Notes under the pieces: model-generated
Told to the model about the DNA's origin: nothing
Seen by the model: only the letters and a program-made list of their open reading frames with translations
The model's database searches: none
Shown here: positions 1 to 64,000 of the stretch, in pieces
Position numbering within the stretch: the stretch's first letter is position 1
Layout of the letters: every line of letters starts with the position of its first letter
Assembly (NCBI RefSeq): GCF_002209555.1
Contig: NZ_NJIF01000008.1
Location: 1-64,000, forward strand
Source of the DNA: Achromobacter insolitus
GTDB lineage: Bacteria > Pseudomonadota > Gammaproteobacteria > Burkholderiales > Burkholderiaceae_B
Direction: 5' to 3'
Length of the DNA stretch: 64,000 bases
Made by a program: the position numbers and the translations under genes

Positions 1-261
1 ATACGTCGCTACTCAAAGGAAGTGAGGTATGTGCTTAGACTTGACATCTAAGGTACTTCACTTCTAGTGAGCACTTGATTTCTTGTGCTTGCGATCAGGA
101 CGGGGTTTTAAACCCAACCCAATCACTGTGCACTCGCATCAAGCGCCCACACTTATCGGTTGTTTAATTGTTAAAGAGCGGTACTGCTAAATTCGGTACT
201 ACTTACTGCCCACTGGCAGCGGCGCCTGCTTTCGCTAGCGCTGCGTTGTCAGCAGCAGAGA
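1..261 (-). other. rRNA operon 5' leader (16S expected just left of the window)
   Basis: Read leftward, this stretch follows a strong promoter, carries a boxA antitermination element (167-179) and a large imperfect hairpin (20-63: arms AAGTGA/TCACTT and CTTAGA/TCTAAG), and contains no convincing protein gene. This is the usual build of a betaproteobacterial rrn leader, so the 16S gene should begin just beyond position 1. The 16S itself is not visible. The alternative is an internal rrn spacer, but the consensus promoters immediately upstream argue for the leader. Confidence 0.75.
167..179 (-). promoter_or_regulatory. boxA antitermination element of the rrn leader
   Basis: The minus strand reads GCTCTTTAACAAT, which matches the rrn boxA consensus bound by NusB/NusE. 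It lies about 80-90 nt downstream of the nearest promoter, where it would set up Nus-factor antitermination on the untranslated rRNA transcript. Confidence 0.8.
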
Positions 262-267
262 AACGAG

Positions 268-296
268 ATTATGAAGAAGTTTTTTTAGCTTGTCAA
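268..296 (-). promoter_or_regulatory. proximal rrn promoter
   Basis: The minus strand has TTGACA (+ strand 291-296), a 17-bp spacer and CATAAT (268-273), close to sigma-70 consensus. Transcription would start near 261 and run left into the boxA leader. Confidence 0.8.
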
Positions 297-415
297 GTTA
301 GCGTCACAACCTTCGTTTCGCTCACTTGGCTTGCAACCCCTTCAGGTCCGCCCCTCTTAGCAGCTATCGAAATATCAGGGTTAACCCTAAGTTTTCGGCA
401 ACTGCCAAGCCCAAA

Positions 416-444
416 ACTATAACACGATTTTTGCAGATTGCGCA
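416..444 (-). promoter_or_regulatory. possible second, weaker tandem rrn promoter
   Basis: The minus strand has TTGCGC, an 18-bp spacer and TATAGT (416-421), pointing the same way as the proximal promoter about 150 bp downstream of it. The -10 is good and the -35 poor, so this is only a plausible additional start. Confidence 0.4.
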
Positions 445-598
445 ACTGGCTTTTGCCTAACTTGCTGCAGTCCTTGCAATAACCGCTTGGCTTTCAGTAC
501 TGACCGCCTTGCGGCAGACCCGGCTGATTTCTCGTGCCCGGCCCGTTGTGCTTGCTTGGCTTCGCCGCTCAGAACTGCCCGAACTGCGAAGGAGCGAG

Positions 599-626
599 AC
601 TATAGCACAAGTTTTGGGTTTGTCAC
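599..626 (-). promoter_or_regulatory. possible distal tandem rrn promoter
   Basis: The minus strand has GTGACA (621-626), a 16-bp spacer and TATAGT (599-604). It faces the rrn leader like the two promoters nearer to it. The -10 hexamer is identical to that of the middle element. Confidence 0.5.
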
Positions 627-853
627 GAGCGGAGGGCAGACTTTATTCAAATGCCTACCTAGCCGATTGCGATTCAGCTGGCGCCCGCCAGGGCCATCCT
701 CTACATTGATCATGAAGATGCGCCCCACCCAAGGCCGGTTGCCCCGCCTTCTATATATATAGATGAACGGGGCCGGTCATGGAGGACACCCGCGCGGAGA
801 AGGAAAGTGGCCCGCGTGGAGCAGGGAAACGCCGGCGGCGGGCGAAGCTCCGC
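627..853. other. intergenic stretch without a recognisable gene
   Basis: No credible coding sequence is seen between the distal rrn promoter and the DUF1127 gene. The only conspicuous element is an A/T palindrome, CTATATATATAG, at 751-762 in otherwise GC-rich DNA, flanked by short GC-rich dyads (GGCCGG/CCGGCC types). Its role is unknown. Confidence 0.4.
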
Positions 854-1159
854 CTACCAGCGCAGATAGTCGGCGTCCCGAAGTCTGGCAAGGTCGCGCT
901 TGACGGCGGCTTCGTTCATCAACCATCTGGGCGCACCGAGGTCCTTCAGCATGTGCTCGTCGAGGTCGGCAGCCAGCTGACGCAGGCGCGCTTCGTTGCG
1001 CCGCTTGCGAAAAGCAGCGATCAGCTTCGCGAAGAAGCCGGAACGAGGCGCCGCGGGTTCAACGGAGGGCGCCGCCCCCGGCATCGGTATCGACGGCGCA
1101 CGATCCCTGGAAACGGAGGCCAGGGCCGGGGAAGACGGGGTGCAAAGCTGTGCAGACAT
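854..1159 (-). CDS. DUF1127-family small protein
   Basis: This 101-residue protein has a poorly conserved, Pro/Ala-rich first half and a basic C-terminal half. Around residues 60-80 lies the DUF1127 signature (an ELR/LRQL-type helix followed by HMLKDLGAPRW). DUF1127 proteins are short, Arg-rich proteins of mostly unknown function; some act in RNA turnover or phosphate/carbon regulation. The start ATG at 1159 is chosen because GGAG lies 8 nt upstream; an in-frame extension to 1213 has no such site. The gene is divergent from a GcvA-like LysR regulator, a frequent arrangement for DUF1127 genes, so that regulator is the likely controller (inference). Confidence 0.75.
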   Translation of the reverse strand: MSAQLCTPSSPALASVSRDRAPSIPMPGAAPSVEPAAPRSGFFAKLIAAFRKRRNEARLRQLAADLDEHMLKDLGAPRWLMNEAAVKRDLARLRDADYLRW

Positions 1160-1282
1160 GATGGGCTCCAGGTGTTTATGCACTTTGGTAAGCGTAGTCG
1201 CCCAATGCCTCACTGAAAATCGAATTGTTTTGGGGTTATCGGTAAGCTATGATGACCAATCTCTACCCCTTCGGCCTTTGCC

Positions 1283-2227
1283 ATGCGCCTGCCACTGAGC
1301 ACCCTCCCCGCCTTCCGTGCCGTGGCCGAGCTGCAGAATCTGCGCGCGGCGGCGGAACGCCTGCACCTGACCCACAGTGCCGTCAGCCAACAGATCAAGG
1401 TTTTGGAAACCCAACTGGGCTTTCCCTTGTTCGAGCGCAGCGGCCGCGGCATCGTGCTGAATACGGCGGGCGCTGCCCTCTTGTGCAGTGTGCAAGGCGC
1501 AATGGCCCTGCTGGATGAAGGAACGCTGGCCGCGTCGGCCGCGGCCTCGGGCAGTGAACAGCGCTTGCGCGTGTCCGTGCTGCCTTCTTTCGCGCAACGC
1601 TGGCTATTGCCGCGCATGGCGCGGTGGCGCGCGCGCAATCCTGGCCTGACACTGGAAATCGAGACTTCCCAGCAAGTGGTGGATCTACTGCGCGACGGCT
1701 TTCACGCGGCGCTGCGCTTCGGGCGCGGCCCTTGGGCAGGCGTGGAATCGGAGCCTTTGTTCGATACCCCCCTGCCCTTGATTGTCCTGGCCTCGCCCGA
1801 AACCGCGGCGGCGCTCCCCGACCATACGCCCGCCACATTGGCGCGCCAACCCTTGCTGGGTGAGCGAGAGCTCTGGCAAACCTGGTTCAACGCGGCGGGA
1901 TTGAACACGCCCGTCACGCCCGTGGCTTCCTTCAACGACGCCGGCATGATGATGCAAGCCGCCGAACAAGGGTTGGGCATTACGCTGGGACGCGAGCTGC
2001 TGGCCGCCGACGCCTTGTGCGCAGGCAGGCTGGTGCAAATATCGCCCATCAGTATCGAGTACGAGCAGGCGCAGACCTATCATCTGGTCTATCGGCCCAG
2101 TCTTCGCGACTGGGCGCCGCTCGTGGAGCTGAAACAGTGGCTGCGCGACGAACTGCAGATGTCGCGCGAGAACCTGACGGCACCGAAGTCCGATTCCGGC
2201 AAGAAACGCCAGGCAAAAAAAAGGTAA
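1283..2227 (+). CDS. LysR-family transcriptional regulator, GcvA-like
   Basis: This 314-residue protein has normal LysR length. A winged helix-turn-helix fills residues 5-65 (LRAAAERLHLTHSAVSQQIK is the recognition region) and a periplasmic-binding-like effector domain fills about 93-298. The fold and spacing match the GcvA/AmpR branch. The C-terminus is a basic Lys-rich tail that runs into the stop codon. It is transcribed away from the DUF1127 gene with a 123-bp shared regulatory gap, so autoregulation and control of that neighbour are likely. The effector cannot be told from sequence. Confidence 0.85.
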   Translation: MRLPLSTLPAFRAVAELQNLRAAAERLHLTHSAVSQQIKVLETQLGFPLFERSGRGIVLNTAGAALLCSVQGAMALLDEGTLAASAAASGSEQRLRVSVLPSFAQRWLLPRMARWRARNPGLTLEIETSQQVVDLLRDGFHAALRFGRGPWAGVESEPLFDTPLPLIVLASPETAAALPDHTPATLARQPLLGERELWQTWFNAAGLNTPVTPVASFNDAGMMMQAAEQGLGITLGRELLAADALCAGRLVQISPISIEYEQAQTYHLVYRPSLRDWAPLVELKQWLRDELQMSRENLTAPKSDSGKKRQAKKR

Positions 2228-2248
2228 AGCAGCGTACGCTTCTTTACC
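2215..2248 (-). terminator. intrinsic terminator of the CoA-transferase gene, overlapping the end of the LysR gene
   Basis: A hairpin with arms GGTAAAG (2223-2229) and CTTTACC (2242-2248), with an inner AGCGTACGCT palindrome, is followed on the minus strand by eight U (A 2215-2222). It terminates leftward transcripts from the gene ending at 2357. The stop codon of the rightward LysR gene (2225-2227) lies inside the stem. Confidence 0.8.
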
Positions 2249-2356
2249 TCTACCAAATCGCGGCGCCAGGCGGAAACCATGATCCGCGAACCGGATTCGC
2301 TACGCGAACGAACCGGCAGGCGCCGCAGCGGCGGCAGTCATTGCTCAGGGTGGACC

Positions 2357-3874
2357 TCAGGCGACTTTGCGCGCAGCCGGCTTGGCCGGCCGCATCGTAT
2401 CGGTTTCATTGAAGCGCTGGTGCCAGGAGAATGCTTCCTCGAGCACGTGCGGGGTCTGGCCGCCGCGCTCGCAGGCGCGGTCGAAATAGTCCTGCAAGGC
2501 GTCCCGGTAGGACGGGTGCACGCAATTCTGGATGACCGCGCGCGCGCGTTCGCGAGGCGCCAGGCCGCGCAGGTCCGCCAGGCCGCATTCCGTGACCAGC
2601 ACGTCGACGTCGTGCTCGGTATGGTCCACATGGGACACCATGGGCACCACGCTGGAGATGTCGCCATTCTTGGCCATGGACTTGGAAACGAAGATCGCCA
2701 GATGCGCATTGCGCGCAAAGTCGCCCGACCCGCCGATGCCATTCATCATGTGGGTGCCGCCCACGTGCGTGGAATTCACGTTGCCGTAGATGTCGAACTC
2801 CAACGCCGTGTTGATGGCGATGATGCCCAGACGGCGCACGATCTCGGGCGCGTTGCTGATCTCCTGCGGGCGCAGCACGATGCGCTCGCGGTAGTGCTCC
2901 ATGTTGGCCAGGATCTTTTCATAGACAGGCTTGGACACGGTGATGGAGGAGGCCGACGCGAAGGCCAGCTTGCCCTGGTCCAGCAGTTCGATGGCGCTGT
3001 CCTGCAGCACTTCGGAGTACATCGTCAGGTTTTCGAAGCTGGACGACTCAAAGCCATGCAGTACCGCGTTGGCGATCGTGCCAATGCCGGCCTGCAGAGG
3101 CAGCAGTTCGTTCGTCAGGCGGCCGGCGTCGACCTCGCGGCGCAGGAAGGCGTTGATGTGGCCGGCGATGGCATTGGTCTCTTCATCCGGCGGCAAGGCG
3201 TTGGATGGACTATCCGGCTCTTGCGTGATGACGATGGCTGCGATTTTGGACGGATCCACTTCGATGAACGTCTGACCGATCCGCTGATCCGCGGCGATCA
3301 GGCCCATGGGCTTGCGCGCCGGCCGGTCCGCCGGCACGTAAATGTCGTGCAGGCCTTCGATAGCGGCGGGCACGCTCATGTTCAGTTCGATGATGATCTT
3401 GTCGGCCTGCTGCGCGAAGGAGGCCGAGTTTCCTACCGACATCGTCGGCACGATGGAGCCGGTTTCGGTGATGACGGCGGCCTCGATGATGGCCACGTTG
3501 ATGGGGCCGATATGGCCCGCGCGCAACTGCTCGACGGTTTCGGACAGATGCTGGTCGATGAAAGCGATCTCGCCCTGGTTGATTTTGCGGCGCAAGGTCG
3601 TGTCCACCTGGAACGGCAAACGGCGAGCGAGGGCGTTGGCCTGCGCCAGCATTTTGTCCGTGTCGTGGCCCAGCGAAGCGCCCGTGATCAAGGTGATGGA
3701 GAACGGCTCACGCTCGGCGCGGGCCGCCAATGCCGCCGGCACGGATTTACAGTCGCCAGCGCGGGTGAAGCCGCTCATTCCGACGGTCATGCCGTCCTGA
3801 ACCAGCAAGGCCGCCTGATCGGCGGAAGTAATCTTGGCGCGCAGCCCAGGGTGGCGGATACGGTCGAGATGCAT
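2357..3874 (-). CDS. acetyl-CoA hydrolase/transferase family protein, probably succinyl-CoA:acetate CoA-transferase
   Basis: This 505-residue protein belongs to the Cat1/AarC-type class I CoA-transferases, which are usually about 500 residues. Visible features are the N-terminal GMSGF nucleotide-binding loop near 32-36, the QAGIGTIANAVLHGF core (261-275), the probable catalytic Glu288 in SEVLQD, and a C-terminal GGSGDF loop typical of the family. It would move CoA between succinyl-CoA or other acyl-CoAs and acetate in the cytoplasm. The start is preceded by GGAGACACC. It is monocistronic, ends at a strong terminator and is divergent from a LysR gene that probably controls it. Propionyl-CoA:succinate transferase (ScpC) is an alternative. 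Confidence 0.85.
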   Translation of the reverse strand: MHLDRIRHPGLRAKITSADQAALLVQDGMTVGMSGFTRAGDCKSVPAALAARAEREPFSITLITGASLGHDTDKMLAQANALARRLPFQVDTTLRRKINQGEIAFIDQHLSETVEQLRAGHIGPINVAIIEAAVITETGSIVPTMSVGNSASFAQQADKIIIELNMSVPAAIEGLHDIYVPADRPARKPMGLIAADQRIGQTFIEVDPSKIAAIVITQEPDSPSNALPPDEETNAIAGHINAFLRREVDAGRLTNELLPLQAGIGTIANAVLHGFESSSFENLTMYSEVLQDSAIELLDQGKLAFASASSITVSKPVYEKILANMEHYRERIVLRPQEISNAPEIVRRLGIIAINTALEFDIYGNVNSTHVGGTHMMNGIGGSGDFARNAHLAIFVSKSMAKNGDISSVVPMVSHVDHTEHDVDVLVTECGLADLRGLAPRERARAVIQNCVHPSYRDALQDYFDRACERGGQTPHVLEEAFSWHQRFNETDTMRPAKPAARKVA

Positions 3875-4033
3875 GGTGTCTCCAGATTCAAGGGCCTACG
3901 TGCGGCGGGGCGCGGCGTTGCCGCTGGCGCCCAGGCGCCGTCTGACGCGGCGTTTCCCGAGGTTCCTGGGCCAGCCAGAGGCTGTCCAGGAACGAATTTT
4001 CGGCAGTATAGGAAGGCCGGCTCAAATCTCGTA

Positions 4034-4059
4034 ATGACTTAAAATCATCCAAATAAGTC
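4034..4059. promoter_or_regulatory. dyad between the CoA-transferase and LysR genes, possible LysR operator
   Basis: GACTTA (4036-4041) and TAAGTC (4054-4059) form an inverted repeat, and ATGACTTAAAATCAT (4034-4048) is itself partly palindromic with the T-N11-A layout favoured by LysR proteins. It lies in an A/T-rich patch in the divergent intergenic region. Binding is inferred. Confidence 0.45.
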
Positions 4060-4114
4060 GTTTTTTTCATTGTTTGAAGAGTTTTGCGCGCAACGCGCTA
4101 AGGAATCCCGCTCC

Positions 4115-5035
4115 ATGGACGTGCGCGCATTGCGGTACTTCGTTGAAACCGTCAGGCACGCCAGCTTCACGCAGGCCGCCAAGGTGCTGTTCGTGACACA
4201 GTCGACGGTGAGCAAAATGATCCGCCAACTGGAAGAAGAGGCTGGCACGCCGCTGCTGATCCGCGACGGCCATACCGCCCGTCCCACCGACACCGGCCGG
4301 GTCATGTACCAGCGCGGCCTGCAGGTGCTGGAAACAATGCGCCAGTTGTCCGAGGAATTGCGCCAGACCGCGGACCTGCGCCGCGGTGCGCTGGAGGTCG
4401 GCATCCCGCCCATGATCAACCTGCTGTTCACGCCGGTGGTCAAGCGCTTCCGCGACCTGCATCCCGGCATACACCTGACCTTGCGCGAAGGCACCGGGCA
4501 GGCCGTCGAAAGCCTGGTCGCAAACGGCGAACTGGAGGTCGGCGCGACCATCCTGCCGATTGCCCCGGAGGGCGGCTTGGCCGCCCAGCCTTTCGGCAGT
4601 TACCCGATCTGGGTGATAGGCCCGCCCGACGCCCCCTGGGCTGGCAAGACGTCGCTGCCGCTCGCTGCCCTGCGGGACGCACGCCTGCTGATACCCACGG
4701 ACGACTTCGCCATCACCCGCCGCTTGCGGCAGGCGTTTGCCGATGCCGGCTTTCAGCCCGGCATCGCGGCGCAAAGCGCGCATTGGGATTTCCTGGTGGC
4801 GATGGCCTCCGCGGGCCTGGGCGTGGCCCTGCTGCCCGAGCCCCTGATGCAACGCATGAAAACCCGCGGCCTCAGTACGGCAAAGTTGGCCAAATCGGGC
4901 ATGCAATGGGAGGTCGGCCATATCTGGCAGCAGTCCGGCTATCTATCCTATGCCGCCCGCGCCTGGCTGGAGGTATGCGACGCCGTGCTCGGCAAACCCA
5001 AAAAAGGCATTGCACGCGGCAACTTGCCAGCCTGA
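4115..5035 (+). CDS. LysR-family transcriptional regulator
   Basis: This 306-residue protein has the LysR DNA-binding domain at residues 3-62 (FTQAAKVLFVTQSTVSKMIR recognition helix) and a co-inducer domain at about 88-295, of the CynR/CbbR-like type. The start at 4115 is chosen for AAGGAA 8 nt upstream and because the LysR fold begins right after it; the frame stays open 15 codons further upstream. It is divergent from the acetyl-CoA hydrolase/transferase gene with a dyad between them, so it is the probable regulator of acetate/acyl-CoA exchange here (inference). Confidence 0.85.
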   Translation: MDVRALRYFVETVRHASFTQAAKVLFVTQSTVSKMIRQLEEEAGTPLLIRDGHTARPTDTGRVMYQRGLQVLETMRQLSEELRQTADLRRGALEVGIPPMINLLFTPVVKRFRDLHPGIHLTLREGTGQAVESLVANGELEVGATILPIAPEGGLAAQPFGSYPIWVIGPPDAPWAGKTSLPLAALRDARLLIPTDDFAITRRLRQAFADAGFQPGIAAQSAHWDFLVAMASAGLGVALLPEPLMQRMKTRGLSTAKLAKSGMQWEVGHIWQQSGYLSYAARAWLEVCDAVLGKPKKGIARGNLPA

Positions 5036-5266
5036 GTTGAATCCAAACGTTGGCCTCGTAAACATGCTTTGCCGCAAACGCCCGTGCCCGAGCTGGGCGG
5101 GGTACCGGGCAGCCTATCCGACCCTGTTTTTACGCCCCGCTCAAGCCGTCATTACACCCGTTTGACTCGCCTTTAAAAATAGGGCCGCAGCGCTCGTTTT
5201 TGTTGCAACGGACGGGGCGCCGGCTTGCTATGCTCCCGCCTCGATGCGAGCGACTCGCCCAAGAAC

Positions 5267-7675
5267 ATGACACACACTTTCCCTTCCCTGCGCGCGCGCC
5301 CTCATCGCGCCCGCTACCCTGCTTTCGTGGCGCTGATGGCAGCGCTGCTGCTGGTGCTTTTCCTGATGCCGGCCCACGCGGCGGCACCGCCCACCCCAGC
5401 CGACACGGAAGCGGCGCTGGCAACCGCCCGCAAGCAGATCGACGACATCCGCAAGCGGGTCGCCGACGAGACCGATGATGCCACCTTGGTCAAGCAACGC
5501 GGCGATGCGCTGGATATCCAATCCAAGGCCGATGCCGCGGCCGAAGCCCTGACACCGCAACTGGCCAGTGTGACGGCCCGGCTGAGCGAACTGGGCACGC
5601 CGCCCGAAGGCGCCAAGGAAGCGCCCGACGTTGCCGCGCAGCGCATGCAGCTGGAGAAGAACAGCCGCGCGTTGGACGCGCAGATCAAGCTGGCCAGGCT
5701 ACTGTCGGTGGACGCCGGACAAACGGCGGAGCAGATATCCGCCCAGCGCCGCACGCAATTCCAGGCGCGCCTGGGCGAGCGGCGCGACTCATTCCTGTCC
5801 GGCCAGTTCTGGACCGAGTTCCGCGAAGAGTTCCCGCGCGACCTGGAGCGCCTGGAGGTCCTGCGCGACGACCTCGCGACTGCGGTCGGCCAGACGCCGA
5901 AGTGGGGCTGGCTACTGCTGGGCGCGGCGATCGCGCTCACGATCGTCTTGCGCGTCGCCATCGGCCGGCTGCTGCTGCGGATTACCGCCACGCGCGTGCC
6001 GCCGGGGCGCCTGCGCCGCTCCTTTCTTGCCGTTGCGCACCTGGTGCTGGCCGTGGCCACGCCCGGGGTCATCGCGCTGTTGATCCACATGGGCCTGGAT
6101 TGGGATTCGCAACTGAGCGACAACACATCGTCCCTGCTCGCGAACCTGGTGGCCACAGTCTGCTTCGGCGGCTACGTGTCGGGCCTGGGCTATGCGCTGC
6201 TGTCTACGAACCGACCGTCGTGGCGCCTGCCACCCATCAGCGATGCCGTGGCGACGCGGCTGCGCTGGCTGCCCGGCGTGCTGGGCGTGCTGGTGGTAAT
6301 GATATGGTTGGCCGAGCGGCTGCCGGTGTTGCTGAACGCCAGCCTGACCACCACCATTACGCTCACGGGCATTGTCGCCGTCCTGACCATGGCGACGATA
6401 GGGGCGGTGCTGGCCATCAGCCGCCGGCTGCGGCGCCAGGCCATGCAGGAGAACGATGCGCCCATCCCGTTCTGGGTCTCGCTGCTGCTGACTTCGGTGT
6501 GGACCGTTCTGATCCTGAGCCTGGCCAGCATGCTGGCCGGCTACGTGGCGTTCGGCAGCTTCATGGTCAAGCAGGTGCTGTGGGTGCTGATCATCCTGGC
6601 CTCCGCGTATCTGCTGTCCACGCTGATCGAAGACGGCTTCAGCACGCTGCTGGGAACCACGCACCGCGACGGCGGCGAACACGAAGCGCCCAGCATGCGC
6701 GACCAGGCGGCCGTGCTGCTGTCGGGCGTCGGCCGCGTGGCGGTCGGCCTGCTGGCCGTGACCTTGCTGCTGGCCCCCTTCGGCGAAGCGCCCATGGACC
6801 TGCTGCAGCGCTTCGACCAGTTGCGCAAGGGGCTCGCCATTGGCGAGGCGCAGATCCGTCCGGGAGCCGTCCTGCAGGCGCTACTGGTGCTGGGGCTGTC
6901 GCTGCTGGCCGTGAAGATGCTCAAGCGCTGGCTGTCCAACCGCTACCTGCCGACAACCGAACTGGATCCGGGCATGCAGCTGTCCGCAGCCACGCTGTTC
7001 GGCTATGCCGGTTTCGTGCTCGCGGTGGCGCTGTCGCTGTCGGCCGCTGGCATCGGCCTGGAGCGCGTGGCATGGATCGCGAGCGCCCTGTCCGTGGGTA
7101 TCGGTTTTGGCTTGCAAGCGGTGGTGCAAAACTTCGTGTCCGGCCTGATCCTGCTGGCCGAACGCCCGGTCAAGGTGGGAGACTGGGTATCGCTGGGCGG
7201 TGTGGAGGGCGACATCCTGCGCATCAATGTGCGCGCCACGGAAATCCAGATGGGCGACCGCTCCACGGTGATCGTCCCCAACTCGGAGTTCGTCACCAAG
7301 ACCGTGCGCAACGTGACCCGATCGAACCCGCTGGGACTGGTGCAGATCAAGCTGCCCTTACCGCTGTCCACCGACGCCGAGCAGGTGCGCGAATTGATTC
7401 TGCAGGCTTTTGCAGACCATGAAGACGTGCTGGACACGCCGGCGCCGAATGTTTTCCTGGATGGCATCGACGGCGGCCATCTGATCTTCAATGCCAAGGG
7501 CTACGTGTCGTCGCCCCGCGCGGCTTACGGGGTGCGCAGCGCCTTGCTGTTCACCCTGCTCAAGCGCCTGCACGACGCAGGCCTGGAAGTGTCCTCGCCG
7601 CCCACCATGCTGCTGGCCTCCGCGCCGCAGCCGGCGGCGGCGCCCCAGGCCGTTCCGCCGCCCGCCCAGTCCTGA
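5267..7675 (+). CDS. MscS-type mechanosensitive channel with DUF3772 domain
   Basis: The protein is about 802 residues. It has an N-terminal signal sequence (basic RARPHRAR, hydrophobic stretch, cleavage near AHA38), then an Ala/Glu-rich predicted coiled-coil periplasmic region (about 40-200, DUF3772-like), roughly ten membrane segments, and a C-terminal MscS core at about 605-760. The core is recognised by GFGLQAVVQNFVSG, the pore-lining helix end, then the beta domain VGDWVSLGGVEGDI. The tail is Ala/Pro-rich. Such large MscS homologues release solutes on hypo-osmotic shock at the inner membrane. The upstream ATG at 5225 is in frame; 5267 is preferred because the signal peptide begins there, but no strong ribosome site decides it. 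It stands alone. Confidence 0.85.
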   Translation: MTHTFPSLRARPHRARYPAFVALMAALLLVLFLMPAHAAAPPTPADTEAALATARKQIDDIRKRVADETDDATLVKQRGDALDIQSKADAAAEALTPQLASVTARLSELGTPPEGAKEAPDVAAQRMQLEKNSRALDAQIKLARLLSVDAGQTAEQISAQRRTQFQARLGERRDSFLSGQFWTEFREEFPRDLERLEVLRDDLATAVGQTPKWGWLLLGAAIALTIVLRVAIGRLLLRITATRVPPGRLRRSFLAVAHLVLAVATPGVIALLIHMGLDWDSQLSDNTSSLLANLVATVCFGGYVSGLGYALLSTNRPSWRLPPISDAVATRLRWLPGVLGVLVVMIWLAERLPVLLNASLTTTITLTGIVAVLTMATIGAVLAISRRLRRQAMQENDAPIPFWVSLLLTSVWTVLILSLASMLAGYVAFGSFMVKQVLWVLIILASAYLLSTLIEDGFSTLLGTTHRDGGEHEAPSMRDQAAVLLSGVGRVAVGLLAVTLLLAPFGEAPMDLLQRFDQLRKGLAIGEAQIRPGAVLQALLVLGLSLLAVKMLKRWLSNRYLPTTELDPGMQLSAATLFGYAGFVLAVALSLSAAGIGLERVAWIASALSVGIGFGLQAVVQNFVSGLILLAERPVKVGDWVSLGGVEGDILRINVRATEIQMGDRSTVIVPNSEFVTKTVRNVTRSNPLGLVQIKLPLPLSTDAEQVRELILQAFADHEDVLDTPAPNVFLDGIDGGHLIFNAKGYVSSPRAAYGVRSALLFTLLKRLHDAGLEVSSPPTMLLASAPQPAAAPQAVPPPAQS

Positions 7676-7694
7676 TCCACGGAATCCCGTGCTC

Positions 7695-7720
7695 GTCCCG
7701 GTCTCGGCCCCGGCCGGGAC
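7695..7720. terminator. GC-rich hairpin between convergent genes
   Basis: GTCCCGG (7695-7701) pairs with CCGGGAC (7714-7720) in the 61-bp gap between the MscS gene and the convergent exported-protein gene. There is no U-tract, so it may slow or protect transcripts rather than terminate strictly. Confidence 0.35.
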
Positions 7721-7736
7721 GGACAGGACGCCCATC

Positions 7737-8408
7737 TCAGCCCGGCGTGTATAGCTCGGTATAGGTGCGATTGCGCAGCGGCGGCGACGCCAGCGCAGCG
7801 CTTTGCACGCTACGCACCGGATAGGCCCGTGCTTCGGGCGCCGGCGGCAATTGCGGTGCCGGCCGGTCAGCCACGACCGGGCCTGAAGGCGGCGCCACCT
7901 GCGCCACCGCATTACTGTCGAAACGATGATCCGCCGTCGTCAGGGCAGGATTGGTGCATAACCCCTGCGCCACCAGCGCCGCCTTGGTACGGTCGTCAGT
8001 CTGGCACAGGATGTCGATGGCCGCGGTTTCCAGCCGGCGCGAACGGTCCGCATCCTTGGTCGAGGCAGCGGCCTGCATGGTCCGTTCGAAATTGCGCCGC
8101 AAGCTGCACTTCTGATCCTCGATCGGGATCGCGACGTTCATGCCGAAGCCGACCACGGCGCCGCCTCCTCCCGCCGAGACCATGCAGCTGTCGGACGAAA
8201 AGGAACCGTAAAAGCTCTGCCCGCCCAAGGGCGGCACGCTACGCACGGTGCTGGACCCGCCGTTGTCGGAGTTGAAGGTAATGCCCTGATTGTTCCCGGC
8301 GTTGGTCGAACCGGACGACGCCGAAGTCGTCGCGCTGGAACTGCTGGTCTGGGCGCTGGCGGAAACCGCCGCCAGCGACAGGGAAATGGCAAGCACTATG
8401 GTCTTCAT
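7737..8408 (-). CDS. exported Ser-rich protein of unknown function
   Basis: This 223-residue protein has a clear signal peptide (MKTIVLAISLSLAAVSASA, cleavage after residue 19), then a low-complexity Ser/Thr/Gly/Asn segment (20-55). A more conserved-looking core (about 60-150) has four Cys that could form disulfides (C75, then CSLRR, LCQT and LCTN), and the C-terminus is Pro/Ala-rich. I do not recognise the family. It is the second gene of a pair: the Gly-rich exported protein lies 44 bp upstream on the same strand with a stable hairpin between. GAGGGGACATC precedes the start. A cell-surface or extracellular structural role, or a chaperone/assembly partner of the upstream protein, is only a guess. 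Confidence 0.65.
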   Translation of the reverse strand: MKTIVLAISLSLAAVSASAQTSSSSATTSASSGSTNAGNNQGITFNSDNGGSSTVRSVPPLGGQSFYGSFSSDSCMVSAGGGGAVVGFGMNVAIPIEDQKCSLRRNFERTMQAAASTKDADRSRRLETAAIDILCQTDDRTKAALVAQGLCTNPALTTADHRFDSNAVAQVAPPSGPVVADRPAPQLPPAPEARAYPVRSVQSAALASPPLRNRTYTELYTPG

Positions 8409-8421
8409 GATGTCCCCTCGC

Positions 8422-8443
8422 CCGGACGGCCGAAGCCGTCCGG
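8422..8443 (-). other. intercistronic cUUCGg hairpin
   Basis: On the minus-strand transcript a perfect 9-bp stem (CCGGACGGC/GCCGTCCGG) closes a UUCG tetraloop with a C-G closing pair, the extra-stable class. It starts 9 nt after the stop of the upstream exported gene and ends just before the ribosome site of the next. No U-tract follows, so it more likely stabilises the upstream mRNA or attenuates translation of the second gene than terminates. Confidence 0.7.
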
Positions 8444-8452
8444 ATAACTGGG

Positions 8453-8923
8453 TCAGTGATTGAAACCACCGACATGGCCCACTGGACCAATGCCGTGTAT
8501 CGACCCAAACGCGCCCACATTCACCGCATGGAAGGAACCCGTCGCCGAAGCGCTGGTATCCGTCTTGGCAAACGTGGCGCCGCCGTTGGCGATGCTGTCG
8601 CCCACCATGATGGGCGCGTTGCCCGACACTTGACCGTACGAGTCGCTGTTGGCGTATTGGCGGGTACTGGTGACCACCTGCGTGCCGTCGTGGCTGAAGG
8701 TGCCGCCCACTTCCGCCACGCCGCCCGTCATGCCGAACGACACTTGTGTCGAAGAGCCATAACCGTTGATCTGTGTCGCGGCCACGGAACTGCCTGTGGA
8801 GACGGACGATGCGGTGCCATTGATTGCGCCGGCGTGGCCGGTCACGGATCCGCCGAACTGGCCTGCGGCATGGGCCGAGACGGCGGCCAGGGACAAGGCG
8901 GCGACTGCTGCGAGCTTTTTCAT
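8453..8923 (-). CDS. small exported Gly/Ser-rich protein of unknown function
   Basis: This 156-residue protein starts at the ATG preceded by GGAGGAGCTGAA, an excellent ribosome site; an upstream in-frame start at 8971 lacks one. The signal peptide spans 1-19 (cleavage after AHA). The mature protein is almost entirely Gly, Ser, Thr, Ala, Val and Asn with alternating polar/nonpolar residues, few charges, no Cys, and a His/Gly-rich end (HGIGPVGHVGGFNH). The composition suggests a beta-rich, perhaps self-assembling extracellular protein, but I see no curlin repeat and no family match. It is first in an operon with a second exported protein and is separated from it by a stable hairpin, as expected for a more abundant product. 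Confidence 0.65.
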   Translation of the reverse strand: MKKLAAVAALSLAAVSAHAAGQFGGSVTGHAGAINGTASSVSTGSSVAATQINGYGSSTQVSFGMTGGVAEVGGTFSHDGTQVVTSTRQYANSDSYGQVSGNAPIMVGDSIANGGATFAKTDTSASATGSFHAVNVGAFGSIHGIGPVGHVGGFNH

Positions 8924-9377
8924 TTCAGCTCCTCCTGCTCCGTGCATGCACGGATTCACGATTACCGGCAACCGACCGGCGCGGACCGTTACCGCTCAGC
9001 GCCACGCCCGGTCAATGACGAAAGGCGTGGGACTTTCGTATTGGTACGGAATGATTGCGCCGTCCTAGGCAAGTCGATATCGGCTAAACGGGCGACCGAG
9101 TTCCGACAACCAATCCAGTGCTGTAAAGCAATCAGCCAGATTTGCGGCAATCTCGCGCGGCGCCCATGCGTATGCACGAGGAGAAACTCCGCGCGTCCGC
9201 GCCCGCAGTGCGCGGATTCAGCTCTATGGACGGGATGGGGGGGAGACCGACTCGGGCATGTTCCCTAGCGCGCACAACCGAAGCACACCGACCGATGCGC
9301 GCCCCGGCCGGAATTTTCAGCGATACTACGGCGGCCAGCCGGGCGCTACCCGGCTTCCTCTGTTTGGAGACAGGACC
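8924..9377. other. 454-bp intergenic region upstream of the exported-protein operon
   Basis: The region should hold the promoter of the leftward exported-protein operon and that of the rightward monooxygenase-like gene. The one clear element is a perfect 7-bp inverted repeat, ACGAAAG (9018-9024) and CTTTCGT (9033-9039), about 100 bp upstream of the Gly-rich gene, which may be an operator. No other gene is supported; short open frames across it are not convincing. Confidence 0.4.
9018..9039. promoter_or_regulatory. inverted repeat, possible operator of the exported-protein operon
   Basis: ACGAAAG-N8-CTTTCGT is a perfect dyad spanning two helical turns, about 95 bp upstream of the Gly-rich gene start. 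No regulator gene is adjacent, so the binding factor is unknown. Confidence 0.35.
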
Positions 9378-9668
9378 ATGATCCAGGAGATTGCCAGCAT
9401 CCATGTCCGCGAAGGGCAGGAAGCGCTGTTCGAAGCCGGTGTCGCACAGGCGAAACCGCTGTTCTTGCGGGCCCGCGGCTGCCACGGCATGGAGCTGTAC
9501 CGCAGCATCGAACAGCCGCAGCGCTACACGCTGGTCGTGGACTGGGAAACCGTCGAGAACCACATGGTGGATTTCCGCGAATCCAGCGATTTCCAGGAAT
9601 GGCGCAAGCTGGTGGCGGGCTTCTTCGTCGAACCGCCCCAGGTGCATCACGAGCAAAAAGTGATCTGA
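9378..9668 (+). CDS. antibiotic biosynthesis monooxygenase (ABM) domain protein
   Basis: This 96-residue single-domain protein has the dimeric ferredoxin-like alpha/beta barrel of the ABM family. The pattern is an IHVREGQEALFE opening strand and helix, the GCHGMELYRSIEQPQRYTLVVDWE central strands, then the closing helix FQEWRKL. The family contains quinol-type monooxygenases and heme-degrading proteins, but many members have no known substrate, so only the fold is confident. The start at 9378 is set by GGAGACAGGACC. It converges with the MazG-like gene and is not part of an operon. Confidence 0.75.
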   Translation: MIQEIASIHVREGQEALFEAGVAQAKPLFLRARGCHGMELYRSIEQPQRYTLVVDWETVENHMVDFRESSDFQEWRKLVAGFFVEPPQVHHEQKVI

Positions 9669-9692
9669 CGCGACCCCGGCCACGCCTTGGCA

Positions 9693-10052
9693 TCAGGATA
9701 GTTCGGGCGGATCGTCGTACTTGCGCGCACTGCCGCGAAAACGATCCGCCGGGTATTTCTGCGCGTTTTTGACCATTTTGCCCGCGACCGCGCCGGCGAT
9801 ATCAATGCCGAGCTGGTCCGCCAGGGCAACCAGGTACATCTGCACATCGGCAATTTCGTCAGCGGCGTCGGCCAGCCGCTCCGGCGGCATCTTGCGCGAC
9901 TCCTCTTCGCTCAGCCATTGGAACAGGGACACGAGCTCGCCCGCCTCTCCGGCAAGCGCCATCGCGAGATTCTTGGGCGAATGAAATGGCTGCCAGTCCC
10001 GCTCTTCCGTAAATCGGCGCACGGCAAGCCTGATCTGTTCCAGGTCGGACAT
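9693..10052 (-). CDS. MazG-like nucleotide pyrophosphohydrolase
   Basis: This 119-residue all-alpha protein has the short MazG/RS21-C6 layout: LAMALAGEAGELVSLFQW (about 30-47, EAGE metal-binding motif) and DAADEIADVQMYLV (about 63-76, ExxD motif). The conserved Glu and Asp residues coordinate Mg2+ and hydrolyse (d)NTPs to monophosphate and pyrophosphate, probably non-canonical or excess dCTP-type nucleotides as a house-cleaning step. It lies 27 bp downstream of the DnaQ-like exonuclease gene on the same strand, but its ATG precedes that gene's end only in transcript order if both are read separately, so co-transcription is likely but not shown. Confidence 0.85.
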   Translation of the reverse strand: MSDLEQIRLAVRRFTEERDWQPFHSPKNLAMALAGEAGELVSLFQWLSEEESRKMPPERLADAADEIADVQMYLVALADQLGIDIAGAVAGKMVKNAQKYPADRFRGSARKYDDPPELS

Positions 10053-10079
10053 CGAAACTCCTAGGCCGAACGCCGGGCC

Positions 10080-10712
10080 TCAGCCTGCGGCAAGGCGGGA
10101 ACCTGCCGCCAGCGCCACGGCCACGGTCGTGCGCACGTCGGCAAGCGCGCGGTGGGTGGGATTGGAAGCGCCGACATGGCGCGCCAGGATTTCCAGCTTG
10201 TGCGAGGGCAGCTCCGGCCATGCGCGGCGCGCCAACGCCAGCGTACAGTGGGTGGAGTTGGCGAACGGCAGGCCCGTCTGGTCCGCCGCCGCGCCCAGGA
10301 AGCGCCGATCGAACGAGGCATTGTGGAAGAACACCGGCAGGTCTTCCACGAAATCCAGGAATGAAGAAAACGCCTGCGCCACCGGCACGCCGTCGCGGTC
10401 GACTTCCGCCTGCGTAATGCCGGTCAGCCGGCTGATGAAGGGTGGGACGGGACCGCGCGTGCGCACCACTTGCGTGTACTCGCGCTCCAGCGCCCCTGCG
10501 GCGCCCACGCGGACCGCCGCGAACTCCAGGATCTCGCAGGTCGCCGTGGACAGGCCCGTGGTTTCCAGGTCGGCCACGATGAAGGGACCGCGCAACGCCT
10601 GGAGCGCCGCGGCCAGGGTCGCTGCCCCCGCCTTGCCGCCCGCTGCGCGGACAGACGGGCCGCCGACAGACGGAGCGCCGTTCGTGCGCGGCCGCCGGTA
10701 ATAGAACGCCAC
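10080..10712 (-). CDS. DnaQ-like 3'-5' exonuclease
   Basis: This protein of about 210 residues starts with GTG at 10712, 4 bp after the stop of the DUF1653 gene and preceded by GGAG/AAGG; longer in-frame extensions overlap that gene and are rejected. The DEDDh exonuclease motifs are visible: ExoI VADLETTGLS (about 45-54), ExoII FFHNASFDRRFL (about 128-139), and ExoIII with HRALADVRTT (about 187-196). The family includes DNA polymerase III epsilon and stand-alone nucleases; with no polymerase-binding tail evident it is probably an accessory repair or RNA/DNA-trimming nuclease. It is translationally coupled to DUF1653. Confidence 0.85.
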   Translation of the reverse strand: MAFYYRRPRTNGAPSVGGPSVRAAGGKAGAATLAAALQALRGPFIVADLETTGLSTATCEILEFAAVRVGAAGALEREYTQVVRTRGPVPPFISRLTGITQAEVDRDGVPVAQAFSSFLDFVEDLPVFFHNASFDRRFLGAAADQTGLPFANSTHCTLALARRAWPELPSHKLEILARHVGASNPTHRALADVRTTVAVALAAGSRLAAG

Positions 10713-10716
10713 GGCC

Positions 10717-10941
10717 TTACTCCGCCGGCCGCAAAGGCGCGAAACGGGGAGCGCCGTCGGGCAACTGGCCGAAGAACATGTCCGCAGGACGCACCCACAA
10801 GCCACGCTCGTGCGGCCACAGATGTTCGTAGACGACCATGGACTCCTCGGTTTCGGAGTGGCGGGCGGTGCCCAGATAAAGATAGAGCCCGCCCTTGTAA
10901 TGGCGGTGCGAGGCAATAGCCAGCGCTTCGGATTCGGTCAT
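10717..10941 (-). CDS. DUF1653 domain protein
   Basis: This 74-residue protein consists of essentially one DUF1653 domain, HYKGGLYLYLGTARHSETEE through VVYEHL to LWVRPADMFFG. The domain is a small beta-barrel found alone or attached to nucleases and nucleotide enzymes; its function is not established. The start at 10941 gives the usual family length; a longer frame begins at 11028 inside the end of the chemoreceptor gene and is less likely, although the ribosome site at 10941 is weak. It sits upstream of the DnaQ-like exonuclease with a 4-bp gap, suggesting the two are made together. Confidence 0.75.
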   Translation of the reverse strand: MTESEALAIASHRHYKGGLYLYLGTARHSETEESMVVYEHLWPHERGLWVRPADMFFGQLPDGAPRFAPLRPAE

Positions 10942-11000
10942 GGACGGTCGCTGCAAATGGCGCGGCCCGGGCGGAATGGCTCCTGCCCGGGCCTGCGGGT

Positions 11001-12353
11001 TCAGATCAATACCGTCTTTATAGCGCATCGGGCCGGCTCGCCGGCTCGCTGCGTGATGTCCTCGGTCACCTCGCCAAGCTTGGCGGACTGGGCCAACGAC
11101 ACCTCCACCACCTCCGCCATGATCTCGGTGACGCGGCGGGACGATGCAACGATATCGTCCATGGTGGCGCCTGCCGACTGGACTTGCCGCGCGCCACTTT
11201 CGACCTGCTGCACCGAGGACGTGATCAAGTCCTTGATTTCCTTGGCCGCGGCGGCACTGTTCTGCGCCAGGCTGCGCACCTCCGCCGCCACCACGGCAAA
11301 CCCCTTGCCATGCGATCCGGCGCGCGCGGCTTCGACCGCGGCGTTCAGCGCCAGGATGTTGGTCTGGAACGCGATGCCGTCCATGACCCCGATGATCTCG
11401 GAAATGCGCCGCGAGCTCTGGGTAATGCCGCCCATGGTCCGCACCACTTCCTGCACCGTGTTGCCGCCCTGCTCGGCCACCCGACAGGCGTCCAGCGCCA
11501 AGGTGTTGGCCTGGCCCGCGCGCTCGGCGTTTTCGGTCAGGCCCTGGACCGCGACGCGCAAGGTCTGCGCTGCGGTGAAGCGCCGCGTGATGTCGGTCGC
11601 GTACTTCACGACTTTGACCGGACGACCCTGCGCATCGAAGATCGGGTTGTAGCTGGCTTCGATCCAGACCTGGCGGCCGCCCTTGCCGATGCGCAGATAC
11701 TGTCCCGTGTCATGTTCGCCGTTGCGCAGCCTGCGCCAGAACTCCTGATACGCCGCGCCGCGCGCCTCTTGCGGGGGGACGAACATGCTGTGGTGACGCC
11801 CCTGGATTTCGTCGGCGCGGTAGCCCACGGCATCCAGGAACAGGTCATTGGCACGGATGATGGTGCCGTCCAGCTCGAACTCGATGATGGCCTGCACTTT
11901 GGAAATCGCCGCCAGCTGGCCTTCCACGTCGGCTTGCCGCTGCTGCTGCGCGGTGATGTCGACGGCGTACTTGACCACTTTGATCAGGCGCCCATGGCGG
12001 TCGAAAATCGGGTTGTAGGAAGCTTGCAGCCAGACGTCGCTGCCATTCTTGCGAATCCGGCGGTAGCGCCCCGCGTTCCGATTGCCTTGATGCAAGCGGC
12101 GCCAGAACTCCGCGTAGGCAGCCGATCCACGCTCCGCCGGATCGACAAAGAGGCGATGGTGCTGCCCCACGATCTCGTCCAGGGCATAACCCATGGCGCC
12201 CAGGAAATTCGAATTGGCCGCCAGGACATGGCCGTCCAGGTCGAACTCGACGACCGCCTGGGCGTTATTGATCGCTGCGATCTGCCCGAGCATGTCTGCC
12301 TTGCGCATGCCGCGGTCTATGCGCAGCAGCTGGCTTAGGTTGATCCATTTCAT
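11001..12353 (-). CDS. soluble double-PAS methyl-accepting chemotaxis protein (Aer-like)
   Basis: This 450-residue protein has no membrane segment. Two tandem PAS domains (about 25-140 and 147-262) are clearly duplicates: both have FxRRLxxGxxxxGxYxRIxKxG, ASYNPIFD and a VVKYAxDIT end. The MCP signalling domain follows (about 275-440), including the invariant hairpin [20 protein letters not shown]. It should sense redox or a small ligand through PAS and drive CheA/CheW in the cytoplasm. The start at 12353 has GGGAG 8 nt upstream. After ...GEVTEDITQ the sequence departs from the family and ends within about 14 residues, whereas homologues run on for a further helix, so the C-terminus looks truncated. 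Confidence 0.85.
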
Positions 12354-12534
12354 CGCGACGTCTCCCACCCGGAACCAGGGCAGCCAGACGGCGTCCGGCC
12401 CACCCGCCTTGAGACAAATGGATATATTTACTTAACAATTCGAAAGAATTTAATCCTAAAAGTGAGCGGACTCAAGGAAAGCCTGGATCCGCCGAAGAGA
12501 AATCGGCATTCCGCAACACAGGGTTAATCCCGAC

Positions 12535-13245
12535 TCAGGCGGCGTCCAATTCGCGATATTGGCGGAAAATGCCCTCCCCGAATGGCAGGCGCCTGCCGCT
12601 TTCAAAGTAAGGTTGCAGCTCCGCAAGCGCTGCCACGCGCGCATGCAGCGCCATGACCTTCGGATAATGCACGGCCAAGGTGGCCATGCGTTTCGGAAAG
12701 GCATACAGCAGGCCGTCGACGAGGTGGAATAGGGACAGGTCCACATAAGTCCAGCGTTTGCCGCCCGCCAGCCATGCCTGCGGTCCTTCCAGCACGCGTT
12801 CGAAATAGCCCAGGAATTTGGGCATGCGCTCTTCACGGAAGCAGCGCGCGCGCCGCGCGGCCTCGACTTTCTGGTCTTCGTAATATTCGCTGGCGGAAAT
12901 CGGATGATGCGTGTCGTGCGCTTCAGCCACCACATCCGCAATGGTGAGCTGCAACTGATTCACCCAAAGTCGCCCTTCGAGCGAGTCCGGTGCAAGACCG
13001 TGCTTTTCGCCCAGAAACAGCAGGATGTTGGCCGTCTGCGCCAGCGTCATCTTTCCCGCGACCAGATACGGCGGCGCGAACGGCGGATGCTTGCGCGCCG
13101 AGCTCAAGTCCGCCACCAGCGCGCCCTCGTCCGCGCCCGGCTGACGCGCGCATTCGCGATAAGGGATGCCGCCGGCCTCCAGGGCCAGGCGCACGAACTC
13201 GCCGCGTCCGGGGATGCCGTCCCAATACCAAAGGTCATAGGTCAT
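12535..13245 (-). CDS. glutathione S-transferase family protein
   Basis: This 236-residue protein has the thioredoxin-like N-terminal domain, starting MTYDLWYWDGIPGRGEFVRLALEAGG (the RGE/R segment follows the catalytic Tyr/Ser region, as in sigma/Pi-like GSTs), with the cis-Pro region PPYLVAGKM near 73 and a QTANIL glutathione-binding helix. A helical C-terminal domain follows (95-230). It conjugates or reduces with glutathione in the cytoplasm; the substrate is unknown. The start at 13245 is set by GGAGACGGC. The neighbours (chemoreceptor, AraC regulator) give no functional clue. Confidence 0.8.
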   Translation of the reverse strand: MTYDLWYWDGIPGRGEFVRLALEAGGIPYRECARQPGADEGALVADLSSARKHPPFAPPYLVAGKMTLAQTANILLFLGEKHGLAPDSLEGRLWVNQLQLTIADVVAEAHDTHHPISASEYYEDQKVEAARRARCFREERMPKFLGYFERVLEGPQAWLAGGKRWTYVDLSLFHLVDGLLYAFPKRMATLAVHYPKVMALHARVAALAELQPYFESGRRLPFGEGIFRQYRELDAA

Positions 13246-13307
13246 GCCGTCTCCTTCCGTTGATTGGCCCAGGGCCCACTCGCATCGGTACGAGCCGCGC
13301 GCAAGTC

Positions 13308-14375
13308 CTAGGCAGGGAACACGCTGACTCCGACGTCGCGGCCGGCAGCCTGCTGATACTGCCGCGGCGACTGCCCGAAATGCGCGCGGAAATCGCGCGA
13401 AAAATGCGCGCCGTCCGCAAATCCGCAATCCAGCGCGATCTGCGTGATGCTGCTGGGATTATTCAATAGCAGCCAACTGCCGTACTCCAGCCGCAACTGC
13501 CGCTGGAACGCCATGGGCGACATGCCCGTGGCCACGCGGAACGCGCGCTCCAGCTGCCTGCGCCCCACGCCGACATAGCGCGCAATCGCGTCCAAGGGCG
13601 GCGGATTGTCGATACGCTGCTCGATGAAATGCGCTGCCTGGCGCACGCGCAGGTCCTGGATACCAGAGAGGTCCGTGTGGAAGTGGGCCTGCGGCACGCG
13701 CCCCGGACGCACCCCCTGCAGCATCATGTGTCGCATGGCCTGCTGCGCCTTGTCGCGCCCACAATGGCGCGCCACCAGGTACAAGGCCAGGTCGATTGCG
13801 GCCGTGGAACCCGCGCAGGAAATCAGGTCGCCTTCGTCCACGAACAAGCGGTCCACCACCGCCCGGGCCTGCGGAAAGCGCTCGCGGAAGGTGTCGAGCA
13901 CATTCCAGTGCACGCACACGGTACGCGGCCCGATGACGTCCGCCTGAGCCAGCGCAAAGGTGCCCGTGCAGATGCCCAGGAGCCGCACGCGCTGCGCGGC
14001 CGCCAACCGCAGCCAGTCGCGCAGGGGCTCAGGCAGACGGCCATTGAAGTAGTCGTTTCCGCCGCATACCGCCACGTAGTCGAACTGCGTCGGATCGTCC
14101 GGCAAGCCGTCGGCCACATCTATGGTCAGGCCTGCACTGGAACAGCGCGGCTTGCCGTCCCAGCTCATGACGCGCCACGCGGTATGGATCTGGCGGCTGC
14201 GGCCGCCGTGGTCGCCCGCCAGCCGCAACACGTCCACCAATCCAGCAAAGGCCGCCAGCGTGAACTGGTCCAGCAGCACGATGCCTATGGTCAGTGCGGG
14301 TTTCCCCTGAGGCAGGCCGCCGAGCTCGTCGTCATAGGAGAAAGACGGAACTGGGGCGGGCGTAGCGGTGTCCAT
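13308..14375 (-). CDS. GlxA-family AraC-type regulator (DJ-1/PfpI domain plus AraC HTH)
   Basis: This 355-residue protein has a DJ-1/PfpI-like N-terminal domain (about 28-205; the nucleophile-elbow region reads LLGICTGTFALA) and a C-terminal AraC double HTH (about 245-345, ending FGQSPRQYQQ). Relatives such as GbdR, CdhR, ArgR and SouR sense amino acids or quaternary amines. The gene is divergent from the PotD-type ABC operon with a 139-bp shared gap, so it very probably activates that operon and the racemase-family gene at its end. The start codon has a weak ribosome site. Confidence 0.85.
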   Translation of the reverse strand: MDTATPAPVPSFSYDDELGGLPQGKPALTIGIVLLDQFTLAAFAGLVDVLRLAGDHGGRSRQIHTAWRVMSWDGKPRCSSAGLTIDVADGLPDDPTQFDYVAVCGGNDYFNGRLPEPLRDWLRLAAAQRVRLLGICTGTFALAQADVIGPRTVCVHWNVLDTFRERFPQARAVVDRLFVDEGDLISCAGSTAAIDLALYLVARHCGRDKAQQAMRHMMLQGVRPGRVPQAHFHTDLSGIQDLRVRQAAHFIEQRIDNPPPLDAIARYVGVGRRQLERAFRVATGMSPMAFQRQLRLEYGSWLLLNNPSSITQIALDCGFADGAHFSRDFRAHFGQSPRQYQQAAGRDVGVSVFPA

Positions 14376-14514
14376 GTCGCAATTATTCAAGTTTTTGTCC
14401 CAGGCCTTCAAGCTGGTTTTCCCGGGGATCGCCCAAGATTCATCTATGGCTCCGTCCTGCCGCGCTCGTCGGCGCAGCGAAAGCGGGCCGATAAATCGAC
14501 AAGGGGAATCCGAC

Positions 14515-15564
14515 ATGGCAACACCTACCCGCCGCGCGCTCCGCGCCGCCTTGCTGGGAGCCGGCCTATTGGCCGCCGGCCAGGCGCTGGCCCAGCAAAA
14601 GATCACCGTCGCCTGGTACGGCGGCAACTGGGGCGACGCGTTCCGCGCCTGCGTGGCCGATCCCTATACCAAGGCGACCGGCGTGACCGTAGTGCCCGAA
14701 GTGGGCACGTCCACCACCACGCTGGCCAAGCTGCAACAGCAGAAAGGCGCGCCCACCATAGACGTGGCCTGGATGGACGGCGGCATCAGCGAACTGGCCG
14801 CCGAAGCAGGCGTACTGGACCCGCTGGATGCCGCGGGCATTCCCAACCTGAAGAACGTCATCGACCAGGGCGTGTACCGCAACGGCGATGCCGCCTATGC
14901 GGTCAGCACCGGTTATTACTCGCTGGGCATCGCCTATAACACCAAGGAGGTGACGCAAGCGCCGGCCAGCTGGAAGGATCTGTGGAAGCCCGAGTATGCC
15001 GGCGCCGTGGCCATTCCCTCGCCCGCGAATTCGTCCGGCGTGCCGTTCGTTTTCTTCCTGGCGCGGGTGTTCGCCGTCGATCCGTCCAATCTGGCGCCGC
15101 TATACGCCAAGCTGGCCTCGCTGGACACCGCGCTGTTCTTCGACAGCTCCGGCGCGGCCACCAATGCCTACCAGAGCGGTGAAGCCATCATCGGCGCGCA
15201 TTTCAACGTCGGCGCCTGGGACCTGATCGATAAAGGCCTGCCCATCGGCTTTGCCGTACCCAAGGAAGGCGCCTGGGCCACCGATGCGCGCCTGCACCTG
15301 GTGAAGAACGCGCCGAACAAGGCTGCCGCACAGAAATTCATCGACACCGCGCTCACGCCCGACGCGGCGGCCTGCCTGGCCACACGCCTGTATCTGGGCC
15401 CTGCCGTCAAGGATGTGCAAGTGCCGCAAGACGTCGCGCGCAAATTGCCTTGGGGCGCAGACGGTTCGGTGAAAAACCTGAGCCTGTTCGATTGGAACCT
15501 CATCAACAGCCGCCGCGCCGAGGTCACCGACGCGTGGAACCGCCAGGTTGCCCGCAAGCGCTAG
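14515..15564 (+). CDS. ABC transporter substrate-binding protein, PotD-like
   Basis: This 349-residue periplasmic protein has a cleavable signal (RRALRAALLGAGLLAAGQALA, cleavage after residue 26). The body matches the spermidine/putrescine-type binding proteins (SBP_bac family: VAWYGGNWGDAF, DVAWMDGGIS, then FALGW-like regions). It is the first gene of a binding protein, ATPase, permease, permease operon, followed by a racemase-family enzyme, so the ligand is more likely a proline or betaine-like compound than a polyamine. GGGGAA precedes the start. It probably responds to the divergent GlxA-type regulator. Confidence 0.85.
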   Translation: MATPTRRALRAALLGAGLLAAGQALAQQKITVAWYGGNWGDAFRACVADPYTKATGVTVVPEVGTSTTTLAKLQQQKGAPTIDVAWMDGGISELAAEAGVLDPLDAAGIPNLKNVIDQGVYRNGDAAYAVSTGYYSLGIAYNTKEVTQAPASWKDLWKPEYAGAVAIPSPANSSGVPFVFFLARVFAVDPSNLAPLYAKLASLDTALFFDSSGAATNAYQSGEAIIGAHFNVGAWDLIDKGLPIGFAVPKEGAWATDARLHLVKNAPNKAAAQKFIDTALTPDAAACLATRLYLGPAVKDVQVPQDVARKLPWGADGSVKNLSLFDWNLINSRRAEVTDAWNRQVARKR

Positions 15565-15577
15565 GCCGGGATAGAAC

Positions 15578-16630
15578 ATGTCCGCTTTGCTCACCATCGA
15601 AGGCGTATCGATGCGCTTCGGCGCCTACCAGGCGCTGGATCGCATCAATCTGGAGATCCGGCAGGGAGAGTTCGTCGCCCTGCTCGGTCCCAGCGGTTGC
15701 GGCAAGACCACCTTGCTGCGTTCGATCGCCGGATTCCTCAGGCCTGAATCCGGCCGCATCCTGATCGAAGGCCAGGACATCAGCCGCCTGGCAGCGCACC
15801 ACCGTCCGCTTAATACCGTGTTCCAGAACTATGCGCTGTTTCCACACATGAACGTGCTGGAAAACGTGGCCTACGGCCCGCGGCGCCAGGGCGCTTCGCG
15901 GCAGGCGGCGGCCGAACGCGCCCGCGCGGCGCTGGACATGGTGGGGCTGGCGGACTTCGGCCCGCGCTATCCGCGCGAAATGTCCGGCGGCCAGCAGCAG
16001 CGCGTTGCGTTGGCGCGCGCCATCGTGAATCAACCTAAGCTGCTGTTGCTGGACGAGCCGTTATCGGCGCTGGATCTCAAACTGCGCAAGCGCATGCAAC
16101 TGGAGCTCAAGCACCTGCAGGCCAGGCTGGGCATCACGTTCATCTTCGTCACGCACGACCAGGAAGAAGCCATGACCATGGCCGACCGCGTGGTCGTCAT
16201 GCACGCGGGAAAGATCGAGCAGGTGGGAGGCGGAACCGAAATCTACCGACATCCCGCTACCCGCTTCGTGGCGGAGTTCATCGGCGATGCCAACTTCATG
16301 CCTTACACCGCGAGCGGCGACGGCGCGCTGCAATTGGACGCGCAAGGGCTCCGCGTGCCGCTTCCTGACAAGGCGATACCCGCGCGCGGCACCGCCGTGC
16401 TGCGGCCCGAGGATCTGCGCCTGGCCGATGAATCGGCGGCCCATGCGCTCACGGGGACGGTCACTGACGTCATCAACGTGGGCAGTCACTGCATGATCCA
16501 CGTGGATATCGGCGGACAGGTGCTGGTGGCTCGCCACGGCGGCATCGCGCCATCCGGCCTCGGCGCGGGCGCCACGGTGCGCCTGGCATTCGCGCCGGAG
16601 CACTTGCACCTGATCGGTGAACAGCCATGA
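15578..16630 (+). CDS. ABC transporter ATP-binding protein, PotA-like
   Basis: This 350-residue protein has Walker A GPSGCGKTT (about 38-46), signature MSGGQQQR, Walker B LLLDEP and the switch His in VTHDQEEA, and a C-terminal TOBE-like domain (about 275-345) as in PotA/UgpC-type ATPases. It drives import by the two permeases encoded next. Its stop overlaps the first permease start by 4 bp (ATGA), showing translational coupling. Confidence 0.9.
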   Translation: MSALLTIEGVSMRFGAYQALDRINLEIRQGEFVALLGPSGCGKTTLLRSIAGFLRPESGRILIEGQDISRLAAHHRPLNTVFQNYALFPHMNVLENVAYGPRRQGASRQAAAERARAALDMVGLADFGPRYPREMSGGQQQRVALARAIVNQPKLLLLDEPLSALDLKLRKRMQLELKHLQARLGITFIFVTHDQEEAMTMADRVVVMHAGKIEQVGGGTEIYRHPATRFVAEFIGDANFMPYTASGDGALQLDAQGLRVPLPDKAIPARGTAVLRPEDLRLADESAAHALTGTVTDVINVGSHCMIHVDIGGQVLVARHGGIAPSGLGAGATVRLAFAPEHLHLIGEQP

Positions 16631-17475
16631 GCTCGCGTGCCTGGCGTTCGCCCTGCCTGCTGCTGGCGGCTCCCGTCCTGTTTTTTGCGGCGTTCTTCCT
16701 GGCGCCGTTGGCAGTGGTGGCGCTGGCCAGCATCACCGGCGGGCCCGACGGACTGACCCTTACCCCCCAGCAGTATCTGCGCGTGTTGGGCGACCAGTAC
16801 CACTGGGACGTGATCCTGGTGACGTTCCGGCTGGCGTTCTTCACCACGGTCGCCTGCGTGATCCTGGGTTATCCGCTGGCCTGGTACCTGGTGCGCGTTG
16901 TGCGTTGGTGGGCCTGGCGGCGCTTCTGCGTCATCTTGCTGGTGGTGCCGCTATTCACCAGCAACATCGTGCGGGCATTCGGCTGGATGGTGCTGCTGGG
17001 CCGCAACGGGCTGGTCAATCAGGCTCTGGTGGGCGCGGGTGTTGCAGACCGGCCCGTGCGTTTCATCGGCACCGAGCTGGGCATCCTGATCGGCATGGTC
17101 TACGTGCTGCTGCCCTTCGTGGTGCTGGCGGTGGGCAATGCGCTGGCGCGGGTCGATCCGGCCTGCGAGCAGGCATCGGCCGACCTGGGCGCCAGCCCCG
17201 CGGCCACCTTCTTCCACATCACCTGGCCGCTGACCCTGCCCGGCGTGGTGTCCGGCGCCATCATGGTCTTCACCCTGGCAGTCAGCGCCTACGTGACGCC
17301 GGCCCTGCTGTCGGGCGGCCGCGTGTCGGTGCTGTCCATGCTGATCTTCCAGCAGTACAGCACGGTGTTCGACTTCCATTACGGGGGTGCGCTGAGCATG
17401 GTGTTGCTGGTGTTCACCCTGATTCTCGTGGCGCTGGCCAACCGCGCCGCCGTCCTGCCGGGAGCCGCGCGATGA
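16627..17475 (+). CDS. ABC transporter permease, PotB-like
   Basis: This 282-residue inner-membrane protein has six hydrophobic segments. The EAA loop (EQASADLGASPAATFFHITWPLTLPG, at about 178-203) couples to the ATPase. It belongs to the spermidine/putrescine/iron-type permeases and forms a heterodimer with the next gene product. It overlaps both neighbours by 4 bp. Confidence 0.9.
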   Translation: MSSRAWRSPCLLLAAPVLFFAAFFLAPLAVVALASITGGPDGLTLTPQQYLRVLGDQYHWDVILVTFRLAFFTTVACVILGYPLAWYLVRVVRWWAWRRFCVILLVVPLFTSNIVRAFGWMVLLGRNGLVNQALVGAGVADRPVRFIGTELGILIGMVYVLLPFVVLAVGNALARVDPACEQASADLGASPAATFFHITWPLTLPGVVSGAIMVFTLAVSAYVTPALLSGGRVSVLSMLIFQQYSTVFDFHYGGALSMVLLVFTLILVALANRAAVLPGAAR

Positions 17476-18263
17476 TCGCCCGCAACCTGATCCGACTGAC
17501 CGCCCTGGGTGTGCTGGCCTATCTGGCATTGCCGCTGGTGGTCATCCTGGGCTCTTCGTTCACGGCTACGCCCTATCTGGCGTTTCCGCCCAAGGGATTC
17601 ACGCTGGAGTGGTATCGCACGCTGCTGATCGAAGCGGGCTATGTCGCTGCATTCACCACCAGCACGGTGCTGGCGCTGGCGGCCACGGTGGCAGCCGTGC
17701 TGTTGACCGTACCTGCGGCGCTGGCGGTGGCGCGCTACGAGTTCCCGGGCAAGGCCGCGTTGACCTCGGTGCTGATGTCGCCGCTGGTGCTGCCCCACAT
17801 CGTGCTGGGCGCGGCGCTGCTGCAGTACGGCGCGTACTTCGGCCTGACGCGCAGCTTCCTGTCCTTGTTGATCGGGCACATCGTCATCATTGCCCCCTTC
17901 GTCCTGCGGTCCACGCTGACCTTGTTGACGCCTGAGCAGCGGGCGCTGGAAGAAGCGTCGGCCGACCTGGGCGCGAATCCCTGGACGACATTCTTCCTGG
18001 TGGTCCTGCCGCAGATCCGGCCAGGCATCGTCACCGGCTCGATCTTCGCGTTCATTTCTTCGTGGATCAACGTCGAGCTATCCATTTTCAACACCACGGC
18101 GGACCTGAACACCATCCCCGTAAAGCTCTTCAACTACGTGCAGTACACGATAGATCCGACCATCGCAGCCGTGTCGGGCGCCACGATCGTGGTTGCGGTG
18201 ATCGCCATCGTCATCCTGGATTTGACCGTCGGGCTGGACATGCTGTCCGAACGCGGCAAATAA
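17472..18263 (+). CDS. ABC transporter permease, PotC-like
   Basis: This 263-residue protein has six membrane segments and the EAA loop EEASADLGANPWTTFF (near 160-175). It is the second channel subunit of the transporter, with its start coupled by ATGA to the previous gene. The racemase-family gene follows after 36 bp, so the enzyme and importer are probably co-expressed. Confidence 0.9.
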   Translation: MIARNLIRLTALGVLAYLALPLVVILGSSFTATPYLAFPPKGFTLEWYRTLLIEAGYVAAFTTSTVLALAATVAAVLLTVPAALAVARYEFPGKAALTSVLMSPLVLPHIVLGAALLQYGAYFGLTRSFLSLLIGHIVIIAPFVLRSTLTLLTPEQRALEEASADLGANPWTTFFLVVLPQIRPGIVTGSIFAFISSWINVELSIFNTTADLNTIPVKLFNYVQYTIDPTIAAVSGATIVVAVIAIVILDLTVGLDMLSERGK

Positions 18264-18299
18264 CTTTTCTTCCCTACCTTACTGTCTGGAGCCACAGTC

Positions 18300-19313
18300 A
18301 TGCGCAAGCAAGACGCGTTCGATGTCATCTATACCCATACCGAAGGCGAGCCCCTGTGCATCGTGCACAGCGGCATCCCCTACCCCGCCGGCTCCACCAT
18401 CCTGGAAAAGCGCGCCTTTCTGGAACAGAACTACGACTGGCTGCGCAAGGCCCTGATGCGCGAGCCCCGCGGCCACAAGGACATGTTCGGCGTGTTCCTC
18501 ACGCCGCCCTCCAGCCCCGAGTACGACGCCGGCCTGATCTACATCGACGGCACCGAGTATTCGCACATGTGCGGCCACGGCACCATCGCGGTCAGCATGG
18601 CCATGGTGGCGCACGGCCTGGTCGCGCGCGGCAAGGATGGCATCACCAAGATCCGCTTCGAGACCACCGCCGGGCTGGTGGTGGCCGAAGTGGCGTCCGA
18701 GGGCGACAACGTCCTGTGGACGCGATTCGAGAACGTGCCCGCCTACGTGGCCGCGCAGGACATCCCGGTGGAACTGCCGGGCTACGGCAAGCTGTCCGCG
18801 GACATCGTCTGGGGCGGCAACTACTTCGGCATCGTGGACCTGTCTGGCTGCGACCTGCGGATATCGCCCGACAACGGCACGGAACTGTCGCGCATGGGCC
18901 TGATCGTGCGCGAACAGCTCAACGCCCGCCACCGCATCCAGCATCCGACCGAAGCGCACATCAACAACCTGAACTTCATCACCTTCTGGCACCAGCCGAC
19001 CATCGAGGGCGCGTTCTACAAGAACGTGCACGTATTCAGCGCCGGCCAACTGGACCGCTCGCCCGGCGGCACCGGCACCAGCGCGATGATGGCGATGTTC
19101 GAGGCGCGCGGCAAGATGGGACTGAACCAGCCGATCAAGTCGGAAGGCCTGCTGGGCAGCGGCGTTTTCGAAGGCTGCCTGCTGGGCGAGGTGGACCTGA
19201 ACGGCACCCGCGCCGTGCGCCCCACGGTGAAGGGCACGGCCAGCATCCTGGGCACGGCGCGTTGGGTGATCGATAAGAACGACCCCGTGGGCGCCGGGTT
19301 CCTTATCCGCTGA
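18300..19313 (+). CDS. proline racemase family protein lacking the second catalytic Cys
   Basis: This 337-residue protein has normal family length. The first catalytic motif is intact (MCGHGTIAVSM, Cys91). The second motif, normally SPCGTGTS with Cys in racemases/epimerases or Thr/Ser in hydroxyproline dehydratases, reads DRSPGGTGTSA, so position 256 is Gly; the DNA (GGC) is unambiguous. A two-base racemase mechanism is therefore unlikely, and a dehydratase-like or altered one-base reaction on a proline or hydroxyproline-type substrate is more plausible (inference). CTGGAG precedes the start. It closes the PotD-type transporter operon and is followed by a tandem repeat array. Confidence 0.85.
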   Translation: MRKQDAFDVIYTHTEGEPLCIVHSGIPYPAGSTILEKRAFLEQNYDWLRKALMREPRGHKDMFGVFLTPPSSPEYDAGLIYIDGTEYSHMCGHGTIAVSMAMVAHGLVARGKDGITKIRFETTAGLVVAEVASEGDNVLWTRFENVPAYVAAQDIPVELPGYGKLSADIVWGGNYFGIVDLSGCDLRISPDNGTELSRMGLIVREQLNARHRIQHPTEAHINNLNFITFWHQPTIEGAFYKNVHVFSAGQLDRSPGGTGTSAMMAMFEARGKMGLNQPIKSEGLLGSGVFEGCLLGEVDLNGTRAVRPTVKGTASILGTARWVIDKNDPVGAGFLIR

Positions 19314-19320
19314 GGTGTTG

Positions 19321-19620
19321 CCCCCCACGCCGCGCGCACTTCGTGCGCTAGCTGCCCCCCCAAGGGGGGCTCTTTCGCCTTGGGGCGGCCCGGCGGCGAA
19401 AGGCCCCCCACGCCGCGCGCACGTCGTGCGCTAGCTGCCCCCCCAAGGGGGGCTCTTTCGCCTTGGGGCGGCCCGGCGGCGAAAGGCCCCCCACGCCGCA
19501 CGTACTTCGTGCGCTAGCGGCCCCCCAAGGGGGGCCCTTTCGCCTTGGGGCGGCCCGGCGGGGAAAGGCCCCCCACGCCGCGCGCACTTCGTGCGCTAGC
19601 GGCGCCCCCAAGGGGGGCTT
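19321..19620. repeat. 83-bp tandem repeat array, about 3.6 copies
   Basis: Units begin at 19321, 19404, 19487 and 19569 (periods 83, 83 and 82), and the fourth is cut short near 19620. Each unit starts CCCCCCACGCCG and holds two palindromic elements (GCGCACTTCGTGCGC type, and CCCCCCAAGGGGGG). It ends with a TTTCGCCTTGGGGCGG stretch. Copies differ at a few bases. The array fills the whole gap between the convergent racemase-family and GMC genes. Any open frames through it are translations of the repeat, not genes. Confidence 0.9.
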
Positions 19621-19622
19621 GC

Positions 19623-21221
19623 CTATTCCCGAGCGGCATCCTCCAGGATCATCTCCGCCCCCCGCTCGGCCACCATCATGACAGCGCCCTGCGTGTTGCC
19701 GGACACCATCTTCGGCATCACCGAGGCATCCACCACGCGCAGGCCGGACAGGCCGTTCACCCGCAAGCGCACGTCGGTGACGGCGGCGGCGTCGGAACCC
19801 ATGCGGCAGGTGCCTATGGGGTGGTAGATGGTCTGGCCGTTGCGCCGCGCGAAGTCCAGCCATTCGTCGTAGCTGTCCACCGCCGCGCCGGGGCTGATCT
19901 CCGATTCGATGTAGCGCCGCATGGCCGGCTGGCCGACGATGCGCCGTGCCACCTGCATGCCGCCCACCAGGCTGTCGCGGTCCACCTGGGCCGACAGGAA
20001 GTTGGGCCGGATCGCCGGCCCGGACTGCGGATCCGCCGACTTGATATGGATGGATCCGACCGACTCGGGCCGCAACTGCGCCACGCCTATCGTCATGCCT
20101 GGATGACGGTCCAGGATGCGTTCGGCCGCATTGGCGTAGCTGGCGTGCACGAAGAAGTACTGCACGTCGGGCGCCGGCAGGTCCGGCGCGCTTTTCACGA
20201 AGCCGTGCACCAGCCCCGTGCCCAAGGTCAGGATGCCCTTGTGGCTGGCGTAGTAGCGCGCCACCTGTTGCGCCAGCCGCCAACCGCGCGACATCTCGTT
20301 GAGCGTTACCGTGCCCTTCACCCGCCAGTTCATGCGGGTAGCGAAGTGGTCGATGTAGTTCTCGCCCACCTGCGGCTGCGCCAGCACCGGCGCGATGCCG
20401 AACGACTGCAGCAAGGCGGGATTGCCGACGCCGGACAGTTCGAGCAGCTGCGGCGACTGCACCGCGCCCATGCACAACAGCGTCTCGCGCCGCGCGCGCA
20501 CGATGTGCTCCTGTCCGTTCTTGCGATAGGCCACGCCCACGCAGCGTTTGCCTTCGAACACCAGCCGCGTCACGTGCGCGCCGCATTCCACCGTGAGGTT
20601 CTTGCGGCTGGAAGCGGGTTTCAGGTAGCCGTCCACCACGCTCCAGCGCCTGCCCCGATGCTGCAGCACCTGGTAGTAGCCCACGCCTTCCTGGCTGCCG
20701 CCGTTGTAGTCGGGATTCAAGGGCTGGCCGTCTTCTTGCGCCGCCTGCAGAAAGGCATCCGATATGGGAAAGCGTTCGGACACCTCTTCCAGATGCATCG
20801 GGCCGCTCTTGCCGCGGCTGGCGTCGCCGGGTTCGTAGCATTCGATCTTGCGGAAGATGCGCTCTGCCTGCTGATAGCCCCAGCCGGTGGCGCCGGCCGC
20901 CTCCCAGCCGTCATAGTCCTGCGGCTGGCCGCGGACGTAGATCATGCCGTTGATGAGTGTCGAACCGCCCACGCCTTTGCCGCGCGGCACGGCGATGGTC
21001 CTGCCGTGGACGTTGTCCTCTGGTTCGGTGGCGAAGCGCCAGTTGTATTCCGGGTTCACCAGCAGCTTGGAAAAGCCCGCCGGTATCGAGATCCACATGC
21101 TGCGGGCTTCATGCCCGGCCTCCAGCATCAGCACGCGGTACTTGCCGTCGGCGCTCAGGCGGTTGGCCAGGATGCAGCCCGCCGTGCCGCCCCCGGCGAT
21201 GATGAAGTCGTAATCGCTCAT
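19623..21221 (-). CDS. GMC-family FAD-dependent alcohol dehydrogenase (choline dehydrogenase-like)
   Basis: This 532-residue protein has the FAD-binding GxGxxG (IIAGGGTAG, residues 7-15), the GMC signature GKGVGGSTLINGMIYVRG (about 84-101), a second GMC motif near GAVQSPQLLELSG (about 260), and the catalytic His region IYHPIGTCRMG with SGNTQGA near the end. It oxidises a primary alcohol to an aldehyde and passes electrons to the respiratory chain. Frames open further upstream overlap the next gene; the ATG at 21221 starts the FAD fold and is preferred. It is last in the leftward transketolase/AroE-like operon, so it probably acts on an alcohol in the same pathway. Confidence 0.9.
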   Translation of the reverse strand: MSDYDFIIAGGGTAGCILANRLSADGKYRVLMLEAGHEARSMWISIPAGFSKLLVNPEYNWRFATEPEDNVHGRTIAVPRGKGVGGSTLINGMIYVRGQPQDYDGWEAAGATGWGYQQAERIFRKIECYEPGDASRGKSGPMHLEEVSERFPISDAFLQAAQEDGQPLNPDYNGGSQEGVGYYQVLQHRGRRWSVVDGYLKPASSRKNLTVECGAHVTRLVFEGKRCVGVAYRKNGQEHIVRARRETLLCMGAVQSPQLLELSGVGNPALLQSFGIAPVLAQPQVGENYIDHFATRMNWRVKGTVTLNEMSRGWRLAQQVARYYASHKGILTLGTGLVHGFVKSAPDLPAPDVQYFFVHASYANAAERILDRHPGMTIGVAQLRPESVGSIHIKSADPQSGPAIRPNFLSAQVDRDSLVGGMQVARRIVGQPAMRRYIESEISPGAAVDSYDEWLDFARRNGQTIYHPIGTCRMGSDAAAVTDVRLRVNGLSGLRVVDASVMPKMVSGNTQGAVMMVAERGAEMILEDAARE

Positions 21222-21244
21222 TCGGGTCCGTATCCTGTGTCGGC

Positions 21245-22048
21245 CTACTTGGCTGCGTCCACGCCCAGCATCTGCGCCATCAGTTCGATCTGGCATGCCA
21301 GCATCGGCGCCCCATAGTGCACCTTGCAGCCGCGGGCCTGCGCCGCCAGCAGCAAGGCCGTGTCCTTGGGTTGCATGATGACTTCGCAGACCAGTTGTTC
21401 CGGCGTCAGGCGGCTGGCATCCAGCGGCAAGGCATCGTCGGGCTTCATGCCCAGCGAGGTGCCGTTGACCACCAGGTCGTGCCCCGAGGGATCGGCCGTG
21501 CCCACGTCGATCCGGGCACCGGGATGCAGCGACAGGATGCGCGCCTTCAGGTCCTCGGCCTTGGCCGTCGTGCGGTTGGCGATGGTCAGCCGCGACACGC
21601 CTGCCTGGACCAAGGCGAAGCCGATTGCATTGGCTGCGCCGCCCGCCCCCGCCAGATAGGCGCTCTTGCTCTGCGGCGACACGCCCGCGCTTTGCAGTCC
21701 GCGCACGAATCCCTCGCCGTCCAGCATGTGCGCCACCAGCTTGCCGTCCGCCTCGCGGCGCACCACGTTGGCCGCGCCGATCTTGCGCGCCACCGGCGTG
21801 GCGTCGTCGACCAGTTCCAGGATGGCGGTCTTGTGCGGAACGGTAATGATGACGCCGCCGAGGTTCTCCAGGCGCCGCAGGCCGGCGACCACTTGCGCCA
21901 GGTTGTCCGGCCTGGCGTGAAACGGCACGCACACGCCATCAAAGCCGATGGCGGCGAAATGCTCATTCATGCGCTGCGGCGTCTTCACGTGGTGGATGGG
22001 GTCGGCCAGGATGCCGAACAGGCGCGTGGTTCCGGTAATTTCCTTCAT
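21245..22048 (-). CDS. AroE-like dehydrogenase with an atypical substrate site
   Basis: This 267-residue protein has shikimate dehydrogenase architecture. The catalytic Lys is in TVPHK (about 71) and the catalytic Asp in DGEGF (about 109), and the nucleotide site AGAGGAANA plus an NRT motif indicates NADP preference. The canonical shikimate-holding HSxSP segment is replaced by HHVKTP (about 19-24), so both Ser contacts are missing and true shikimate dehydrogenase activity is doubtful. It lies between the GMC oxidase and the split transketolase in one leftward operon controlled by GntR, so it is probably a catabolic paralogue acting on another cyclic or polyhydroxy substrate. Confidence 0.85.
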   Translation of the reverse strand: MKEITGTTRLFGILADPIHHVKTPQRMNEHFAAIGFDGVCVPFHARPDNLAQVVAGLRRLENLGGVIITVPHKTAILELVDDATPVARKIGAANVVRREADGKLVAHMLDGEGFVRGLQSAGVSPQSKSAYLAGAGGAANAIGFALVQAGVSRLTIANRTTAKAEDLKARILSLHPGARIDVGTADPSGHDLVVNGTSLGMKPDDALPLDASRLTPEQLVCEVIMQPKDTALLLAAQARGCKVHYGAPMLACQIELMAQMLGVDAAK

Positions 22049-22063
22049 GGTCGTCTCCGAGGC

Positions 22064-23050
22064 TCAGGGCTGCAGTGATGCGCGCGCGACTTCGGCGATG
22101 CCGGCGGCGTCCAGCTTGTAGTGGGCATACAGGGTGGTGGGCGGCGCGATCAGGCTGTACTCATCGTAAATGCCATGGCGGCGCAGACGCGTGCCCGTGC
22201 CCGCGTCCGCCAGGACCTCGGCCACGGCCGAGCCCAGTCCGCCCAGCACGTTGTGCTCTTCCGCTGTCATGAGCAAGCGGGATTTGCCCGCAGCAGCCAG
22301 CACGGCATCGCGGTCCAGCGGTTTGATGGTGGGCATGTCGATCACGCCGACCGACAGGCCTTCGCCCCGCAACTGCTCGGCCGCCGCCAGGGCTGCGTGC
22401 ACGGTGATGCCGCAGGCAATGATGTTCAGGTCCGTCCCGCTGGAATGCACGATGGCGCGGCCGAACTCGAATGGCACGCCGTCTTCATAAACCTGCGGGT
22501 CGCGGCCGCGGCCGATGCGGAAGTAGATTGGCTCGGGCCAATCCACCGATGCCTTGATGGCCGACGCGAGCTGCGGCCCGTCGGCGGGCGAGACCACGGT
22601 CAGGCCCGCCAGCGCGCGCATCGTCGAGATATCTTCAGTGGCATGGTGCGAGGTGCCGTAAAAGCCCAGGCTTATGCCGGTATGGTGGCCTATCAGGCGC
22701 ACGGGCAGCTTGGTATAGGCAACATCCATGCGGATCTGCTCGCAGCACAGCAGGCCCAGGAAGGAAGCGAAGGTTGCGACGAAGGGCATCATGCCTGTCG
22801 TCGCCAGGCCTGCCGCCGCCGACACCATGTTCTGCTCGGAAATGCCGAATTGGACATAGCGATCGGGATAGGCCTGCGCAAAGCGATTCAGGCCGTTGGA
22901 ATACTGCAGGTCGGCCGAGCCAGCCACCACCGGATGCCCGGCCTGCGCCAAGTCGATCAACGCGTCGGACAGATAGGACAGCCCGGGATTCACCGCATTC
23001 AGGGCGCGGTATTGCCAGGAGTCGGGAGAGAGGACTTGTGCCTGTGCCAT
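22064..23050 (-). CDS. transketolase, C-terminal half
   Basis: This 328-residue protein carries the pyrimidine-binding domain (ISEQNMVSAAAGLA near 70-83, with the activating Glu) and the C-terminal domain of transketolase. It needs the N-terminal half encoded immediately upstream; the start ATG directly abuts that gene's stop, so the subunits are coupled. Split transketolases of this kind occur in specialised catabolic loci rather than as the housekeeping enzyme, and would move a two-carbon ketol unit between a ketose and an aldose phosphate. Confidence 0.9.
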   Translation of the reverse strand: MAQAQVLSPDSWQYRALNAVNPGLSYLSDALIDLAQAGHPVVAGSADLQYSNGLNRFAQAYPDRYVQFGISEQNMVSAAAGLATTGMMPFVATFASFLGLLCCEQIRMDVAYTKLPVRLIGHHTGISLGFYGTSHHATEDISTMRALAGLTVVSPADGPQLASAIKASVDWPEPIYFRIGRGRDPQVYEDGVPFEFGRAIVHSSGTDLNIIACGITVHAALAAAEQLRGEGLSVGVIDMPTIKPLDRDAVLAAAGKSRLLMTAEEHNVLGGLGSAVAEVLADAGTGTRLRRHGIYDEYSLIAPPTTLYAHYKLDAAGIAEVARASLQP

Positions 23051-23908
23051 TCAGATCTCGCGGGAAAGGATTTCGTCGACGGCGCTTTGCGCGTCTTGCG
23101 GCGCCAGATAGCCCAGGTGCCAGCCGGGCTCCGTTTCCATATAGGACACGCCTTTGCCCTTGACGGTCCGGGCGATGACGCAGGCGGGCTTGCCACGCGC
23201 CTGCTCTGCGCGCAGGCGCCGCAGCAGGGCGGTCAGTTCCGACAGATTGTGGCCGTCCACTTCGTGCACTTCCCAGCCGAAGGCCTGCCATTTGTCTTTC
23301 AGCGACTCCACGCCCATGACGTCGTCGACCTTGCCGTCCAGCTGGTAGCCGTTGCGGTCGACGATGGCGATCAGGCGCGACAGGCGGTTATGCGCGGCGA
23401 AGAGCGCCGCCTCCCAGACCTGCCCTTCCTGCATTTCGCCGTCGCCCAACAGCACGAAGACATTGAAATCGCGCCCGTCCATGCGCCCGCCCACCGCCAT
23501 GCCCACGCCGTTGGACAGCGCGTGGCCAATGGAGCCCGAGCTGAAATCCACCCCCGGCACCTTGCTCATGTCGGGGTGGTCGCCCAAAGGGCTGCCCAGC
23601 CGGGTGTATCCGTCGAGCAGTTCGCGGTCGATGAAGCCGTGATCGGCCAACACCGGAAAGAGGCCCACCGCCGCATGGCCTTTGCCCATCAGGAAGCGGT
23701 CCCGGTCAGGCCACTGAGGCTCGCCCGGCCGCAGGCGCATCACGTCGTAGTACAACGCGGCGAAGATTTCCGCGCACGAGAACACCGAACTGTAGTGCCC
23801 GACCTTGGCGATTTCGATCAGTCTGATTGTCTCCAACCGGATGTGGCGGGCCTTTTCCCGCAACATTCCGATTTCCCCTTCTGTGGGGGCCTCCCTGTCA
23901 CTTCTCAT
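23051..23908 (-). CDS. transketolase, N-terminal half
   Basis: This 285-residue protein is the TPP diphosphate-binding half: GHAAVGL near 76, DFSSGSIGHALSNGVG (122-137), and the TPP motif GDGEMQEGQVWEA with Mg-binding Asp (about 154-166). It is first in the leftward operon with the C-terminal half, the AroE-like enzyme and the GMC oxidase. An A/T palindrome just upstream (23932-23944) matches operators at two other promoters and probably binds the divergently encoded GntR protein. Confidence 0.9.
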   Translation of the reverse strand: MRSDREAPTEGEIGMLREKARHIRLETIRLIEIAKVGHYSSVFSCAEIFAALYYDVMRLRPGEPQWPDRDRFLMGKGHAAVGLFPVLADHGFIDRELLDGYTRLGSPLGDHPDMSKVPGVDFSSGSIGHALSNGVGMAVGGRMDGRDFNVFVLLGDGEMQEGQVWEAALFAAHNRLSRLIAIVDRNGYQLDGKVDDVMGVESLKDKWQAFGWEVHEVDGHNLSELTALLRRLRAEQARGKPACVIARTVKGKGVSYMETEPGWHLGYLAPQDAQSAVDEILSREI

Positions 23909-23931
23909 GGCGCTTCCTTTTCGCTGTTAGG

Positions 23932-23944
23932 ATATATGATATAT
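23932..23944. promoter_or_regulatory. GntR operator, site 1 of 3
   Basis: ATATATGATATAT lies in the 126-bp gap between the transketolase operon and the GntR gene. The same 13-mer occurs inverted at 28790-28802, and with one mismatch at 28578-28590. It sits inside an A/T-rich patch containing TATAAT-like -10 sequences on both strands, so binding would block both promoters. Confidence 0.7.
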
Positions 23945-24034
23945 AATATACCCATTGAGCTCGAATTGGCCATGGCGGGATAGAATTCACCCCGAATCCA
24001 CCCGCCCCATCAATACAGCAAGCCTGAGCCTGTC

Positions 24035-24739
24035 ATGTCCAGCCTGAAACCGGTAAAGAAAGAGAACCTGTCCGTCAGGGTCTACAACGAAATCCGCAAT
24101 GCCCTGATCAACGGGCAGTACGAACCCGGCGAGCGCCTGATCATCGGCGAATTGGCCCAGGAAATGGGCGTCTCCATCACGCCCGTGCGCGAGGCAATCT
24201 TCCGGCTGATCAGCGAACAAGGCCTGGAGATGCAGGCGGCCACCGCGGTCTACGTGCCCTACGTCAATTCTGAAAAACTGCGCGAAATCCAGCAGATCCG
24301 TTTCCACCTGGAAGGCATGGGCGCGGCCGAGGCCGCCCAGCACATCACGCGCAAGCAGCTGGACAACCTGATCGCGCTGCAACGGGACTTCATCTCCTGC
24401 ACCTCCAGTGACCCCAAGCGGGCCAGCTACCTGAACCGCAAGTTCCACTTCGCCATCCTGGAAGCCAGCAACAAACCCATCCTGCGCGCCACGGTGGAAT
24501 CGTTCTGGGTGATCACCGGCCCCATCCTCAAGGTGTTCCACGTCAAGACGTCGGGGCTGGACTATTCGCAGAATGAACACCGCCACGAGGCCGTGCTGGA
24601 AGCCCTGGAAGCCCGCGACTCCGAGGCGGCCCGGCAAGCCATCCAGGCCGATCTGGTCTGGGGCGGCAAGATCATGATCGACTGGCTGGTCGAGCGCGAA
24701 AAGGAACTCGACTACCGTCCTCCCGCAGCCCGTAAATAG
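24035..24739 (+). CDS. GntR-family regulator, FadR/VanR (FCD) subfamily
   Basis: This 234-residue protein has a winged HTH at residues 8-75 (YEPGERLIIGELAQEMGVSITPVREAIFRLISE) and an all-alpha FCD effector domain at about 80-225 with the His/Asp/Glu ligands typical of metal-assisted carboxylate sensing (HRHEAVLEAL). It is divergent from the transketolase operon and upstream of the polyol dehydrogenase. The shared 13-bp operator at three promoters points to it as the local regulator, probably a repressor relieved by a pathway acid. The ribosome site is weak. Confidence 0.9.
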   Translation: MSSLKPVKKENLSVRVYNEIRNALINGQYEPGERLIIGELAQEMGVSITPVREAIFRLISEQGLEMQAATAVYVPYVNSEKLREIQQIRFHLEGMGAAEAAQHITRKQLDNLIALQRDFISCTSSDPKRASYLNRKFHFAILEASNKPILRATVESFWVITGPILKVFHVKTSGLDYSQNEHRHEAVLEALEARDSEAARQAIQADLVWGGKIMIDWLVEREKELDYRPPAARK

Positions 24740-24760
24740 GCAAACCCGAAGGAATCTCCC

Positions 24761-25831
24761 ATGCTGAAGATTTTTGGCGCACCCAGCCGCTACATCCAGG
24801 GTGCCGGCGCCCTGGACACCCTGGGACAGTACGCAGCCCTGTTCGGCCGCCGGGCGGCCCTGGTCATCGACAGCTATGTGCACGGCGTGCTGGGGCCAAG
24901 AATCGAAGCCCTGTGCGCGGCGCAGCAGGTATCGCTGGTGCCGCTCATCGTCGAGGGCGACCTGACGCCGGACGTGATCACGCAATTGAGGGCGCAGGCG
25001 GCGCCTGCCGGCATCGACATGGTGATCGCGGTGGGCGGTGGCAAATCGCTGGACGCCGGCAAGGCAGTGGCTAAATCCTCGCACTGCCATCTCATCACCG
25101 TGCCCACCGTCGCATCCAACGACGCGCCGACGAGCAAGAATTACGTTCTGTACGACGCCCATCACAATCTCCTGGCGGTGGAGCACATGCTGTTCAATCC
25201 CACGATCGTGCTGGTGGACACCGCGGTCATCGCGACCGCCCCCGCGCACTTCTTCCGAGCCGGCCTGGGCGACGCGGTCTCCAAGAAGTTCGAAGCCGAA
25301 CAATGCGGCCGCAATGGCGGCCGGAACATGTACGACGCCGCGCCTCCCCTTACCGCGCAGTACATCGCCGACGGCTGCCTGCGCACCCTGCTGGCCGACG
25401 GCGCCGAAGCCGTGGCCGTCGCCGGCAGCGGCCAGCCCACGCCGGCGTTCGAACGCGTGGTGGAAGCAATGATCCTCATGAGCGGACTCGGTTTCGAAAG
25501 CGGCGGCCTTTCCATCGCCCATGCGTTGACACGCGGACTGCCGAAGATCAGCGGTGTTGCCGCCGCCCCGCACGGCCTGCAGGTGGCCGTCGGCCTGCTG
25601 GTGCAACTGGACCTGGAGAACCGGGCGGACGGCATGCTGGCCGAATTGACCCGCTGGTACGCCCAGGTAGGCTTGCCCACGAGCTTGCGCGGACTGGGCG
25701 CGGCCGAAGCACCGTCCGACGCGGAATTGAAGCTGGCGGCGGAACTGAGCCTGAAGGCCCGCCACGCCGCCAACTTCGATCGCGAGCTGGATACGGACAC
25801 CTTGGCCGCCGCGTTGCGCCGCCGCGCCTGA
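24761..25831 (+). CDS. iron/zinc-containing polyol dehydrogenase, glycerol dehydrogenase-like
   Basis: This 356-residue protein is a class III (iron-containing) alcohol dehydrogenase of the GldA branch. It has an NAD-binding GGGKSLD loop (about 94-100), TVPTVASNDAPTS (115-127), and metal ligands from GLGDAVS (Asp, about 170), SIAHALTRGL (His, about 251) and APHGLQVAVG (His, about 268). It interconverts a polyol and a ketone using NAD. AAGGAATCTCCC precedes the start; it follows the GntR gene by 21 bp and is probably co-transcribed with it. Substrate other than glycerol is likely given the context. Confidence 0.85.
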   Translation: MLKIFGAPSRYIQGAGALDTLGQYAALFGRRAALVIDSYVHGVLGPRIEALCAAQQVSLVPLIVEGDLTPDVITQLRAQAAPAGIDMVIAVGGGKSLDAGKAVAKSSHCHLITVPTVASNDAPTSKNYVLYDAHHNLLAVEHMLFNPTIVLVDTAVIATAPAHFFRAGLGDAVSKKFEAEQCGRNGGRNMYDAAPPLTAQYIADGCLRTLLADGAEAVAVAGSGQPTPAFERVVEAMILMSGLGFESGGLSIAHALTRGLPKISGVAAAPHGLQVAVGLLVQLDLENRADGMLAELTRWYAQVGLPTSLRGLGAAEAPSDAELKLAAELSLKARHAANFDRELDTDTLAAALRRRA

Positions 25832-25867
25832 TATCGCGGAGGCCGGCCAGGCCGGCCCCCTTGGACA

Positions 25868-26803
25868 TCAGAACGCGACGTTGTCCTTGCCCTTCAAATC
25901 CAGTTTGGCGCGCGCTTCCTCAGGCGTGGCGATTTCCAGGTTGAGCGCCTCCAGGATGGTGCGGATACGCTCCACCTGAACCTGATTGGATTTCGCCATT
26001 TCGCCCGGGCCGATCCACAGCGAATCCTCCAGCCCCACCCGCACGTTCGACCCCATTGCCGCACCGATGGTAGCCAGCGGCATCTGGCCCCGACCTGCCC
26101 CGAGGATCGACCATTCATAGTCGTTGCCAAACAAACGGTCAGCGGTGCGCTTCATGTGCATGAGGTCTTCGGGATGCGGACCGATGCCGCCCAGGATGCC
26201 GAATACCGACTGGATGAAGGGCGGCGACTTGACCAGGCCGCGGTCCACGAAATGCGCCAGGTTGTACAGATGGCTGATGTCGTAGCACTCGAACTCGAAG
26301 CGGGTGCCGTTGGCGTTGCCCAGCGTGAGGATGGATTCAATGTCCTGGTAGGTATTGCGGAAAACCAGCGAACGGCTGTTCTCCAGGTGTTCGCGCTCCC
26401 AGTCGTGCTTGAATTCCTTGAATCGACCCAGCATCGGATACAGGCCGAAGTTCATGGACCCCATGTTCAGCGACGCCAGCTCCGGCTTGAAGGTGGTGGC
26501 CGGGCGCATCCGTTCTTCCACGGTCATGTGGGGACTGCCGCCCGTGGTGATATTGATGATGGCGTCCGTTTCCTGCTTGATCCGCTCCAGGAAGGGCTTG
26601 AACAGCGCCGGGTCCTGCGACGGCTTGCCGGTCTGCGGATCGCGCGCATGCAGGTGCAGGACCGCCGCGCCCGCCTTGGCCGCGCCGATGGCCGCTTCCG
26701 CGATCTCGTCGGCGGTGACCGGCAAGTGAGGCGACATGCTGGGCGTGTGGATCGCACCCGTCACGGCGCAAGTGATGATGACTTTCTGCTTGGGCTTAGC
26801 CAT
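25868..26803 (-). CDS. beta-keto acid cleavage enzyme (BKACE, DUF849)
   Basis: This 311-residue TIM-barrel protein of the BKACE family has the zinc-binding HLHAR motif (about 50-54) and the partner Glu/His in the late barrel (GLEDSLWIG, about 258-266). The family condenses a beta-keto acid with acetyl-CoA and cleaves it to acetoacetate and a new CoA ester. It overlaps by 8 bp the preceding 3-hydroxyacid dehydrogenase gene, which would supply the beta-keto acid: the same enzyme pair as in carnitine breakdown (L-carnitine dehydrogenase plus BKACE). Substrate is unknown here. Confidence 0.9.
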   Translation of the reverse strand: MAKPKQKVIITCAVTGAIHTPSMSPHLPVTADEIAEAAIGAAKAGAAVLHLHARDPQTGKPSQDPALFKPFLERIKQETDAIINITTGGSPHMTVEERMRPATTFKPELASLNMGSMNFGLYPMLGRFKEFKHDWEREHLENSRSLVFRNTYQDIESILTLGNANGTRFEFECYDISHLYNLAHFVDRGLVKSPPFIQSVFGILGGIGPHPEDLMHMKRTADRLFGNDYEWSILGAGRGQMPLATIGAAMGSNVRVGLEDSLWIGPGEMAKSNQVQVERIRTILEALNLEIATPEEARAKLDLKGKDNVAF

Positions 26804-27752
26804 TGTTGTCTCCGTTGTCCTGCTTGTGGCGCATGAGGCGCATCAGTTTTTCATCGCGCCAGAAGCGGCGCTTGGCAAGATCTTCCCGCGGCAACAGGCC
26901 GCGGCGTTCCTCCGACAGGGCATCAACCAGCGCGCCCTCCCAGGCGACCGGCTCGCCCTGGGTCGCGCCGATGGACTGGTACAGCCCGCCGTAGCGCGCG
27001 CAGTAATCGGCAATGCCGCCGGGCGCATTGAGGTCTATGGTCTCGAACGGCCCCATGAACGACCAGCGCAGGCCCAGGCCGTCCTTCACCGTAGTGTCGA
27101 TGTCCTCGGCGCTGGCGATGCCTGCACTCGCCAGACGGAATGCCTCGTGCAGCAACGCGCCCTGCAGGCGGTTCAGGATGAAGCCCTCGATCTCGCGCCG
27201 CACCAGCACGGGCTTTTGCCCGATGCCGGCCATCACGGCGCGGGCGGCTGCGACCGCTTCGGGACGGGTCCAGGGCGCGGGGCACAATTCCACCACCGGG
27301 ATCAGGTAGGGCGGATTCACCGGATGCACCACCAGGCAGCGGTGCCGGCCCGCCAGGTGCGCGGTGAATTCGCTGGCCGGTATGCTGGATGTGGAACTGC
27401 CAATGATGGCGTCCGGTTCCGCGGCGGCGTCCAGTTCGGTGAAGAGCGCCCGCTTGATTTCCACGTTTTCCGGAGAATTCTCCTGGACGTAGCTGGCGCC
27501 CTTCAAGGCATCGGCCAGACTGCTTGCCACCTGGACGCGGTCGCCGATGGCCTCGGCATGCGCGAGCAGCCCCTGGGACTCCAGTTCGCGCAGCTGCTGC
27601 AGGATCAGTCCGCGAGCCTCCGCGAGCATAGCGGCGTTGACGTCGTAGAGGCGCACTTCCCAACCCATGCGGGCGAACACAATGGCCCAGCCCTGGCCGA
27701 TCAGTCCTGTCCCGACAATGGCGGCACGCCGCGCTGTCGTCGCGGCGTCCAT
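26796..27752 (-). CDS. 3-hydroxyacyl-CoA dehydrogenase-family protein, carnitine dehydrogenase/lambda-crystallin-like
   Basis: This 318-residue protein has the N-terminal NAD-binding GTGLIGQGWA (14-23) and the 3-hydroxyacyl-CoA dehydrogenase core (SSTSSIP, HPVNPPYLIPVVEL, about 118-155), with the catalytic His-Glu pair in HPVNPP...E. This single-domain layout with a Trp/Arg-rich tail matches L-carnitine dehydrogenase and L-gulonate dehydrogenase (lambda-crystallin) rather than fatty-acid FadB. It would oxidise a free beta-hydroxy acid to the beta-keto acid, feeding the BKACE gene it overlaps by 8 bp. Its start overlaps the SDR gene's stop (TGATG). The longer open frame upstream is an artefact. 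Confidence 0.85.
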   Translation of the reverse strand: MDAATTARRAAIVGTGLIGQGWAIVFARMGWEVRLYDVNAAMLAEARGLILQQLRELESQGLLAHAEAIGDRVQVASSLADALKGASYVQENSPENVEIKRALFTELDAAAEPDAIIGSSTSSIPASEFTAHLAGRHRCLVVHPVNPPYLIPVVELCPAPWTRPEAVAAARAVMAGIGQKPVLVRREIEGFILNRLQGALLHEAFRLASAGIASAEDIDTTVKDGLGLRWSFMGPFETIDLNAPGGIADYCARYGGLYQSIGATQGEPVAWEGALVDALSEERRGLLPREDLAKRRFWRDEKLMRLMRHKQDNGDNNG

Positions 27753-28534
27753 CAGTAGAGCTTCTGCGTGAAGCCGTCCACCACGATGGCCTGCCCGGTG
27801 ACACTGCGGGCGGCCTCGCTGGCGTTGAACAGCACCATGTTGGCGATATCGCGCGCCGTGACCATGCGGCCCAGCGCCGCCTGGTTCTCGTATTGCGCGG
27901 CGATCTCTTCCACCGGACGGCCCAGCGTATCCGCCTTGGCCGCGATGACCGCGCGTATGCGCGGCCCCTCGACCGCGCCCGGCAGAATGGCGTTGACGCG
28001 GATGCCATGCGGCCCCAGCTCGATGGCCAGGGACTTGGTGAATCCGATCACCGCCCACTTCGAGGCCGAATAGACGGAGCGTCCGGCGAAACCCAGGTGG
28101 CCGGCCGCGGAGGACAGGTTGATCATCACGCCGGCCTTGGACTCCTTGAGCAAGGGGATCGCCTGGCGGGCGCATAGGAATTGCCCGGTGATGTTCACGG
28201 CCAGCGTCCGGTCCCAATCTGCCTTGGACAGGGTTTCCACATAGCCGGTGGGCCCGGCCACGCCCGCGTTGTTCACCAGGATGTCCAGGCCACCAAGTTT
28301 GGCGCGCACCTGATCAAAGAGCGCGGCAACGCTGTCCTCGTCCGAGACGTCGGCCAGCGCGGCGTGCACGCCGGGCAGTTCGGCCGGCAGCGCAGCCAGG
28401 CGCTCCTGGTTCACATCGCACACGAATACGGAGGCGCCAGCATGGCGGAACACCTTCGCCATCTCCAGGCCCAGCCCGTCCGCGCCGGCGGTGATCAGCA
28501 CCCTTTTCCCGGCGAAATCCACTTCCTCGAACAT
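27752..28534 (-). CDS. short-chain dehydrogenase/reductase
   Basis: This 260-residue classical SDR has the cofactor motif TAGADGLG (about 15-22), the NNAG motif (about 89-92), and the catalytic Ser-Tyr-Lys as LSSAAG (about 142) and YSASK (about 157-161). Acidic D41 after the second strand suggests NAD. It is first in the leftward operon with the beta-hydroxyacid dehydrogenase and BKACE, with a GntR-type operator 44-56 bp upstream. It probably oxidises a hydroxyl of the imported compound before beta-keto cleavage. Confidence 0.85.
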   Translation of the reverse strand: MFEEVDFAGKRVLITAGADGLGLEMAKVFRHAGASVFVCDVNQERLAALPAELPGVHAALADVSDEDSVAALFDQVRAKLGGLDILVNNAGVAGPTGYVETLSKADWDRTLAVNITGQFLCARQAIPLLKESKAGVMINLSSAAGHLGFAGRSVYSASKWAVIGFTKSLAIELGPHGIRVNAILPGAVEGPRIRAVIAAKADTLGRPVEEIAAQYENQAALGRMVTARDIANMVLFNASEAARSVTGQAIVVDGFTQKLY

Positions 28535-28577
28535 GCCTCTGTCTCCTAGATTTTTATGTAAAAGCGGCCGATTGATG

Positions 28578-28590
28578 ATATACGATATAT
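28578..28590. promoter_or_regulatory. GntR operator, site 2 of 3
   Basis: ATATACGATATAT differs from site 1 at one base. It lies 44-56 bp upstream of the SDR gene start, a normal place for a repressor site on that leftward promoter. Confidence 0.65.
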
Positions 28591-28789
28591 GAAAAAAGCC
28601 GCTACTTCCGGATGTTTCCGCTCGCCGTCAGATCCGCCAAACCGTGTCATCCAGAAGCAGGGTAAACCCATGAATTTGCGCAGGATCATCCCGCTAAGTC
28701 TTTATTCATGCGGCTTTAGGGAATTCCCCGATTCGGCGGGTTACGACCCCAACTAGAATCCAAGGCGGGGTTTGCTACCCGGCCGGCAG

Positions 28790-28802
28790 ATATATCATAT
28801 AT
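28790..28802. promoter_or_regulatory. GntR operator, site 3 of 3
   Basis: ATATATCATATAT is the exact reverse complement of site 1 and lies 62-74 bp upstream of the transporter binding-protein start codon. With the other two sites it marks the outward promoters of the locus as one regulon. Confidence 0.7.
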
Positions 28803-28863
28803 TCAAAAAAAGACGGACCAACCAAGAAAGTCCGCATCCCATACCGACAAAGGAGCGTAGACA

Positions 28864-30063
28864 GTGTTCAAGTTCAACAAAATTGCTTTGGCGCTGGGCC
28901 TGTGCGGCGCGCTGGCAAGCGGCACCGCAGCAGCCGACATGAAGGTGGGCGCACTCTTCCCGTTCAGCGGCGCGCTCGCGCTCCTGGGGCAGGAGAGCTA
29001 TCGCGGCCTGGAGCTGGCCGTCAATGAAATCAATGCAGCGGGTGGCGTCAACGGCGAAAAGATCGAGATCATCAAGGCCGACGCGGTCGACCCGACCCAA
29101 GCCGTGTCGGAAACCAAGCGCCTGATTTCCTCCAACGTGGTCGGCGTGTTCGGCAGCTACGCTTCCGGCATTTCCTACGCGGCCTCGCCCGTCACGGAAT
29201 TGGCCGGCGTGCCCTACTTCGAGCTGGGCGCCACTGCGCACAAGATCACCACCCGTGGCTACAAGTATCTGTTCCGCAGCAACCCCAACACCGCGCTGTA
29301 CGGGGTGTCGGTGGTCAATGCGCTGCACGACACCATCGCGCCGGGCATGGGACTGAACCCGAAGGACATCAAGATCGGCATCATCCACGAGGACGGTCCC
29401 TACGGCACCGACGTGGCCGCCACGGAGAAAAAACGCGCCCAGGAACTGGGCTACACGGTTGCGGAAGTGCTCCCGTATTCGGCCAAGACCGTCGACCTGT
29501 CCTCGCTGATCCTGCGCCTGAAGGGAGCCAAGGTCGACGTGGTGCTGCAGACCGCCTACCAGAACGATGCCATCCTGTTCTTCAGCCAGGCGCGTGCCGC
29601 GGGCTTCAAGCCCAAGGTCGTGATCGGCGCGGGCGGCGGCTATTCGTTGGCCGACACGGCCAAGGCCGTGGGCGCCGACATGAATGGCGTGTTCGACCTG
29701 GACTTCCCCCAGGCTTCCATCAACCCGGCTGGCGCGCCAGGCCTGGACAAGTTCCTTGAAGCCTACAAGTCCACCTACAAGAGCGACCCGCAGTCCGGCC
29801 ACAGCCTGACCAACTACGTCGGCGCCAAGGCCTTCTTCGAAGCCATCGGCAATGCCAAGTCCACGGACAAGGACAAGATCCGCGCGGCGGTGCTGGCCTA
29901 CAAGAAGCCGGCCGGCCAGACTGCCAACGGCTGGGCCTTCGACTTCGGTGAAGACGGGCAGAACAATGCATCCACGTTCTACGTGATGCAGTGGCAGGAC
30001 GGCAAGCTCGTCACCATCGCACCCGGCAACCTCGCACTCGGCAAGCCCATTTTCAAGAAATAA
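28864..30063 (+). CDS. ABC transporter substrate-binding protein, LivK-like
   Basis: This 399-residue periplasmic protein has a GTG start with AAGGAG 9 nt upstream, a signal peptide of about 24 residues (ALGLCGALASGTAAA), and the type I two-lobed binding fold of branched-chain amino acid receptors (VGALFPFSGALALLGQES, EIIKADAVD, GVFGSYAS). In catabolic loci such proteins often bind aromatic or hydroxy acids rather than leucine. It heads the transporter operon and has a GntR operator in its leader. Confidence 0.9.
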   Translation: MFKFNKIALALGLCGALASGTAAADMKVGALFPFSGALALLGQESYRGLELAVNEINAAGGVNGEKIEIIKADAVDPTQAVSETKRLISSNVVGVFGSYASGISYAASPVTELAGVPYFELGATAHKITTRGYKYLFRSNPNTALYGVSVVNALHDTIAPGMGLNPKDIKIGIIHEDGPYGTDVAATEKKRAQELGYTVAEVLPYSAKTVDLSSLILRLKGAKVDVVLQTAYQNDAILFFSQARAAGFKPKVVIGAGGGYSLADTAKAVGADMNGVFDLDFPQASINPAGAPGLDKFLEAYKSTYKSDPQSGHSLTNYVGAKAFFEAIGNAKSTDKDKIRAAVLAYKKPAGQTANGWAFDFGEDGQNNASTFYVMQWQDGKLVTIAPGNLALGKPIFKK

Positions 30064-30175
30064 ACGCCTAGCCAGTGCTCAGGCGCTCGGGGGCGCCTGA
30101 TGATTCCCGGAGTCCGCGCGCCCGGGTCCGGCCGAATTCACGGCCGGGCCCGGGCCGCAGCTAAGAGGTTGCAAC

Positions 30176-31042
30176 ATGGAACTATTCATTCAACTGGTCA
30201 TCAACGGCCTGTTGCTGGGCGGCGCATACACCATCATCAGCCTAGGGCTGACGCTGATTTTCGGCGTGGTGCGGGTCGTGAACTTCGCGCACGGCGAATT
30301 CCTCATGATAGGCATGTACATGGTCTATCTGATCGCGGCGCAATTCGGGGTGCATCCCTACGCCGGCCTGGTGCCGGTCGCCATCATCCTGTTCGCGCTG
30401 GGCGCGCTGACGCAAAAGGGCATCATCCAGCCGCTGCTCAACGCCGACCAGCACATCCAGATTTTCGCCACGGTGGGCGTGTCCACCATCCTCCTGAATC
30501 TTGCCCTGGTGATCTTCGGCGCCAACGTCTATCGCGCGCCGGTCGAACTGGGCACCAGCGCCATCGACGTCGGCCCCTTTTCGATGGTGACCGGGCAACT
30601 CGTCACGTTCGTGATCGGCCTGAGCCTGGCGGTGCTGCTGCACCTGTTCATGCACCGTACCTACCTGGGCCGCGCGTTGCGCGCCGTGGCCCAGCACCGC
30701 TACGCCGCCACGCTGATGGGCGTGAACGTCAACAACGTCTATGCCATCGCATTCGGGCTGGGCACGGCTTTCGTCGGCATTGCCGCCGGTTTGCTGGCGC
30801 CGCAGTATCCGGTGTTTCCCACCGTGGGCACATACTTCGTGCTGACGGCATTCGTGATCGTGGTGCTGGGCGGACTGGGCAGTCTGTACGGTGCCGTGGC
30901 CGGCTCCATGATCATCGGCATCGTGGACACGCTGGCCGGCTTCTACATCGCCCCCGACCTGAAAGAGGTCGTTTATTTCGGGATCTTCCTCTTGATCCTG
31001 GTGCTGCGCCCGAACGGCCTGTTCGGCGTCGGCACAGAGTGA
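30176..31042 (+). CDS. ABC transporter permease, LivH-like
   Basis: This 288-residue protein has about eight hydrophobic segments and the LivH pattern (INGLLLGGAYTIISLGLTLIFG at the N-terminus, VRVVNFAHGEFLMIG, and GGLGSLYGAVAG near the C-terminus). It is one half of the inner-membrane channel and partners with the fused LivM-LivG encoded next. Confidence 0.9.
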   Translation: MELFIQLVINGLLLGGAYTIISLGLTLIFGVVRVVNFAHGEFLMIGMYMVYLIAAQFGVHPYAGLVPVAIILFALGALTQKGIIQPLLNADQHIQIFATVGVSTILLNLALVIFGANVYRAPVELGTSAIDVGPFSMVTGQLVTFVIGLSLAVLLHLFMHRTYLGRALRAVAQHRYAATLMGVNVNNVYAIAFGLGTAFVGIAAGLLAPQYPVFPTVGTYFVLTAFVIVVLGGLGSLYGAVAGSMIIGIVDTLAGFYIAPDLKEVVYFGIFLLILVLRPNGLFGVGTE

Positions 31043-31064
31043 TCAGAGCAACAAGGAGCGAGAC

Positions 31065-32846
31065 GTGTTTCCCGATATTCGACACCCCAAGACTTACGTC
31101 AGCCTCATCCTGCTGATCGCGATGTTCCTCTTGCCCGTGATCATGGGCACGCCCTTCTGGACCAATCTGTTCGTGCTGCTGTTCGTGTTTTCGGCCCTCT
31201 CGGTGGCCTGGAACATCGTGGGCGGCTATGCCGGCCAACTGTCCCTGGGCCATGCGGTGTTCTATGGCATCGGCGGCTATACCGCGACCCTGCTGACGCA
31301 GAACTTCGGTATTTCCCCCTGGTTCGGCATGCTGGCCGGCGCGGCGATCTCCGGAGCGGTCGCCATCCTGATCAGCTACCCCACCCTGCGTTTGCGCGGT
31401 CCGTTCTTCGCGCTGGCCACCATCGCAATCCTGGAGGTGGTGCGCCTGCTGGTCATCCACGAAGAAAGCTGGACCGGCGGCTCCAGCGGCATCAGCCTGC
31501 CGCTGAACATAGGCTGGACCTGGATCGTGTTCCGCGAGAAGGTCAATTACGTGATCATCGCGTTCGCCCTGTTCCTGCTGGTAACCTGGGTATCGTGGTA
31601 CATCCGCAAGTCGCGGATCGGCCACTACCTGATCGCGATCCGCGAACGCGAGGACGCGGCGCTGGCCGTCGGCATCCATACGGTGCGCATGAAGATCATC
31701 GCGGCGGTGGTGTCGGCCATGCTGACGAGCATCATCGGCACGTTCCACATCACCTATCTGACCTTCGTGGATCCCAGCTCGGCGTTTTCGCTGGAACTGT
31801 CGATCCAGGTCGCCATGTTCGCCTTGATCGGCGGCCTGGGCACCGTGGCCGGCCCCATCGCCGGCACCTTCCTGGTGCTGCCTATTGCCGAATTGGCGCG
31901 CGGCTGGCTCAGCAGCGTGGGCAACGGCATGCACGGCCTGATCTACGGCCTGATCCTGGTGGCGGTGGTGCTGACCATTCCCCGCGGCCTGGCCGGCGCC
32001 TTCGGTCCCGCCATCGAGCGCTGGCTGTCGCGCCTGCCCTACCTGGGCACGCCCCGCGCCAAGCTCAAGCTGGCCGACGAACTGCGGCTGCACAGCGCCG
32101 AACGTTCGGAGCAACCGGTGCTCAAGGCCGACAAGCTGTTCAAGAGCTTCGGCGGGCTGCGCGCCACCAACGACGTGTCGCTCACGCTGAACCAGAACGA
32201 GATCCTGGGCATGATAGGCCCGAACGGCGCGGGCAAGACCACGGTGTTCAACTTGCTGTCTGGCTTCCTGTCTCCGGACAAGGGCGGCATCAGCATGCTG
32301 GATGCGCACGGCAAGTGGGTCACCTGCAAGACGCCCGATGAGTTCGCGCACCAGGGACTGGGTCGCACCTTCCAGATCGCCAAGCCGTTCACCGGCCTGA
32401 CGGTGCTGGAGAACATCATGCTGGGCGCCTTCATCCGGACGTCGAACCGGGACGAAGCCGAGCAGATCGCATTGAAGGTTGCCGAACAGACCGATCTGGT
32501 GAAGTACCTGGGCATCGAGGCGCGCAACTTGACCGTAGGCGGCATGAAGCGCCTGGAGGTTGCGCGCGCGCTGGCGATCAAGCCGCGCATCCTGCTGCTG
32601 GACGAGGTCATGGCGGGCCTGAACCCCACCGACATCGAAAAGTCGATCCAGATGATCCGGCGCATCCGCGATTCGGGCGTGTCGGTGCTGCTGATCGAGC
32701 ACATGATGCAGGCCACCATGGCGCTGTCCGACCGCATCATCGTGCTGAATGAAGGCGCGGTGCTGGTCAGCGGCGCGCCCAAGGACGTGGTCGAGAACCC
32801 AGCCGTCATCGAAGCCTATTTGGGCAAGGAGTACCAGGATGCTTAA
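31065..32846 (+). CDS. fused LivM permease-LivG ATPase
   Basis: This 593-residue protein is encoded from a GTG start with AAGGAGCGAGAC upstream. Residues 1-320 form the LivM permease (AWNIVGGYAGQLSLGHAVFYG, GGLGTVAGPIAG). A linker of about 25 residues leads to a LivG ATPase (about 345-593) with Walker A GPNGAGKTT (near 384), an unusual signature LTVGGMKRLE in place of LSGGQ, and Walker B LLLDEVMAGL. Channel and ATPase are normally separate genes. The next gene starts 8 bp before its stop. Confidence 0.9.
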   Translation: MFPDIRHPKTYVSLILLIAMFLLPVIMGTPFWTNLFVLLFVFSALSVAWNIVGGYAGQLSLGHAVFYGIGGYTATLLTQNFGISPWFGMLAGAAISGAVAILISYPTLRLRGPFFALATIAILEVVRLLVIHEESWTGGSSGISLPLNIGWTWIVFREKVNYVIIAFALFLLVTWVSWYIRKSRIGHYLIAIREREDAALAVGIHTVRMKIIAAVVSAMLTSIIGTFHITYLTFVDPSSAFSLELSIQVAMFALIGGLGTVAGPIAGTFLVLPIAELARGWLSSVGNGMHGLIYGLILVAVVLTIPRGLAGAFGPAIERWLSRLPYLGTPRAKLKLADELRLHSAERSEQPVLKADKLFKSFGGLRATNDVSLTLNQNEILGMIGPNGAGKTTVFNLLSGFLSPDKGGISMLDAHGKWVTCKTPDEFAHQGLGRTFQIAKPFTGLTVLENIMLGAFIRTSNRDEAEQIALKVAEQTDLVKYLGIEARNLTVGGMKRLEVARALAIKPRILLLDEVMAGLNPTDIEKSIQMIRRIRDSGVSVLLIEHMMQATMALSDRIIVLNEGAVLVSGAPKDVVENPAVIEAYLGKEYQDA

Positions 32847-33543
32847 GGTTTCGAATCTGTCCTCCGGCTACGGCAAGAGCCAGGTCCTGACCGGCCTGAA
32901 TTTCGAAGTGAACGCGGGCGAGATCGTCACGCTGATCGGGGCCAACGGCGCCGGCAAGACCACCACGCTCAAGACCCTGTGCGGAGTCATCGGCGCAATG
33001 GAAGGCAAGGTCGAGTTCGAAGGCCAGGACCTGACCAACCGCAAGCCCTATGACATCGTGGACGCGGGCATCACGATGATTCCCGAAGGTCGCCAGTTGT
33101 TCCCGCACTTCACCGTGCGCGACAACCTGCTGATGGGTTCATACAAGCGCGCCGCGCGTCCCATCGTGCAACGCAAACTGGACGAGGTGCTGGGCATCTT
33201 CCCGCGGGTGAAGGAACGGTTGAACCAGTATGCCGGCTCGCTCTCGGGCGGCGAACAACAGATGGTCGCAATTGCGCGCGGCATGATGGCCGACCCCAAG
33301 CTGCTGGTGTTCGACGAGCCTTCGCTAGGACTGTCGCCGCTGCTGGTGCAGCAGATGTTCGACATCATTCGCGGCGTCACCGCGCATGGCGTGACCGTGC
33401 TACTGGTAGAACAGAACGTGTTCCGCACCCTGCGGCTGGCGGACCGGGGCTATGTGCTGGAGAACGGAGCGATCGTGCGCACCGGCACCGGCGCGGAATT
33501 GCTGAGCGACCCGCATGTAAAGAAGGCCTACCTGGGCCATTGA
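32839..33543 (+). CDS. ABC transporter ATP-binding protein, LivF-like
   Basis: This protein of 234 residues is the second ATPase of the Liv-type importer. It has Walker A GANGAGKTT (about 35-43), signature LSGGEQQM (about 137-144) and Walker B LLVFDEPSLGLSP (about 155-167). The ATG at 32839 is in frame with the domain and overlaps the LivM-LivG gene by 8 bp; a longer frame upstream is a shadow. Confidence 0.9.
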   Translation: MLKVSNLSSGYGKSQVLTGLNFEVNAGEIVTLIGANGAGKTTTLKTLCGVIGAMEGKVEFEGQDLTNRKPYDIVDAGITMIPEGRQLFPHFTVRDNLLMGSYKRAARPIVQRKLDEVLGIFPRVKERLNQYAGSLSGGEQQMVAIARGMMADPKLLVFDEPSLGLSPLLVQQMFDIIRGVTAHGVTVLLVEQNVFRTLRLADRGYVLENGAIVRTGTGAELLSDPHVKKAYLGH

Positions 33544-33562
33544 TACCGAGGATCCATTTTTT

Positions 33563-34558
33563 ATGTCTTTACGCTGCACATTCATCGACCATGGCCAGGG
33601 CGGCGCGCCCGATTGCATGCGCCTGGCTGAACGCGATATGGAGACGCCCGCCGGCCGGCAGGTGCTGATTGAAGTCGCTTACGCGGGCGTCAACCGGCCC
33701 GACGTGCTGCAACGCTCCGGCTCGTATCCGCCGCCACCGGGGGCCTCGCCCTACCTCGGGCTGGAGGTGTCCGGCACCGTCATCGCCACGGCCCCCGAAG
33801 CCAGCCTCTGGAAGGTCGGCGACCAAGTCTGCGCGTTGACCCCAGGTGGCGGCTATGCGCAATACTGCCTGGCCGACGAACGCCATTGCCTGCCGGTGCC
33901 GCGCGGCCTGGACCTGCTGACGGCCGCCGCCATCCCCGAGAACTACTTCACGGTCTGGACCAACGTGTTCGACCGCGCCCGGCTGGCAGCGGGCGAGCGG
34001 TTCCTGGTGCACGGCGGCTCCAGCGGCATCGGGCTGACGGCAATCCAGCTGGCGCGCGCCTTCGGCGCCGAAGTCTGGACCACCGTGGGCAACCAGGAAA
34101 AGGCCCAGGCCTGCCTGGCCGCCGGCGCGCACCACGCCGTGCTGTACCGTGACACCGACTTCGAGGCCGAGGTGCGCCAGGGCAGCGGCGGCCCGGGGGT
34201 GGACGTGATCCTGGACATGGTGGGCGGCGCTTACATCAACAAGAATCTGCGGCTGCTGGCGGTCAACGGCCGCTTGGTGCAGATCGCTTTCCTGGAGGGC
34301 AGCAAGGCCGAGATCGATGCCATGCCCATCATGATCAAGCGCCTGCAGTTCACCGGGTCCACCCTGCGTCCCCGCTCCGATGAAGACAAGGGTGCGATCG
34401 CCCGCGCGCTGGCGGAGAAGGTGCTGCCCTTGATGGAGCAGGGGCAATGCCTGCCGCGGATACATCAGGTGTTCCCGCTGGCCGAGGCAGCCCAGGCGCA
34501 TGCGCTGATGGAAAGCAGCAGGCACATCGGCAAGATCATGCTGAAGGTGGCCGCATGA
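33563..34558 (+). CDS. zinc-free medium-chain dehydrogenase, NADPH:quinone oxidoreductase-like
   Basis: This 331-residue MDR-superfamily protein lacks the zinc ligands. It has AGVNRPDVLQRSGSYPPPPG (the PIG3/TP53I3-type quinone oxidoreductase signature) near 42-61, a Rossmann domain with GGSSGIG (about 150-156), and the C-terminal MESSRHIGKIML. It reduces a quinone or an enone with NADPH. It lies 20 bp after LivF and overlaps the next SDR gene by 4 bp, so it is the downstream part of the GntR-controlled transporter operon. Confidence 0.85.
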   Translation: MSLRCTFIDHGQGGAPDCMRLAERDMETPAGRQVLIEVAYAGVNRPDVLQRSGSYPPPPGASPYLGLEVSGTVIATAPEASLWKVGDQVCALTPGGGYAQYCLADERHCLPVPRGLDLLTAAAIPENYFTVWTNVFDRARLAAGERFLVHGGSSGIGLTAIQLARAFGAEVWTTVGNQEKAQACLAAGAHHAVLYRDTDFEAEVRQGSGGPGVDVILDMVGGAYINKNLRLLAVNGRLVQIAFLEGSKAEIDAMPIMIKRLQFTGSTLRPRSDEDKGAIARALAEKVLPLMEQGQCLPRIHQVFPLAEAAQAHALMESSRHIGKIMLKVAA

Positions 34559-35322
34559 GCGCGCGTTTCAAGGATCAGGTCGCCATCGTGACCGGCGCGG
34601 TCGGCGGCATCGGCTCGGCCATCGTAGAGGGTTTCCTGGCCGAAGGCGGTCGCGTGGGACTGATCGATTTCAATTCGCAGGGCGGCCAGGCCTACGAGAA
34701 GGAACTGCGCAAGCACGGCCACGAAGTCTGCTTCGTGCACGCGGACGTTGCGCGCTTCGAGGAATGCCAGGCAGCCTATGAGCGTATCAGCCGCGAGCTG
34801 GGCGCCGCCACCATCCTGGTCAATAACGTCGGTATTTCGCCGAAGACGGACGGCCGCGCGCTGAAGGTCTGGGAGATGCCCCCCAGGGAATGGGAGAACG
34901 TGGTCGCCGTCAATCTGAACAGCGTGTTCTACATGACGCATCTGGCCACGCCGCACATGGTGCGCGAACGCCAGGGCCGTGTGATCAATATGTCATCGGT
35001 GGCCGGCCGGGCCTATTGCGACATCGTGGCCGCGCACTACGCAGCCACCAAGGCTGGCCTGATCGGCCTGACGCGCCACTGGGCCGCCGAGCTGGGCGAG
35101 CACCAGGTCACGGTCAACGCCCTGGCACCGGGACGGATCAGCACGCCCTTGCTGAAGACCGTGCCCAAGGAGATCAACGACGCCGTGGCGCAGGTGACCG
35201 CGCTGCGCCGCCTGGGCACGCCCGAGGAAGTGGCGGATGCCTGCCTGTTCTTCGCGTCGGATCAAGCCCGCTTCGTGACCGGCCAGGTGCTGGACGTGGC
35301 CGGTGGCTGGCTCATGACCTGA
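34555..35322 (+). CDS. short-chain dehydrogenase/reductase
   Basis: This 255-residue classical SDR has TGAVGGIG (about 12-19), the NNVG motif (about 86-89) and catalytic INMSSVAG with HYAATK (about 143-163). Asp37 after strand 2 suggests NAD(H). The ATG at 34555 overlaps the stop of the quinone-oxidoreductase-like gene (ATGA), so the two are translated together. It is the last gene of the transporter operon and is followed by a GC-rich hairpin. It probably acts on the same imported substrate as the SDR at 27752-28534; the two SDRs are not obviously duplicates. Confidence 0.85.
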   Translation: MSARFKDQVAIVTGAVGGIGSAIVEGFLAEGGRVGLIDFNSQGGQAYEKELRKHGHEVCFVHADVARFEECQAAYERISRELGAATILVNNVGISPKTDGRALKVWEMPPREWENVVAVNLNSVFYMTHLATPHMVRERQGRVINMSSVAGRAYCDIVAAHYAATKAGLIGLTRHWAAELGEHQVTVNALAPGRISTPLLKTVPKEINDAVAQVTALRRLGTPEEVADACLFFASDQARFVTGQVLDVAGGWLMT

Positions 35323-35337
35323 CCTGGAGGCGACAGC

Positions 35338-35360
35338 GCCCCCCTGCCGCGGCGGGGGGC
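35338..35360. terminator. GC hairpin between convergent genes
   Basis: GCCCCCC (35338-35344) pairs with GGGGGGC (35354-35360) in the gap between the SDR and thiopurine methyltransferase genes. There is no U-tract; it may end transcripts from both sides. Confidence 0.45.
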
Positions 35361-35370
35361 CTCCGCGCGA

Positions 35371-36030
35371 TCAGGCCTGCGTGCCCAGGTGGTAGACCAC
35401 CGTATCCAGCCGGCTGACCCCGGCTGCCAGGAATTTGGGCTCTTTTTCCAGGATATCGCGGCGGTCGATGATCCTGGCTGGCGACACGCCTGCATAGATT
35501 GCCTGCACTTCGCTGTCCACGACCGAAAACGGCGGCCCCGGCATTTCTTCCTGGGGATAGTCCAGGGTAATCAGCAACCCCTGATAGGTGGGCGAAAGAT
35601 TGCCGTAGACGTGGCGCACGTAGTCGGCGCGCATCGCGTCGGGCAACGCCACCAGCGCGGCGCGGTCATAGGCGCCGACGCAATGCGACAGCAGTTGCGC
35701 GTCCAGCTTGAAGATGTCGCCGCAGATGATTTCGATGCTGCCCGCCACATAGTGCTTGCCATAGACGGACACGTGCGTGAGCGGCTTGAGTTCGTTTTCT
35801 TCGAAGAACTGTTCGACCGCGAGCTGCGACAGCTCGACGCCCAGCACGGAATGCCCTTGTGCCGCGATCCACACCATGTCCAGGGACTTGCCGCAAAGCG
35901 GCACGAGCACCCTGCCGTCTTTAGGCACGCCCAGCGTCGGCCAGTACTTCTGCAGCAGCGGGGTGACCCGCGTTTGATGAAAATGCGTGCGCCCTTCGCG
36001 CCACCGCTCCAGCCAGAATTCCGCGTCCAT
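35371..36030 (-). CDS. tpm: thiopurine S-methyltransferase
   Basis: This 219-residue protein has the bacterial TPMT pattern: [18 protein letters not shown] at the N-terminus, the SAM-binding segment [21 protein letters not shown] (about 40-60) and [13 protein letters not shown]. Bacterial members methylate thiopurines and, in some species, tellurite or selenite. It stands alone, converging with the SDR gene. Confidence 0.85.
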
Positions 36031-36099
36031 GCCCGGTCTGCCTCCTATGTATCGGTGCGAGGCATTGTAGTTCCCCCTGGCCGCAGATACCGGGACCGC

Positions 36100-36858
36100 C
36101 TAGGCGCGCAGCAAGAAACTGCGCAGGTCATCCACGATGGGCACCACGGCCAGCAGCATCAGCATCAGCGCCAAAGGCACGGTCGAGATGAAGCCAAAGG
36201 TGAAAAAGGAATAGGCGCCGGTCACGCCGCCCACGAAAAAGAGCGATACCAGGGTCGTGAGCACGATCAGTTTGACGCGGTCCGCCCGCACCGGCTGCCT
36301 GGCATCCGCATTGCCCTTGGCTGCGTTCCAGTAGAACAGCTTGCCTAGCTCTATGCCGATGTCCGTGACCATGCCCGTGATGTGCGTGGTGCGGATCTCG
36401 GAGCGCGACAGCTTGGTGATCATGGCGTTCTGCAGGCCCATGATGTAGCAAAGCAGCATGACCGTGCCAGGCACGTAGAACCAGCGCAGCGTTTCCAGAT
36501 TGGCGCCCAGAAGGCCGAAGCCCAACAGCAGCGCGGCTTCGAACAGCAGGGGCAGCGCATATTCGCTGGCCAGGTGCGAACGGCGCCCGAAGTTGATCAG
36601 GAAGGCCGAACCGGCCGCGCCGGCAAGAAAGGACAGCAACGCGGCCAGGCCTTGCAGCACTACGATCATGCCGCCCAGCGCCAGGTTGTCGGCCATCATG
36701 GAAACGATGCCCGACATGTGCGAGGTGTATTGCTGCACGGCCAGGAAACCGCCGGCATTGACGGCGCCGGCGGTGAAGGTCAGGAAGTAAGCCAGGTGCC
36801 TGTTGGCCTGGGGGCTGCGGCTGACAGCCGTCAGGCGGCGTAAATACGGAATGGCCAC
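36100..36858 (-). CDS. DUF1275 (YoaK) family membrane protein
   Basis: This protein of about 252 residues is hydrophobic with six or seven membrane segments. It has the DUF1275 signature AGAVNAGGFLAVQQYTSHMSG (about 30-50) and LQNAMITKLSRSEIRTTHITG (about 145-165). The function of the family is unknown. A GTG start at 36858 is preferred: it has GAGGA 7 nt upstream and gives the usual IPYLRRL start. An ATG at 36900 is in frame but lies within a perfect dyad (36883-36900). Confidence 0.75.
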   Translation of the reverse strand: MAIPYLRRLTAVSRSPQANRHLAYFLTFTAGAVNAGGFLAVQQYTSHMSGIVSMMADNLALGGMIVVLQGLAALLSFLAGAAGSAFLINFGRRSHLASEYALPLLFEAALLLGFGLLGANLETLRWFYVPGTVMLLCYIMGLQNAMITKLSRSEIRTTHITGMVTDIGIELGKLFYWNAAKGNADARQPVRADRVKLIVLTTLVSLFFVGGVTGAYSFFTFGFISTVPLALMLMLLAVVPIVDDLRSFLLRA

Positions 36859-36882
36859 GCGCGTCCTCGAAGACAAGAATGC

Positions 36883-36900
36883 ATGCACTGCAACGTGCAT
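36883..36900. promoter_or_regulatory. perfect dyad upstream of the DUF1275 gene
   Basis: ATGCACTGCAACGTGCAT has 6-bp perfect arms. If translation starts at the GTG at 36858, this becomes a candidate operator 25 bp upstream. Confidence 0.35.
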
Positions 36901-36931
36901 GACATTCTAGTCGTCGAGGCGGGCGCCCGGG

Positions 36932-37978
36932 TCACTCCGCCCCGGCGTCGCTCAACTGCTTGCGCCGGTATTCGCCCTGGCGCACATGCATCCAGCCCGG
37001 ATACTCCGGCGGCAAGGCGCTGACCTGATCCAGCTCGGCCAGTTCTTGCGCCGTGAGCTGAATGCCGGTGGCCGCGAGGTTGTCGTCGAGCTGGTCCACC
37101 CGCTTGGCGCCGATGATCACGCTGGTCACGGCCCGCTGGTGCAGCAGCCAAGCCAGCGCCACCTGCGCCACGGACACGCCGCGCGCGCCTGCAATGCGTC
37201 TGAGCACGTCGATGCTGTCGTAGGCACGCTCCTGGTTGACCGGCGGAAAGTCGAAGAGGGCCCGGCGGCTGCCTGCTTCGGCCTGGCCGTCGCGCGCGTA
37301 CTTGCCGCTGAGCAGGCCGCCGGCCAGCGGGCTCCATACCATCAGGCCCACCCCTTCGCTTTGCAGCATGGGGACGATCTCGCGTTCCAGGTCGCGGCCT
37401 GCGATGGTGTAGTAGGCCTGCAGCGATTCGAAGCGCGCCAGGCCCAGGCGTTCCGCGATGCCCAGCGCCTTCATGATCTGCCACGCAGCCCAGTTGGACA
37501 CCCCCACGTAGCGCACGTGGCCATGCTGCACCAGGTTGTCCAGCGCCCGGACCGTTTCCTCGACCGGCGTGGCGGGATCGAACCCGTGGATCTGGTAGAG
37601 ATCGATGTGGTCCAGCTGCAGGCGCGACAGGCTTTTCTTGACGCCGTCCATGATGTGCGCGCGAGAATTGCCGCGAGCATTCACGCCGGCGCCCGTCTGG
37701 CCGAATACCTTGGTCGCGATGATGACGTCTTCGCGAGCCACCTTCAGGTCACGCAGCGCCTGTCCGGTAATGACCTCGGAGCGGCCCTCGGAATACACGT
37801 CCGCCGTGTCTATGAAATTGACGCCGGCATCAAGCGCCCGGCCAACGAGCCGGTTGGCCTCTTCCTGCTGCAGGCTGCCGATCTTGCTCCACAACTCGCC
37901 TTCGCCGCCAAAGGTCATGGTGCCCAGGCAAAGCTCCGACACGAACAAGCCAGTGCTTCCGAATTTTTTGTACCGCAT
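36932..37978 (-). CDS. aldo/keto reductase
   Basis: This 348-residue AKR-superfamily barrel has the YajO/Tas-like pattern: MRYKKFGSTGLFVSELCLGTMTFG start, and catalytic Asp, Tyr, Lys and His in DTADVYSEGRSE (D-x4-Y), IIATKVF and IDLYQIHG. It reduces aldehydes or ketones with NADPH in the cytoplasm; the substrate is unknown. The ATG at 37978 has GTAGGAGTGC upstream; longer frames are shadows. It is divergent from an AraC-type regulator 324 bp away that probably controls it. Confidence 0.85.
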   Translation of the reverse strand: MRYKKFGSTGLFVSELCLGTMTFGGEGELWSKIGSLQQEEANRLVGRALDAGVNFIDTADVYSEGRSEVITGQALRDLKVAREDVIIATKVFGQTGAGVNARGNSRAHIMDGVKKSLSRLQLDHIDLYQIHGFDPATPVEETVRALDNLVQHGHVRYVGVSNWAAWQIMKALGIAERLGLARFESLQAYYTIAGRDLEREIVPMLQSEGVGLMVWSPLAGGLLSGKYARDGQAEAGSRRALFDFPPVNQERAYDSIDVLRRIAGARGVSVAQVALAWLLHQRAVTSVIIGAKRVDQLDDNLAATGIQLTAQELAELDQVSALPPEYPGWMHVRQGEYRRKQLSDAGAE

Positions 37979-38302
37979 GATTGCACTCCTACAAGGACGC
38001 GGCGGGGACCAGCGCCCCGGGATGGAACGCCTGCAGCCCGCCTGCCGGGATGCAGGCAGTATGCGTCCGGCAAGGAGGCCGGACGCTGCTTGATCCTGCC
38101 CTTTTTTTGCCCAATCCTGCGGCGCTGCCGGACCCGCGGCGCGCGGGCGCTCATTCCTCCGAGTTTTATGCCCATTTCTCCATGATGCGCGCCACGCCAA
38201 GGAAGCCACCCCACTTGGGCATACACTAAAAGCCACCTGATCCTCCGATTTTCCGCCGCACCCTAGCCTGCGGCGCGGCGCGCCAAGGGAGCCCACCAGA
38301 CC
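37979..38302. other. 324-bp divergent control region, no gene seen
   Basis: It separates the aldo/keto reductase gene from the AraC-type regulator gene and must hold both promoters. I see no strong dyad or consensus promoter. Confidence 0.4.
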
Positions 38303-39259
38303 ATGACCACCGCACTTGCCGCCGGCGCCGCCGGCCCCGTACTGGACGCCGCGTATGAACCGGCGCGGCGCGAGCTGCTCTGCACGCTGGAACGCATGAC
38401 CGGAGACCTGGAGGGCTCGCTGGACACGCCTATCGAGGGTCTGTTCCTGCACCGCATTTCGCAACCCACCGGCGCGAAGCCCGGGCTGCAGAAGGCCGCG
38501 CTGGGCGTCATCGCACAGGGTTCCAAGCGCCTGCTCATCGGCGACGAAGCCTACGAGTACGACCCCTTTCACTATCTGATCTCTTCGGTGGATCTGCCGG
38601 TCGTGGCCAAGGTATCCGTCGCCAGCCCGACCCTGCCCTACCTGGGGCTGCGCCTGGATTTGAACGGCGAGGAAATCACCGCATTGATCAGCGACGAGAA
38701 CCTGCCGCCGCAGCCGCCGGCGGAGGCCGTGCGCGCGCTCTGCGTCAATCCGCTGGGCGGCTCCCTTCTAGACGCCGTGCTGCGCCTCTTGCGCCTGCTG
38801 GACACGCCGCGCGACATTCCCATCCTGGCGCCGCTGGTCAAGCGCGAGCTTCTATACCGCCTGCTGATGAACGGCCAGGGCGCCGTGCTGCGCCAGTCAG
38901 TGCTGCAGGACAGCCAACTCAATCGCGTGGCCAAGGCCATCCGCATCCTGCGCGACAACTACGCGCAACCGCTGCGCGTGGAAGAGATCGCGCGCGACGT
39001 GCACATGAGCGTTTCCTCGCTGCATCATCATTTCAAGCAGGCCACGGCCATGAGCCCGCTGCAATACCAGAAGCATCTCCGCCTGCAGGAAGCGCGACGG
39101 CTGATGCTGACCAACGACGCAGGCGTAGCGCTTGCCGCTCACGCCGTGGGCTATGAAAGCTCGTCGCAGTTCAGCCGGGAGTACAGCCGCTTGTTCGGTT
39201 CCCCGCCCCTGCGCGACAAGCAGCGCTGGAAGGACGAAACCGCGCTGGCGCCCGCCTGA
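38303..39259 (+). CDS. AraC-family transcriptional regulator (AraC_N type)
   Basis: This 318-residue protein has the AraC_N sensory domain at about 40-195 (IEGLFLHRISQPTGAKPGLQK, then CVNPLGGSLLDAVLRLLRLLDTP) and a C-terminal double HTH at about 215-305 (VEEIARDVHMSVSSLHHHFKQ, then FSREYSRLFGSPP). The AraC_N group commonly regulates divergently encoded aldo/keto reductases or dehydrogenases that handle reactive aldehydes, which fits its neighbour. Confidence 0.85.
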   Translation: MTTALAAGAAGPVLDAAYEPARRELLCTLERMTGDLEGSLDTPIEGLFLHRISQPTGAKPGLQKAALGVIAQGSKRLLIGDEAYEYDPFHYLISSVDLPVVAKVSVASPTLPYLGLRLDLNGEEITALISDENLPPQPPAEAVRALCVNPLGGSLLDAVLRLLRLLDTPRDIPILAPLVKRELLYRLLMNGQGAVLRQSVLQDSQLNRVAKAIRILRDNYAQPLRVEEIARDVHMSVSSLHHHFKQATAMSPLQYQKHLRLQEARRLMLTNDAGVALAAHAVGYESSSQFSREYSRLFGSPPLRDKQRWKDETALAPA

Positions 39260-39303
39260 AGCGTCCAGCTTCCACTTCCCTAGGGATTGCCCTAATCCTA
39301 ATT

Positions 39304-39317
39304 TGACAACGTTACCA
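39304..39317. promoter_or_regulatory. LacI-type operator, upstream copy
   Basis: TGACAACGTTACCA matches 12 of 14 bases of the perfect site at 39337-39350. The two centres are 33 bp apart, about three helical turns. A TTGACA (39303-39308) overlaps it, but I see no matching -10, so it is not called as a promoter. Confidence 0.6.
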
Positions 39318-39335
39318 TTAGACTGCCGCCACGAA

Positions 39336-39351
39336 ATGACAACGTTGTCAT
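39336..39351. promoter_or_regulatory. LacI-family operator, perfect 16-bp palindrome
   Basis: ATGACAACGTTGTCAT is a perfect palindrome centred on the CG step, as in LacI/GalR operators. It lies 28-43 bp before the first gene of the operon that ends with a LacI-family regulator, which is its likely binder. Confidence 0.75.
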
Positions 39352-39378
39352 AACCCTGGATTTTTCTTCGGCGGCCGC

Positions 39379-40680
39379 ATGAATCCCTTCCTGGAAACCC
39401 TGCTCGATACTCCCCTGGACGACACGTACCGGGGCATTCCCCCGGGCGAGCCCGCAATGCCGCTGCGCGCCGTGGCAACCCGAGGCTGGCAACCCAGGAA
39501 GGGCGACATGGCCCTGCCCGTCCTGACTCTGGACGAAGCCGCCTTCGCTCACAACGTGGACCAGATATTCCAGTACGCGCGCAGCCATGGCGCGGCGCTG
39601 GCCCCGCACGCCAAGACGCCGATGTCGCCGCAGATCGTGCAGCGCCTGCTGGATGCCGGCGCCTGGGGCGCGACGGTAGCCAACCTGCAGCAGGCCGCCG
39701 TGCTGCTGCGCGCCGGCGTGTCCCGCCTGATGCTGGGCAACGAAATCGGCGGCCTGGCCAGCGGCGCGCGCCTGGGCAAGCTGCTTGCCGCCTATCCTGA
39801 TGCGCGTCTGCTGGCGTTCGCGGATTCCGCCCACACGGTGCGGTCGCTGGCCGCGGCGGCCATGGAAGCCGGCCGGCCCGTCGAAGTCCTGGTGGAAGTC
39901 GGCGGCGGCCGCGCCGGCGCGCGGGACGATGCCGCGGTCGACGCCATCCTGGGCGCGATCCGCGAGCAAGGCGACAAGCTGGCGCTGGCGGGCGTGGCCA
40001 CGTACGAAGGCGCCGTCGCTTCGTCGGATGCGGCGCTCACCGCCAGCAACATCGCCGCGCTGATGGAGCGCGCGGCGCGCGTCTTCAAGCAGGTGCGCGC
40101 CCTGGCGCCGCGCGCCCCCCTGGTCTTCACCGCGGGCGGCTCTGCCTTCTTCGACCAAGTGACGCAGGCCGCGCAACCTTGGCTGGCCGCGGACGGCAAT
40201 GCCCTGTTGGTGCTGCGCAGCGGCGCCATTTTCTTCCACGACCATGGGACGTACCAGCGCGCGCTGCAAGCCATGGACGCCCGCTCGGGCTTCCAGGTCG
40301 ACGGTCTGGCTCGCGCGGCAGCTACGGGCTTCCGGCCCGCCCTGCGCTTGTGGGGCGAAGTCCTGTCCCGTCCCGAGCCCGGGTTGGCGATCTGCGGCTT
40401 CGGCATGCGCGACGTCTCCTACGACCAGGACCTGCCCGTAGCGCTGGCGGCCTACCGCGAGGGCACGGCGCTGTCCGGCTGGGACGCGCAGACACGCGTC
40501 ACCCGTCTCAACGACCAGCATGCGTTCCTGGCCATTGCGCCGGACAGCGAACTGGCACCGGGCGACGTGATCGAGTTCGGCATTTCCCACCCCTGCACCT
40601 GTCTGGACCGCTGGCGCGTCTTCTTCGGCCTGGATGCCGACGGCCGCGTGCAGTCGGCCTACCGCACGTTCTTCGGATAA
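39379..40680 (+). CDS. PLP-dependent D-amino-acid dehydratase/deaminase-like protein (alanine racemase N-terminal fold)
   Basis: This 433-residue protein has a TIM barrel with the PLP Lys in APHAKTPMSP (Lys79) and a C-terminal D-serine-dehydratase-like domain with zinc-binding SHPCTC (about 404-409). This is the layout of eukaryotic-type D-serine dehydratase, D-threonine aldolase and D-threo-3-hydroxyaspartate dehydratase. It would deaminate or cleave a D-hydroxyamino acid. It heads the LacI-regulated operon with an amino acid importer and RidA, which removes the reactive enamine such an enzyme makes. Exact substrate unknown. Confidence 0.85.
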   Translation: MNPFLETLLDTPLDDTYRGIPPGEPAMPLRAVATRGWQPRKGDMALPVLTLDEAAFAHNVDQIFQYARSHGAALAPHAKTPMSPQIVQRLLDAGAWGATVANLQQAAVLLRAGVSRLMLGNEIGGLASGARLGKLLAAYPDARLLAFADSAHTVRSLAAAAMEAGRPVEVLVEVGGGRAGARDDAAVDAILGAIREQGDKLALAGVATYEGAVASSDAALTASNIAALMERAARVFKQVRALAPRAPLVFTAGGSAFFDQVTQAAQPWLAADGNALLVLRSGAIFFHDHGTYQRALQAMDARSGFQVDGLARAAATGFRPALRLWGEVLSRPEPGLAICGFGMRDVSYDQDLPVALAAYREGTALSGWDAQTRVTRLNDQHAFLAIAPDSELAPGDVIEFGISHPCTCLDRWRVFFGLDADGRVQSAYRTFFG

Positions 40681-40683
40681 GCC

Positions 40684-41352
40684 ATGCAACAGCTGAATTT
40701 CCAACAGATCTGGCGCTATCGCGAACAGCTCTGGGACGGCATCCAGGTCACGCTGGAGCTCACCGTCATCGCCGTGGTGGCGGGCCTGGCCATCGGACTG
40801 GCCGGCGCCCTGCTGACACGCCACGGCGCCAAACCGGTCAAGCTGGCGCTGCGCGCCTATGTCGAAGTGTTCCGCAACACGCCATCGCTGATCCAGCTGT
40901 TCGTGGTGTTCTTCATCCTGCCGGGGCTGGGCCTGCGCATGCCGCCCTTCGTGGCTGCAGCGCTGGCGCTGAGCCTGTACTTCGGCGCCTATGCCATCGA
41001 GATCCTGCGGGCCGGCCTGGACTCCATTCCGCGCAGCCAGATCGAGGCCGGCCACTGCCTGGGCCTGAGCACCTGGCAGGTGTACCGCCACATCGTGCTG
41101 GCGCCCGCCCTGCGCAACGTCTATCCCGCCCTGGGCACGCAACTGGTCATCCTGCTGCTGGGTACCTCGCTGGCCTCGCAGGTATCGGCCGAAGACCTCT
41201 TCCATGCCGGCAGCTTCATCGAAAGCCGCACCTACCGCAGCTTTGAAGTCTATGCGGTGATCTGCGGCATCTATTTCACGCTGGTCCTGACCACCAAGGC
41301 CCTGTTGGCCCTGGCCGGCAGCCTGGCCTTCACCTGGCCCGTGCGCCGCTAA
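40684..41352 (+). CDS. amino acid ABC transporter permease, HisM/GlnP type
   Basis: This 222-residue protein has five membrane segments and the EAA loop EAGHCLGLSTWQVYRHIVLAPALR (about 121-144), typical of polar amino acid permeases. It forms a heterodimer with the next gene product and starts 4 bp after the first gene's stop. Confidence 0.9.
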   Translation: MQQLNFQQIWRYREQLWDGIQVTLELTVIAVVAGLAIGLAGALLTRHGAKPVKLALRAYVEVFRNTPSLIQLFVVFFILPGLGLRMPPFVAAALALSLYFGAYAIEILRAGLDSIPRSQIEAGHCLGLSTWQVYRHIVLAPALRNVYPALGTQLVILLLGTSLASQVSAEDLFHAGSFIESRTYRSFEVYAVICGIYFTLVLTTKALLALAGSLAFTWPVRR

Positions 41353-41369
41353 GTCAGGGAGCCGCAAGC

Positions 41370-42020
41370 ATGCGTACGTTCACTCTCAGCGATTTCGCCT
41401 CCCTGCTCAGCGCACTGCAATGGACGGTGGCCCTGGTGCTGATCGCCCTGGCTATCGGCGCGCCGCTGGGCCTGGGCCTGGCGCTGCTGCGCGGCCATCG
41501 CGCGGCGCCGCTGCGCTGGCTGGCCGCGGCCCTGCAACAGCTGGTCCAGGGAGTTCCCTTGCTGGGCTTGCTGATGTTCTTCTACTTCGGCATGCCGGTG
41601 TTCCTGGGCATCGAGGTGCCCGCGCTGACCGCCGTCAGTGTCGCCTTCATCATCTACACGGCGGCCTTTCTTGGGCAGATCTGGTATGGCGGCATCCAGG
41701 CCGTGAAGCATGAGCAATGGGAAGCGGCCGCCTGCCTGGGCCTGTCCAAGTGGCACCAGTTCCGCCACGTGATCGCGCCGCAGGCATTCCGCCTGTCGCT
41801 GCCGCCCACCGTGGGATTCCTGGTGCAGTTGATCAAGGGCACCTCGCTGGCTTCCGTGGTGGGTTTCGTCGAACTGGCGCGCGCCGGGCAGATCGCCAGC
41901 GCCGCCACCTTCCAGCCCCTGCTGGTCTATTCCTGCGTCGCGTTGCTGTACTTCGCGGCGTGCCTGCCCCTGACGATGTGGGCCCGTAACCTGGAGGGCC
42001 GCTTCCATGGCGCTCGTTGA
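41370..42020 (+). CDS. amino acid ABC transporter permease, HisQ type
   Basis: This 216-residue protein has five membrane segments and the EAA loop EAAACLGLSKWHQFRHVIAPQAFR (about 114-137). It is the second half of the channel. AGGGAG precedes the start, and its end overlaps the ATPase gene by 14 bp. Confidence 0.9.
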   Translation: MRTFTLSDFASLLSALQWTVALVLIALAIGAPLGLGLALLRGHRAAPLRWLAAALQQLVQGVPLLGLLMFFYFGMPVFLGIEVPALTAVSVAFIIYTAAFLGQIWYGGIQAVKHEQWEAAACLGLSKWHQFRHVIAPQAFRLSLPPTVGFLVQLIKGTSLASVVGFVELARAGQIASAATFQPLLVYSCVALLYFAACLPLTMWARNLEGRFHGAR

Positions 42021-42747
42021 AGTCTCCAACATCCATAAACGCTTTGGCGCCAACGCGGTGCTCAATGGCGTCTCGCTCGACATCAACGAAGGCGAGATCG
42101 TCACCATCATCGGCCGCTCCGGCTCGGGCAAATCGACGCTGTTGCGCTGCCTGAACGCGTTGGAAACGGTGGACGATGGCGACATCCGCATCGGCGGGGA
42201 ACGGGTCCATGCCGCCATGCCCGGCCTGCGCCAGTTCCGCCAGCGCGTGGGCATCGTGTTCCAGCAGTTCAACCTGTTTCCTCACCTGAACGTCGAACGC
42301 AACATTACGCTGGCGCCGACGCTCAACGGCAAGATCTCCAAATCGCAGGGCCGTGCGCTGGCGCTGGACGTGCTGCGCCGCGTCGGCCTGGCCGAAAAGA
42401 TCGACGCCTACCCGGCCGTGCTGTCGGGAGGCCAGCAACAGCGCGTGGCGATCGCCCGCTGCCTGGCCATGGCGCCGCAGCTGATGCTGTTCGACGAGGT
42501 CACCTCGGCGCTGGACCCGGAGCTGGTGGGCGAAGTGCTGAAGGTCATGGAAGACATGGCGCGCCAGGGCATGACCATGGTGCTGGTGACACACGAAATG
42601 GCCTTCGCGCGCAACGTCGCGTCCAAGGTGATCTTCATGCACCAGGGCCGCGTCTGGGAACAGGGCCCGCCCGCCGAACTCTTCTCCAACCCCCAAACCC
42701 CCGAGCTGCGCCAGTTCATCGGCACGGCCGCGCCCGCCACTCATTAA
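42007..42747 (+). CDS. amino acid ABC transporter ATP-binding protein, GlnQ/HisP type
   Basis: This 246-residue protein has Walker A GRSGSGKST (about 36-44), signature LSGGQQQR (about 137-144), Walker B LMLFDEVTSALDPE and the His switch VTHEM. It powers the polar amino acid importer encoded around it. Confidence 0.9.
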   Translation: MALVEVSNIHKRFGANAVLNGVSLDINEGEIVTIIGRSGSGKSTLLRCLNALETVDDGDIRIGGERVHAAMPGLRQFRQRVGIVFQQFNLFPHLNVERNITLAPTLNGKISKSQGRALALDVLRRVGLAEKIDAYPAVLSGGQQQRVAIARCLAMAPQLMLFDEVTSALDPELVGEVLKVMEDMARQGMTMVLVTHEMAFARNVASKVIFMHQGRVWEQGPPAELFSNPQTPELRQFIGTAAPATH

Positions 42748-42771
42748 GGCATCCACCACTGGAGTCATCGC

Positions 42772-43557
42772 ATGAAACTGTTCGCCAAGCTGGCCGCCGC
42801 CGCGGCCGTCTGTCTCTCCCTGGCCGCCCCCGCCACGGCCGCCGACAAACTGCAGGACGTGCTGGGCGCGGGCAAGCTGCGCGTGGGCGTGCTGATGGAT
42901 GCCGCGCCCTGGGGCTTCAAAGACGCCAAGGGCGAAGCTGCCGGCCTGGACATAGACCTGGCAAGGTTGATGGCCGCTGACATGGGCGTGAAGCTGGAGC
43001 TGGTGCAGGTGACCGGCGCCAGCCGTATTCCCAGCCTGCTGGCCGGCAAGGTCGACGTGCTGATCGCGGCCGCCGGCGCCACGCCGGAACGCGCCCAACA
43101 GGTCATGTTCTCGCAGCCGTATGCCGCCGTGAACCTGGGCGTCTACGGTGGCGAGAGCATGCAACAGGCCAAGACCGTGGAAGAACTGAAGAATCACAGC
43201 ATCGCGGTCGCCAAGGGTTCCACGCTGGACATCTGGCTTACCGACAACGCGCCGGGCGCAAAACTGGTGCGCTTCGAGGACACGCCTTCGGCCGTGGCCG
43301 CCTATCTGGCCGGGCAGTCGGAATCCTTCGCCGAAAACAGCGCCATCGCGCTCAAGGTGTCTGAAGACAATCCCGCGAAGGCGCCGCAGCTCAAGTTCCT
43401 GATCCGCCAATCGCCCGCCCACGCCGCCGTGCAGCAAGGCCAGCAGAACCTGCTGAACTGGATCAATACCTTCCTCTTCACCAATCGCCTGAACGGCAAG
43501 CTGCCCGCCCTGCAGGAAAAGTGGTTCAAGGAAGCCCAGACGCTGCCGCAGATGTAA
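42772..43557 (+). CDS. amino acid ABC transporter substrate-binding protein
   Basis: This 261-residue periplasmic protein has a signal peptide (LFAKLAAAAAVCLSLAAPATA, about 22 residues) and the SBP_bac_3 fold: GKLRVGVLMDAAPWGFKD, GLDIDLARLMAADMG, and KVDVLIAAAGATPERA. The class binds polar or cyclic amino acids. It is cotranscribed with the permeases and ATPase and followed by RidA, implying a substrate that generates a reactive enamine when catabolised. Confidence 0.9.
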   Translation: MKLFAKLAAAAAVCLSLAAPATAADKLQDVLGAGKLRVGVLMDAAPWGFKDAKGEAAGLDIDLARLMAADMGVKLELVQVTGASRIPSLLAGKVDVLIAAAGATPERAQQVMFSQPYAAVNLGVYGGESMQQAKTVEELKNHSIAVAKGSTLDIWLTDNAPGAKLVRFEDTPSAVAAYLAGQSESFAENSAIALKVSEDNPAKAPQLKFLIRQSPAHAAVQQGQQNLLNWINTFLFTNRLNGKLPALQEKWFKEAQTLPQM

Positions 43558-43581
43558 ACCGCCTCATCATCAAGGACTCGC

Positions 43582-43929
43582 ATGATCAAACGCTACAAAT
43601 CCGGCTCGCGCATGAGCCAGGCCGTTTCGTACAACGGCTTCGTGTTCATCGCCGGCCAGGTGGCCGACAACCGCCAGGGCTCGCTCGAATCCCAGACCCG
43701 CGAAGTGCTGGCCAAGATCGAAGCGCTGCTGGCCGAGGCCGGCAGCGACAAGTCGCACCTGCTGGCCGTGGACGTGTTCCTGCCCGCCATCGGCGATTTC
43801 GATGCCATGAACCGCGTCTACGACGCCTGGATCGACCCGTCCAACCCGCCCGCCCGCGCCTGCGTCGAAGCTCGCCTGGCGGACCCCGACCTGCGCGTCG
43901 AGATGACCGCGGTTGCCGCGCTGCGCTGA
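43582..43929 (+). CDS. RidA/YjgF family enamine/imine deaminase
   Basis: This 115-residue protein has the chorismate-mutase-like trimer fold (YNGFVFIAGQVADN, and the substrate-binding Arg in PPARACVEARLADP, about 91-104). RidA proteins hydrolyse 2-aminoacrylate and related enamines released by PLP dehydratases, which fits the first gene of the operon. AAGGACTCGC precedes the start. Confidence 0.85.
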   Translation: MIKRYKSGSRMSQAVSYNGFVFIAGQVADNRQGSLESQTREVLAKIEALLAEAGSDKSHLLAVDVFLPAIGDFDAMNRVYDAWIDPSNPPARACVEARLADPDLRVEMTAVAALR

Positions 43930-43962
43930 AAGCGCGGCGCTGCGGCCTTCCGATCCCTTTTC

Positions 43963-43981
43963 GCGCCGCTTCGCGCGGCGC
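43963..43981 (+). other. hairpin between RidA and AstE-like genes
   Basis: GCGCCGC and GCGGCGC close a 5-base loop in the 66-bp gap, directly upstream of the deacylase start. There is no U-tract; it may attenuate expression of the downstream genes. Confidence 0.35.
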
Positions 43982-43995
43982 TGTTGTATCCCTAC

Positions 43996-45030
43996 ATGCA
44001 CACCGGCCTGTTTCACGAGATAGACTTCGACGCCGACGGCAAGGCGCTCAGCTTCCTGGGCACCCCCTATTCGGTGGACCGTTCGCCCTACTACCAGATC
44101 AAGACGCCCATCTGCCGCATCCGCAACGGCAGCGGCCCGCGCGTGCTGCTCATGGCCGGCAACCACGGCGATGAATACGAGGGCGAAGTCGCCCTGGGCC
44201 GCCTGATCCGCCGGCTCGAGCCATCCCACGTGCGTGGCGAGGTCACGATCCTGCCGCTGGCCAACCTGCCCGCCGTAATGGCGGCGCGCCGGCGCTCTCC
44301 GCTGGACAACGGCAATCTCAACCGTGCCTTTCCAGGCGCGCCCGGCGGCACCCCCACGGAGCGCCTGGCACACTTCCTGGAACACGAACTGTTCCCCCGC
44401 CACGATGTGGTGTTCGACATCCACTCCGGGGGCACCTCGATGGCGCATCTGCCCACCGCCCTGATCGAACGCCAGGCGTCTCCCGAGCGCATGGCGCGCG
44501 CGCTGGATCTGATGGCGTCGCTGGGCATGGGCCACGCCTTCGTCGCAGCCAATGGCCGCGATGCCCCCACCTCCATGGCGGCGGCGGCGCGCGCGGGCGC
44601 AATCGGCATCAGTGGCGAATTCGGCGGCGGCGGCACGCTGACCCCGGCAACCCTGGCCGCCACCCAGCGCGCCATCGACAATCTGCTGCAGAAACTTGGC
44701 GTGACGGACGCGCCGCTGCTCGGCCCGCACGCGCCCGGCGCCCCTGCCATGCAGTTGCTGGAACTGGACAGCCACGAACAGAATATCTTCGCCACTCGCC
44801 GTGGCTGGTTCGAACCCGCGGTGGACATCGGCGCAACCGTTCGCGCCGGCGATATTGCGGGTTATTACCACGATCTCAATCAGCTGGACGCGCCAGAGGA
44901 GGTCTTGCGCTTCCGGGTATCGGGTATCGTGATTTCCCGGCGGCTGCACACCGACTGCGAGTCTGGCGACAGCCTGATCCAGGTTGCCCGTCCGGCCGGC
45001 CAGGCTGATATCCTGACGCCTGTCGCCTGA
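43996..45030 (+). CDS. AstE/AspA-type zinc deacylase (succinylglutamate desuccinylase family)
   Basis: This protein of about 344 residues has the M14-like zinc site of the AstE/aspartoacylase family: GNHGDEYEG (about 55-63, His and Glu ligands) and FDIHSGG (about 139-145, second His), with NRAFPG and GEFGGGG for substrate carboxylate binding. It removes an N-acyl group from an amino acid; related DoeB deacetylates N-acetyl-diaminobutyrate. The ATG at 43996 is used although its ribosome site is poor; a TTG at 43984 is in frame. In this operon it may deacylate the imported amino acid before PLP-dependent deamination. Confidence 0.8.
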   Translation: MHTGLFHEIDFDADGKALSFLGTPYSVDRSPYYQIKTPICRIRNGSGPRVLLMAGNHGDEYEGEVALGRLIRRLEPSHVRGEVTILPLANLPAVMAARRRSPLDNGNLNRAFPGAPGGTPTERLAHFLEHELFPRHDVVFDIHSGGTSMAHLPTALIERQASPERMARALDLMASLGMGHAFVAANGRDAPTSMAAAARAGAIGISGEFGGGGTLTPATLAATQRAIDNLLQKLGVTDAPLLGPHAPGAPAMQLLELDSHEQNIFATRRGWFEPAVDIGATVRAGDIAGYYHDLNQLDAPEEVLRFRVSGIVISRRLHTDCESGDSLIQVARPAGQADILTPVA

Positions 45031-45055
45031 TCCCGGAACAATCAAAAGAAATCGC

Positions 45056-46144
45056 ATGACCCACCGGCCCGCGCCCTCCTCCCTTCCCACCTACGACGAC
45101 GTACTGCGCGTGCGTCCCGAAGGCGCCGCCGCCCCCGCGCGCGCGGCCGCCCCCGCCAAGCCGCCGCGCATCGAGGAAGTGGCCAGGCTAGCGGGCGTGT
45201 CCCCCATCACGGTATCGCGCGCCCTGCGCCATCCCGAGAAAGTGGCGCAGGAAAAGCGCGACCGCATCCTGCAAATCGTGGCGCAGACCGGGTATGCGTC
45301 CAATCCGCATGCACGGGCCTTGCGTTCGGGGCAATCCAGTGTGGTGGCGGCTTTCGTGTCCAACATCCTGAGCCAGCAATTCGCGCTGGCCGTGCAGGGC
45401 TGTGCAGAGGTGCTGGAGCCGCAGGGCTACCAACTGATGGTGGGACAGACTTCGTATTCCTACGCCAAGGAAACCAGCATGATTGCGTCGCTGCGCGCCC
45501 TGCGCCCGGCGGCGGTGTTGTTCACCGGCGTCATCGAACTCGAAGAAAACCGCCAATCGCTGCGCGAACTGGGCATTCCCATCATGGAAACCTGGGCCTA
45601 TCCGCGCGACCCCATCGACATGCTGGTGGGTTTCTCCAATTACGACGGCGGCGTCATGGCCGCGCGCCATCTGGCGGAACGCGGCTATCGGCGCGTCGCC
45701 TTCCTGGCGCGCCAGGGCGGGCGCGGCGAACTGCGCCGCCAGGGCTTCAACGCCGCCTCGGCCGAGCTTGGCCTGCAAGTGGTGGCGGAGCTGGCCGTGG
45801 ACAATGCCCAGACCATCGCCGACGGGCGAGCGGCCTTGACCCGTCTGCTGGGCATGGGCCAGGCCTTCGACGCGGTCTTCTGTGCCAACGATCTGCTGGC
45901 GGTGGGCGCGCTTTTCGAAGCCCGCGACCGCAAGCTCGCCATCCCGCGCGACATTGCCATCCTGGGCTTCGGCGATACCGACATCGCCAATGAGATCGAA
46001 CCCGGCCTGACCACCATCGGCGTGGACAGCCGCAAGCTGGGCGCGCGCGCCGGGGAACTGCTGCTGCAACGCCTGAACGGCGGGACGCCGGCAGCGCGCC
46101 AGGAAGTGTTTCCACTGACGCTCAATCAGCGCGCCAGCGCCTAG
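45056..46144 (+). CDS. LacI-family transcriptional regulator
   Basis: This 362-residue protein has an unusual disordered Ala/Pro-rich extension of about 35 residues, then the LacI HTH with hinge (about 36-92, IEEVARLAGVSPITVSRALRHP, and YASNPHARALRSG) and a periplasmic-binding-like effector domain (about 95-350). It is last in the operon and is the most likely ligand of the paired palindromes before the first gene. Confidence 0.85.
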   Translation: MTHRPAPSSLPTYDDVLRVRPEGAAAPARAAAPAKPPRIEEVARLAGVSPITVSRALRHPEKVAQEKRDRILQIVAQTGYASNPHARALRSGQSSVVAAFVSNILSQQFALAVQGCAEVLEPQGYQLMVGQTSYSYAKETSMIASLRALRPAAVLFTGVIELEENRQSLRELGIPIMETWAYPRDPIDMLVGFSNYDGGVMAARHLAERGYRRVAFLARQGGRGELRRQGFNAASAELGLQVVAELAVDNAQTIADGRAALTRLLGMGQAFDAVFCANDLLAVGALFEARDRKLAIPRDIAILGFGDTDIANEIEPGLTTIGVDSRKLGARAGELLLQRLNGGTPAARQEVFPLTLNQRASA

Positions 46145-46176
46145 ACCCCGCAGCTGCCTCCAGGCGGGGCACGGGG

Positions 46177-46995
46177 TCATTCGTCGAACACGATACGCAG
46201 GCCAGGCAAGCCTATGCCCTCCAGCGCGGTGCTCCACGTTTCGCCCGCGTGTACCGGGTGGGCCTGGGTCAGCGTTCCCGTCGTGACCAGCTCGCCTGCC
46301 TGGATCGCCTCGTCGGCCGGCCGCTCCGCGAGCACAGCCAGCAGATGGGCCAACGCCGCCAGCGGACTGCCAAGCACATTGGAACCGTAGCCGGTTTCCC
46401 GATGAATGCCGTTGCAGGAAAGGTCTATCCGGAAGTCCGCCAACCGTCCGATCAGCCCCGGCCCTAGATCGGTAGCCTCCATCAGCGGCCCGACAAAAAG
46501 CGCGCCATGCAAGGCGTTGTCCGCCACGGTGTCGGCCGCCTGGAACTGCCACGCGGGATAGTGCGATTGCACCAGCTCAAAACCGTGGGCGATCCAGTCC
46601 ACGCAGGCCAATAGGGTGGCGGGATCCCGCGTTGCCGGTGGCGCGGAATGGAAATGCAGCACGATTTCAGGCTCGATGCGCGGTTCGACATAGCGGCCCA
46701 GGCGGCAATGGACTTCTCCGGTATCGTCGTAGAAGGCGCTGTGTTCATAGACGCGCCCCCATACGGGAAAGTCCACGCCCAGCGCCGCCCACATCGCGGG
46801 ATTGGTGAATCCGATCTTGCGGCCGACCAGAAGCGCGCCCTCGGCCAGCCTCGCCTGGTGAATCCGCGCAGCCACGTCATAGGCCGCGTCCAGGTCGAAA
46901 CGCGGCCGCCTTGTTGTGAGCGGCGCAATGTAGGAAGCATGGTCCTGCGCCGCCTTGACTTCGCGGGCAAGCACCGCAGCGTCGGAAGCGGGCAT
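46177..46995 (-). CDS. 2-oxopent-4-enoate hydratase family protein
   Basis: This 272-residue protein belongs to the fumarylacetoacetate hydrolase-like hydratases (MhpD/HpcG/XylJ type): VGRKIGFTNPAMWAALGV (about 59-76), EPEIVLHF (metal-binding Glu pair near 108-115), and the closing G-TLT/HAGE segment. These add water to 2-oxo-4-enoates after aromatic meta-cleavage, or act as decarboxylases. The ATG at 46995 has AGGAGCCACC upstream. It stands alone, divergent from a LysR regulator, with no other aromatic genes nearby, so the pathway is unknown. Confidence 0.8.
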   Translation of the reverse strand: MPASDAAVLAREVKAAQDHASYIAPLTTRRPRFDLDAAYDVAARIHQARLAEGALLVGRKIGFTNPAMWAALGVDFPVWGRVYEHSAFYDDTGEVHCRLGRYVEPRIEPEIVLHFHSAPPATRDPATLLACVDWIAHGFELVQSHYPAWQFQAADTVADNALHGALFVGPLMEATDLGPGLIGRLADFRIDLSCNGIHRETGYGSNVLGSPLAALAHLLAVLAERPADEAIQAGELVTTGTLTQAHPVHAGETWSTALEGIGLPGLRIVFDE

Positions 46996-47103
46996 GGTGG
47001 CTCCTGAAGGTACGCTCAAATGTAAAAGAAAACGCGCCCGCGCAGTACCGCAACCGGTATATGCTCCCCTGACGTCCTATTTTCAGAACAGCGGGGAAGC
47101 GAC

Positions 47104-48051
47104 ATGCATGACTTGAATGACCTTTATTACTTCGTCCAGGTCGTCAAGAATGGCGGATTCGCGCCAGCGGGACGCGCGCTGGACATCCCCAAATCCCGCC
47201 TCAGCCGGCGCATCGCGCTGCTCGAAGACCGGCTGGGCGTGCGCCTCATCCAGCGTTCCACGCGCAGCTTCGCCGTGACGGAACTGGGTCAGGAATATTA
47301 CGAGCAATGCCTGTCGATGCTGGCTGGCGCGGAAGCCGCCCAGGAGGTCATCGACCGCACCCGCGCCGAACCGCAGGGCACGATACGCATGAGCGCGCCG
47401 CCCGCGCTGATCTACTACTTCCTGGGCGATCTGGTCGCCCGCTTCATGGTCCGGTGTCCCAAAGTCCACGTCTACCTGAAGAGCTTCAGCCGGCCGGTGG
47501 ACGTGCTGCGCGAAGGCTTCGACATCGCGGTGCGCGTGCGCTTCGGCCCCATCGAGAGCAGCGACCTCATCATGAAGCCCCTGGGCATGAGCTGCCAATG
47601 CCTGGTGGCTAGTCCGGCGCTGGCCCGCGGAATCTCGCTGCCCGCCGATCCCCACGCCCTGAGCCAGCTGCCCACGCTGGCGCTTGGCACCGAGCAGCGT
47701 GAATCCCATTGGCGGCTGGACGGACCGGACGGCGCCCGCATCGTCGTGCCGTTCACGCCTCGCCTCGTGACGGACGACATGCTGGCGCTGAAACAGGCGG
47801 CCTTGCGCGGCGTAGGCGTCGTCGCCCTGCCCCTGTTGATGATCCGCGAAGAGCTGGATGCGGGCACGCTGGTGGACATCGGCGCTCCCTGGCAGCCGGA
47901 GGCGGGCAGCGTCCACGCCATCTTCCCCTCGCGCCGCGGCCTGCTGCCCGGCGTGCGTGAACTGCTGGACTTCCTGAGCTCGGAATACCAGGAGGTCGCC
48001 AGGCGCGAACACGATACGCAGGTACGCCACAAGGTGCCCACCTTGAAGTAG
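47104..48051 (+). CDS. LysR-family transcriptional regulator
   Basis: This 315-residue protein has the LysR HTH at residues 3-62 ([23 protein letters not shown], with Pro-Lys-Ser-Arg typical of the PecT/DsdC-like DmlR branch) and an effector domain at about 88-300. GGGGAAGCGAC precedes the start. It is divergent from the hydratase gene across a 108-bp gap and precedes a pair of YcaC-type hydrolase genes; it may control either side. Confidence 0.85.
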
Positions 48052-48166
48052 CTCCGGGGGATCGCGCAGCGTTCGACATGTGGGACGCAGAAACCCATTT
48101 TTCCTGCCTACCCAGCCGGGCGAGTTGCTCCTAGCATGGTTAGCCCCACATCAACAGGAGCATCCC

Positions 48167-48844
48167 ATGAGCGTCCCCGCCAACTTCAATGGCCAACGCC
48201 CCGTCATCGACCCCGATGACGCCGCCATGCTGCTGATCGACCACCAAAGCGGGCTGTTCCAGACGATCGGCGACATGCCGATGACCGAACTGAGATCGCG
48301 CGCCGCTGCGCTGGCTACCATGGCCACGCTGTCGAAACTGCCCGTCATCACCACTGCCTCGGTGCCCCAAGGTCCCAACGGCCCGCTGATCCCCGAAATC
48401 CACGAAAACGCCCCGCATGCGAAATACGTGGCCCGCAAGGGCGAGATCAACGCATGGGACAACCCTGAATTCGTCGCCGCCGTAAAAGCCACCGGACGCA
48501 AGACTCTGATCATCGCCGGCACCATCACGAGCGTATGCATGGCCTTTCCCGCCATCAGCGCAGTCGCCGACGGCTACAAGGTCTTTGCTGTGGTCGACGC
48601 CTCGGGCACGTACAGCAAGATGGCGCAGGAAATCACGCTGGCGCGCGTGGTCCAGGCCGGGGTGGTCCCCATGGACACCGGCGCAGTCGCCTCCGAACTG
48701 CAACGGACCTGGCACCGTGAAGACGCCGCGAAATGGGCCGAGGTCTACACCAAGATCTTCCCGGCGTACCAGCTGCTGATAGAAAGCTACGGTAAGGCCC
48801 AGGATGTCATCAAGAATGGCGAAGTGCTCGACTCCCAACGCTGA
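48167..48844 (+). CDS. isochorismatase-family hydrolase, YcaC-like
   Basis: This 225-residue protein has the cysteine-hydrolase fold with Asp25 (LLIDHQSGL), Arg90 in YVARKG and the nucleophile Cys124 (ITSVCMAF), equivalent to D19, R84 and C118 of E. coli YcaC. It lacks close identity to YcaC elsewhere and has a longer C-terminus, so its substrate may differ. The ATG at 48167 has AGGAGCATCCC upstream. It is followed after 63 bp by a second, closer YcaC homologue. Confidence 0.8.
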
Positions 48845-48907
48845 GACTCGCCGTTTTTTTTCCCGCGAGCCGCAAGGCGCGCACCCCTGCCTCTCATGGA
48901 GCACGCA

Positions 48908-49534
48908 ATGTCCAAGCCCTACGTAAAACTCGACAAGACCCAGGCAGCGGTACTGCTGGTCGACCACCAGGTGGGCCTGCTGTCCCTGGTCCGGGACTTC
49001 CAGCCCGATCAATTCAAGAACAACGTCCTGGCCCTGGCGGACCTGGCCAAATATTTCAAGCTGCCCACGATCCTCACCACCAGCTTCGAGGATGGCCCCA
49101 ATGGTCCGCTGGTGCGGGAACTGAAGGATCAGTTCCCCGAGGCGCCCTACATTGCCCGTCCGGGCAACATCAATGCCTGGGACAATGAAGACTTCGTCAA
49201 GGCCGTCAAGGCCACTGGCAAGAAGCAGTTGATCATCGCCGGCGTCGTCACCGAAGTCTGCGTCGCCTTCCCGGCGCTGTCGGCCCTGGAAGAAGGCTTC
49301 GACGTGTTCGTCGTCACCGACGCGTCCGGCACCTTCAATGAAGTGACCCGCAACGCCGCCTGGAGCCGCATGGAGCAGGCCGGCGCGCAATTGATGAGCT
49401 GGTTCGGCGTGGCCTGCGAACTGCATCGCGACTGGCGCAACGACATCGAGGGCCTGGGCACGCTGTTCTCCAACCACATCCCGGACTACCGCAACCTGAT
49501 GGCCGCCTATTCCACCGTCAAGGGAAGCAAGTAA
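48908..49534 (+). CDS. ycaC: YcaC-type hydrolase (isochorismatase family)
   Basis: This 208-residue protein has the same length as E. coli YcaC and shares long stretches (VTEVCVAFPALSALEEGFDV, WFGVACELHRDWRNDIEG). The catalytic residues are D19, R84 and C118. YcaC forms octamers; its substrate is unsettled. The start at 48908 is chosen for GGAGCACGCA. The gene pair arose by ancient duplication, since both copies keep GPNGPL, NAWDN and DASGT motifs. A strong terminator follows. Confidence 0.85.
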   Translation: MSKPYVKLDKTQAAVLLVDHQVGLLSLVRDFQPDQFKNNVLALADLAKYFKLPTILTTSFEDGPNGPLVRELKDQFPEAPYIARPGNINAWDNEDFVKAVKATGKKQLIIAGVVTEVCVAFPALSALEEGFDVFVVTDASGTFNEVTRNAAWSRMEQAGAQLMSWFGVACELHRDWRNDIEGLGTLFSNHIPDYRNLMAAYSTVKGSK

Positions 49535-49581
49535 TGTGGCGCCCGGCCATGCCCGGGCGCTAAGCCGGCTTGCGGCCTATT

Positions 49582-49614
49582 GAACGGCGGCGCGCCCGAT
49601 GCGCGCCGCCGTTC
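49582..49614. terminator. long hairpin shared by convergent genes
   Basis: A perfect 14-bp stem (49582-49595 with 49601-49614) closes a 5-base loop, followed by TATTTC on the plus strand. It lies after the ycaC stop, and the end of the convergent sterol-desaturase gene reaches its right arm. Confidence 0.6.
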
Positions 49615-50762
49615 TATTTCTTGCGGGCGAACGGATAGGCCTGCTGCGCCAGGAAAGTGCCCGGCATGTCGTTGTCCAGGATGCCGTAGTTCTCGGGCAG
49701 GCGCTTGCTCACGCCCCGCACCGCCGTGCCGAACGCGTAATCGATGAACGAAAAATGGGCGGCATAGTTGCGGTCGATTGCCTCGGTGTCCGACGAATGG
49801 TGCCAATGGTGGAAATCCGGCGTCACGATGATGTAGCGCAGCCAGCCCCAAGGCAGCCTGACGTTGGAATGGATCAGCACTGCCTGGAAGCCCACGATGA
49901 TGATGTAGGCGTCCAGTACCGGCTTGGAAAAGCCCAGCGCGAACAAGACGCCCAGCACCGCCACCCGGGTGATCAGCAATTCCACGATGTGCAACCGCGA
50001 ACCGGCCAGCCAGTCCAGCGTGCGAGTGCTGTGATGCACGGCGTGAATGCGCCACAGGAACGGAACCTCGTGGTAGGCGCGGTGCGCGGCGTACTGCACC
50101 AGGTCCGCCACCAGCACGGCCAGGAACAGTTCCACCAGATAGGGCAGCGACACGATTGCCTGCTGCAGCGGTTCATAGGCTGCCCACGAAAACAGCCGGT
50201 GCACGAAAAAGTTGATGCACAGCAGCACCGCGCCCACGGACAGGTGGTTGAACAGGAAGTGCTTCATGTCCACCTGCCATTCGCCGCGGAATACCGGCTG
50301 GCCGGGATATAGCGGAAACAGCTTCTCGAAAATGATGAACACCGTGCTGGAAGCCAGCAGGTCCAGGATGAACCAGTCCAGCCCCAGATAGGGGTGGTTG
50401 CCCGTATTGGACGTGGTCACCACCACGTTGCTGCCCCCTGCGGCCACCGCCCCGCACACGAGCACGAAAGCCGCGATGTTCAGCCAGCGCTGGCGGCCCA
50501 GCACGGTGTTGGCCAGCGCGATGGTGCCCGAAATCAGCAGCGCGGTGAACAGCAGGGCCCGCATCGCGTCCACGTTGTAGAAGCTGCGGAGCTCCGGGGT
50601 GGTCAGGTAGGCAGGGAAGTGGAACGCCAGGACGCCCAGGACCGCCAGGATCGCCAGGAACAGCGCGATCACGCCGCTCATCATGCCCGTACCCGGATGG
50701 ATCCTCCCGTCCTGCTTGAAAAGCTGTAAGACTTGGCGAAGGATGGACGCGCGCTGATTCAT
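49614..50762 (-). CDS. sterol desaturase/fatty acid hydroxylase family membrane protein
   Basis: This protein of about 382 residues has several membrane segments and the di-iron His clusters of the family: HRAYHE (about 226), HAVHHS (about 238) and HHWHH (about 317), with a further His between them. The family hydroxylates or desaturates lipids in the membrane using O2. The ATG at 50762 has no good ribosome site and the frame stays open upstream, so the start is uncertain. It converges with ycaC and has no operon partner. Confidence 0.8.
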   Translation of the reverse strand: MNQRASILRQVLQLFKQDGRIHPGTGMMSGVIALFLAILAVLGVLAFHFPAYLTTPELRSFYNVDAMRALLFTALLISGTIALANTVLGRQRWLNIAAFVLVCGAVAAGGSNVVVTTSNTGNHPYLGLDWFILDLLASSTVFIIFEKLFPLYPGQPVFRGEWQVDMKHFLFNHLSVGAVLLCINFFVHRLFSWAAYEPLQQAIVSLPYLVELFLAVLVADLVQYAAHRAYHEVPFLWRIHAVHHSTRTLDWLAGSRLHIVELLITRVAVLGVLFALGFSKPVLDAYIIIVGFQAVLIHSNVRLPWGWLRYIIVTPDFHHWHHSSDTEAIDRNYAAHFSFIDYAFGTAVRGVSKRLPENYGILDNDMPGTFLAQQAYPFARKK

Positions 50763-51015
50763 TTCAAATTTATGGCAGACCACGGGGAAGCGAGTGTATC
50801 GCCGGGGACAGATGTTCATGTAAGCAAACGTGATCAGCCACGACAGAATCAGTGCCACCCAGGCTTGCGCCGCATCAATCCGCCGGGGGGCGGCAGCCCC
50901 CCAGGCGGTTGACAACCGCCCGGGGTTGGCGTGTCATGGAATCGAAAGCTTTATGGATCATCAGGTTCCCCGGTTTCCCGCAGTGCCCATCAACCGGTTC
51001 TTTAAAGAGGCCCCT

Positions 51016-51240
51016 ATGTTCCCTGAATACCGCCACCTCATTACCCAACTGAAATCCGAGAACGCGCATTTCTCGGCGCTGTTCCAGCGTCACAACGACC
51101 TGGACCAGGAAATCAAGAACATGGAGGCCGGCATCCAGCCTGCGTCGGGCAACGAGGTCGAAGTGCTCAAGAAGGAAAAGCTGCACCTGAAGGACAAGCT
51201 GTACAGCATCCTGCGCGCTGCCGACCAGGGCGGCAGCTGA
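51016..51240 (+). CDS. DUF465 (YdcH-like) small protein
   Basis: This 74-residue, highly charged, all-helical protein has the family pattern MFPEYRHLITQLK at the start, HFSALFQRHNDLDQEIKNME and LKKEKLHLKDKLYSIL. YdcH-like proteins are common and of unknown function. AAAGAGG sits upstream of the ATG at 51016; longer open frames upstream are not supported. Confidence 0.85.
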   Translation: MFPEYRHLITQLKSENAHFSALFQRHNDLDQEIKNMEAGIQPASGNEVEVLKKEKLHLKDKLYSILRAADQGGS

Positions 51241-51351
51241 GCCCCCCAATTGTTACAGGCGGCATCGGACCGCGTCGGTTCCGTGCCGCCATCGGCGGTT
51301 TCTCCGCCGGCCCGCACAGCTCGTAAGACCAATTAGAAAAACTGAATATGG

Positions 51352-51375
51352 ATTAGGATAATTAGTTGTCCTAAT
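51352..51375. promoter_or_regulatory. perfect dyad upstream of the LysE/ArgO exporter gene
   Basis: ATTAGGA (51352-51358) and TCCTAAT (51369-51375) form a 7-bp perfect inverted repeat with a 10-bp gap, about 40 bp before the exporter start. It is placed like a LysG/ArgP-type operator, but no regulator gene is adjacent. Confidence 0.45.
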
Positions 51376-51416
51376 CTTTCCCAGCAGGCTAGGCTGTCGC
51401 CCTTCTCTGAAGGGTA

Positions 51417-52022
51417 ATGATGACCACCGCCTACATTCCTGGATTCCTGCTCGGCCTGAGCCTGATCATGGCAATCGGCGCGCAGAACGCTTTTGTGTTG
51501 CGCCAAGGCCTGCGCCAGGAACATGTGTTTGCCGTCTGCCTGACCTGCGCCCTCTCGGACGCCATCCTGATCGGTGCCGGCGTGGCCGGCTTCGGCATGG
51601 CCGTTGGCGCCCTGCCCTGGCTGGAGCCCGCGTTGCGCTACGGCGGCGCGCTATTCCTGTTTGTCTACGCCGCGCGCAGCCTGAAGTCGGCGCTGCGCGC
51701 CCGCCACGACAATCTGACACCTTCGTCCGGGCAGACTGCGGGACGGTACGCCGCACTGGCGACCTGCCTGGCCCTGACCTGGCTCAATCCGCACGTGTAC
51801 CTGGATACCGTGGTCTTGCTCGGCTCGGTGTCCAGCCAGTACGACGGCCACAAGACCGCCTTCGCGTTAGGCGCGATTTCGGCCTCGTTTACCTTTTTCT
51901 TCGCGTTGGGCTTCGGTGCACGCCTGCTGCGGCCCGTGTTCGCCAATCCCGCCGCGTGGCGTGTCCTGGACGCCTGCGTCGCCACGGCCATGTTCGTGAT
52001 CGGCCTGCAATTGGTGCGCTGA
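51417..52022 (+). CDS. LysE/ArgO-family amino acid exporter
   Basis: This 201-residue inner-membrane protein has six predicted membrane segments and the LysE signature FLLGLSLIMAIGAQNAFVLRQGL (about 10-32) and ALTWLNPHVYLDTVVLLGS (about 118-136). ArgO/LysE exporters remove excess arginine or lysine. A second ATG at 51420 is equally possible. Its regulator is not next door. Confidence 0.9.
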   Translation: MMTTAYIPGFLLGLSLIMAIGAQNAFVLRQGLRQEHVFAVCLTCALSDAILIGAGVAGFGMAVGALPWLEPALRYGGALFLFVYAARSLKSALRARHDNLTPSSGQTAGRYAALATCLALTWLNPHVYLDTVVLLGSVSSQYDGHKTAFALGAISASFTFFFALGFGARLLRPVFANPAAWRVLDACVATAMFVIGLQLVR

Positions 52023-52046
52023 AGTGGGCGGGCCACGGCCCAGCGG

Positions 52047-52361
52047 CTACTGGCTCCTGCCCGCCCCGGCGGAGGCATTCATGTAGTCCTTCACCGTGCG
52101 GTCCTTGTTGAAGATCACCGTCAACGTCTGCTGGTTGTCCATCGCACCATAGGCGCTATTGTTGAAGTAGAACCAGCTGGCCGTCGTCCGCCCCTCGCGA
52201 TCCACGCTTTGGGAACGCGGCGGGCCATAGTCCCGGACCATTTCCTCATAGGTGGTGACGTTAAGCTTGATGTCCTGGACCTTGGCTTCGGTCAGCAGGT
52301 CGCCGGAAGGGCTGGCGCACCCCGTCACGATGGCGGCCATGAAAAGCACGGACGTTCTCAT
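52047..52361 (-). CDS. small lipoprotein with BamE/SmpA-like fold
   Basis: This 104-residue protein has an N-terminal lipobox (AAIVTGC, Cys15), so it should be acylated and sorted to the outer membrane. The mature part has the SmpA/OmlA-like alpha/beta pattern (TYEEMVRDYGPPRS, then TTASWFYFNN and TLTVIFNKDRTVKDY). It is too short to be BamE itself and is probably a related stress lipoprotein. Confidence 0.75.
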   Translation of the reverse strand: MRTSVLFMAAIVTGCASPSGDLLTEAKVQDIKLNVTTYEEMVRDYGPPRSQSVDREGRTTASWFYFNNSAYGAMDNQQTLTVIFNKDRTVKDYMNASAGAGRSQ

Positions 52362-52460
52362 TCTGTCTCCCCGGTCTGGCGGGCCGCGCCTGGCGGCCAG
52401 CCTGTTTGCGTATTCTTGATAGGCCGAGATTAGAACGCAAATTGCCCTGCCGCGGGGCGC

Positions 52461-53114
52461 TTACTCCACCTGCATCTTGCCAATGTCGGGCGCAAACGCC
52501 TGGGGTGGATGCTTGGCGATGGAGCGGCACAGCAGCTCGGACATCCCCTTGGCCAATTGCTTGTTGTTCCATTCGCCCGCGTCCGAGTACCACTTCGGCA
52601 CCCAGTTCACGGCGCCAAAAATGGAAAAGATGGCCAGCTTGGGATCGCACTCGATGATGCTGCCGTCCTCGATGCCTATGCGCACGAAATTGCGCAGCTT
52701 GGCTTCGAAACGGTCGCGCTGCTTGACGATCTCGGCGCGGTCGGCCGGCTCCAGCGCATGTTCCTCGGTGATGATGACGCAGCGGCTCATTTCACTGAGC
52801 GTCACCTGCAGATACAGGCGCAGCGCGAGTTGCAGCTTTTCCAGGCCGGTACCGCCATGGCGTTCTGCCTCTTCGATGGCCTCGAACCCCACCCGTAGCG
52901 CCTCGGCAAACGCCTCGTACAGCAGGGCATGCTTGTTCGGAAAATAGTGGTACAGGGCTGCCTTGGTGACGCCCAGGCTGGTCGCGATGTCTCCCAGCGA
53001 AGTCGCGTGGAACCCCTTCTGGTTGAACGCGGCAATCGCTTGGCGCAGCAGCGCTTCGCGCTTCAATTGGTGCATCGCCTTGTGCGTCGGCACCGAATTA
53101 TTCCATGTTGCCAC
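52461..53114 (-). CDS. TetR-family transcriptional regulator
   Basis: This 217-residue protein has the TetR HTH at about 20-66 (AIAAFNQKGFHATSLGDIATSLGVTKAALYHYFPNKHALL) and a helical ligand-binding C-terminal domain. It lies 42 bp downstream of the E3 gene on the same strand, at the end of the acyl-CoA/Liv operon, and probably represses it in response to an acyl-CoA or free acid (inference). Confidence 0.85.
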   Translation of the reverse strand: MATWNNSVPTHKAMHQLKREALLRQAIAAFNQKGFHATSLGDIATSLGVTKAALYHYFPNKHALLYEAFAEALRVGFEAIEEAERHGGTGLEKLQLALRLYLQVTLSEMSRCVIITEEHALEPADRAEIVKQRDRFEAKLRNFVRIGIEDGSIIECDPKLAIFSIFGAVNWVPKWYSDAGEWNNKQLAKGMSELLCRSIAKHPPQAFAPDIGKMQVE

Positions 53115-53156
53115 TGATCAAACCCTCCCGGTGAATTGCGTGGACCGGCCGCATAT

Positions 53157-54596
53157 TTAACTTTTTTTCCCTGAGAGGAACAACTCGGTGAGCGTTCCCT
53201 CGTACGCCTCGGCAGCAAACGCCAGCGTCTCGGACAGGCTCGGGTGCGGGTGTATGGTGAGCGCGATGTCGCCGGGCTCCGCGCCCATTTCGATGGCCAA
53301 CGCCGCCTCGGCGATCAGGTCGCCCGCCTGCGGCCCCACCATGCCCACCCCCAGCAAGGCACCGGTCTGCGGGTCGACCAGAATCTTGGTCAGTCCCTCG
53401 CCGCGTCCCAGGCTCAGCGCGCGGCCGCTGGCCGCCCACGGGAAGCTGGCCGATTCAAACGCCACGCCGTCCCGGCGCGCGACCGTCTCGGTCAAGCCCA
53501 CCCACGCCACTTCCGGATCCGTATAAGCGACCGCCGGAATGACCTTGGCGTCGTTGCCTGCCTTTCTGCCCGCGGCCACTTCGGCTGCCACCTTGCCTTC
53601 GTAGGCCGCCTTGTGCGCCAACATCGGTTCACCGACGACATCGCCGATGGCAAAAATGTGGGCAACATTGGTGCGCTGGCGCTGGTCCACGGGGATGAAA
53701 CCGCGTTCATCCACATGGACTCCGGCGCGATCAGCGCCGATCCTGGCCCCGTTGGGCCGGCGGCCGGCCGCAACCAAGACGGCATCATACACCTGGGGTC
53801 CGGCGCCTTGCGGCCTGTCGAACACGACGTGCACCCCGTCCTCCTGGGCGCTGGCCGAGACCACCCGCGTGCCCGTCAAGATAGCCTCGTAACGGCTGGC
53901 CACCCGTTGCTCCAGCGGCTTCACCAAATCGCGATCGCATCCGGGCAACAAGCCCTCCGTCAACTCCACTACCGTCACGCGGGCGCCCAGCGCCGCGTAG
54001 ACCGTGGCCAACTCCATGCCAATGATGCCGCCGCCCACGACGAGCAGGCGCCGGGGCACTTCCTTGAGCGCCAGGGCGCCACTGGAATCCATGACGCGCG
54101 GATCTTCCGGCAGGTCCGCCAGACGCACGGGGTGCGAACCCACGGCAATGACCGCCTGCTTGAAGCGCACGGCCGGGCCGCCAGCGACCGCAAGGGTGTG
54201 GGGGCCGGTGAACTGCCCCACGCCGTGCACGACACGCACATTGCGACGCCGCGCCAGGCCAGCCAGTCCGCCGTTCAATTTGGCGACCAGCGCCTCCTTC
54301 CATTGCCGCAGCTTGTCCAGACGGATGCGCGGCTCGCCGAATTCGATACCCAGCTCGTGCAGGCCGCGCGTCTCTTCCAGCGCGCCAGCCGCATGCAGCA
54401 GCGCCTTGGAGGGGATGCAGCCCACGTTCAGGCATACGCCCCCCAAAGCCGGACGATCCTCGACCAGCGTCACCGACATTCCCAGATCGGCGGCGCGGAA
54501 CGCCGCTGTATAGCCGCCCGGCCCTCCGCCCAGCACCAGCAGATCCGCATCCATGCTCTCGTCCAAGGGAGGTCCTTTTTTTTGATCCATCTGCAT
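53157..54596 (-). CDS. lpdA: dihydrolipoyl dehydrogenase (E3)
   Basis: This 479-residue flavoprotein has FAD-binding GGGPGGYTAA (23-32), the redox disulfide GVCLNVGC (Cys55 and Cys60), the NAD site GGGIIGMELA (about 190) and the C-terminal HPHPSLSE with catalytic His. It reoxidises the lipoyl group of 2-oxoacid dehydrogenase complexes. No lipoyl domain is fused. Its place in one operon with the E2 gene at the right edge suggests a dedicated complex. Confidence 0.9.
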   Translation of the reverse strand: MQMDQKKGPPLDESMDADLLVLGGGPGGYTAAFRAADLGMSVTLVEDRPALGGVCLNVGCIPSKALLHAAGALEETRGLHELGIEFGEPRIRLDKLRQWKEALVAKLNGGLAGLARRRNVRVVHGVGQFTGPHTLAVAGGPAVRFKQAVIAVGSHPVRLADLPEDPRVMDSSGALALKEVPRRLLVVGGGIIGMELATVYAALGARVTVVELTEGLLPGCDRDLVKPLEQRVASRYEAILTGTRVVSASAQEDGVHVVFDRPQGAGPQVYDAVLVAAGRRPNGARIGADRAGVHVDERGFIPVDQRQRTNVAHIFAIGDVVGEPMLAHKAAYEGKVAAEVAAGRKAGNDAKVIPAVAYTDPEVAWVGLTETVARRDGVAFESASFPWAASGRALSLGRGEGLTKILVDPQTGALLGVGMVGPQAGDLIAEAALAIEMGAEPGDIALTIHPHPSLSETLAFAAEAYEGTLTELFLSGKKS

Positions 54597-54602
54597 GTCT
54601 GC

Positions 54603-55328
54603 CTATTCCGTTCTGCCCGCGCCCAGATAGGCGCGGGAAAGCTCCGCGCCCGCGTTGCTCGTCAGCACGTCGCGCGTGCCCTCGAAGACCGTCTTGCCGT
54701 GCTTGAGCACATAGCCGAAATCGGCCACCCTGAGCGCCAGGCTGGCCATTTGCTCGCTCAGCAGCACCACCCGGCCGCCCTGCGCGCAATATTGCTTGAT
54801 GAAGTCGAATATCTGCGCGACCACGATCGGCGCCAGCCCCAGGGAAGGTTCGTCCAGCAGCACGCAGCGCGGCTCGTGCAGCGTAGCCATGGACAGGATC
54901 AGCATCTGCTGCTGGCCGCCGCTCAAGGTCCCGGCCTTTGCCGCGCGCCGTTGCGCCAGCACCGGAAAGTTGCCGTACACCTGCTCCAGGGCAGTCTTGA
55001 AGTTGCCCTTGGGCTTGCGAAAATGCCAGGCGGTGATCAGGTTTTCCTCAACCGTGTGCTGATGGAAGATGCGTCGCCCCTCCATCGCATGCGCCAAGCC
55101 GCGCCGCGCGCGCTCGTGGGGCGGCAAACGGGATATGTCTTCACCATCCAGCAGAATCTGCCCGCCCTTGATGGGGGTGACTCCAGATATGGCTCGCATC
55201 AGCGACGATTTGCCGGCTCCATTGGCGCCGATCAACGCCGTGATGCCATCGGGGCGCGCGGTCAGGCTGACGCCGCGCACGGCGTCGATCGCGCCGTAGC
55301 TGACCTGCAGATTGCGGACTTCAAGCAT
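54603..55328 (-). CDS. ABC transporter ATP-binding protein, LivF-like
   Basis: This protein of 241 residues is the LivF-type ATPase: Walker A GANGAGKSS (about 33-41), signature LSGGQQQM, Walker B VLLDEPSLGLAP. The ATG at 55328 has GAGGAG upstream and overlaps the LivM-LivG gene by 8 bp; a TTG at 55349 is in frame but less likely. It is part of the second Liv-type importer of the window. Confidence 0.9.
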   Translation of the reverse strand: MLEVRNLQVSYGAIDAVRGVSLTARPDGITALIGANGAGKSSLMRAISGVTPIKGGQILLDGEDISRLPPHERARRGLAHAMEGRRIFHQHTVEENLITAWHFRKPKGNFKTALEQVYGNFPVLAQRRAAKAGTLSGGQQQMLILSMATLHEPRCVLLDEPSLGLAPIVVAQIFDFIKQYCAQGGRVVLLSEQMASLALRVADFGYVLKHGKTVFEGTRDVLTSNAGAELSRAYLGAGRTE

Positions 55329-57135
55329 GGGCGGGCTCCTCGACGCCAAGATAGGCCTGTATCACGGCCGGGTCGGCGCGCATACCGTCCATGTCGCCCC
55401 GATAGATTTCCTCGCCGGCTTCGAACACCACGACTTCCTCCACGAGTTCGGCCAGGAAATCCATGTGGTGATCGATGATCATGATGGCTACGCCATGGTC
55501 CCGCGCCAGGCGGACCAGCCGGATCAGGTGCTCCGATTCCAGCTCGGACAGGCCGGCGGCCGGCTCGTCCAGCAACAGCAATTCCGGATCGCTGGCCAGG
55601 GCGCGGGCGACCTCGGCCAGGCGCTGGATGCCATACGGCAGTTCGCTCATGATGGCGTCCGCGTGACCGGCCAGCCCGGCGGCCTGCATCAGCGCTTCGA
55701 CCTGGCGCAGCAACGCGCCCTCCTCGCGCCTGGCGCCCGGCGTGTTGAACGCCGCGGCCAGGGCGCCATGCCGGTAACGGCGATGGGCCCCCATCAGGAT
55801 GTTTTCCCGCACAGTGAAGCTGGGCACGTTGCGCGGGTCCTGAAAGGTGCGCGTAATGCCAGCCTGCGCCACTTTGTGGGAGGGCCGCCCCGCGATGTCC
55901 TGGCCCTTGTACAAAATGCGTCCCGACGTAGGCGCGTAGATGCCGCTGATTACATTGACCAGGGTGCTCTTGCCCGAGCCATTGGGGCCGACAAGGGCCG
56001 TGATGCTGCCGGCGCGCAACTCAAGCGAAACGCCTGCAAGCGCGCGCAGGCCCGAGAACTCCATGACCACGTCCTCGACGCGCACCAGTGCCTGAGTCCC
56101 CTCGGCCCGCGCCGCGGATTCGCGCCGCGACAGCGGGGGTTCCGCCGCGCCGGATGCTGCGGGACGCAACTGGTCGAACTTGCTGTAGCGCGTCTGCGTG
56201 CGCAGCAAACCGGCCAGGCCCTTGGGCAGCAAGGTAAAGATGAACACCAGGATCAGGCCGTACACGATGTACTGGTAGTCATTGAAGGCCTGCAACTTCT
56301 GCGGCAGGTAGGTGAACAGCACCGCGCCGTAGACTTGCCCTGCCAGCGACCCCAGTCCGCCCACGATGGACATCACCAGGATCTCGATGGACCGCATCAG
56401 GCCGAAGCTTTCCGGTGTCAGGTAGCCGATCATGTGCGCATAAAAGCCGCCCGCCAGCCCCGCGAGTCCACCACTAATGGCGTAGGCCGCGCGCTTGACG
56501 GCTGCCTGCGATATGCCGAGCGAACCGGCGGCGATTTCGCTGACGTGCACGGCGTAGAACGCTCTGCCGAAGTGGCTTTTGACGAAGTTGCGCAACATCA
56601 GCATAACGACCAGCAGCACCACCAGCAGGATGCGGAAGTACGCGACGGTATCGATGCTCCAGCCGAAGATCTGCAAAGTGCCGATCTGCGACGAGGGGAT
56701 GCCCCGCATGCCCATTACCCCGCCCGTCACGCCGCGCAATTCGCGCGCCAGTTCATAGACAATCAGGCCGAAGCCCAGCGACATCATCGCCAGATAAAAC
56801 TCGCGCACGCGGCCTGCCGGGCCAGCCAGCAGCAACCCCACCGCGGCTGCGCCAAAGGTGGCCAGCACCAGCGCCACCGGAAACGGCACGCCCCAGGACT
56901 TCATTGCGATCGCGCTGGCATAGGCGCCGATGGCGAAGAAGCCGGCGTGGCCCAGCGAAATCTGGCCGCTTATGCCGGTCAGCATATTGATGCCCTGCGC
57001 AAGCAGGATGTTGATGATGACGAAGCTCCACATCTGGACCGTGCCGGTGGCAACATGGCCGGCGCCCACTGCCAGCGCCACGGCCAGCGCGCCCAGCGTC
57101 CAGGAGTTCGACAGAATATTCCCTAGCTGTTTCAT
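55321..57135 (-). CDS. fused LivM permease-LivG ATPase (second copy)
   Basis: This 604-residue protein has a LivM permease at 1-320 (INMLTGISGQISLGHAGFFAIG, GGLGSLAGQVYG) and a LivG ATPase at about 355-604, with Walker A GPNGSGKST and the divergent signature LPYGIQRLAEVARAL, then Walker B LLLDEPAAGLS. The frame stays open beyond 57135 but the LivM fold begins at that ATG. The fused design matches the copy at 31065-32846, but sequence and linker differ. Confidence 0.9.
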   Translation of the reverse strand: MKQLGNILSNSWTLGALAVALAVGAGHVATGTVQMWSFVIINILLAQGINMLTGISGQISLGHAGFFAIGAYASAIAMKSWGVPFPVALVLATFGAAAVGLLLAGPAGRVREFYLAMMSLGFGLIVYELARELRGVTGGVMGMRGIPSSQIGTLQIFGWSIDTVAYFRILLVVLLVVMLMLRNFVKSHFGRAFYAVHVSEIAAGSLGISQAAVKRAAYAISGGLAGLAGGFYAHMIGYLTPESFGLMRSIEILVMSIVGGLGSLAGQVYGAVLFTYLPQKLQAFNDYQYIVYGLILVFIFTLLPKGLAGLLRTQTRYSKFDQLRPAASGAAEPPLSRRESAARAEGTQALVRVEDVVMEFSGLRALAGVSLELRAGSITALVGPNGSGKSTLVNVISGIYAPTSGRILYKGQDIAGRPSHKVAQAGITRTFQDPRNVPSFTVRENILMGAHRRYRHGALAAAFNTPGARREEGALLRQVEALMQAAGLAGHADAIMSELPYGIQRLAEVARALASDPELLLLDEPAAGLSELESEHLIRLVRLARDHGVAIMIIDHHMDFLAELVEEVVVFEAGEEIYRGDMDGMRADPAVIQAYLGVEEPAHA

Positions 57136-57140
57136 CGTCC

Positions 57141-58025
57141 TCACACCTTCACTGTTTCGCGCTTGCCGAACAGGCCCTGAGGCCGGATCGTCAACACACC
57201 GATCAAGAGCACAAAGGCGACGACCTCGGCCGCCGCAGGCGAGACATAGCCGCCCACCAGCTTTTCCAGAATGCCAAGAATCAGCCCACCCACCAGCGAG
57301 CCGAATGCGCTGCCCATGCCGCCCATGACGGCCGCGACAAACGCCAGGATCAGCAGGTGCAGGCCGAAGTTCGGATCCACGGTGCCCGATACCTGTGACA
57401 CCAGAATGCCGGCGATGCCCGCCAGCACGCCGCTCACCAGGAACGAGAAGACCACCACCCGGTAAACCGGTATGCCCATCAACGCCGCCAGGTCGCGATC
57501 GTGGGCGACCGCGCGCACGCCGTAGCCCCAGATGGAATGGCGCAGAAACAGTTCCATCAGACCGACGATCATCACGCTGATGACAAACACCGCGATGTAT
57601 TGCAGGGAGATGTAGGCGCCCATGAACTCCACCGTGTCCGTGCTGCTGAAAAGCACGTCCGGAAACGCCACGGCCTGGGTGCCGAACAACCAGCTCGCCA
57701 CGCCCTGCAGGAAAATGCCTATGCCCAGGGTGGATACCACCCACCCCATGCTGCCGGCGATGCGCCGCGTAGGCCGCACGCCGACGACCTCTACTACCCA
57801 CAGGATGAAGGCCGTGGCCAGCAGCGACACGCCCACCGCCAGGAACACGTTGACCCCCGCGCCGACCATGACGGCTGTGAGCATCGCTCCGGCCATCAAC
57901 ACCGACCCTTGCCCAAAATTGAGCACGCGCGTGGTCCAGAACGTCAGGTTCAGGCCCAGGCCGATCAGCGCATAGGCGGCGCCCACGCTCAGTCCCGACA
58001 CGATCATTTGGATAAAGAAATCCAT
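57141..58025 (-). CDS. ABC transporter permease, LivH-like
   Basis: This protein of 294 residues has about eight membrane segments and the LivH pattern (SGLSVGAAYALIGLGLNLTF at the N-terminus, VLNFGQGSVLMAG, and GGMGSAFGSLVGGLILG near the end). The ATG at 58025 follows GATGATGG and is preferred to that at 58040. It lies 5 bp upstream of the LivM-LivG gene. Confidence 0.9.
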   Translation of the reverse strand: MDFFIQMIVSGLSVGAAYALIGLGLNLTFWTTRVLNFGQGSVLMAGAMLTAVMVGAGVNVFLAVGVSLLATAFILWVVEVVGVRPTRRIAGSMGWVVSTLGIGIFLQGVASWLFGTQAVAFPDVLFSSTDTVEFMGAYISLQYIAVFVISVMIVGLMELFLRHSIWGYGVRAVAHDRDLAALMGIPVYRVVVFSFLVSGVLAGIAGILVSQVSGTVDPNFGLHLLILAFVAAVMGGMGSAFGSLVGGLILGILEKLVGGYVSPAAAEVVAFVLLIGVLTIRPQGLFGKRETVKV

Positions 58026-58091
58026 ATCACCATCATCCATGCAGGCAGGCGCGGTCCGGCGCCGCCTGGCGCCGAACGCTCGCCGCGCCGA

Positions 58092-59303
58092 TTACTGGGC
58101 GACCGGCTGCAGCCGGACCTTGTCGTCCTTCTTCACGTACTCGAACACCTTGACGCCGTCCGTCTCGATTCCGTGGTGGCGATCCTTCGAGAAGTTGTAG
58201 GTGGTGTTGACGCCCGGGAAGTCCTTGATCGACTCGATCGCCGCGATGACGGCTTTGGGGTCGGTGGAATTGGCCTGGCGGATACCCTCGAACAGGACAT
58301 TGGCGGCGTCGTAGCCGTTGGACACGGAGATCGCCATGAACAGCTGCGGATTCTCCGGATCGTTGCCCCACCAGCGGTCCGCGCCGTACTTCGCCTTATA
58401 GGCCTTGGCGAAGTCCGCCGCGGCAGGACGCATGGGATTGCCGAACGCGCCTATCATCGTGCCCAAGGTGCCCAGCGTCAGGTCGCCCGCGCCTTCCTGA
58501 TAGGGTTGCCCCAGGGCGCCGTTGGAAGCAACCAGCGGCACGTTCACGTTGAGCCGGGCCATCGTCCGGCGCAGAACGGCCAGGTCCTTGCCCAGTCCAA
58601 TGGCGGCAATGGCGTCGACGTTGGCGCGCTTCATGCGCGCGACCTGCGCAGTCATGTCCTGCGCGCCCTGGTTGTAGGAGTCGGTCGCGACCGGCTTGGC
58701 GCCGCCATTCTTGCCGATGGAAGCGGACAGGTAATCGACCCCCGTCACGCCGTAGGCGGTGCTTTCATGCACGATGCCGATGCGCTTGAAGCGCTTGGCC
58801 AGGTACTCGCCCATCGCCACGGCCTCGATGTCATTCTGCAGCGCGAACGAGAAGACATTGGGGCGCGGCTTCTCGCCCGTCTTCTCGCCCGCATAGGTCA
58901 CGACGGGTGTCTGCGCGATGGGATTCATGTAGGGCCGGCCATCGGCCTGGGCCATGTCGATCACGGCCAGCGTCGGGCCGCTGCCGGCCGGACCGATGAT
59001 GCCGACGATCTCCTTGTTGTCCAGGATGGCGCGCATGTTCTGCACGGCGCGGTCCGGATTCAACTGGTCGTCCAGCAGCATCGCGATCTCGATCTTCTTG
59101 CCATTGATGCCGCCTTTGGCATTCCATTGCTCGACCGCCAGTTCGACGGCCCGGCGATTGCCCTCGCCGAATTCGCTGTAGGGGCCGGTCAGCGCCGACG
59201 TCATGCCGATCTTGATGGTATCTGCCGCCAACGCGGATCCCGAAACCAATGCAGCCACCGCGACCGCCAGCCACGCAGGCGTGGATTTCCTGTACCAGGA
59301 CAT
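58092..59303 (-). CDS. ABC transporter substrate-binding protein, LivK-like
   Basis: This 403-residue periplasmic protein has a signal peptide (SWYRKSTPAWLAVAVAALVSG, cleavage after about residue 26) and the type I binding fold (IKIGMTSALTGPYSEFGEG, LLDDQLNPDRAVQNM, GIIGPAGSGPTLAV). The ribosome site is AGGAGGAGACAAC. It is the importer's receptor; given the acyl-CoA enzymes upstream in the operon the ligand is probably a carboxylic acid rather than an amino acid. Confidence 0.9.
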   Translation of the reverse strand: MSWYRKSTPAWLAVAVAALVSGSALAADTIKIGMTSALTGPYSEFGEGNRRAVELAVEQWNAKGGINGKKIEIAMLLDDQLNPDRAVQNMRAILDNKEIVGIIGPAGSGPTLAVIDMAQADGRPYMNPIAQTPVVTYAGEKTGEKPRPNVFSFALQNDIEAVAMGEYLAKRFKRIGIVHESTAYGVTGVDYLSASIGKNGGAKPVATDSYNQGAQDMTAQVARMKRANVDAIAAIGLGKDLAVLRRTMARLNVNVPLVASNGALGQPYQEGAGDLTLGTLGTMIGAFGNPMRPAAADFAKAYKAKYGADRWWGNDPENPQLFMAISVSNGYDAANVLFEGIRQANSTDPKAVIAAIESIKDFPGVNTTYNFSKDRHHGIETDGVKVFEYVKKDDKVRLQPVAQ

Positions 59304-59375
59304 GTTGTCTCCTCCTAGGTTCTTGCACGTTGTAGTGACGCGCTCCGAGGTTGCGGAGCGCCATCCGCCGGCCTC

Positions 59376-60734
59376 TCAGCGGGCCGTCTGGATCTCTTTG
59401 AAAGCGGCGAGGACGTCGCCCAGGTCGGCATGCGGCAGCGCGGCCGCGAATCGCTCGAGATGGTCGTAGGCCTGTTGCGCCACGCCGGTCTCCTCGCCGA
59501 TGCCGCGCACCAGCGCCGACACGCGCGCGCGGTCATAGCTGTATTCGGTGTGGTCCGTGTCCATGCGCACGATCATGGGTTCGTCCGCGTTCTCCAGATC
59601 CGCCTCTATCCGGCAGGCGAGCAACCCCAGCGACTCATCGGCGTGCAGCCGGATCCGCGGAATCAGTCCCGCAACGGCCGCATCGTCGAATTGCGCCATG
59701 CGCGCGATGGTGGGTGTTCCGTGGAGCAAGGTCGTGGCCACGCAGAACTGGGTACTCATCAGCGTCCCGGAAATACTTTGGAACGGGCCTTCCTTGTCCA
59801 TGCCCGCGTAGCCCACCACGGTGGGATTGAGATGCACGCGCAGGGCTCGCACGGCCGCGGCGCGCGCGCCCAGCAGTTCGCGCAACTGGAGGCAGGCGCG
59901 GACCGGCGTCTGGTTCAGCGCGCAGACCGGATAGGGCTTGAACGTCACCTTGAGCAGCGACCAGTCCTGGCCAAGCCGGCCGCCGATGGCATCGACGTCG
60001 CACTCCGCCCGGACGAAGCCACGGACAAAGCCCGACTTGCCCTCGAAAGCTCCCTCCGCGGAGACCGAGCCCTTGGCTGCCAGCGTCGCCGCTGCCAGCC
60101 CGTTGCGCCCGGCCATGCCGACCTGGTAGCGCCATTCGTCCGTGCCATCACCGAAGGATTGCAGGATGCCGCCCGTGAAAGAAGCGGCGTTGGACAGGGC
60201 CGCGGCGCAGCGGTCCACCGGCAACCGCCACAGGCGGGCGACGGCCGCCGCCGCGGCGATCGTGCCATACAGCGGCGAGGCGCGCAGGCCCGCCGCGGTG
60301 GTCCGGGCGGAGAAGGCGGTTTCCAGCGCGCCGCCGATTTCATAACCGGCCACCAGCGCCGGCACGAAGTCCTCCATGCTGCCCTCGCCCTGCTCCAGCA
60401 ACGCGGTCAAGAGTGGCAGCAGGATCGCGCCGAAGTGAGCCACCCCGCAAGTATCCTCTTGCGCCCTTCCATGGAACAGGGCCGCATTGGCCAGCGCTGC
60501 CCCCGCGACCGTGCTGCGGCGGCCGCTGCCCAACAGCGTGGCGCCGCCCGGACGCTCTCCATCCATGGCCAGGGCGGCCTCTTCGGCCAAGCCAAAGAAC
60601 GGCGTGGGGTGCGAGCCCAATGCAATGCCATAGCCATTAAGCACGCAGGCGCGGGCCTTTTCGATCACCGGCGCGGGAAGATTGCCGATGGTCAGGCCCG
60701 CCGAGAACGTCGCGAATTGTGTGGCCAGATTCAT
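59376..60734 (-). CDS. MmgE/PrpD family protein
   Basis: This 452-residue protein has the all-helical N-terminal domain and small alpha/beta lid of the MmgE/PrpD fold (FHGRAQEDTCGVAHFGAILLPLLTALLEQGEG is the active-site-lining region, about 88-119). The family includes 2-methylcitrate dehydratase PrpD and cis-aconitate decarboxylase, but many members are assigned to other hydroxy-acid dehydrations or epimerisations. It lies between the acyl-CoA synthetase and the Liv receptor genes and probably acts on the imported acid. Confidence 0.85.
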   Translation of the reverse strand: MNLATQFATFSAGLTIGNLPAPVIEKARACVLNGYGIALGSHPTPFFGLAEEAALAMDGERPGGATLLGSGRRSTVAGAALANAALFHGRAQEDTCGVAHFGAILLPLLTALLEQGEGSMEDFVPALVAGYEIGGALETAFSARTTAAGLRASPLYGTIAAAAAVARLWRLPVDRCAAALSNAASFTGGILQSFGDGTDEWRYQVGMAGRNGLAAATLAAKGSVSAEGAFEGKSGFVRGFVRAECDVDAIGGRLGQDWSLLKVTFKPYPVCALNQTPVRACLQLRELLGARAAAVRALRVHLNPTVVGYAGMDKEGPFQSISGTLMSTQFCVATTLLHGTPTIARMAQFDDAAVAGLIPRIRLHADESLGLLACRIEADLENADEPMIVRMDTDHTEYSYDRARVSALVRGIGEETGVAQQAYDHLERFAAALPHADLGDVLAAFKEIQTAR

Positions 60735-60777
60735 GTTGTCACCCCCTGTTTTCTTGTGCTGTCCGGTTGCTGCTGCA

Positions 60778-62271
60778 TCAGGCGTTGTAGCGGTCCCGCA
60801 ATACCCGCTTGAGGACCTTGCCGGATGGATTGCGCGGTAGTTCCTCCACCACTTTCAGTTCGCGCGGCACCTTGAAATTGGCCACGCGCTTGCGGCAGTG
60901 GCTGGCCAGCTCTTCCAATGTCAGCGTCTGCCCGGGATTGAGCACCACCACGGCCGTGATGCGTTCGCCCCATGTTTCGTCCTGCACGCCGATGACCGCG
61001 GCCTCGGCGATCTGGGGCATTTCGTAGAGCACTGCTTCGACTTCGCTGGAAGCCACGTTTTCCGCGCCGGTCAGGATCATGTCCTTGGTCCGATCGGTGA
61101 CGAACAGGAATCCTTCGTCATCCAGATAGCCGACGTCGCCGCTGCGCAACCAGTCGCCGAAGAAGGCTTCGGCGGTTTTCTCGGGCGCGTTCCAGTAGCC
61201 CTTGGTCACCTTTGGCCCGCGCACGCAGATCTCGCCCTTCTGGCCGGCGGGCAGCCAGCGGCCTTGGTCGTCGGCAATGCGGATCTCGACGTGCGGCAGC
61301 GCGCGCCCGGTAGAGCCGATCTTCTCGATCTCGCGGCCTGGCTCCATAAGCGTGTCGCCGCTGCAGGTCTCCGTCATGCCGAAGCCGTCGATGAAGCGGC
61401 CCCGGGTGAACACGCGCGTGAAATCACGTATGCGCGATTCGGGAGTCTTCTCGCCGCCCGCAATGCACCAACCGAAGCTGTCCAGGGAGTACCGTTCGGG
61501 GTTCGGCACGGCCAGCACGCGGCTGAGCATGACGGGCGCCATCCAGCCGCAGGTGAGGCGGTGCCGTTCGATGGAGGCCAGCACCGCTTCCGGATCGAAT
61601 TCCCGGTGTACGCACAAGGTGCCGCCCACCCACAGCACCGCGATGCCGGGCAAGTCGAACGCTCCGACGTGATACAGCGGGCCCACCACCAGCAAGCGCT
61701 CTTGATGCGTCAGGCCCAGCGCGATCACATGGTCGATCGACTTCCAGTGGATGTTGCCGTAGGTGTGCATCACGCCCTTAGGCCGCGAGGTGGTGCCGGA
61801 GGTATACATCAGCCGTACCAGGTCGTCCTGCGCCGTGGCGGCTTGCTCCGGAACGGCCAATCCCTGTCCGCCAAGGCGGCGAGAATCGGCCTGCGCCTCC
61901 GTGCCGAGCACCACCTTGGGAACCTCCAGCGCGGCTACCTCCGCGAACTCCTCGTCCACGAACAACAGCTTGGCGCGTGCGTCGGCAAGAATGTAGCCGG
62001 CCTCTGGCGCCGCCAGCCGATAGTTGATCGGCAGGAACACCGCGCCCAGGTAACTGGCCGCGAACGCCAGTTCCAGGAATGCAGCGCTGTTCTTCATGAA
62101 CAAGGCCACCACGTCATTGCGGCCGATGCCATGCGACTGGAGCATTGCCGCCGCCTGGCGAATGCGCTCATGGAAATCGGCATAGCTGATCGCCTCATCG
62201 CGGTAGACGATGGCTGCGCGGTCGGGTGCGCGCCGGGCGTGATAGGCGATGGCTGCACTCAGATTGAACAT
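60778..62271 (-). CDS. AMP-dependent acyl-CoA synthetase
   Basis: This 497-residue ANL-family protein has the ATP-binding P-loop MYTSGTTSRPKGV (about 153-165), the motif GFGMTETCSG, the adenylate core SGDVGYLDDEGFLFVTDRTKDMI (about 373-395) and the C-terminal catalytic Lys (NPSGKVLK). It activates a carboxylic acid to its CoA thioester. GGGAGACC precedes the start. Transcribed after the acyl-CoA dehydrogenase gene in the same leftward operon. Confidence 0.9.
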   Translation of the reverse strand: MFNLSAAIAYHARRAPDRAAIVYRDEAISYADFHERIRQAAAMLQSHGIGRNDVVALFMKNSAAFLELAFAASYLGAVFLPINYRLAAPEAGYILADARAKLLFVDEEFAEVAALEVPKVVLGTEAQADSRRLGGQGLAVPEQAATAQDDLVRLMYTSGTTSRPKGVMHTYGNIHWKSIDHVIALGLTHQERLLVVGPLYHVGAFDLPGIAVLWVGGTLCVHREFDPEAVLASIERHRLTCGWMAPVMLSRVLAVPNPERYSLDSFGWCIAGGEKTPESRIRDFTRVFTRGRFIDGFGMTETCSGDTLMEPGREIEKIGSTGRALPHVEIRIADDQGRWLPAGQKGEICVRGPKVTKGYWNAPEKTAEAFFGDWLRSGDVGYLDDEGFLFVTDRTKDMILTGAENVASSEVEAVLYEMPQIAEAAVIGVQDETWGERITAVVVLNPGQTLTLEELASHCRKRVANFKVPRELKVVEELPRNPSGKVLKRVLRDRYNA

Positions 62272-62344
62272 GGAAGGTCTCCCTTGGATGGCGGCTCGGC
62301 GCGGGTTGCGGCCTGGGCCGGTCCCGCTACTCGATTCTGGCGCT

Positions 62345-63520
62345 TCAGTAGGATTTCGGCATGCCGAGATCGTGTATGGCGATGTAGTTCAGGATCATTT
62401 CTTCCGACACCGGCGCAAACTTGAACAGCCGCGCATCGCGCCAGAGGCGCTCGACATGGAATTCGCGCGCGTATCCCATGCCACCCATGGTCTGCATGCT
62501 GCGCTCGATGGCATGGCTGGCGGCTTGCGATCCTATCAGCTTGGCAACGTTCGCCTCCGTGCCATAGGGCAAGCCCTGATCGCACAGCCACGCTGCGTTC
62601 AAGTTCATGAGACGGGCGCACTGCAGCTCCGCGTGCGATTGCGCCAACGGAAACTGCAGGCCCTGGTACGCGCTTATCGGCTTGCCGCCGAATACCTTGC
62701 GATCATTCGCATATTGCACCGCCAGACGCTCGGCCAGGCGGCCGGCGCCGACCAGGCTGGCCGTGGTCACAATGCGTTCGGTGTTGAGCACGTCCAGCAA
62801 CTCGCGAAAGCCCTTGTCCAGCGTGCCCACCAGCTCGTGCGGTTCAATGCGCACGTTATCGAAAAACACCGAGCACGCGCTCAGGGTCTGCGTGCCCACC
62901 TTTTCGATGGCCGAGTAGGTCAGGCCCTCGCGCTCGACGTCCACCATGAACATGGAGATCCCATCGGTGGGCCGCGCCCCTTCAACGGGTTTTGCGGTGC
63001 GCGCCACTACCAGCATCTTCTGCGCGGCGTCCACCGCGGTGATCCAGATCTTGCGTCCGTCCAACCGCCAGCTGCCATCAGGCTGCGCGGCGGCGAAACT
63101 CTTCATCGCCAAGGTGTTGGTGCCGGCGTCGGGTTCGGTCAGCGCCATGCAGAAATTGATCTTGCCGCTGGTCAGCCCCGGCAGCAGGTCCCGCTTCATC
63201 TGTTCGCTGCCGAACCTGGAGATCGGCACACCGCCGAAAATCGGGTTGATCATGAACAGCTGGCCCAGCGTCGAGCCACCGCCGCCGGCGGAAAGCTCCT
63301 CTACGATCAGCGCCAGTTCCACCATGCCCAAGCCCGACCCGCCATGCTCCTCGGGCAGGGCCGCGCCCGCCAGGCCGGCCTCGCAGATTGCCTGCCAGCA
63401 CTCCTGCGGGAAGGCGTTCTTGCGGTCCTGTTCGTACCAATAGTCCACGCCATACGTTTCACCGATGCGGCGCGCGGTCTCGACGATCAGCTTCTGCTCG
63501 TCCGAAAGCGAAAAGTCCAT
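62345..63520 (-). CDS. acyl-CoA dehydrogenase
   Basis: This 391-residue flavoprotein has the three-domain acyl-CoA dehydrogenase fold: FCMALTEPDAGTNT (FAD-binding middle domain, about 122-135), and the C-terminal helical domain ending GGMGYAREFHVERLWRDAR, with the catalytic Glu expected in the EF/VE region. It introduces a 2,3-double bond into the acyl-CoA made by the synthetase gene. The ATG at 63520 begins the family's MDFSLSDEQ start; a longer frame is a shadow. Confidence 0.9.
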   Translation of the reverse strand: MDFSLSDEQKLIVETARRIGETYGVDYWYEQDRKNAFPQECWQAICEAGLAGAALPEEHGGSGLGMVELALIVEELSAGGGGSTLGQLFMINPIFGGVPISRFGSEQMKRDLLPGLTSGKINFCMALTEPDAGTNTLAMKSFAAAQPDGSWRLDGRKIWITAVDAAQKMLVVARTAKPVEGARPTDGISMFMVDVEREGLTYSAIEKVGTQTLSACSVFFDNVRIEPHELVGTLDKGFRELLDVLNTERIVTTASLVGAGRLAERLAVQYANDRKVFGGKPISAYQGLQFPLAQSHAELQCARLMNLNAAWLCDQGLPYGTEANVAKLIGSQAASHAIERSMQTMGGMGYAREFHVERLWRDARLFKFAPVSEEMILNYIAIHDLGMPKSY

Positions 63521-63525
63521 GTGAT

Positions 63526-64000
63526 CTATCCTTGGATATGGGTGCGCAGCAGCCGGTATGGGTCCTGCAGCAACTCGATGACGCAATTGAGGAATTTCAG
63601 CGCGCTGGCGCCATCATGCAGACGGTGATCCGCCGCCAGCACCAGGCCCATTTCGCGCCGCAACGTCGGCGCGCCTTGTGCGTCGGGCCGGAAAATCTCG
63701 CGGATACTGCCCACGCCCAGGATCGCCGACTGCGGCGGATTGATGATGGGCGTCATGTACGTAACGTTGAACATGCCGGCATTGGAGATCGAAATGGCTC
63801 CGCCGCTCATGTCGTCGCGCGTGGCATTGCCCGAGCGCACGCGCTCCAGCAAGGCATCCGACTGCCGCGCGATGCCGTCCAGCGTCGCTCCGTCCAAACC
63901 GTGCAGCACGGGCGCCATCAGCCCCCGCTCGGTGGTGACCGCCACGCCGACGTCGATATCCTGGAACTGCACGATGTGGTCGTCGTTCCAGATTCGGTTC
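63526..64000 (-). CDS. 2-oxoacid dehydrogenase E2 acyltransferase, C-terminal catalytic domain (partial, runs off the right edge)
   Basis: The visible 158 residues form the E2 catalytic core: DIDVGVAVTTERGLMAPVL near the start, GAISISNAGMFNV and PPQSAILGVG in the middle, and the catalytic ADHRLHDGAS (His and Asp) near the end. The N-terminal lipoyl and subunit-binding domains, and probably the E1 genes, lie beyond position 64000. The stop is 5 bp before the acyl-CoA dehydrogenase start, so the two are in one operon. Together with E3 at 53157 this implies a pathway-specific branched-chain or acetoin-type dehydrogenase complex. Confidence 0.85.
   Translation of the reverse strand, partial: NRIWNDDHIVQFQDIDVGVAVTTERGLMAPVLHGLDGATLDGIARQSDALLERVRSGNATRDDMSGGAISISNAGMFNVTYMTPIINPPQSAILGVGSIREIFRPDAQGAPTLRREMGLVLAADHRLHDGASALKFLNCVIELLQDPYRLLRTHIQG

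Follow-up and report, generated by a model that had tools for sequence, protein, structure and literature searches.

A candidate GntR-controlled regulon of Achromobacter joins a two-subunit transketolase with an altered pocket to a beta-keto acid cleavage enzyme

What common task could bring together a split transketolase, an AroE-like dehydrogenase, a beta-keto acid cleavage enzyme (BKACE) and a Liv-type importer? This question is raised by positions 19623-35322 of the window, the whole 64,000-nucleotide stretch of Achromobacter insolitus DNA that was analyzed here. All 15 genes listed in a preliminary description of this DNA were found as open, intact frames (Table 1), and the Pfam and/or NCBIfam scans, which covered 12 of them, agreed with the assigned names, so that the gene content given there holds; the names of LivH, LivM-LivG and LivF rest on visual inspection and synteny. 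The 15-gene locus was found in 40 of 42 congener genomes, with all genes complete in 35 of these 40 loci. Two congener loci lacked the transketolase genes alone, and one was complete except for the 3HCDH and QOR genes. Since some congeners have thus dropped just the transketolase or just 3HCDH and QOR, a strictly linear pathway is disfavored.

Table 1. Features of the locus in window coordinates.
Feature	Position	Strand	Basis
GMC oxidoreductase (alcohol to aldehyde), last gene of transketolase operon	19623..21221	-	PF00732/PF05199
AroE-like dehydrogenase	21245..22048	-	PF08501
Transketolase C-terminal subunit (pyrimidine-binding and C domains), pocket motif HHTGISLGFYGTSHH	22064..23050	-	PF02779, PF02780; residues vs E. 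coli TktA
Transketolase N-terminal (ThDP-binding) subunit	23051..23908	-	PF00456
Operator site 1, between transketolase operon and GntR gene	23932..23944	.	Motif scan, conservation
GntR/FCD-family regulator	24035..24739	+	PF00392, PF07729
GldA-like iron-type alcohol dehydrogenase	24761..25831	+	PF00465
BKACE, beta-keto acid cleavage enzyme (acetyl-CoA dependent)	25868..26803	-	PF05853, 368.7 bits, residues 7-303
Lambda-crystallin-like (3HCDH) beta-hydroxyacid dehydrogenase	26796..27752	-	PRK06129, 455.2 vs cut-off 347 bits
SDR1, first gene of BKACE operon	27752..28534	-	Family models
Operator site 2, upstream of SDR1	28578..28590	.	Motif scan, conservation
Operator site 3, upstream of LivK	28790..28802	.	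Motif scan, conservation
LivK-type periplasmic binding protein	28864..30063	+	Closest solved structure 8wch
LivH permease	30176..31042	+	By eye; in 40/40 congener loci
LivM-LivG fusion (permease and ATPase, single frame)	31065..32846	+	By eye; in 40/40 congener loci
LivF ATPase	32839..33543	+	By eye; in 40/40 congener loci
QOR, PIG3-family NAD(P)H quinone oxidoreductase-like	33563..34558	+	TIGR02824, 452.9 vs cut-off 296.8 bits
SDR2, last gene of importer operon	34555..35322	+	PF13561

An AT-rich 13-bp operator motif, ATATAYGATATAT, lies in three intergenic spaces of the locus. With at most one mismatch allowed, it matched three times in the window (shuffled sequences gave a mean of 0.02 matches), and a scan of the 6.44-Mb genome returned the same three sites and no further match. 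Exactly three operators were present in all 38 uncut congener loci, and two in each of the pair of loci truncated at a contig end. Since the pattern was derived from the locus's own three intergenic sites, the independent evidence consists in its absence elsewhere, its conservation and its presence at the loci of relatives. At 80 named transketolase loci, other classes included, the pattern occurred 93 times in 41 loci, whereas its reversal gave 14 sites and three shuffled versions gave 6, 2 and 0; this control covers the 93-site scan alone. Operators at the 16 BKACE-free loci of other genera described below precede transketolase, GldA, AroE, GMC, importer or aldehyde dehydrogenase genes. Copies of the GntR regulator with at least 44% identity were found at 29 of the 80 loci. 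A common operator before the operons and nowhere else in the genome is what a single regulon should display, and it bears out the earlier claims of a regulon and of an importer dedicated to its catabolic enzymes. We propose that the GntR protein acts at the three operators.

Across genera, the gene set proved to consist of two modules joined under this one motif. Module 1 contains SDR1, the lambda-crystallin-like dehydrogenase and BKACE, and module 2 contains GntR, GldA, the AroE-like enzyme, the split transketolase and often GMC. Module 1 also occurs without module 2 or the operator, since its three genes were found together, with neither transketolase nor operator, at five loci (L038, L039, L043, L044 and L047), and SDR1 copies (69-83%) adjoin BKACE in L035, L036, L038 and L039. 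Module 2 and the operator recur in Pseudomonas, Shinella, Variovorax, Citrobacter and others; no BKACE was present in the stretches examined around module 2 at 16 named loci of other genera, 13 of which carry the operator at up to one mismatch and all 16 at up to two. At 31 of the 80 named loci the transketolase is flanked by both an AroE-like and a GldA copy (at least 38%), and BKACE is present at 14 of these. The joined modules were found in Achromobacter, Bordetella, Comamonas and two further genera, and the transketolases of the joined loci form one clade in the tree. In addition, aldehyde dehydrogenases of the SSADH cluster occur at 7 of the 16 BKACE-free loci; the member of this cluster at L101 passes SSADH models, and in L127 and L136 the operator stands directly before such a gene. 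QOR copies (at least 55%) were found at three transketolase loci (L133, L142 and L147), and the sugar-binding protein at a further relative's locus (L129) matches sugar-type binding proteins in general. Class-level sampling found AroE in 7 of 369 genomes (E 1e-30), and order-level sampling found the transketolase in 3 of 399 (E 1e-75), counts too low to be informative. The search of other genomes that the preliminary description had proposed thus finds the set conserved in Achromobacter and its modules separable beyond; the idea of one system fits the genus, but in several other genera the set splits in two.

The transketolase is of the two-subunit type, with the N domain (PF00456) and the pyrimidine-binding and C domains (PF02779, PF02780) encoded by adjacent genes. 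In E. coli TktA numbering, the catalytic E411, D155 and N185 of the Mg/ThDP site, and H26, H66, H100 and H473 are kept in the window protein and in 73 of 73 orthologues. The same proteins have lost R358, the opposite residue in the window being S or L depending on the alignment and Arg in neither, and carry the substitutions E468F and D469Y, so that the canonical substrate pocket is altered; the phosphate-site residues S385, H461 and R520 are retained in the window protein and in all 73 orthologues. We take R358, S385, D469, H461 and R520 to be substrate-pocket positions of TktA, and H261, which faces a gap in the window and all 73 orthologues, was excluded from the argument. The changes at R358, E468 and D469 suggest a non-standard ketol substrate, and the retained phosphate-site residues would still allow phosphorylated partners. 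Elsewhere the same transketolase family, without AroE or GldA, adjoins aminotransferases or flavin monooxygenases, and its substrate may therefore be broader. As a tentative possibility, this undescribed clade, recognizable by the motif GFYGTSHH, might represent an exchangeable tool for removing a two-carbon ketol from non-phosphorylated intermediates, employed in three or more kinds of catabolic cluster (AroE/GldA, aminotransferase and flavin monooxygenase). No function for the clade was found in the accessible parts of the open-licence PMC literature.

The AroE-like enzyme scored below the curated aroE/YdiB cut-offs (best aroE model 164.3 vs 200.2 bits) and has HVKTP where shikimate dehydrogenases have HSxSP (HSLSP in 2egg, 3tnl and 3t4e); on these two grounds we rejected an identity as shikimate/quinate dehydrogenase. 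GldA falls slightly short of the glycerol dehydrogenase model NF006941 (325.1 vs 336 bits). Cyclitol biosynthesis, which would combine a transketolase, an AroB-fold enzyme and AroE, was dropped since GldA reaches only 25.7 bits as AroB. LivK lies outside the PRK15404 leucine-binding subfamily (132.4 vs cut-off 477 bits), and its closest solved relative, 8wch, gave no clue to the ligand, a literature query on 8wch being without match.

Three operators found nowhere else, the completeness of most congener loci, the AroE/GldA synteny and the altered pocket lead us to favor, with about even confidence, a single GntR-controlled regulon for the uptake and breakdown of one polyhydroxylated acid or polyol via a terminal ketol, transketolase and BKACE. 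In the order and redox direction predicted from sequence, the substrate would enter through the Liv-type importer and would be oxidized by GldA, with the GMC, AroE-like and SDR enzymes acting at other hydroxyls, to a terminal ketol, R-CHOH-CO-CH2OH. From this intermediate, the two-subunit transketolase would pass the two-carbon ketol to an aldose phosphate, and thereby into the pentose phosphate pathway, leaving R-CHO. The remaining chain would be a beta-hydroxy acid with a CH2 adjoining the carboxylate, which the lambda-crystallin-like dehydrogenase and/or SDR1 might convert to a beta-keto acid, and BKACE would turn this acid and acetyl-CoA into acetoacetate and an acyl-CoA. The preliminary description had suggested acetoacetate, a CoA ester and a ketose as products, a conjecture to which the sequence adds an unusual transketolase pocket. 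Further support comes from the BKACE-free loci, which keep the operators and some of which pair module 2 with SSADH-cluster aldehyde dehydrogenases, from the relatives of the AroE-like enzyme, which include 5-ketofructose reductase, and from the precedents offered by a TktA variant, Rif15, DesAB and the deoxyribonate BKACE. Counting against it are the retained phosphate site, the lack of an aldehyde dehydrogenase gene within the 15-gene set of the window, and a BKACE-free relative (L070) whose transketolase falls on the opposite side of the tree.

Two independent pathways that share a regulator would also account for much of this. Module 2 would then be devoted to a single compound, or to half of a composite molecule (an ester, ether or glycoside, for example), and module 1 to another half or to a co-occurring acid, as the existence of each module alone and the selective losses among congeners might indicate. 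However, the set holds one importer only, and the joined form has been kept in nearly all congeners as well as in Bordetella and Comamonas, which makes two pathways rather unlikely. We give somewhat less credence to the transketolase as an aldehyde scavenger, which would combine formaldehyde or glycolaldehyde with a ketol donor to form dihydroxyacetone or erythrulose for GldA. The resemblance of GldA to glycerol dehydrogenases and the mostly kept phosphate site are consistent with such a role, as is the occurrence of the same transketolase family beside aminotransferases or luciferase-like monooxygenases, potential aldehyde releasers. However, both a dihydroxyacetone kinase and a methyl-releasing enzyme are absent from the 15 genes, and the loss of R358 together with E468F/D469Y would be better explained by a changed ketol pocket, as in the single-regulon reading.

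PF05853 covers the whole BKACE protein, which also passes the 3,5-dioxohexanoate model NF053538 (567.8 vs cut-off 430 bits). This would suit a phloroglucinol-type pathway in which SDR1 would reduce the ring, the 3HCDH dehydrogenase would form triacetate, BKACE would serve as triacetate acetoacetate-lyase and the AroE-like enzyme would act on the ring, and the same three families are described for Clostridium scatologenes in the accessible text of PMC10470551. However, three of three other BKACEs (one paralogue plus two relatives from different settings) pass NF053538 as well (541.7, 576.4 and 557.1 bits), for which reason we rejected its name as a substrate clue. A ring-opening enzyme of the 'cyclase' family is absent among the 12 scanned genes, the other three being importer parts, and the transketolase and importer would be left unexplained, so that we regard phloroglucinol as very improbable. 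The closest solved structures to the 3HCDH-type dehydrogenase are the lambda-crystallins 3ado/3f3s, and it scored far below the models for carnitine 3-dehydrogenase (190.3 vs 592 bits) and L-carnitine dehydrogenase (176.5 vs 414 bits), so that the earlier label 'carnitine-dehydrogenase-like' has to be given up. A choline/carnitine-type quaternary amine pathway has the least to recommend it, since, although GMC and 3HCDH are related to choline and carnitine dehydrogenases and BKACE takes part in carnitine breakdown, both carnitine cut-offs and those for choline dehydrogenase (PRK02106, 540.3 vs 605 bits; betA, 458.1 vs 732.1 bits) were missed.

Operator, synteny and pocket residues mark out a clade of two-subunit transketolases that spans alpha-, beta- and gamma-proteobacteria, and the regulon joins this clade to BKACE chemistry. 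Identifying the substrate would reveal a carbon source available to most sampled Achromobacter genomes and would make it possible to correct many genes annotated as 'shikimate dehydrogenase' or 'glycerol dehydrogenase'. The clade might also yield a natural transketolase for non-phosphorylated ketols, useful in tartaric-type chemistry.

In agreement with the preliminary description, no pathway joining transketolase, an AroE-like enzyme and BKACE was found in those parts of the open-licence PMC literature that were accessible. Apulose-4-phosphate transketolase is a split transketolase from a catabolic cluster; it and the sulfofructose transketolase use phosphorylated or sulfonated donors, and we know of no AroE or BKACE in either cluster. 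The sulfofructose enzyme likewise belongs to a catabolic cluster, according to the available text (PMC11659671). In deoxyribonate oxidation, SDR and BKACE were proposed, with mutant data, to split a beta-keto sugar acid using acetyl-CoA, as envisaged here; in contrast, the main text as available mentions no transketolase, and AroE-like, GldA and Liv importer are absent from that account (PMC6365646). The settings named earlier for BKACE with a beta-hydroxyacid dehydrogenase left out phloroglucinol breakdown, where the pairing is also known. The PGR-DPGC-TfD-TAL cluster of C. scatologenes similarly unites an SDR, a 3-hydroxyacyl-CoA-dehydrogenase-like enzyme and BKACE, but the window lacks the ring-opening DPGC, and that cluster, as described in the accessible text, lacks a transketolase (PMC10470551). 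The steroid-17,20-desmolase DesAB of C. scindens, hypothesized to cleave off a two-carbon ketol side chain, is a two-subunit transketolase that adjoins a dehydrogenase and a transporter; unlike the present locus, it comes from an anaerobe, has a steroid substrate and, in the available account, belongs to a desABCD set without BKACE or AroE (PMC3735941). Rif15, also a two-subunit transketolase, was shown in vitro to use an unusual partner. Finally, a variant of E. coli TktA altered at R358, H461 and R520 converts 5-ketogluconate to tartaric semialdehyde; although this is an engineered single-chain enzyme and H461 and R520, changed in the variant, are kept in the window, its donor is, per the available text, a non-phosphorylated ketol acid and R358 is among the changed residues (PMC12016104).

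The locus comprises fifteen open genes in four blocks, and family scans of twelve agree with the names and gene content given in the preliminary description, the LivH, LivM-LivG and LivF names being assigned by eye. Its label of a carnitine-dehydrogenase-like enzyme did not hold, as the gene (3HCDH) passes PRK06129 as its sole model and has lambda-crystallins as its nearest solved proteins. Moreover, the AroE-like gene lies below every shikimate-dehydrogenase cut-off and lacks the HSxSP motif of these enzymes, the GMC gene falls below the choline-dehydrogenase cut-offs, GldA is slightly below the glycerol-dehydrogenase cut-off, and the set contains no aldehyde dehydrogenase. The LivM permease and LivG ATPase share one reading frame, and this fusion has matches covering 90% or more of its length at 40/40 congener loci. 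Features adjoining the set and related genes elsewhere in the genome, which has seven BKACE-family matches, are included in the table. One BKACE paralogue (69% identical; L048) adjoins an SDR and a periplasmic binding protein and has 66-70% counterparts in many congeners.

Features of the locus, its surroundings and the same genome
Feature	Position	Description
Locus	19623-35322	four blocks
Block 1		GMC, AroE-like, transketolase C, transketolase N; reading left
Block 2		GntR, GldA; reading right
Block 3		BKACE, 3HCDH-type dehydrogenase, SDR1; reading left
Block 4		LivK, LivH, LivM-LivG fusion, LivF, QOR, SDR2; reading right
LivM-LivG	31065-32846	single reading frame
Operator	23932	between transketolase operon and GntR gene
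Operator	28578	before SDR1
Operator	28790	before LivK
Repeat	19320-19619	GC-rich 83-bp unit, 3.6 copies, 93% match, between GMC gene and next gene; inverted repeats in each unit (by eye)
Adjoining genes	14368-19313	ABC genes of spermidine/putrescine type (by eye), together with the next entry
Proline racemase/hydroxyproline epimerase-family gene	18300-19313	96-99% conserved beside the set in many congeners; below all six cut-offs listed for it
Locus L064, with a second AroE-like gene	C21:594500-614400	gene at 44%, next to SDR genes and a further Liv importer set

The near-palindromic 13-mer ATATAYGATATAT was found in three intergenic spaces of the locus, and since the pattern was derived from these sites themselves, the real test lies in what occurs outside them. 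With at most one mismatch, the window holds three sites versus 0.02 expected from shuffling, and no further site occurs across the whole 6.44-Mb genome. All 38 uncut congener loci carry three operators, the 2 loci cut by contig ends carry two apiece, and 14 BKACE loci without transketolase carry none. The preliminary description's view of these genes as a regulon is thus supported by sites that are confined to the locus and conserved among congeners, and we infer that the GntR protein binds them. In the transketolase family at large (best 80 of 195 loci), the pattern with no more than one mismatch matches 93 times, spread over 41 loci; its reversed version matches 14 times and three shuffled versions 6, 2 and 0 times. 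In bacteria of other classes, sites with up to two mismatches (counted without a control pattern) precede transketolase, GldA, AroE, GMC, importer and aldehyde-dehydrogenase genes.

An alignment of five C subunits, run against 84,980 species genomes, yielded these 195 confirmed transketolase C places, and neighbouring genes were searched within about 10 kb of the transketolase at the best 80, AroE-like genes being counted at an identity of at least 38%. AroE-like genes were found at 36 of these 80 loci, GldA at 33 and both at 31, while BKACE occurred at 14, each time with both. Seventeen loci had AroE-like and GldA genes without BKACE; setting aside a truncated Achromobacter contig (L081), 16 remain, where BKACE absence refers to the stretch read, and the operator was present at 13 with at most one mismatch and at all 16 with at most two. 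SDR1, 3HCDH and BKACE likewise occur together without transketolase or operator, beside Liv proteins (24-40% identity) at L038, L039, L043 and L047, and without Liv at L044. Two large sides, separated with support 100/98, appear in a midpoint-rooted tree built from the window's transketolase C subunit and those of 77 of the 80 loci (78 in all; labels taken from gene content, example families verified). One, of 43 rows, contains 20/21 AroE/GldA, 16/16 BKACE, 5/9 unlabelled and 2/27 aminotransferase rows; the other, of 35, contains 25/27 aminotransferase, 5/5 luciferase-like monooxygenase and four unlabelled rows and one AroE/GldA row (L070). The 16 BKACE rows (14 loci, the window and L081, grouped with them as a truncated Achromobacter contig) form one clade (support 100/94), and on this transketolase C phylogeny the joining of the two modules looks like one event in beta-proteobacteria, onto a wider transketolase/AroE/GldA regulon. 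Elsewhere among the transketolase loci, ChrR-type cupins, a family that includes an alpha-hydroxyketone-cleaving dioxygenase, are encoded at L097 (PF12973), L126, L144 and L079 (Xanthobacter and others). Genes for four-carbon-acid-type kinases (PF07005/PF17042, verified in L079) occur at nine loci of Acidisoma and rhizobia (L079, L109, L110, L118, L128, L130, L132, L143, L146), seven of which also have class II aldolase genes (PF00596, verified in L109), which points to a possible C4 sugar acid intermediate there.

Conservation of the set in other genomes, the check proposed in the preliminary description, was found both within and beyond the genus. In 40 of 42 sampled Achromobacter genomes this locus has a BKACE of 92% identity or higher, the other two being G007 (best 67%) and G033 (best 31%; genome 57% complete), and all fifteen genes are present in 35 of the 40 loci. 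Two loci are cut by contig ends (L162, L186); with flanking genes in place, both transketolase genes are missing from L031 and L173, and the 3HCDH gene and QOR from L034. The order-wide search at E 1e-75 found no transketolase C match anywhere in the L173 genome. Because transketolase can be missing alone, and 3HCDH and QOR together, the losses in these three congeners suggest a pathway with branches, not a strictly linear one. Beyond Achromobacter, the complete set of fifteen was found in Comamonas sp. JUb58 (L102; three operators) and in another genus of the same family (L036; two), fourteen, QOR missing, in a further genus (L035; two), and, in Bordetella sp. LUAb4 (L117; two) and Bordetella genomosp. 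1 (L139; one), every gene that falls inside the available stretch, whose end cuts both loci. In some of these sets the importer operon is relocated. Among the tree rows, the nearest named transketolases to that of the window are from Achromobacter aegrifaciens and A. xylosoxidans.

E. coli TktA was aligned with the window enzyme and with 73 orthologues, taken from those loci among the 80 at which both subunits could be recognised. The window enzyme and all 73 orthologues retain H26, H66, H100, D155, N185, D381, E411, F434 and H473 as well as S385, H461 and R520 of the phosphate site, and in all R358 is replaced, E468 is Phe and D469 is Tyr; TktA H261 lies opposite a gap. The motif HHTGISLGFYGTSHH is absent from eight more distant homologues (L053-L060), which carry other residues at that place. 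A TktA variant changed jointly at R358, H461 and R520 has been described as active on non-phosphorylated 5-ketogluconate (PMC12016104).

In the order of steps that we infer, GldA would be the natural candidate for converting a terminal diol to a terminal ketol, the AroE-like enzyme a candidate for another keto/hydroxy step, GMC for oxidising a primary alcohol and transketolase for C2 removal. In relatives, the leftover aldehyde could be handled by an aldehyde dehydrogenase of the SSADH cluster (at 7/16 of the BKACE-free AroE/GldA loci) or by a PuuC-like one, families scanned in examples; in the window's set, conversion of what remains into acetoacetate plus an acyl-CoA would fall to SDR1, BKACE and the 3HCDH enzyme. 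The relatives of the AroE-like enzyme include 5-ketofructose reductase (PMC7954740), but in that paper a second shikimate-dehydrogenase-like protein did not reduce 5-ketofructose when tested, which counts against this clue.

Two-subunit transketolases with unusual partners are known elsewhere: Rif15 has been reported to transfer a C2 unit to rifamycin S in vitro (PMC6002545), and removal of the cortisol C2 side chain has been proposed for DesAB (PMC3735941). The route proposed for deoxyribonate leads to acetoacetate and an acyl-CoA (PMC6365646), as suggested here for the SDR1, 3HCDH and BKACE module of the window.
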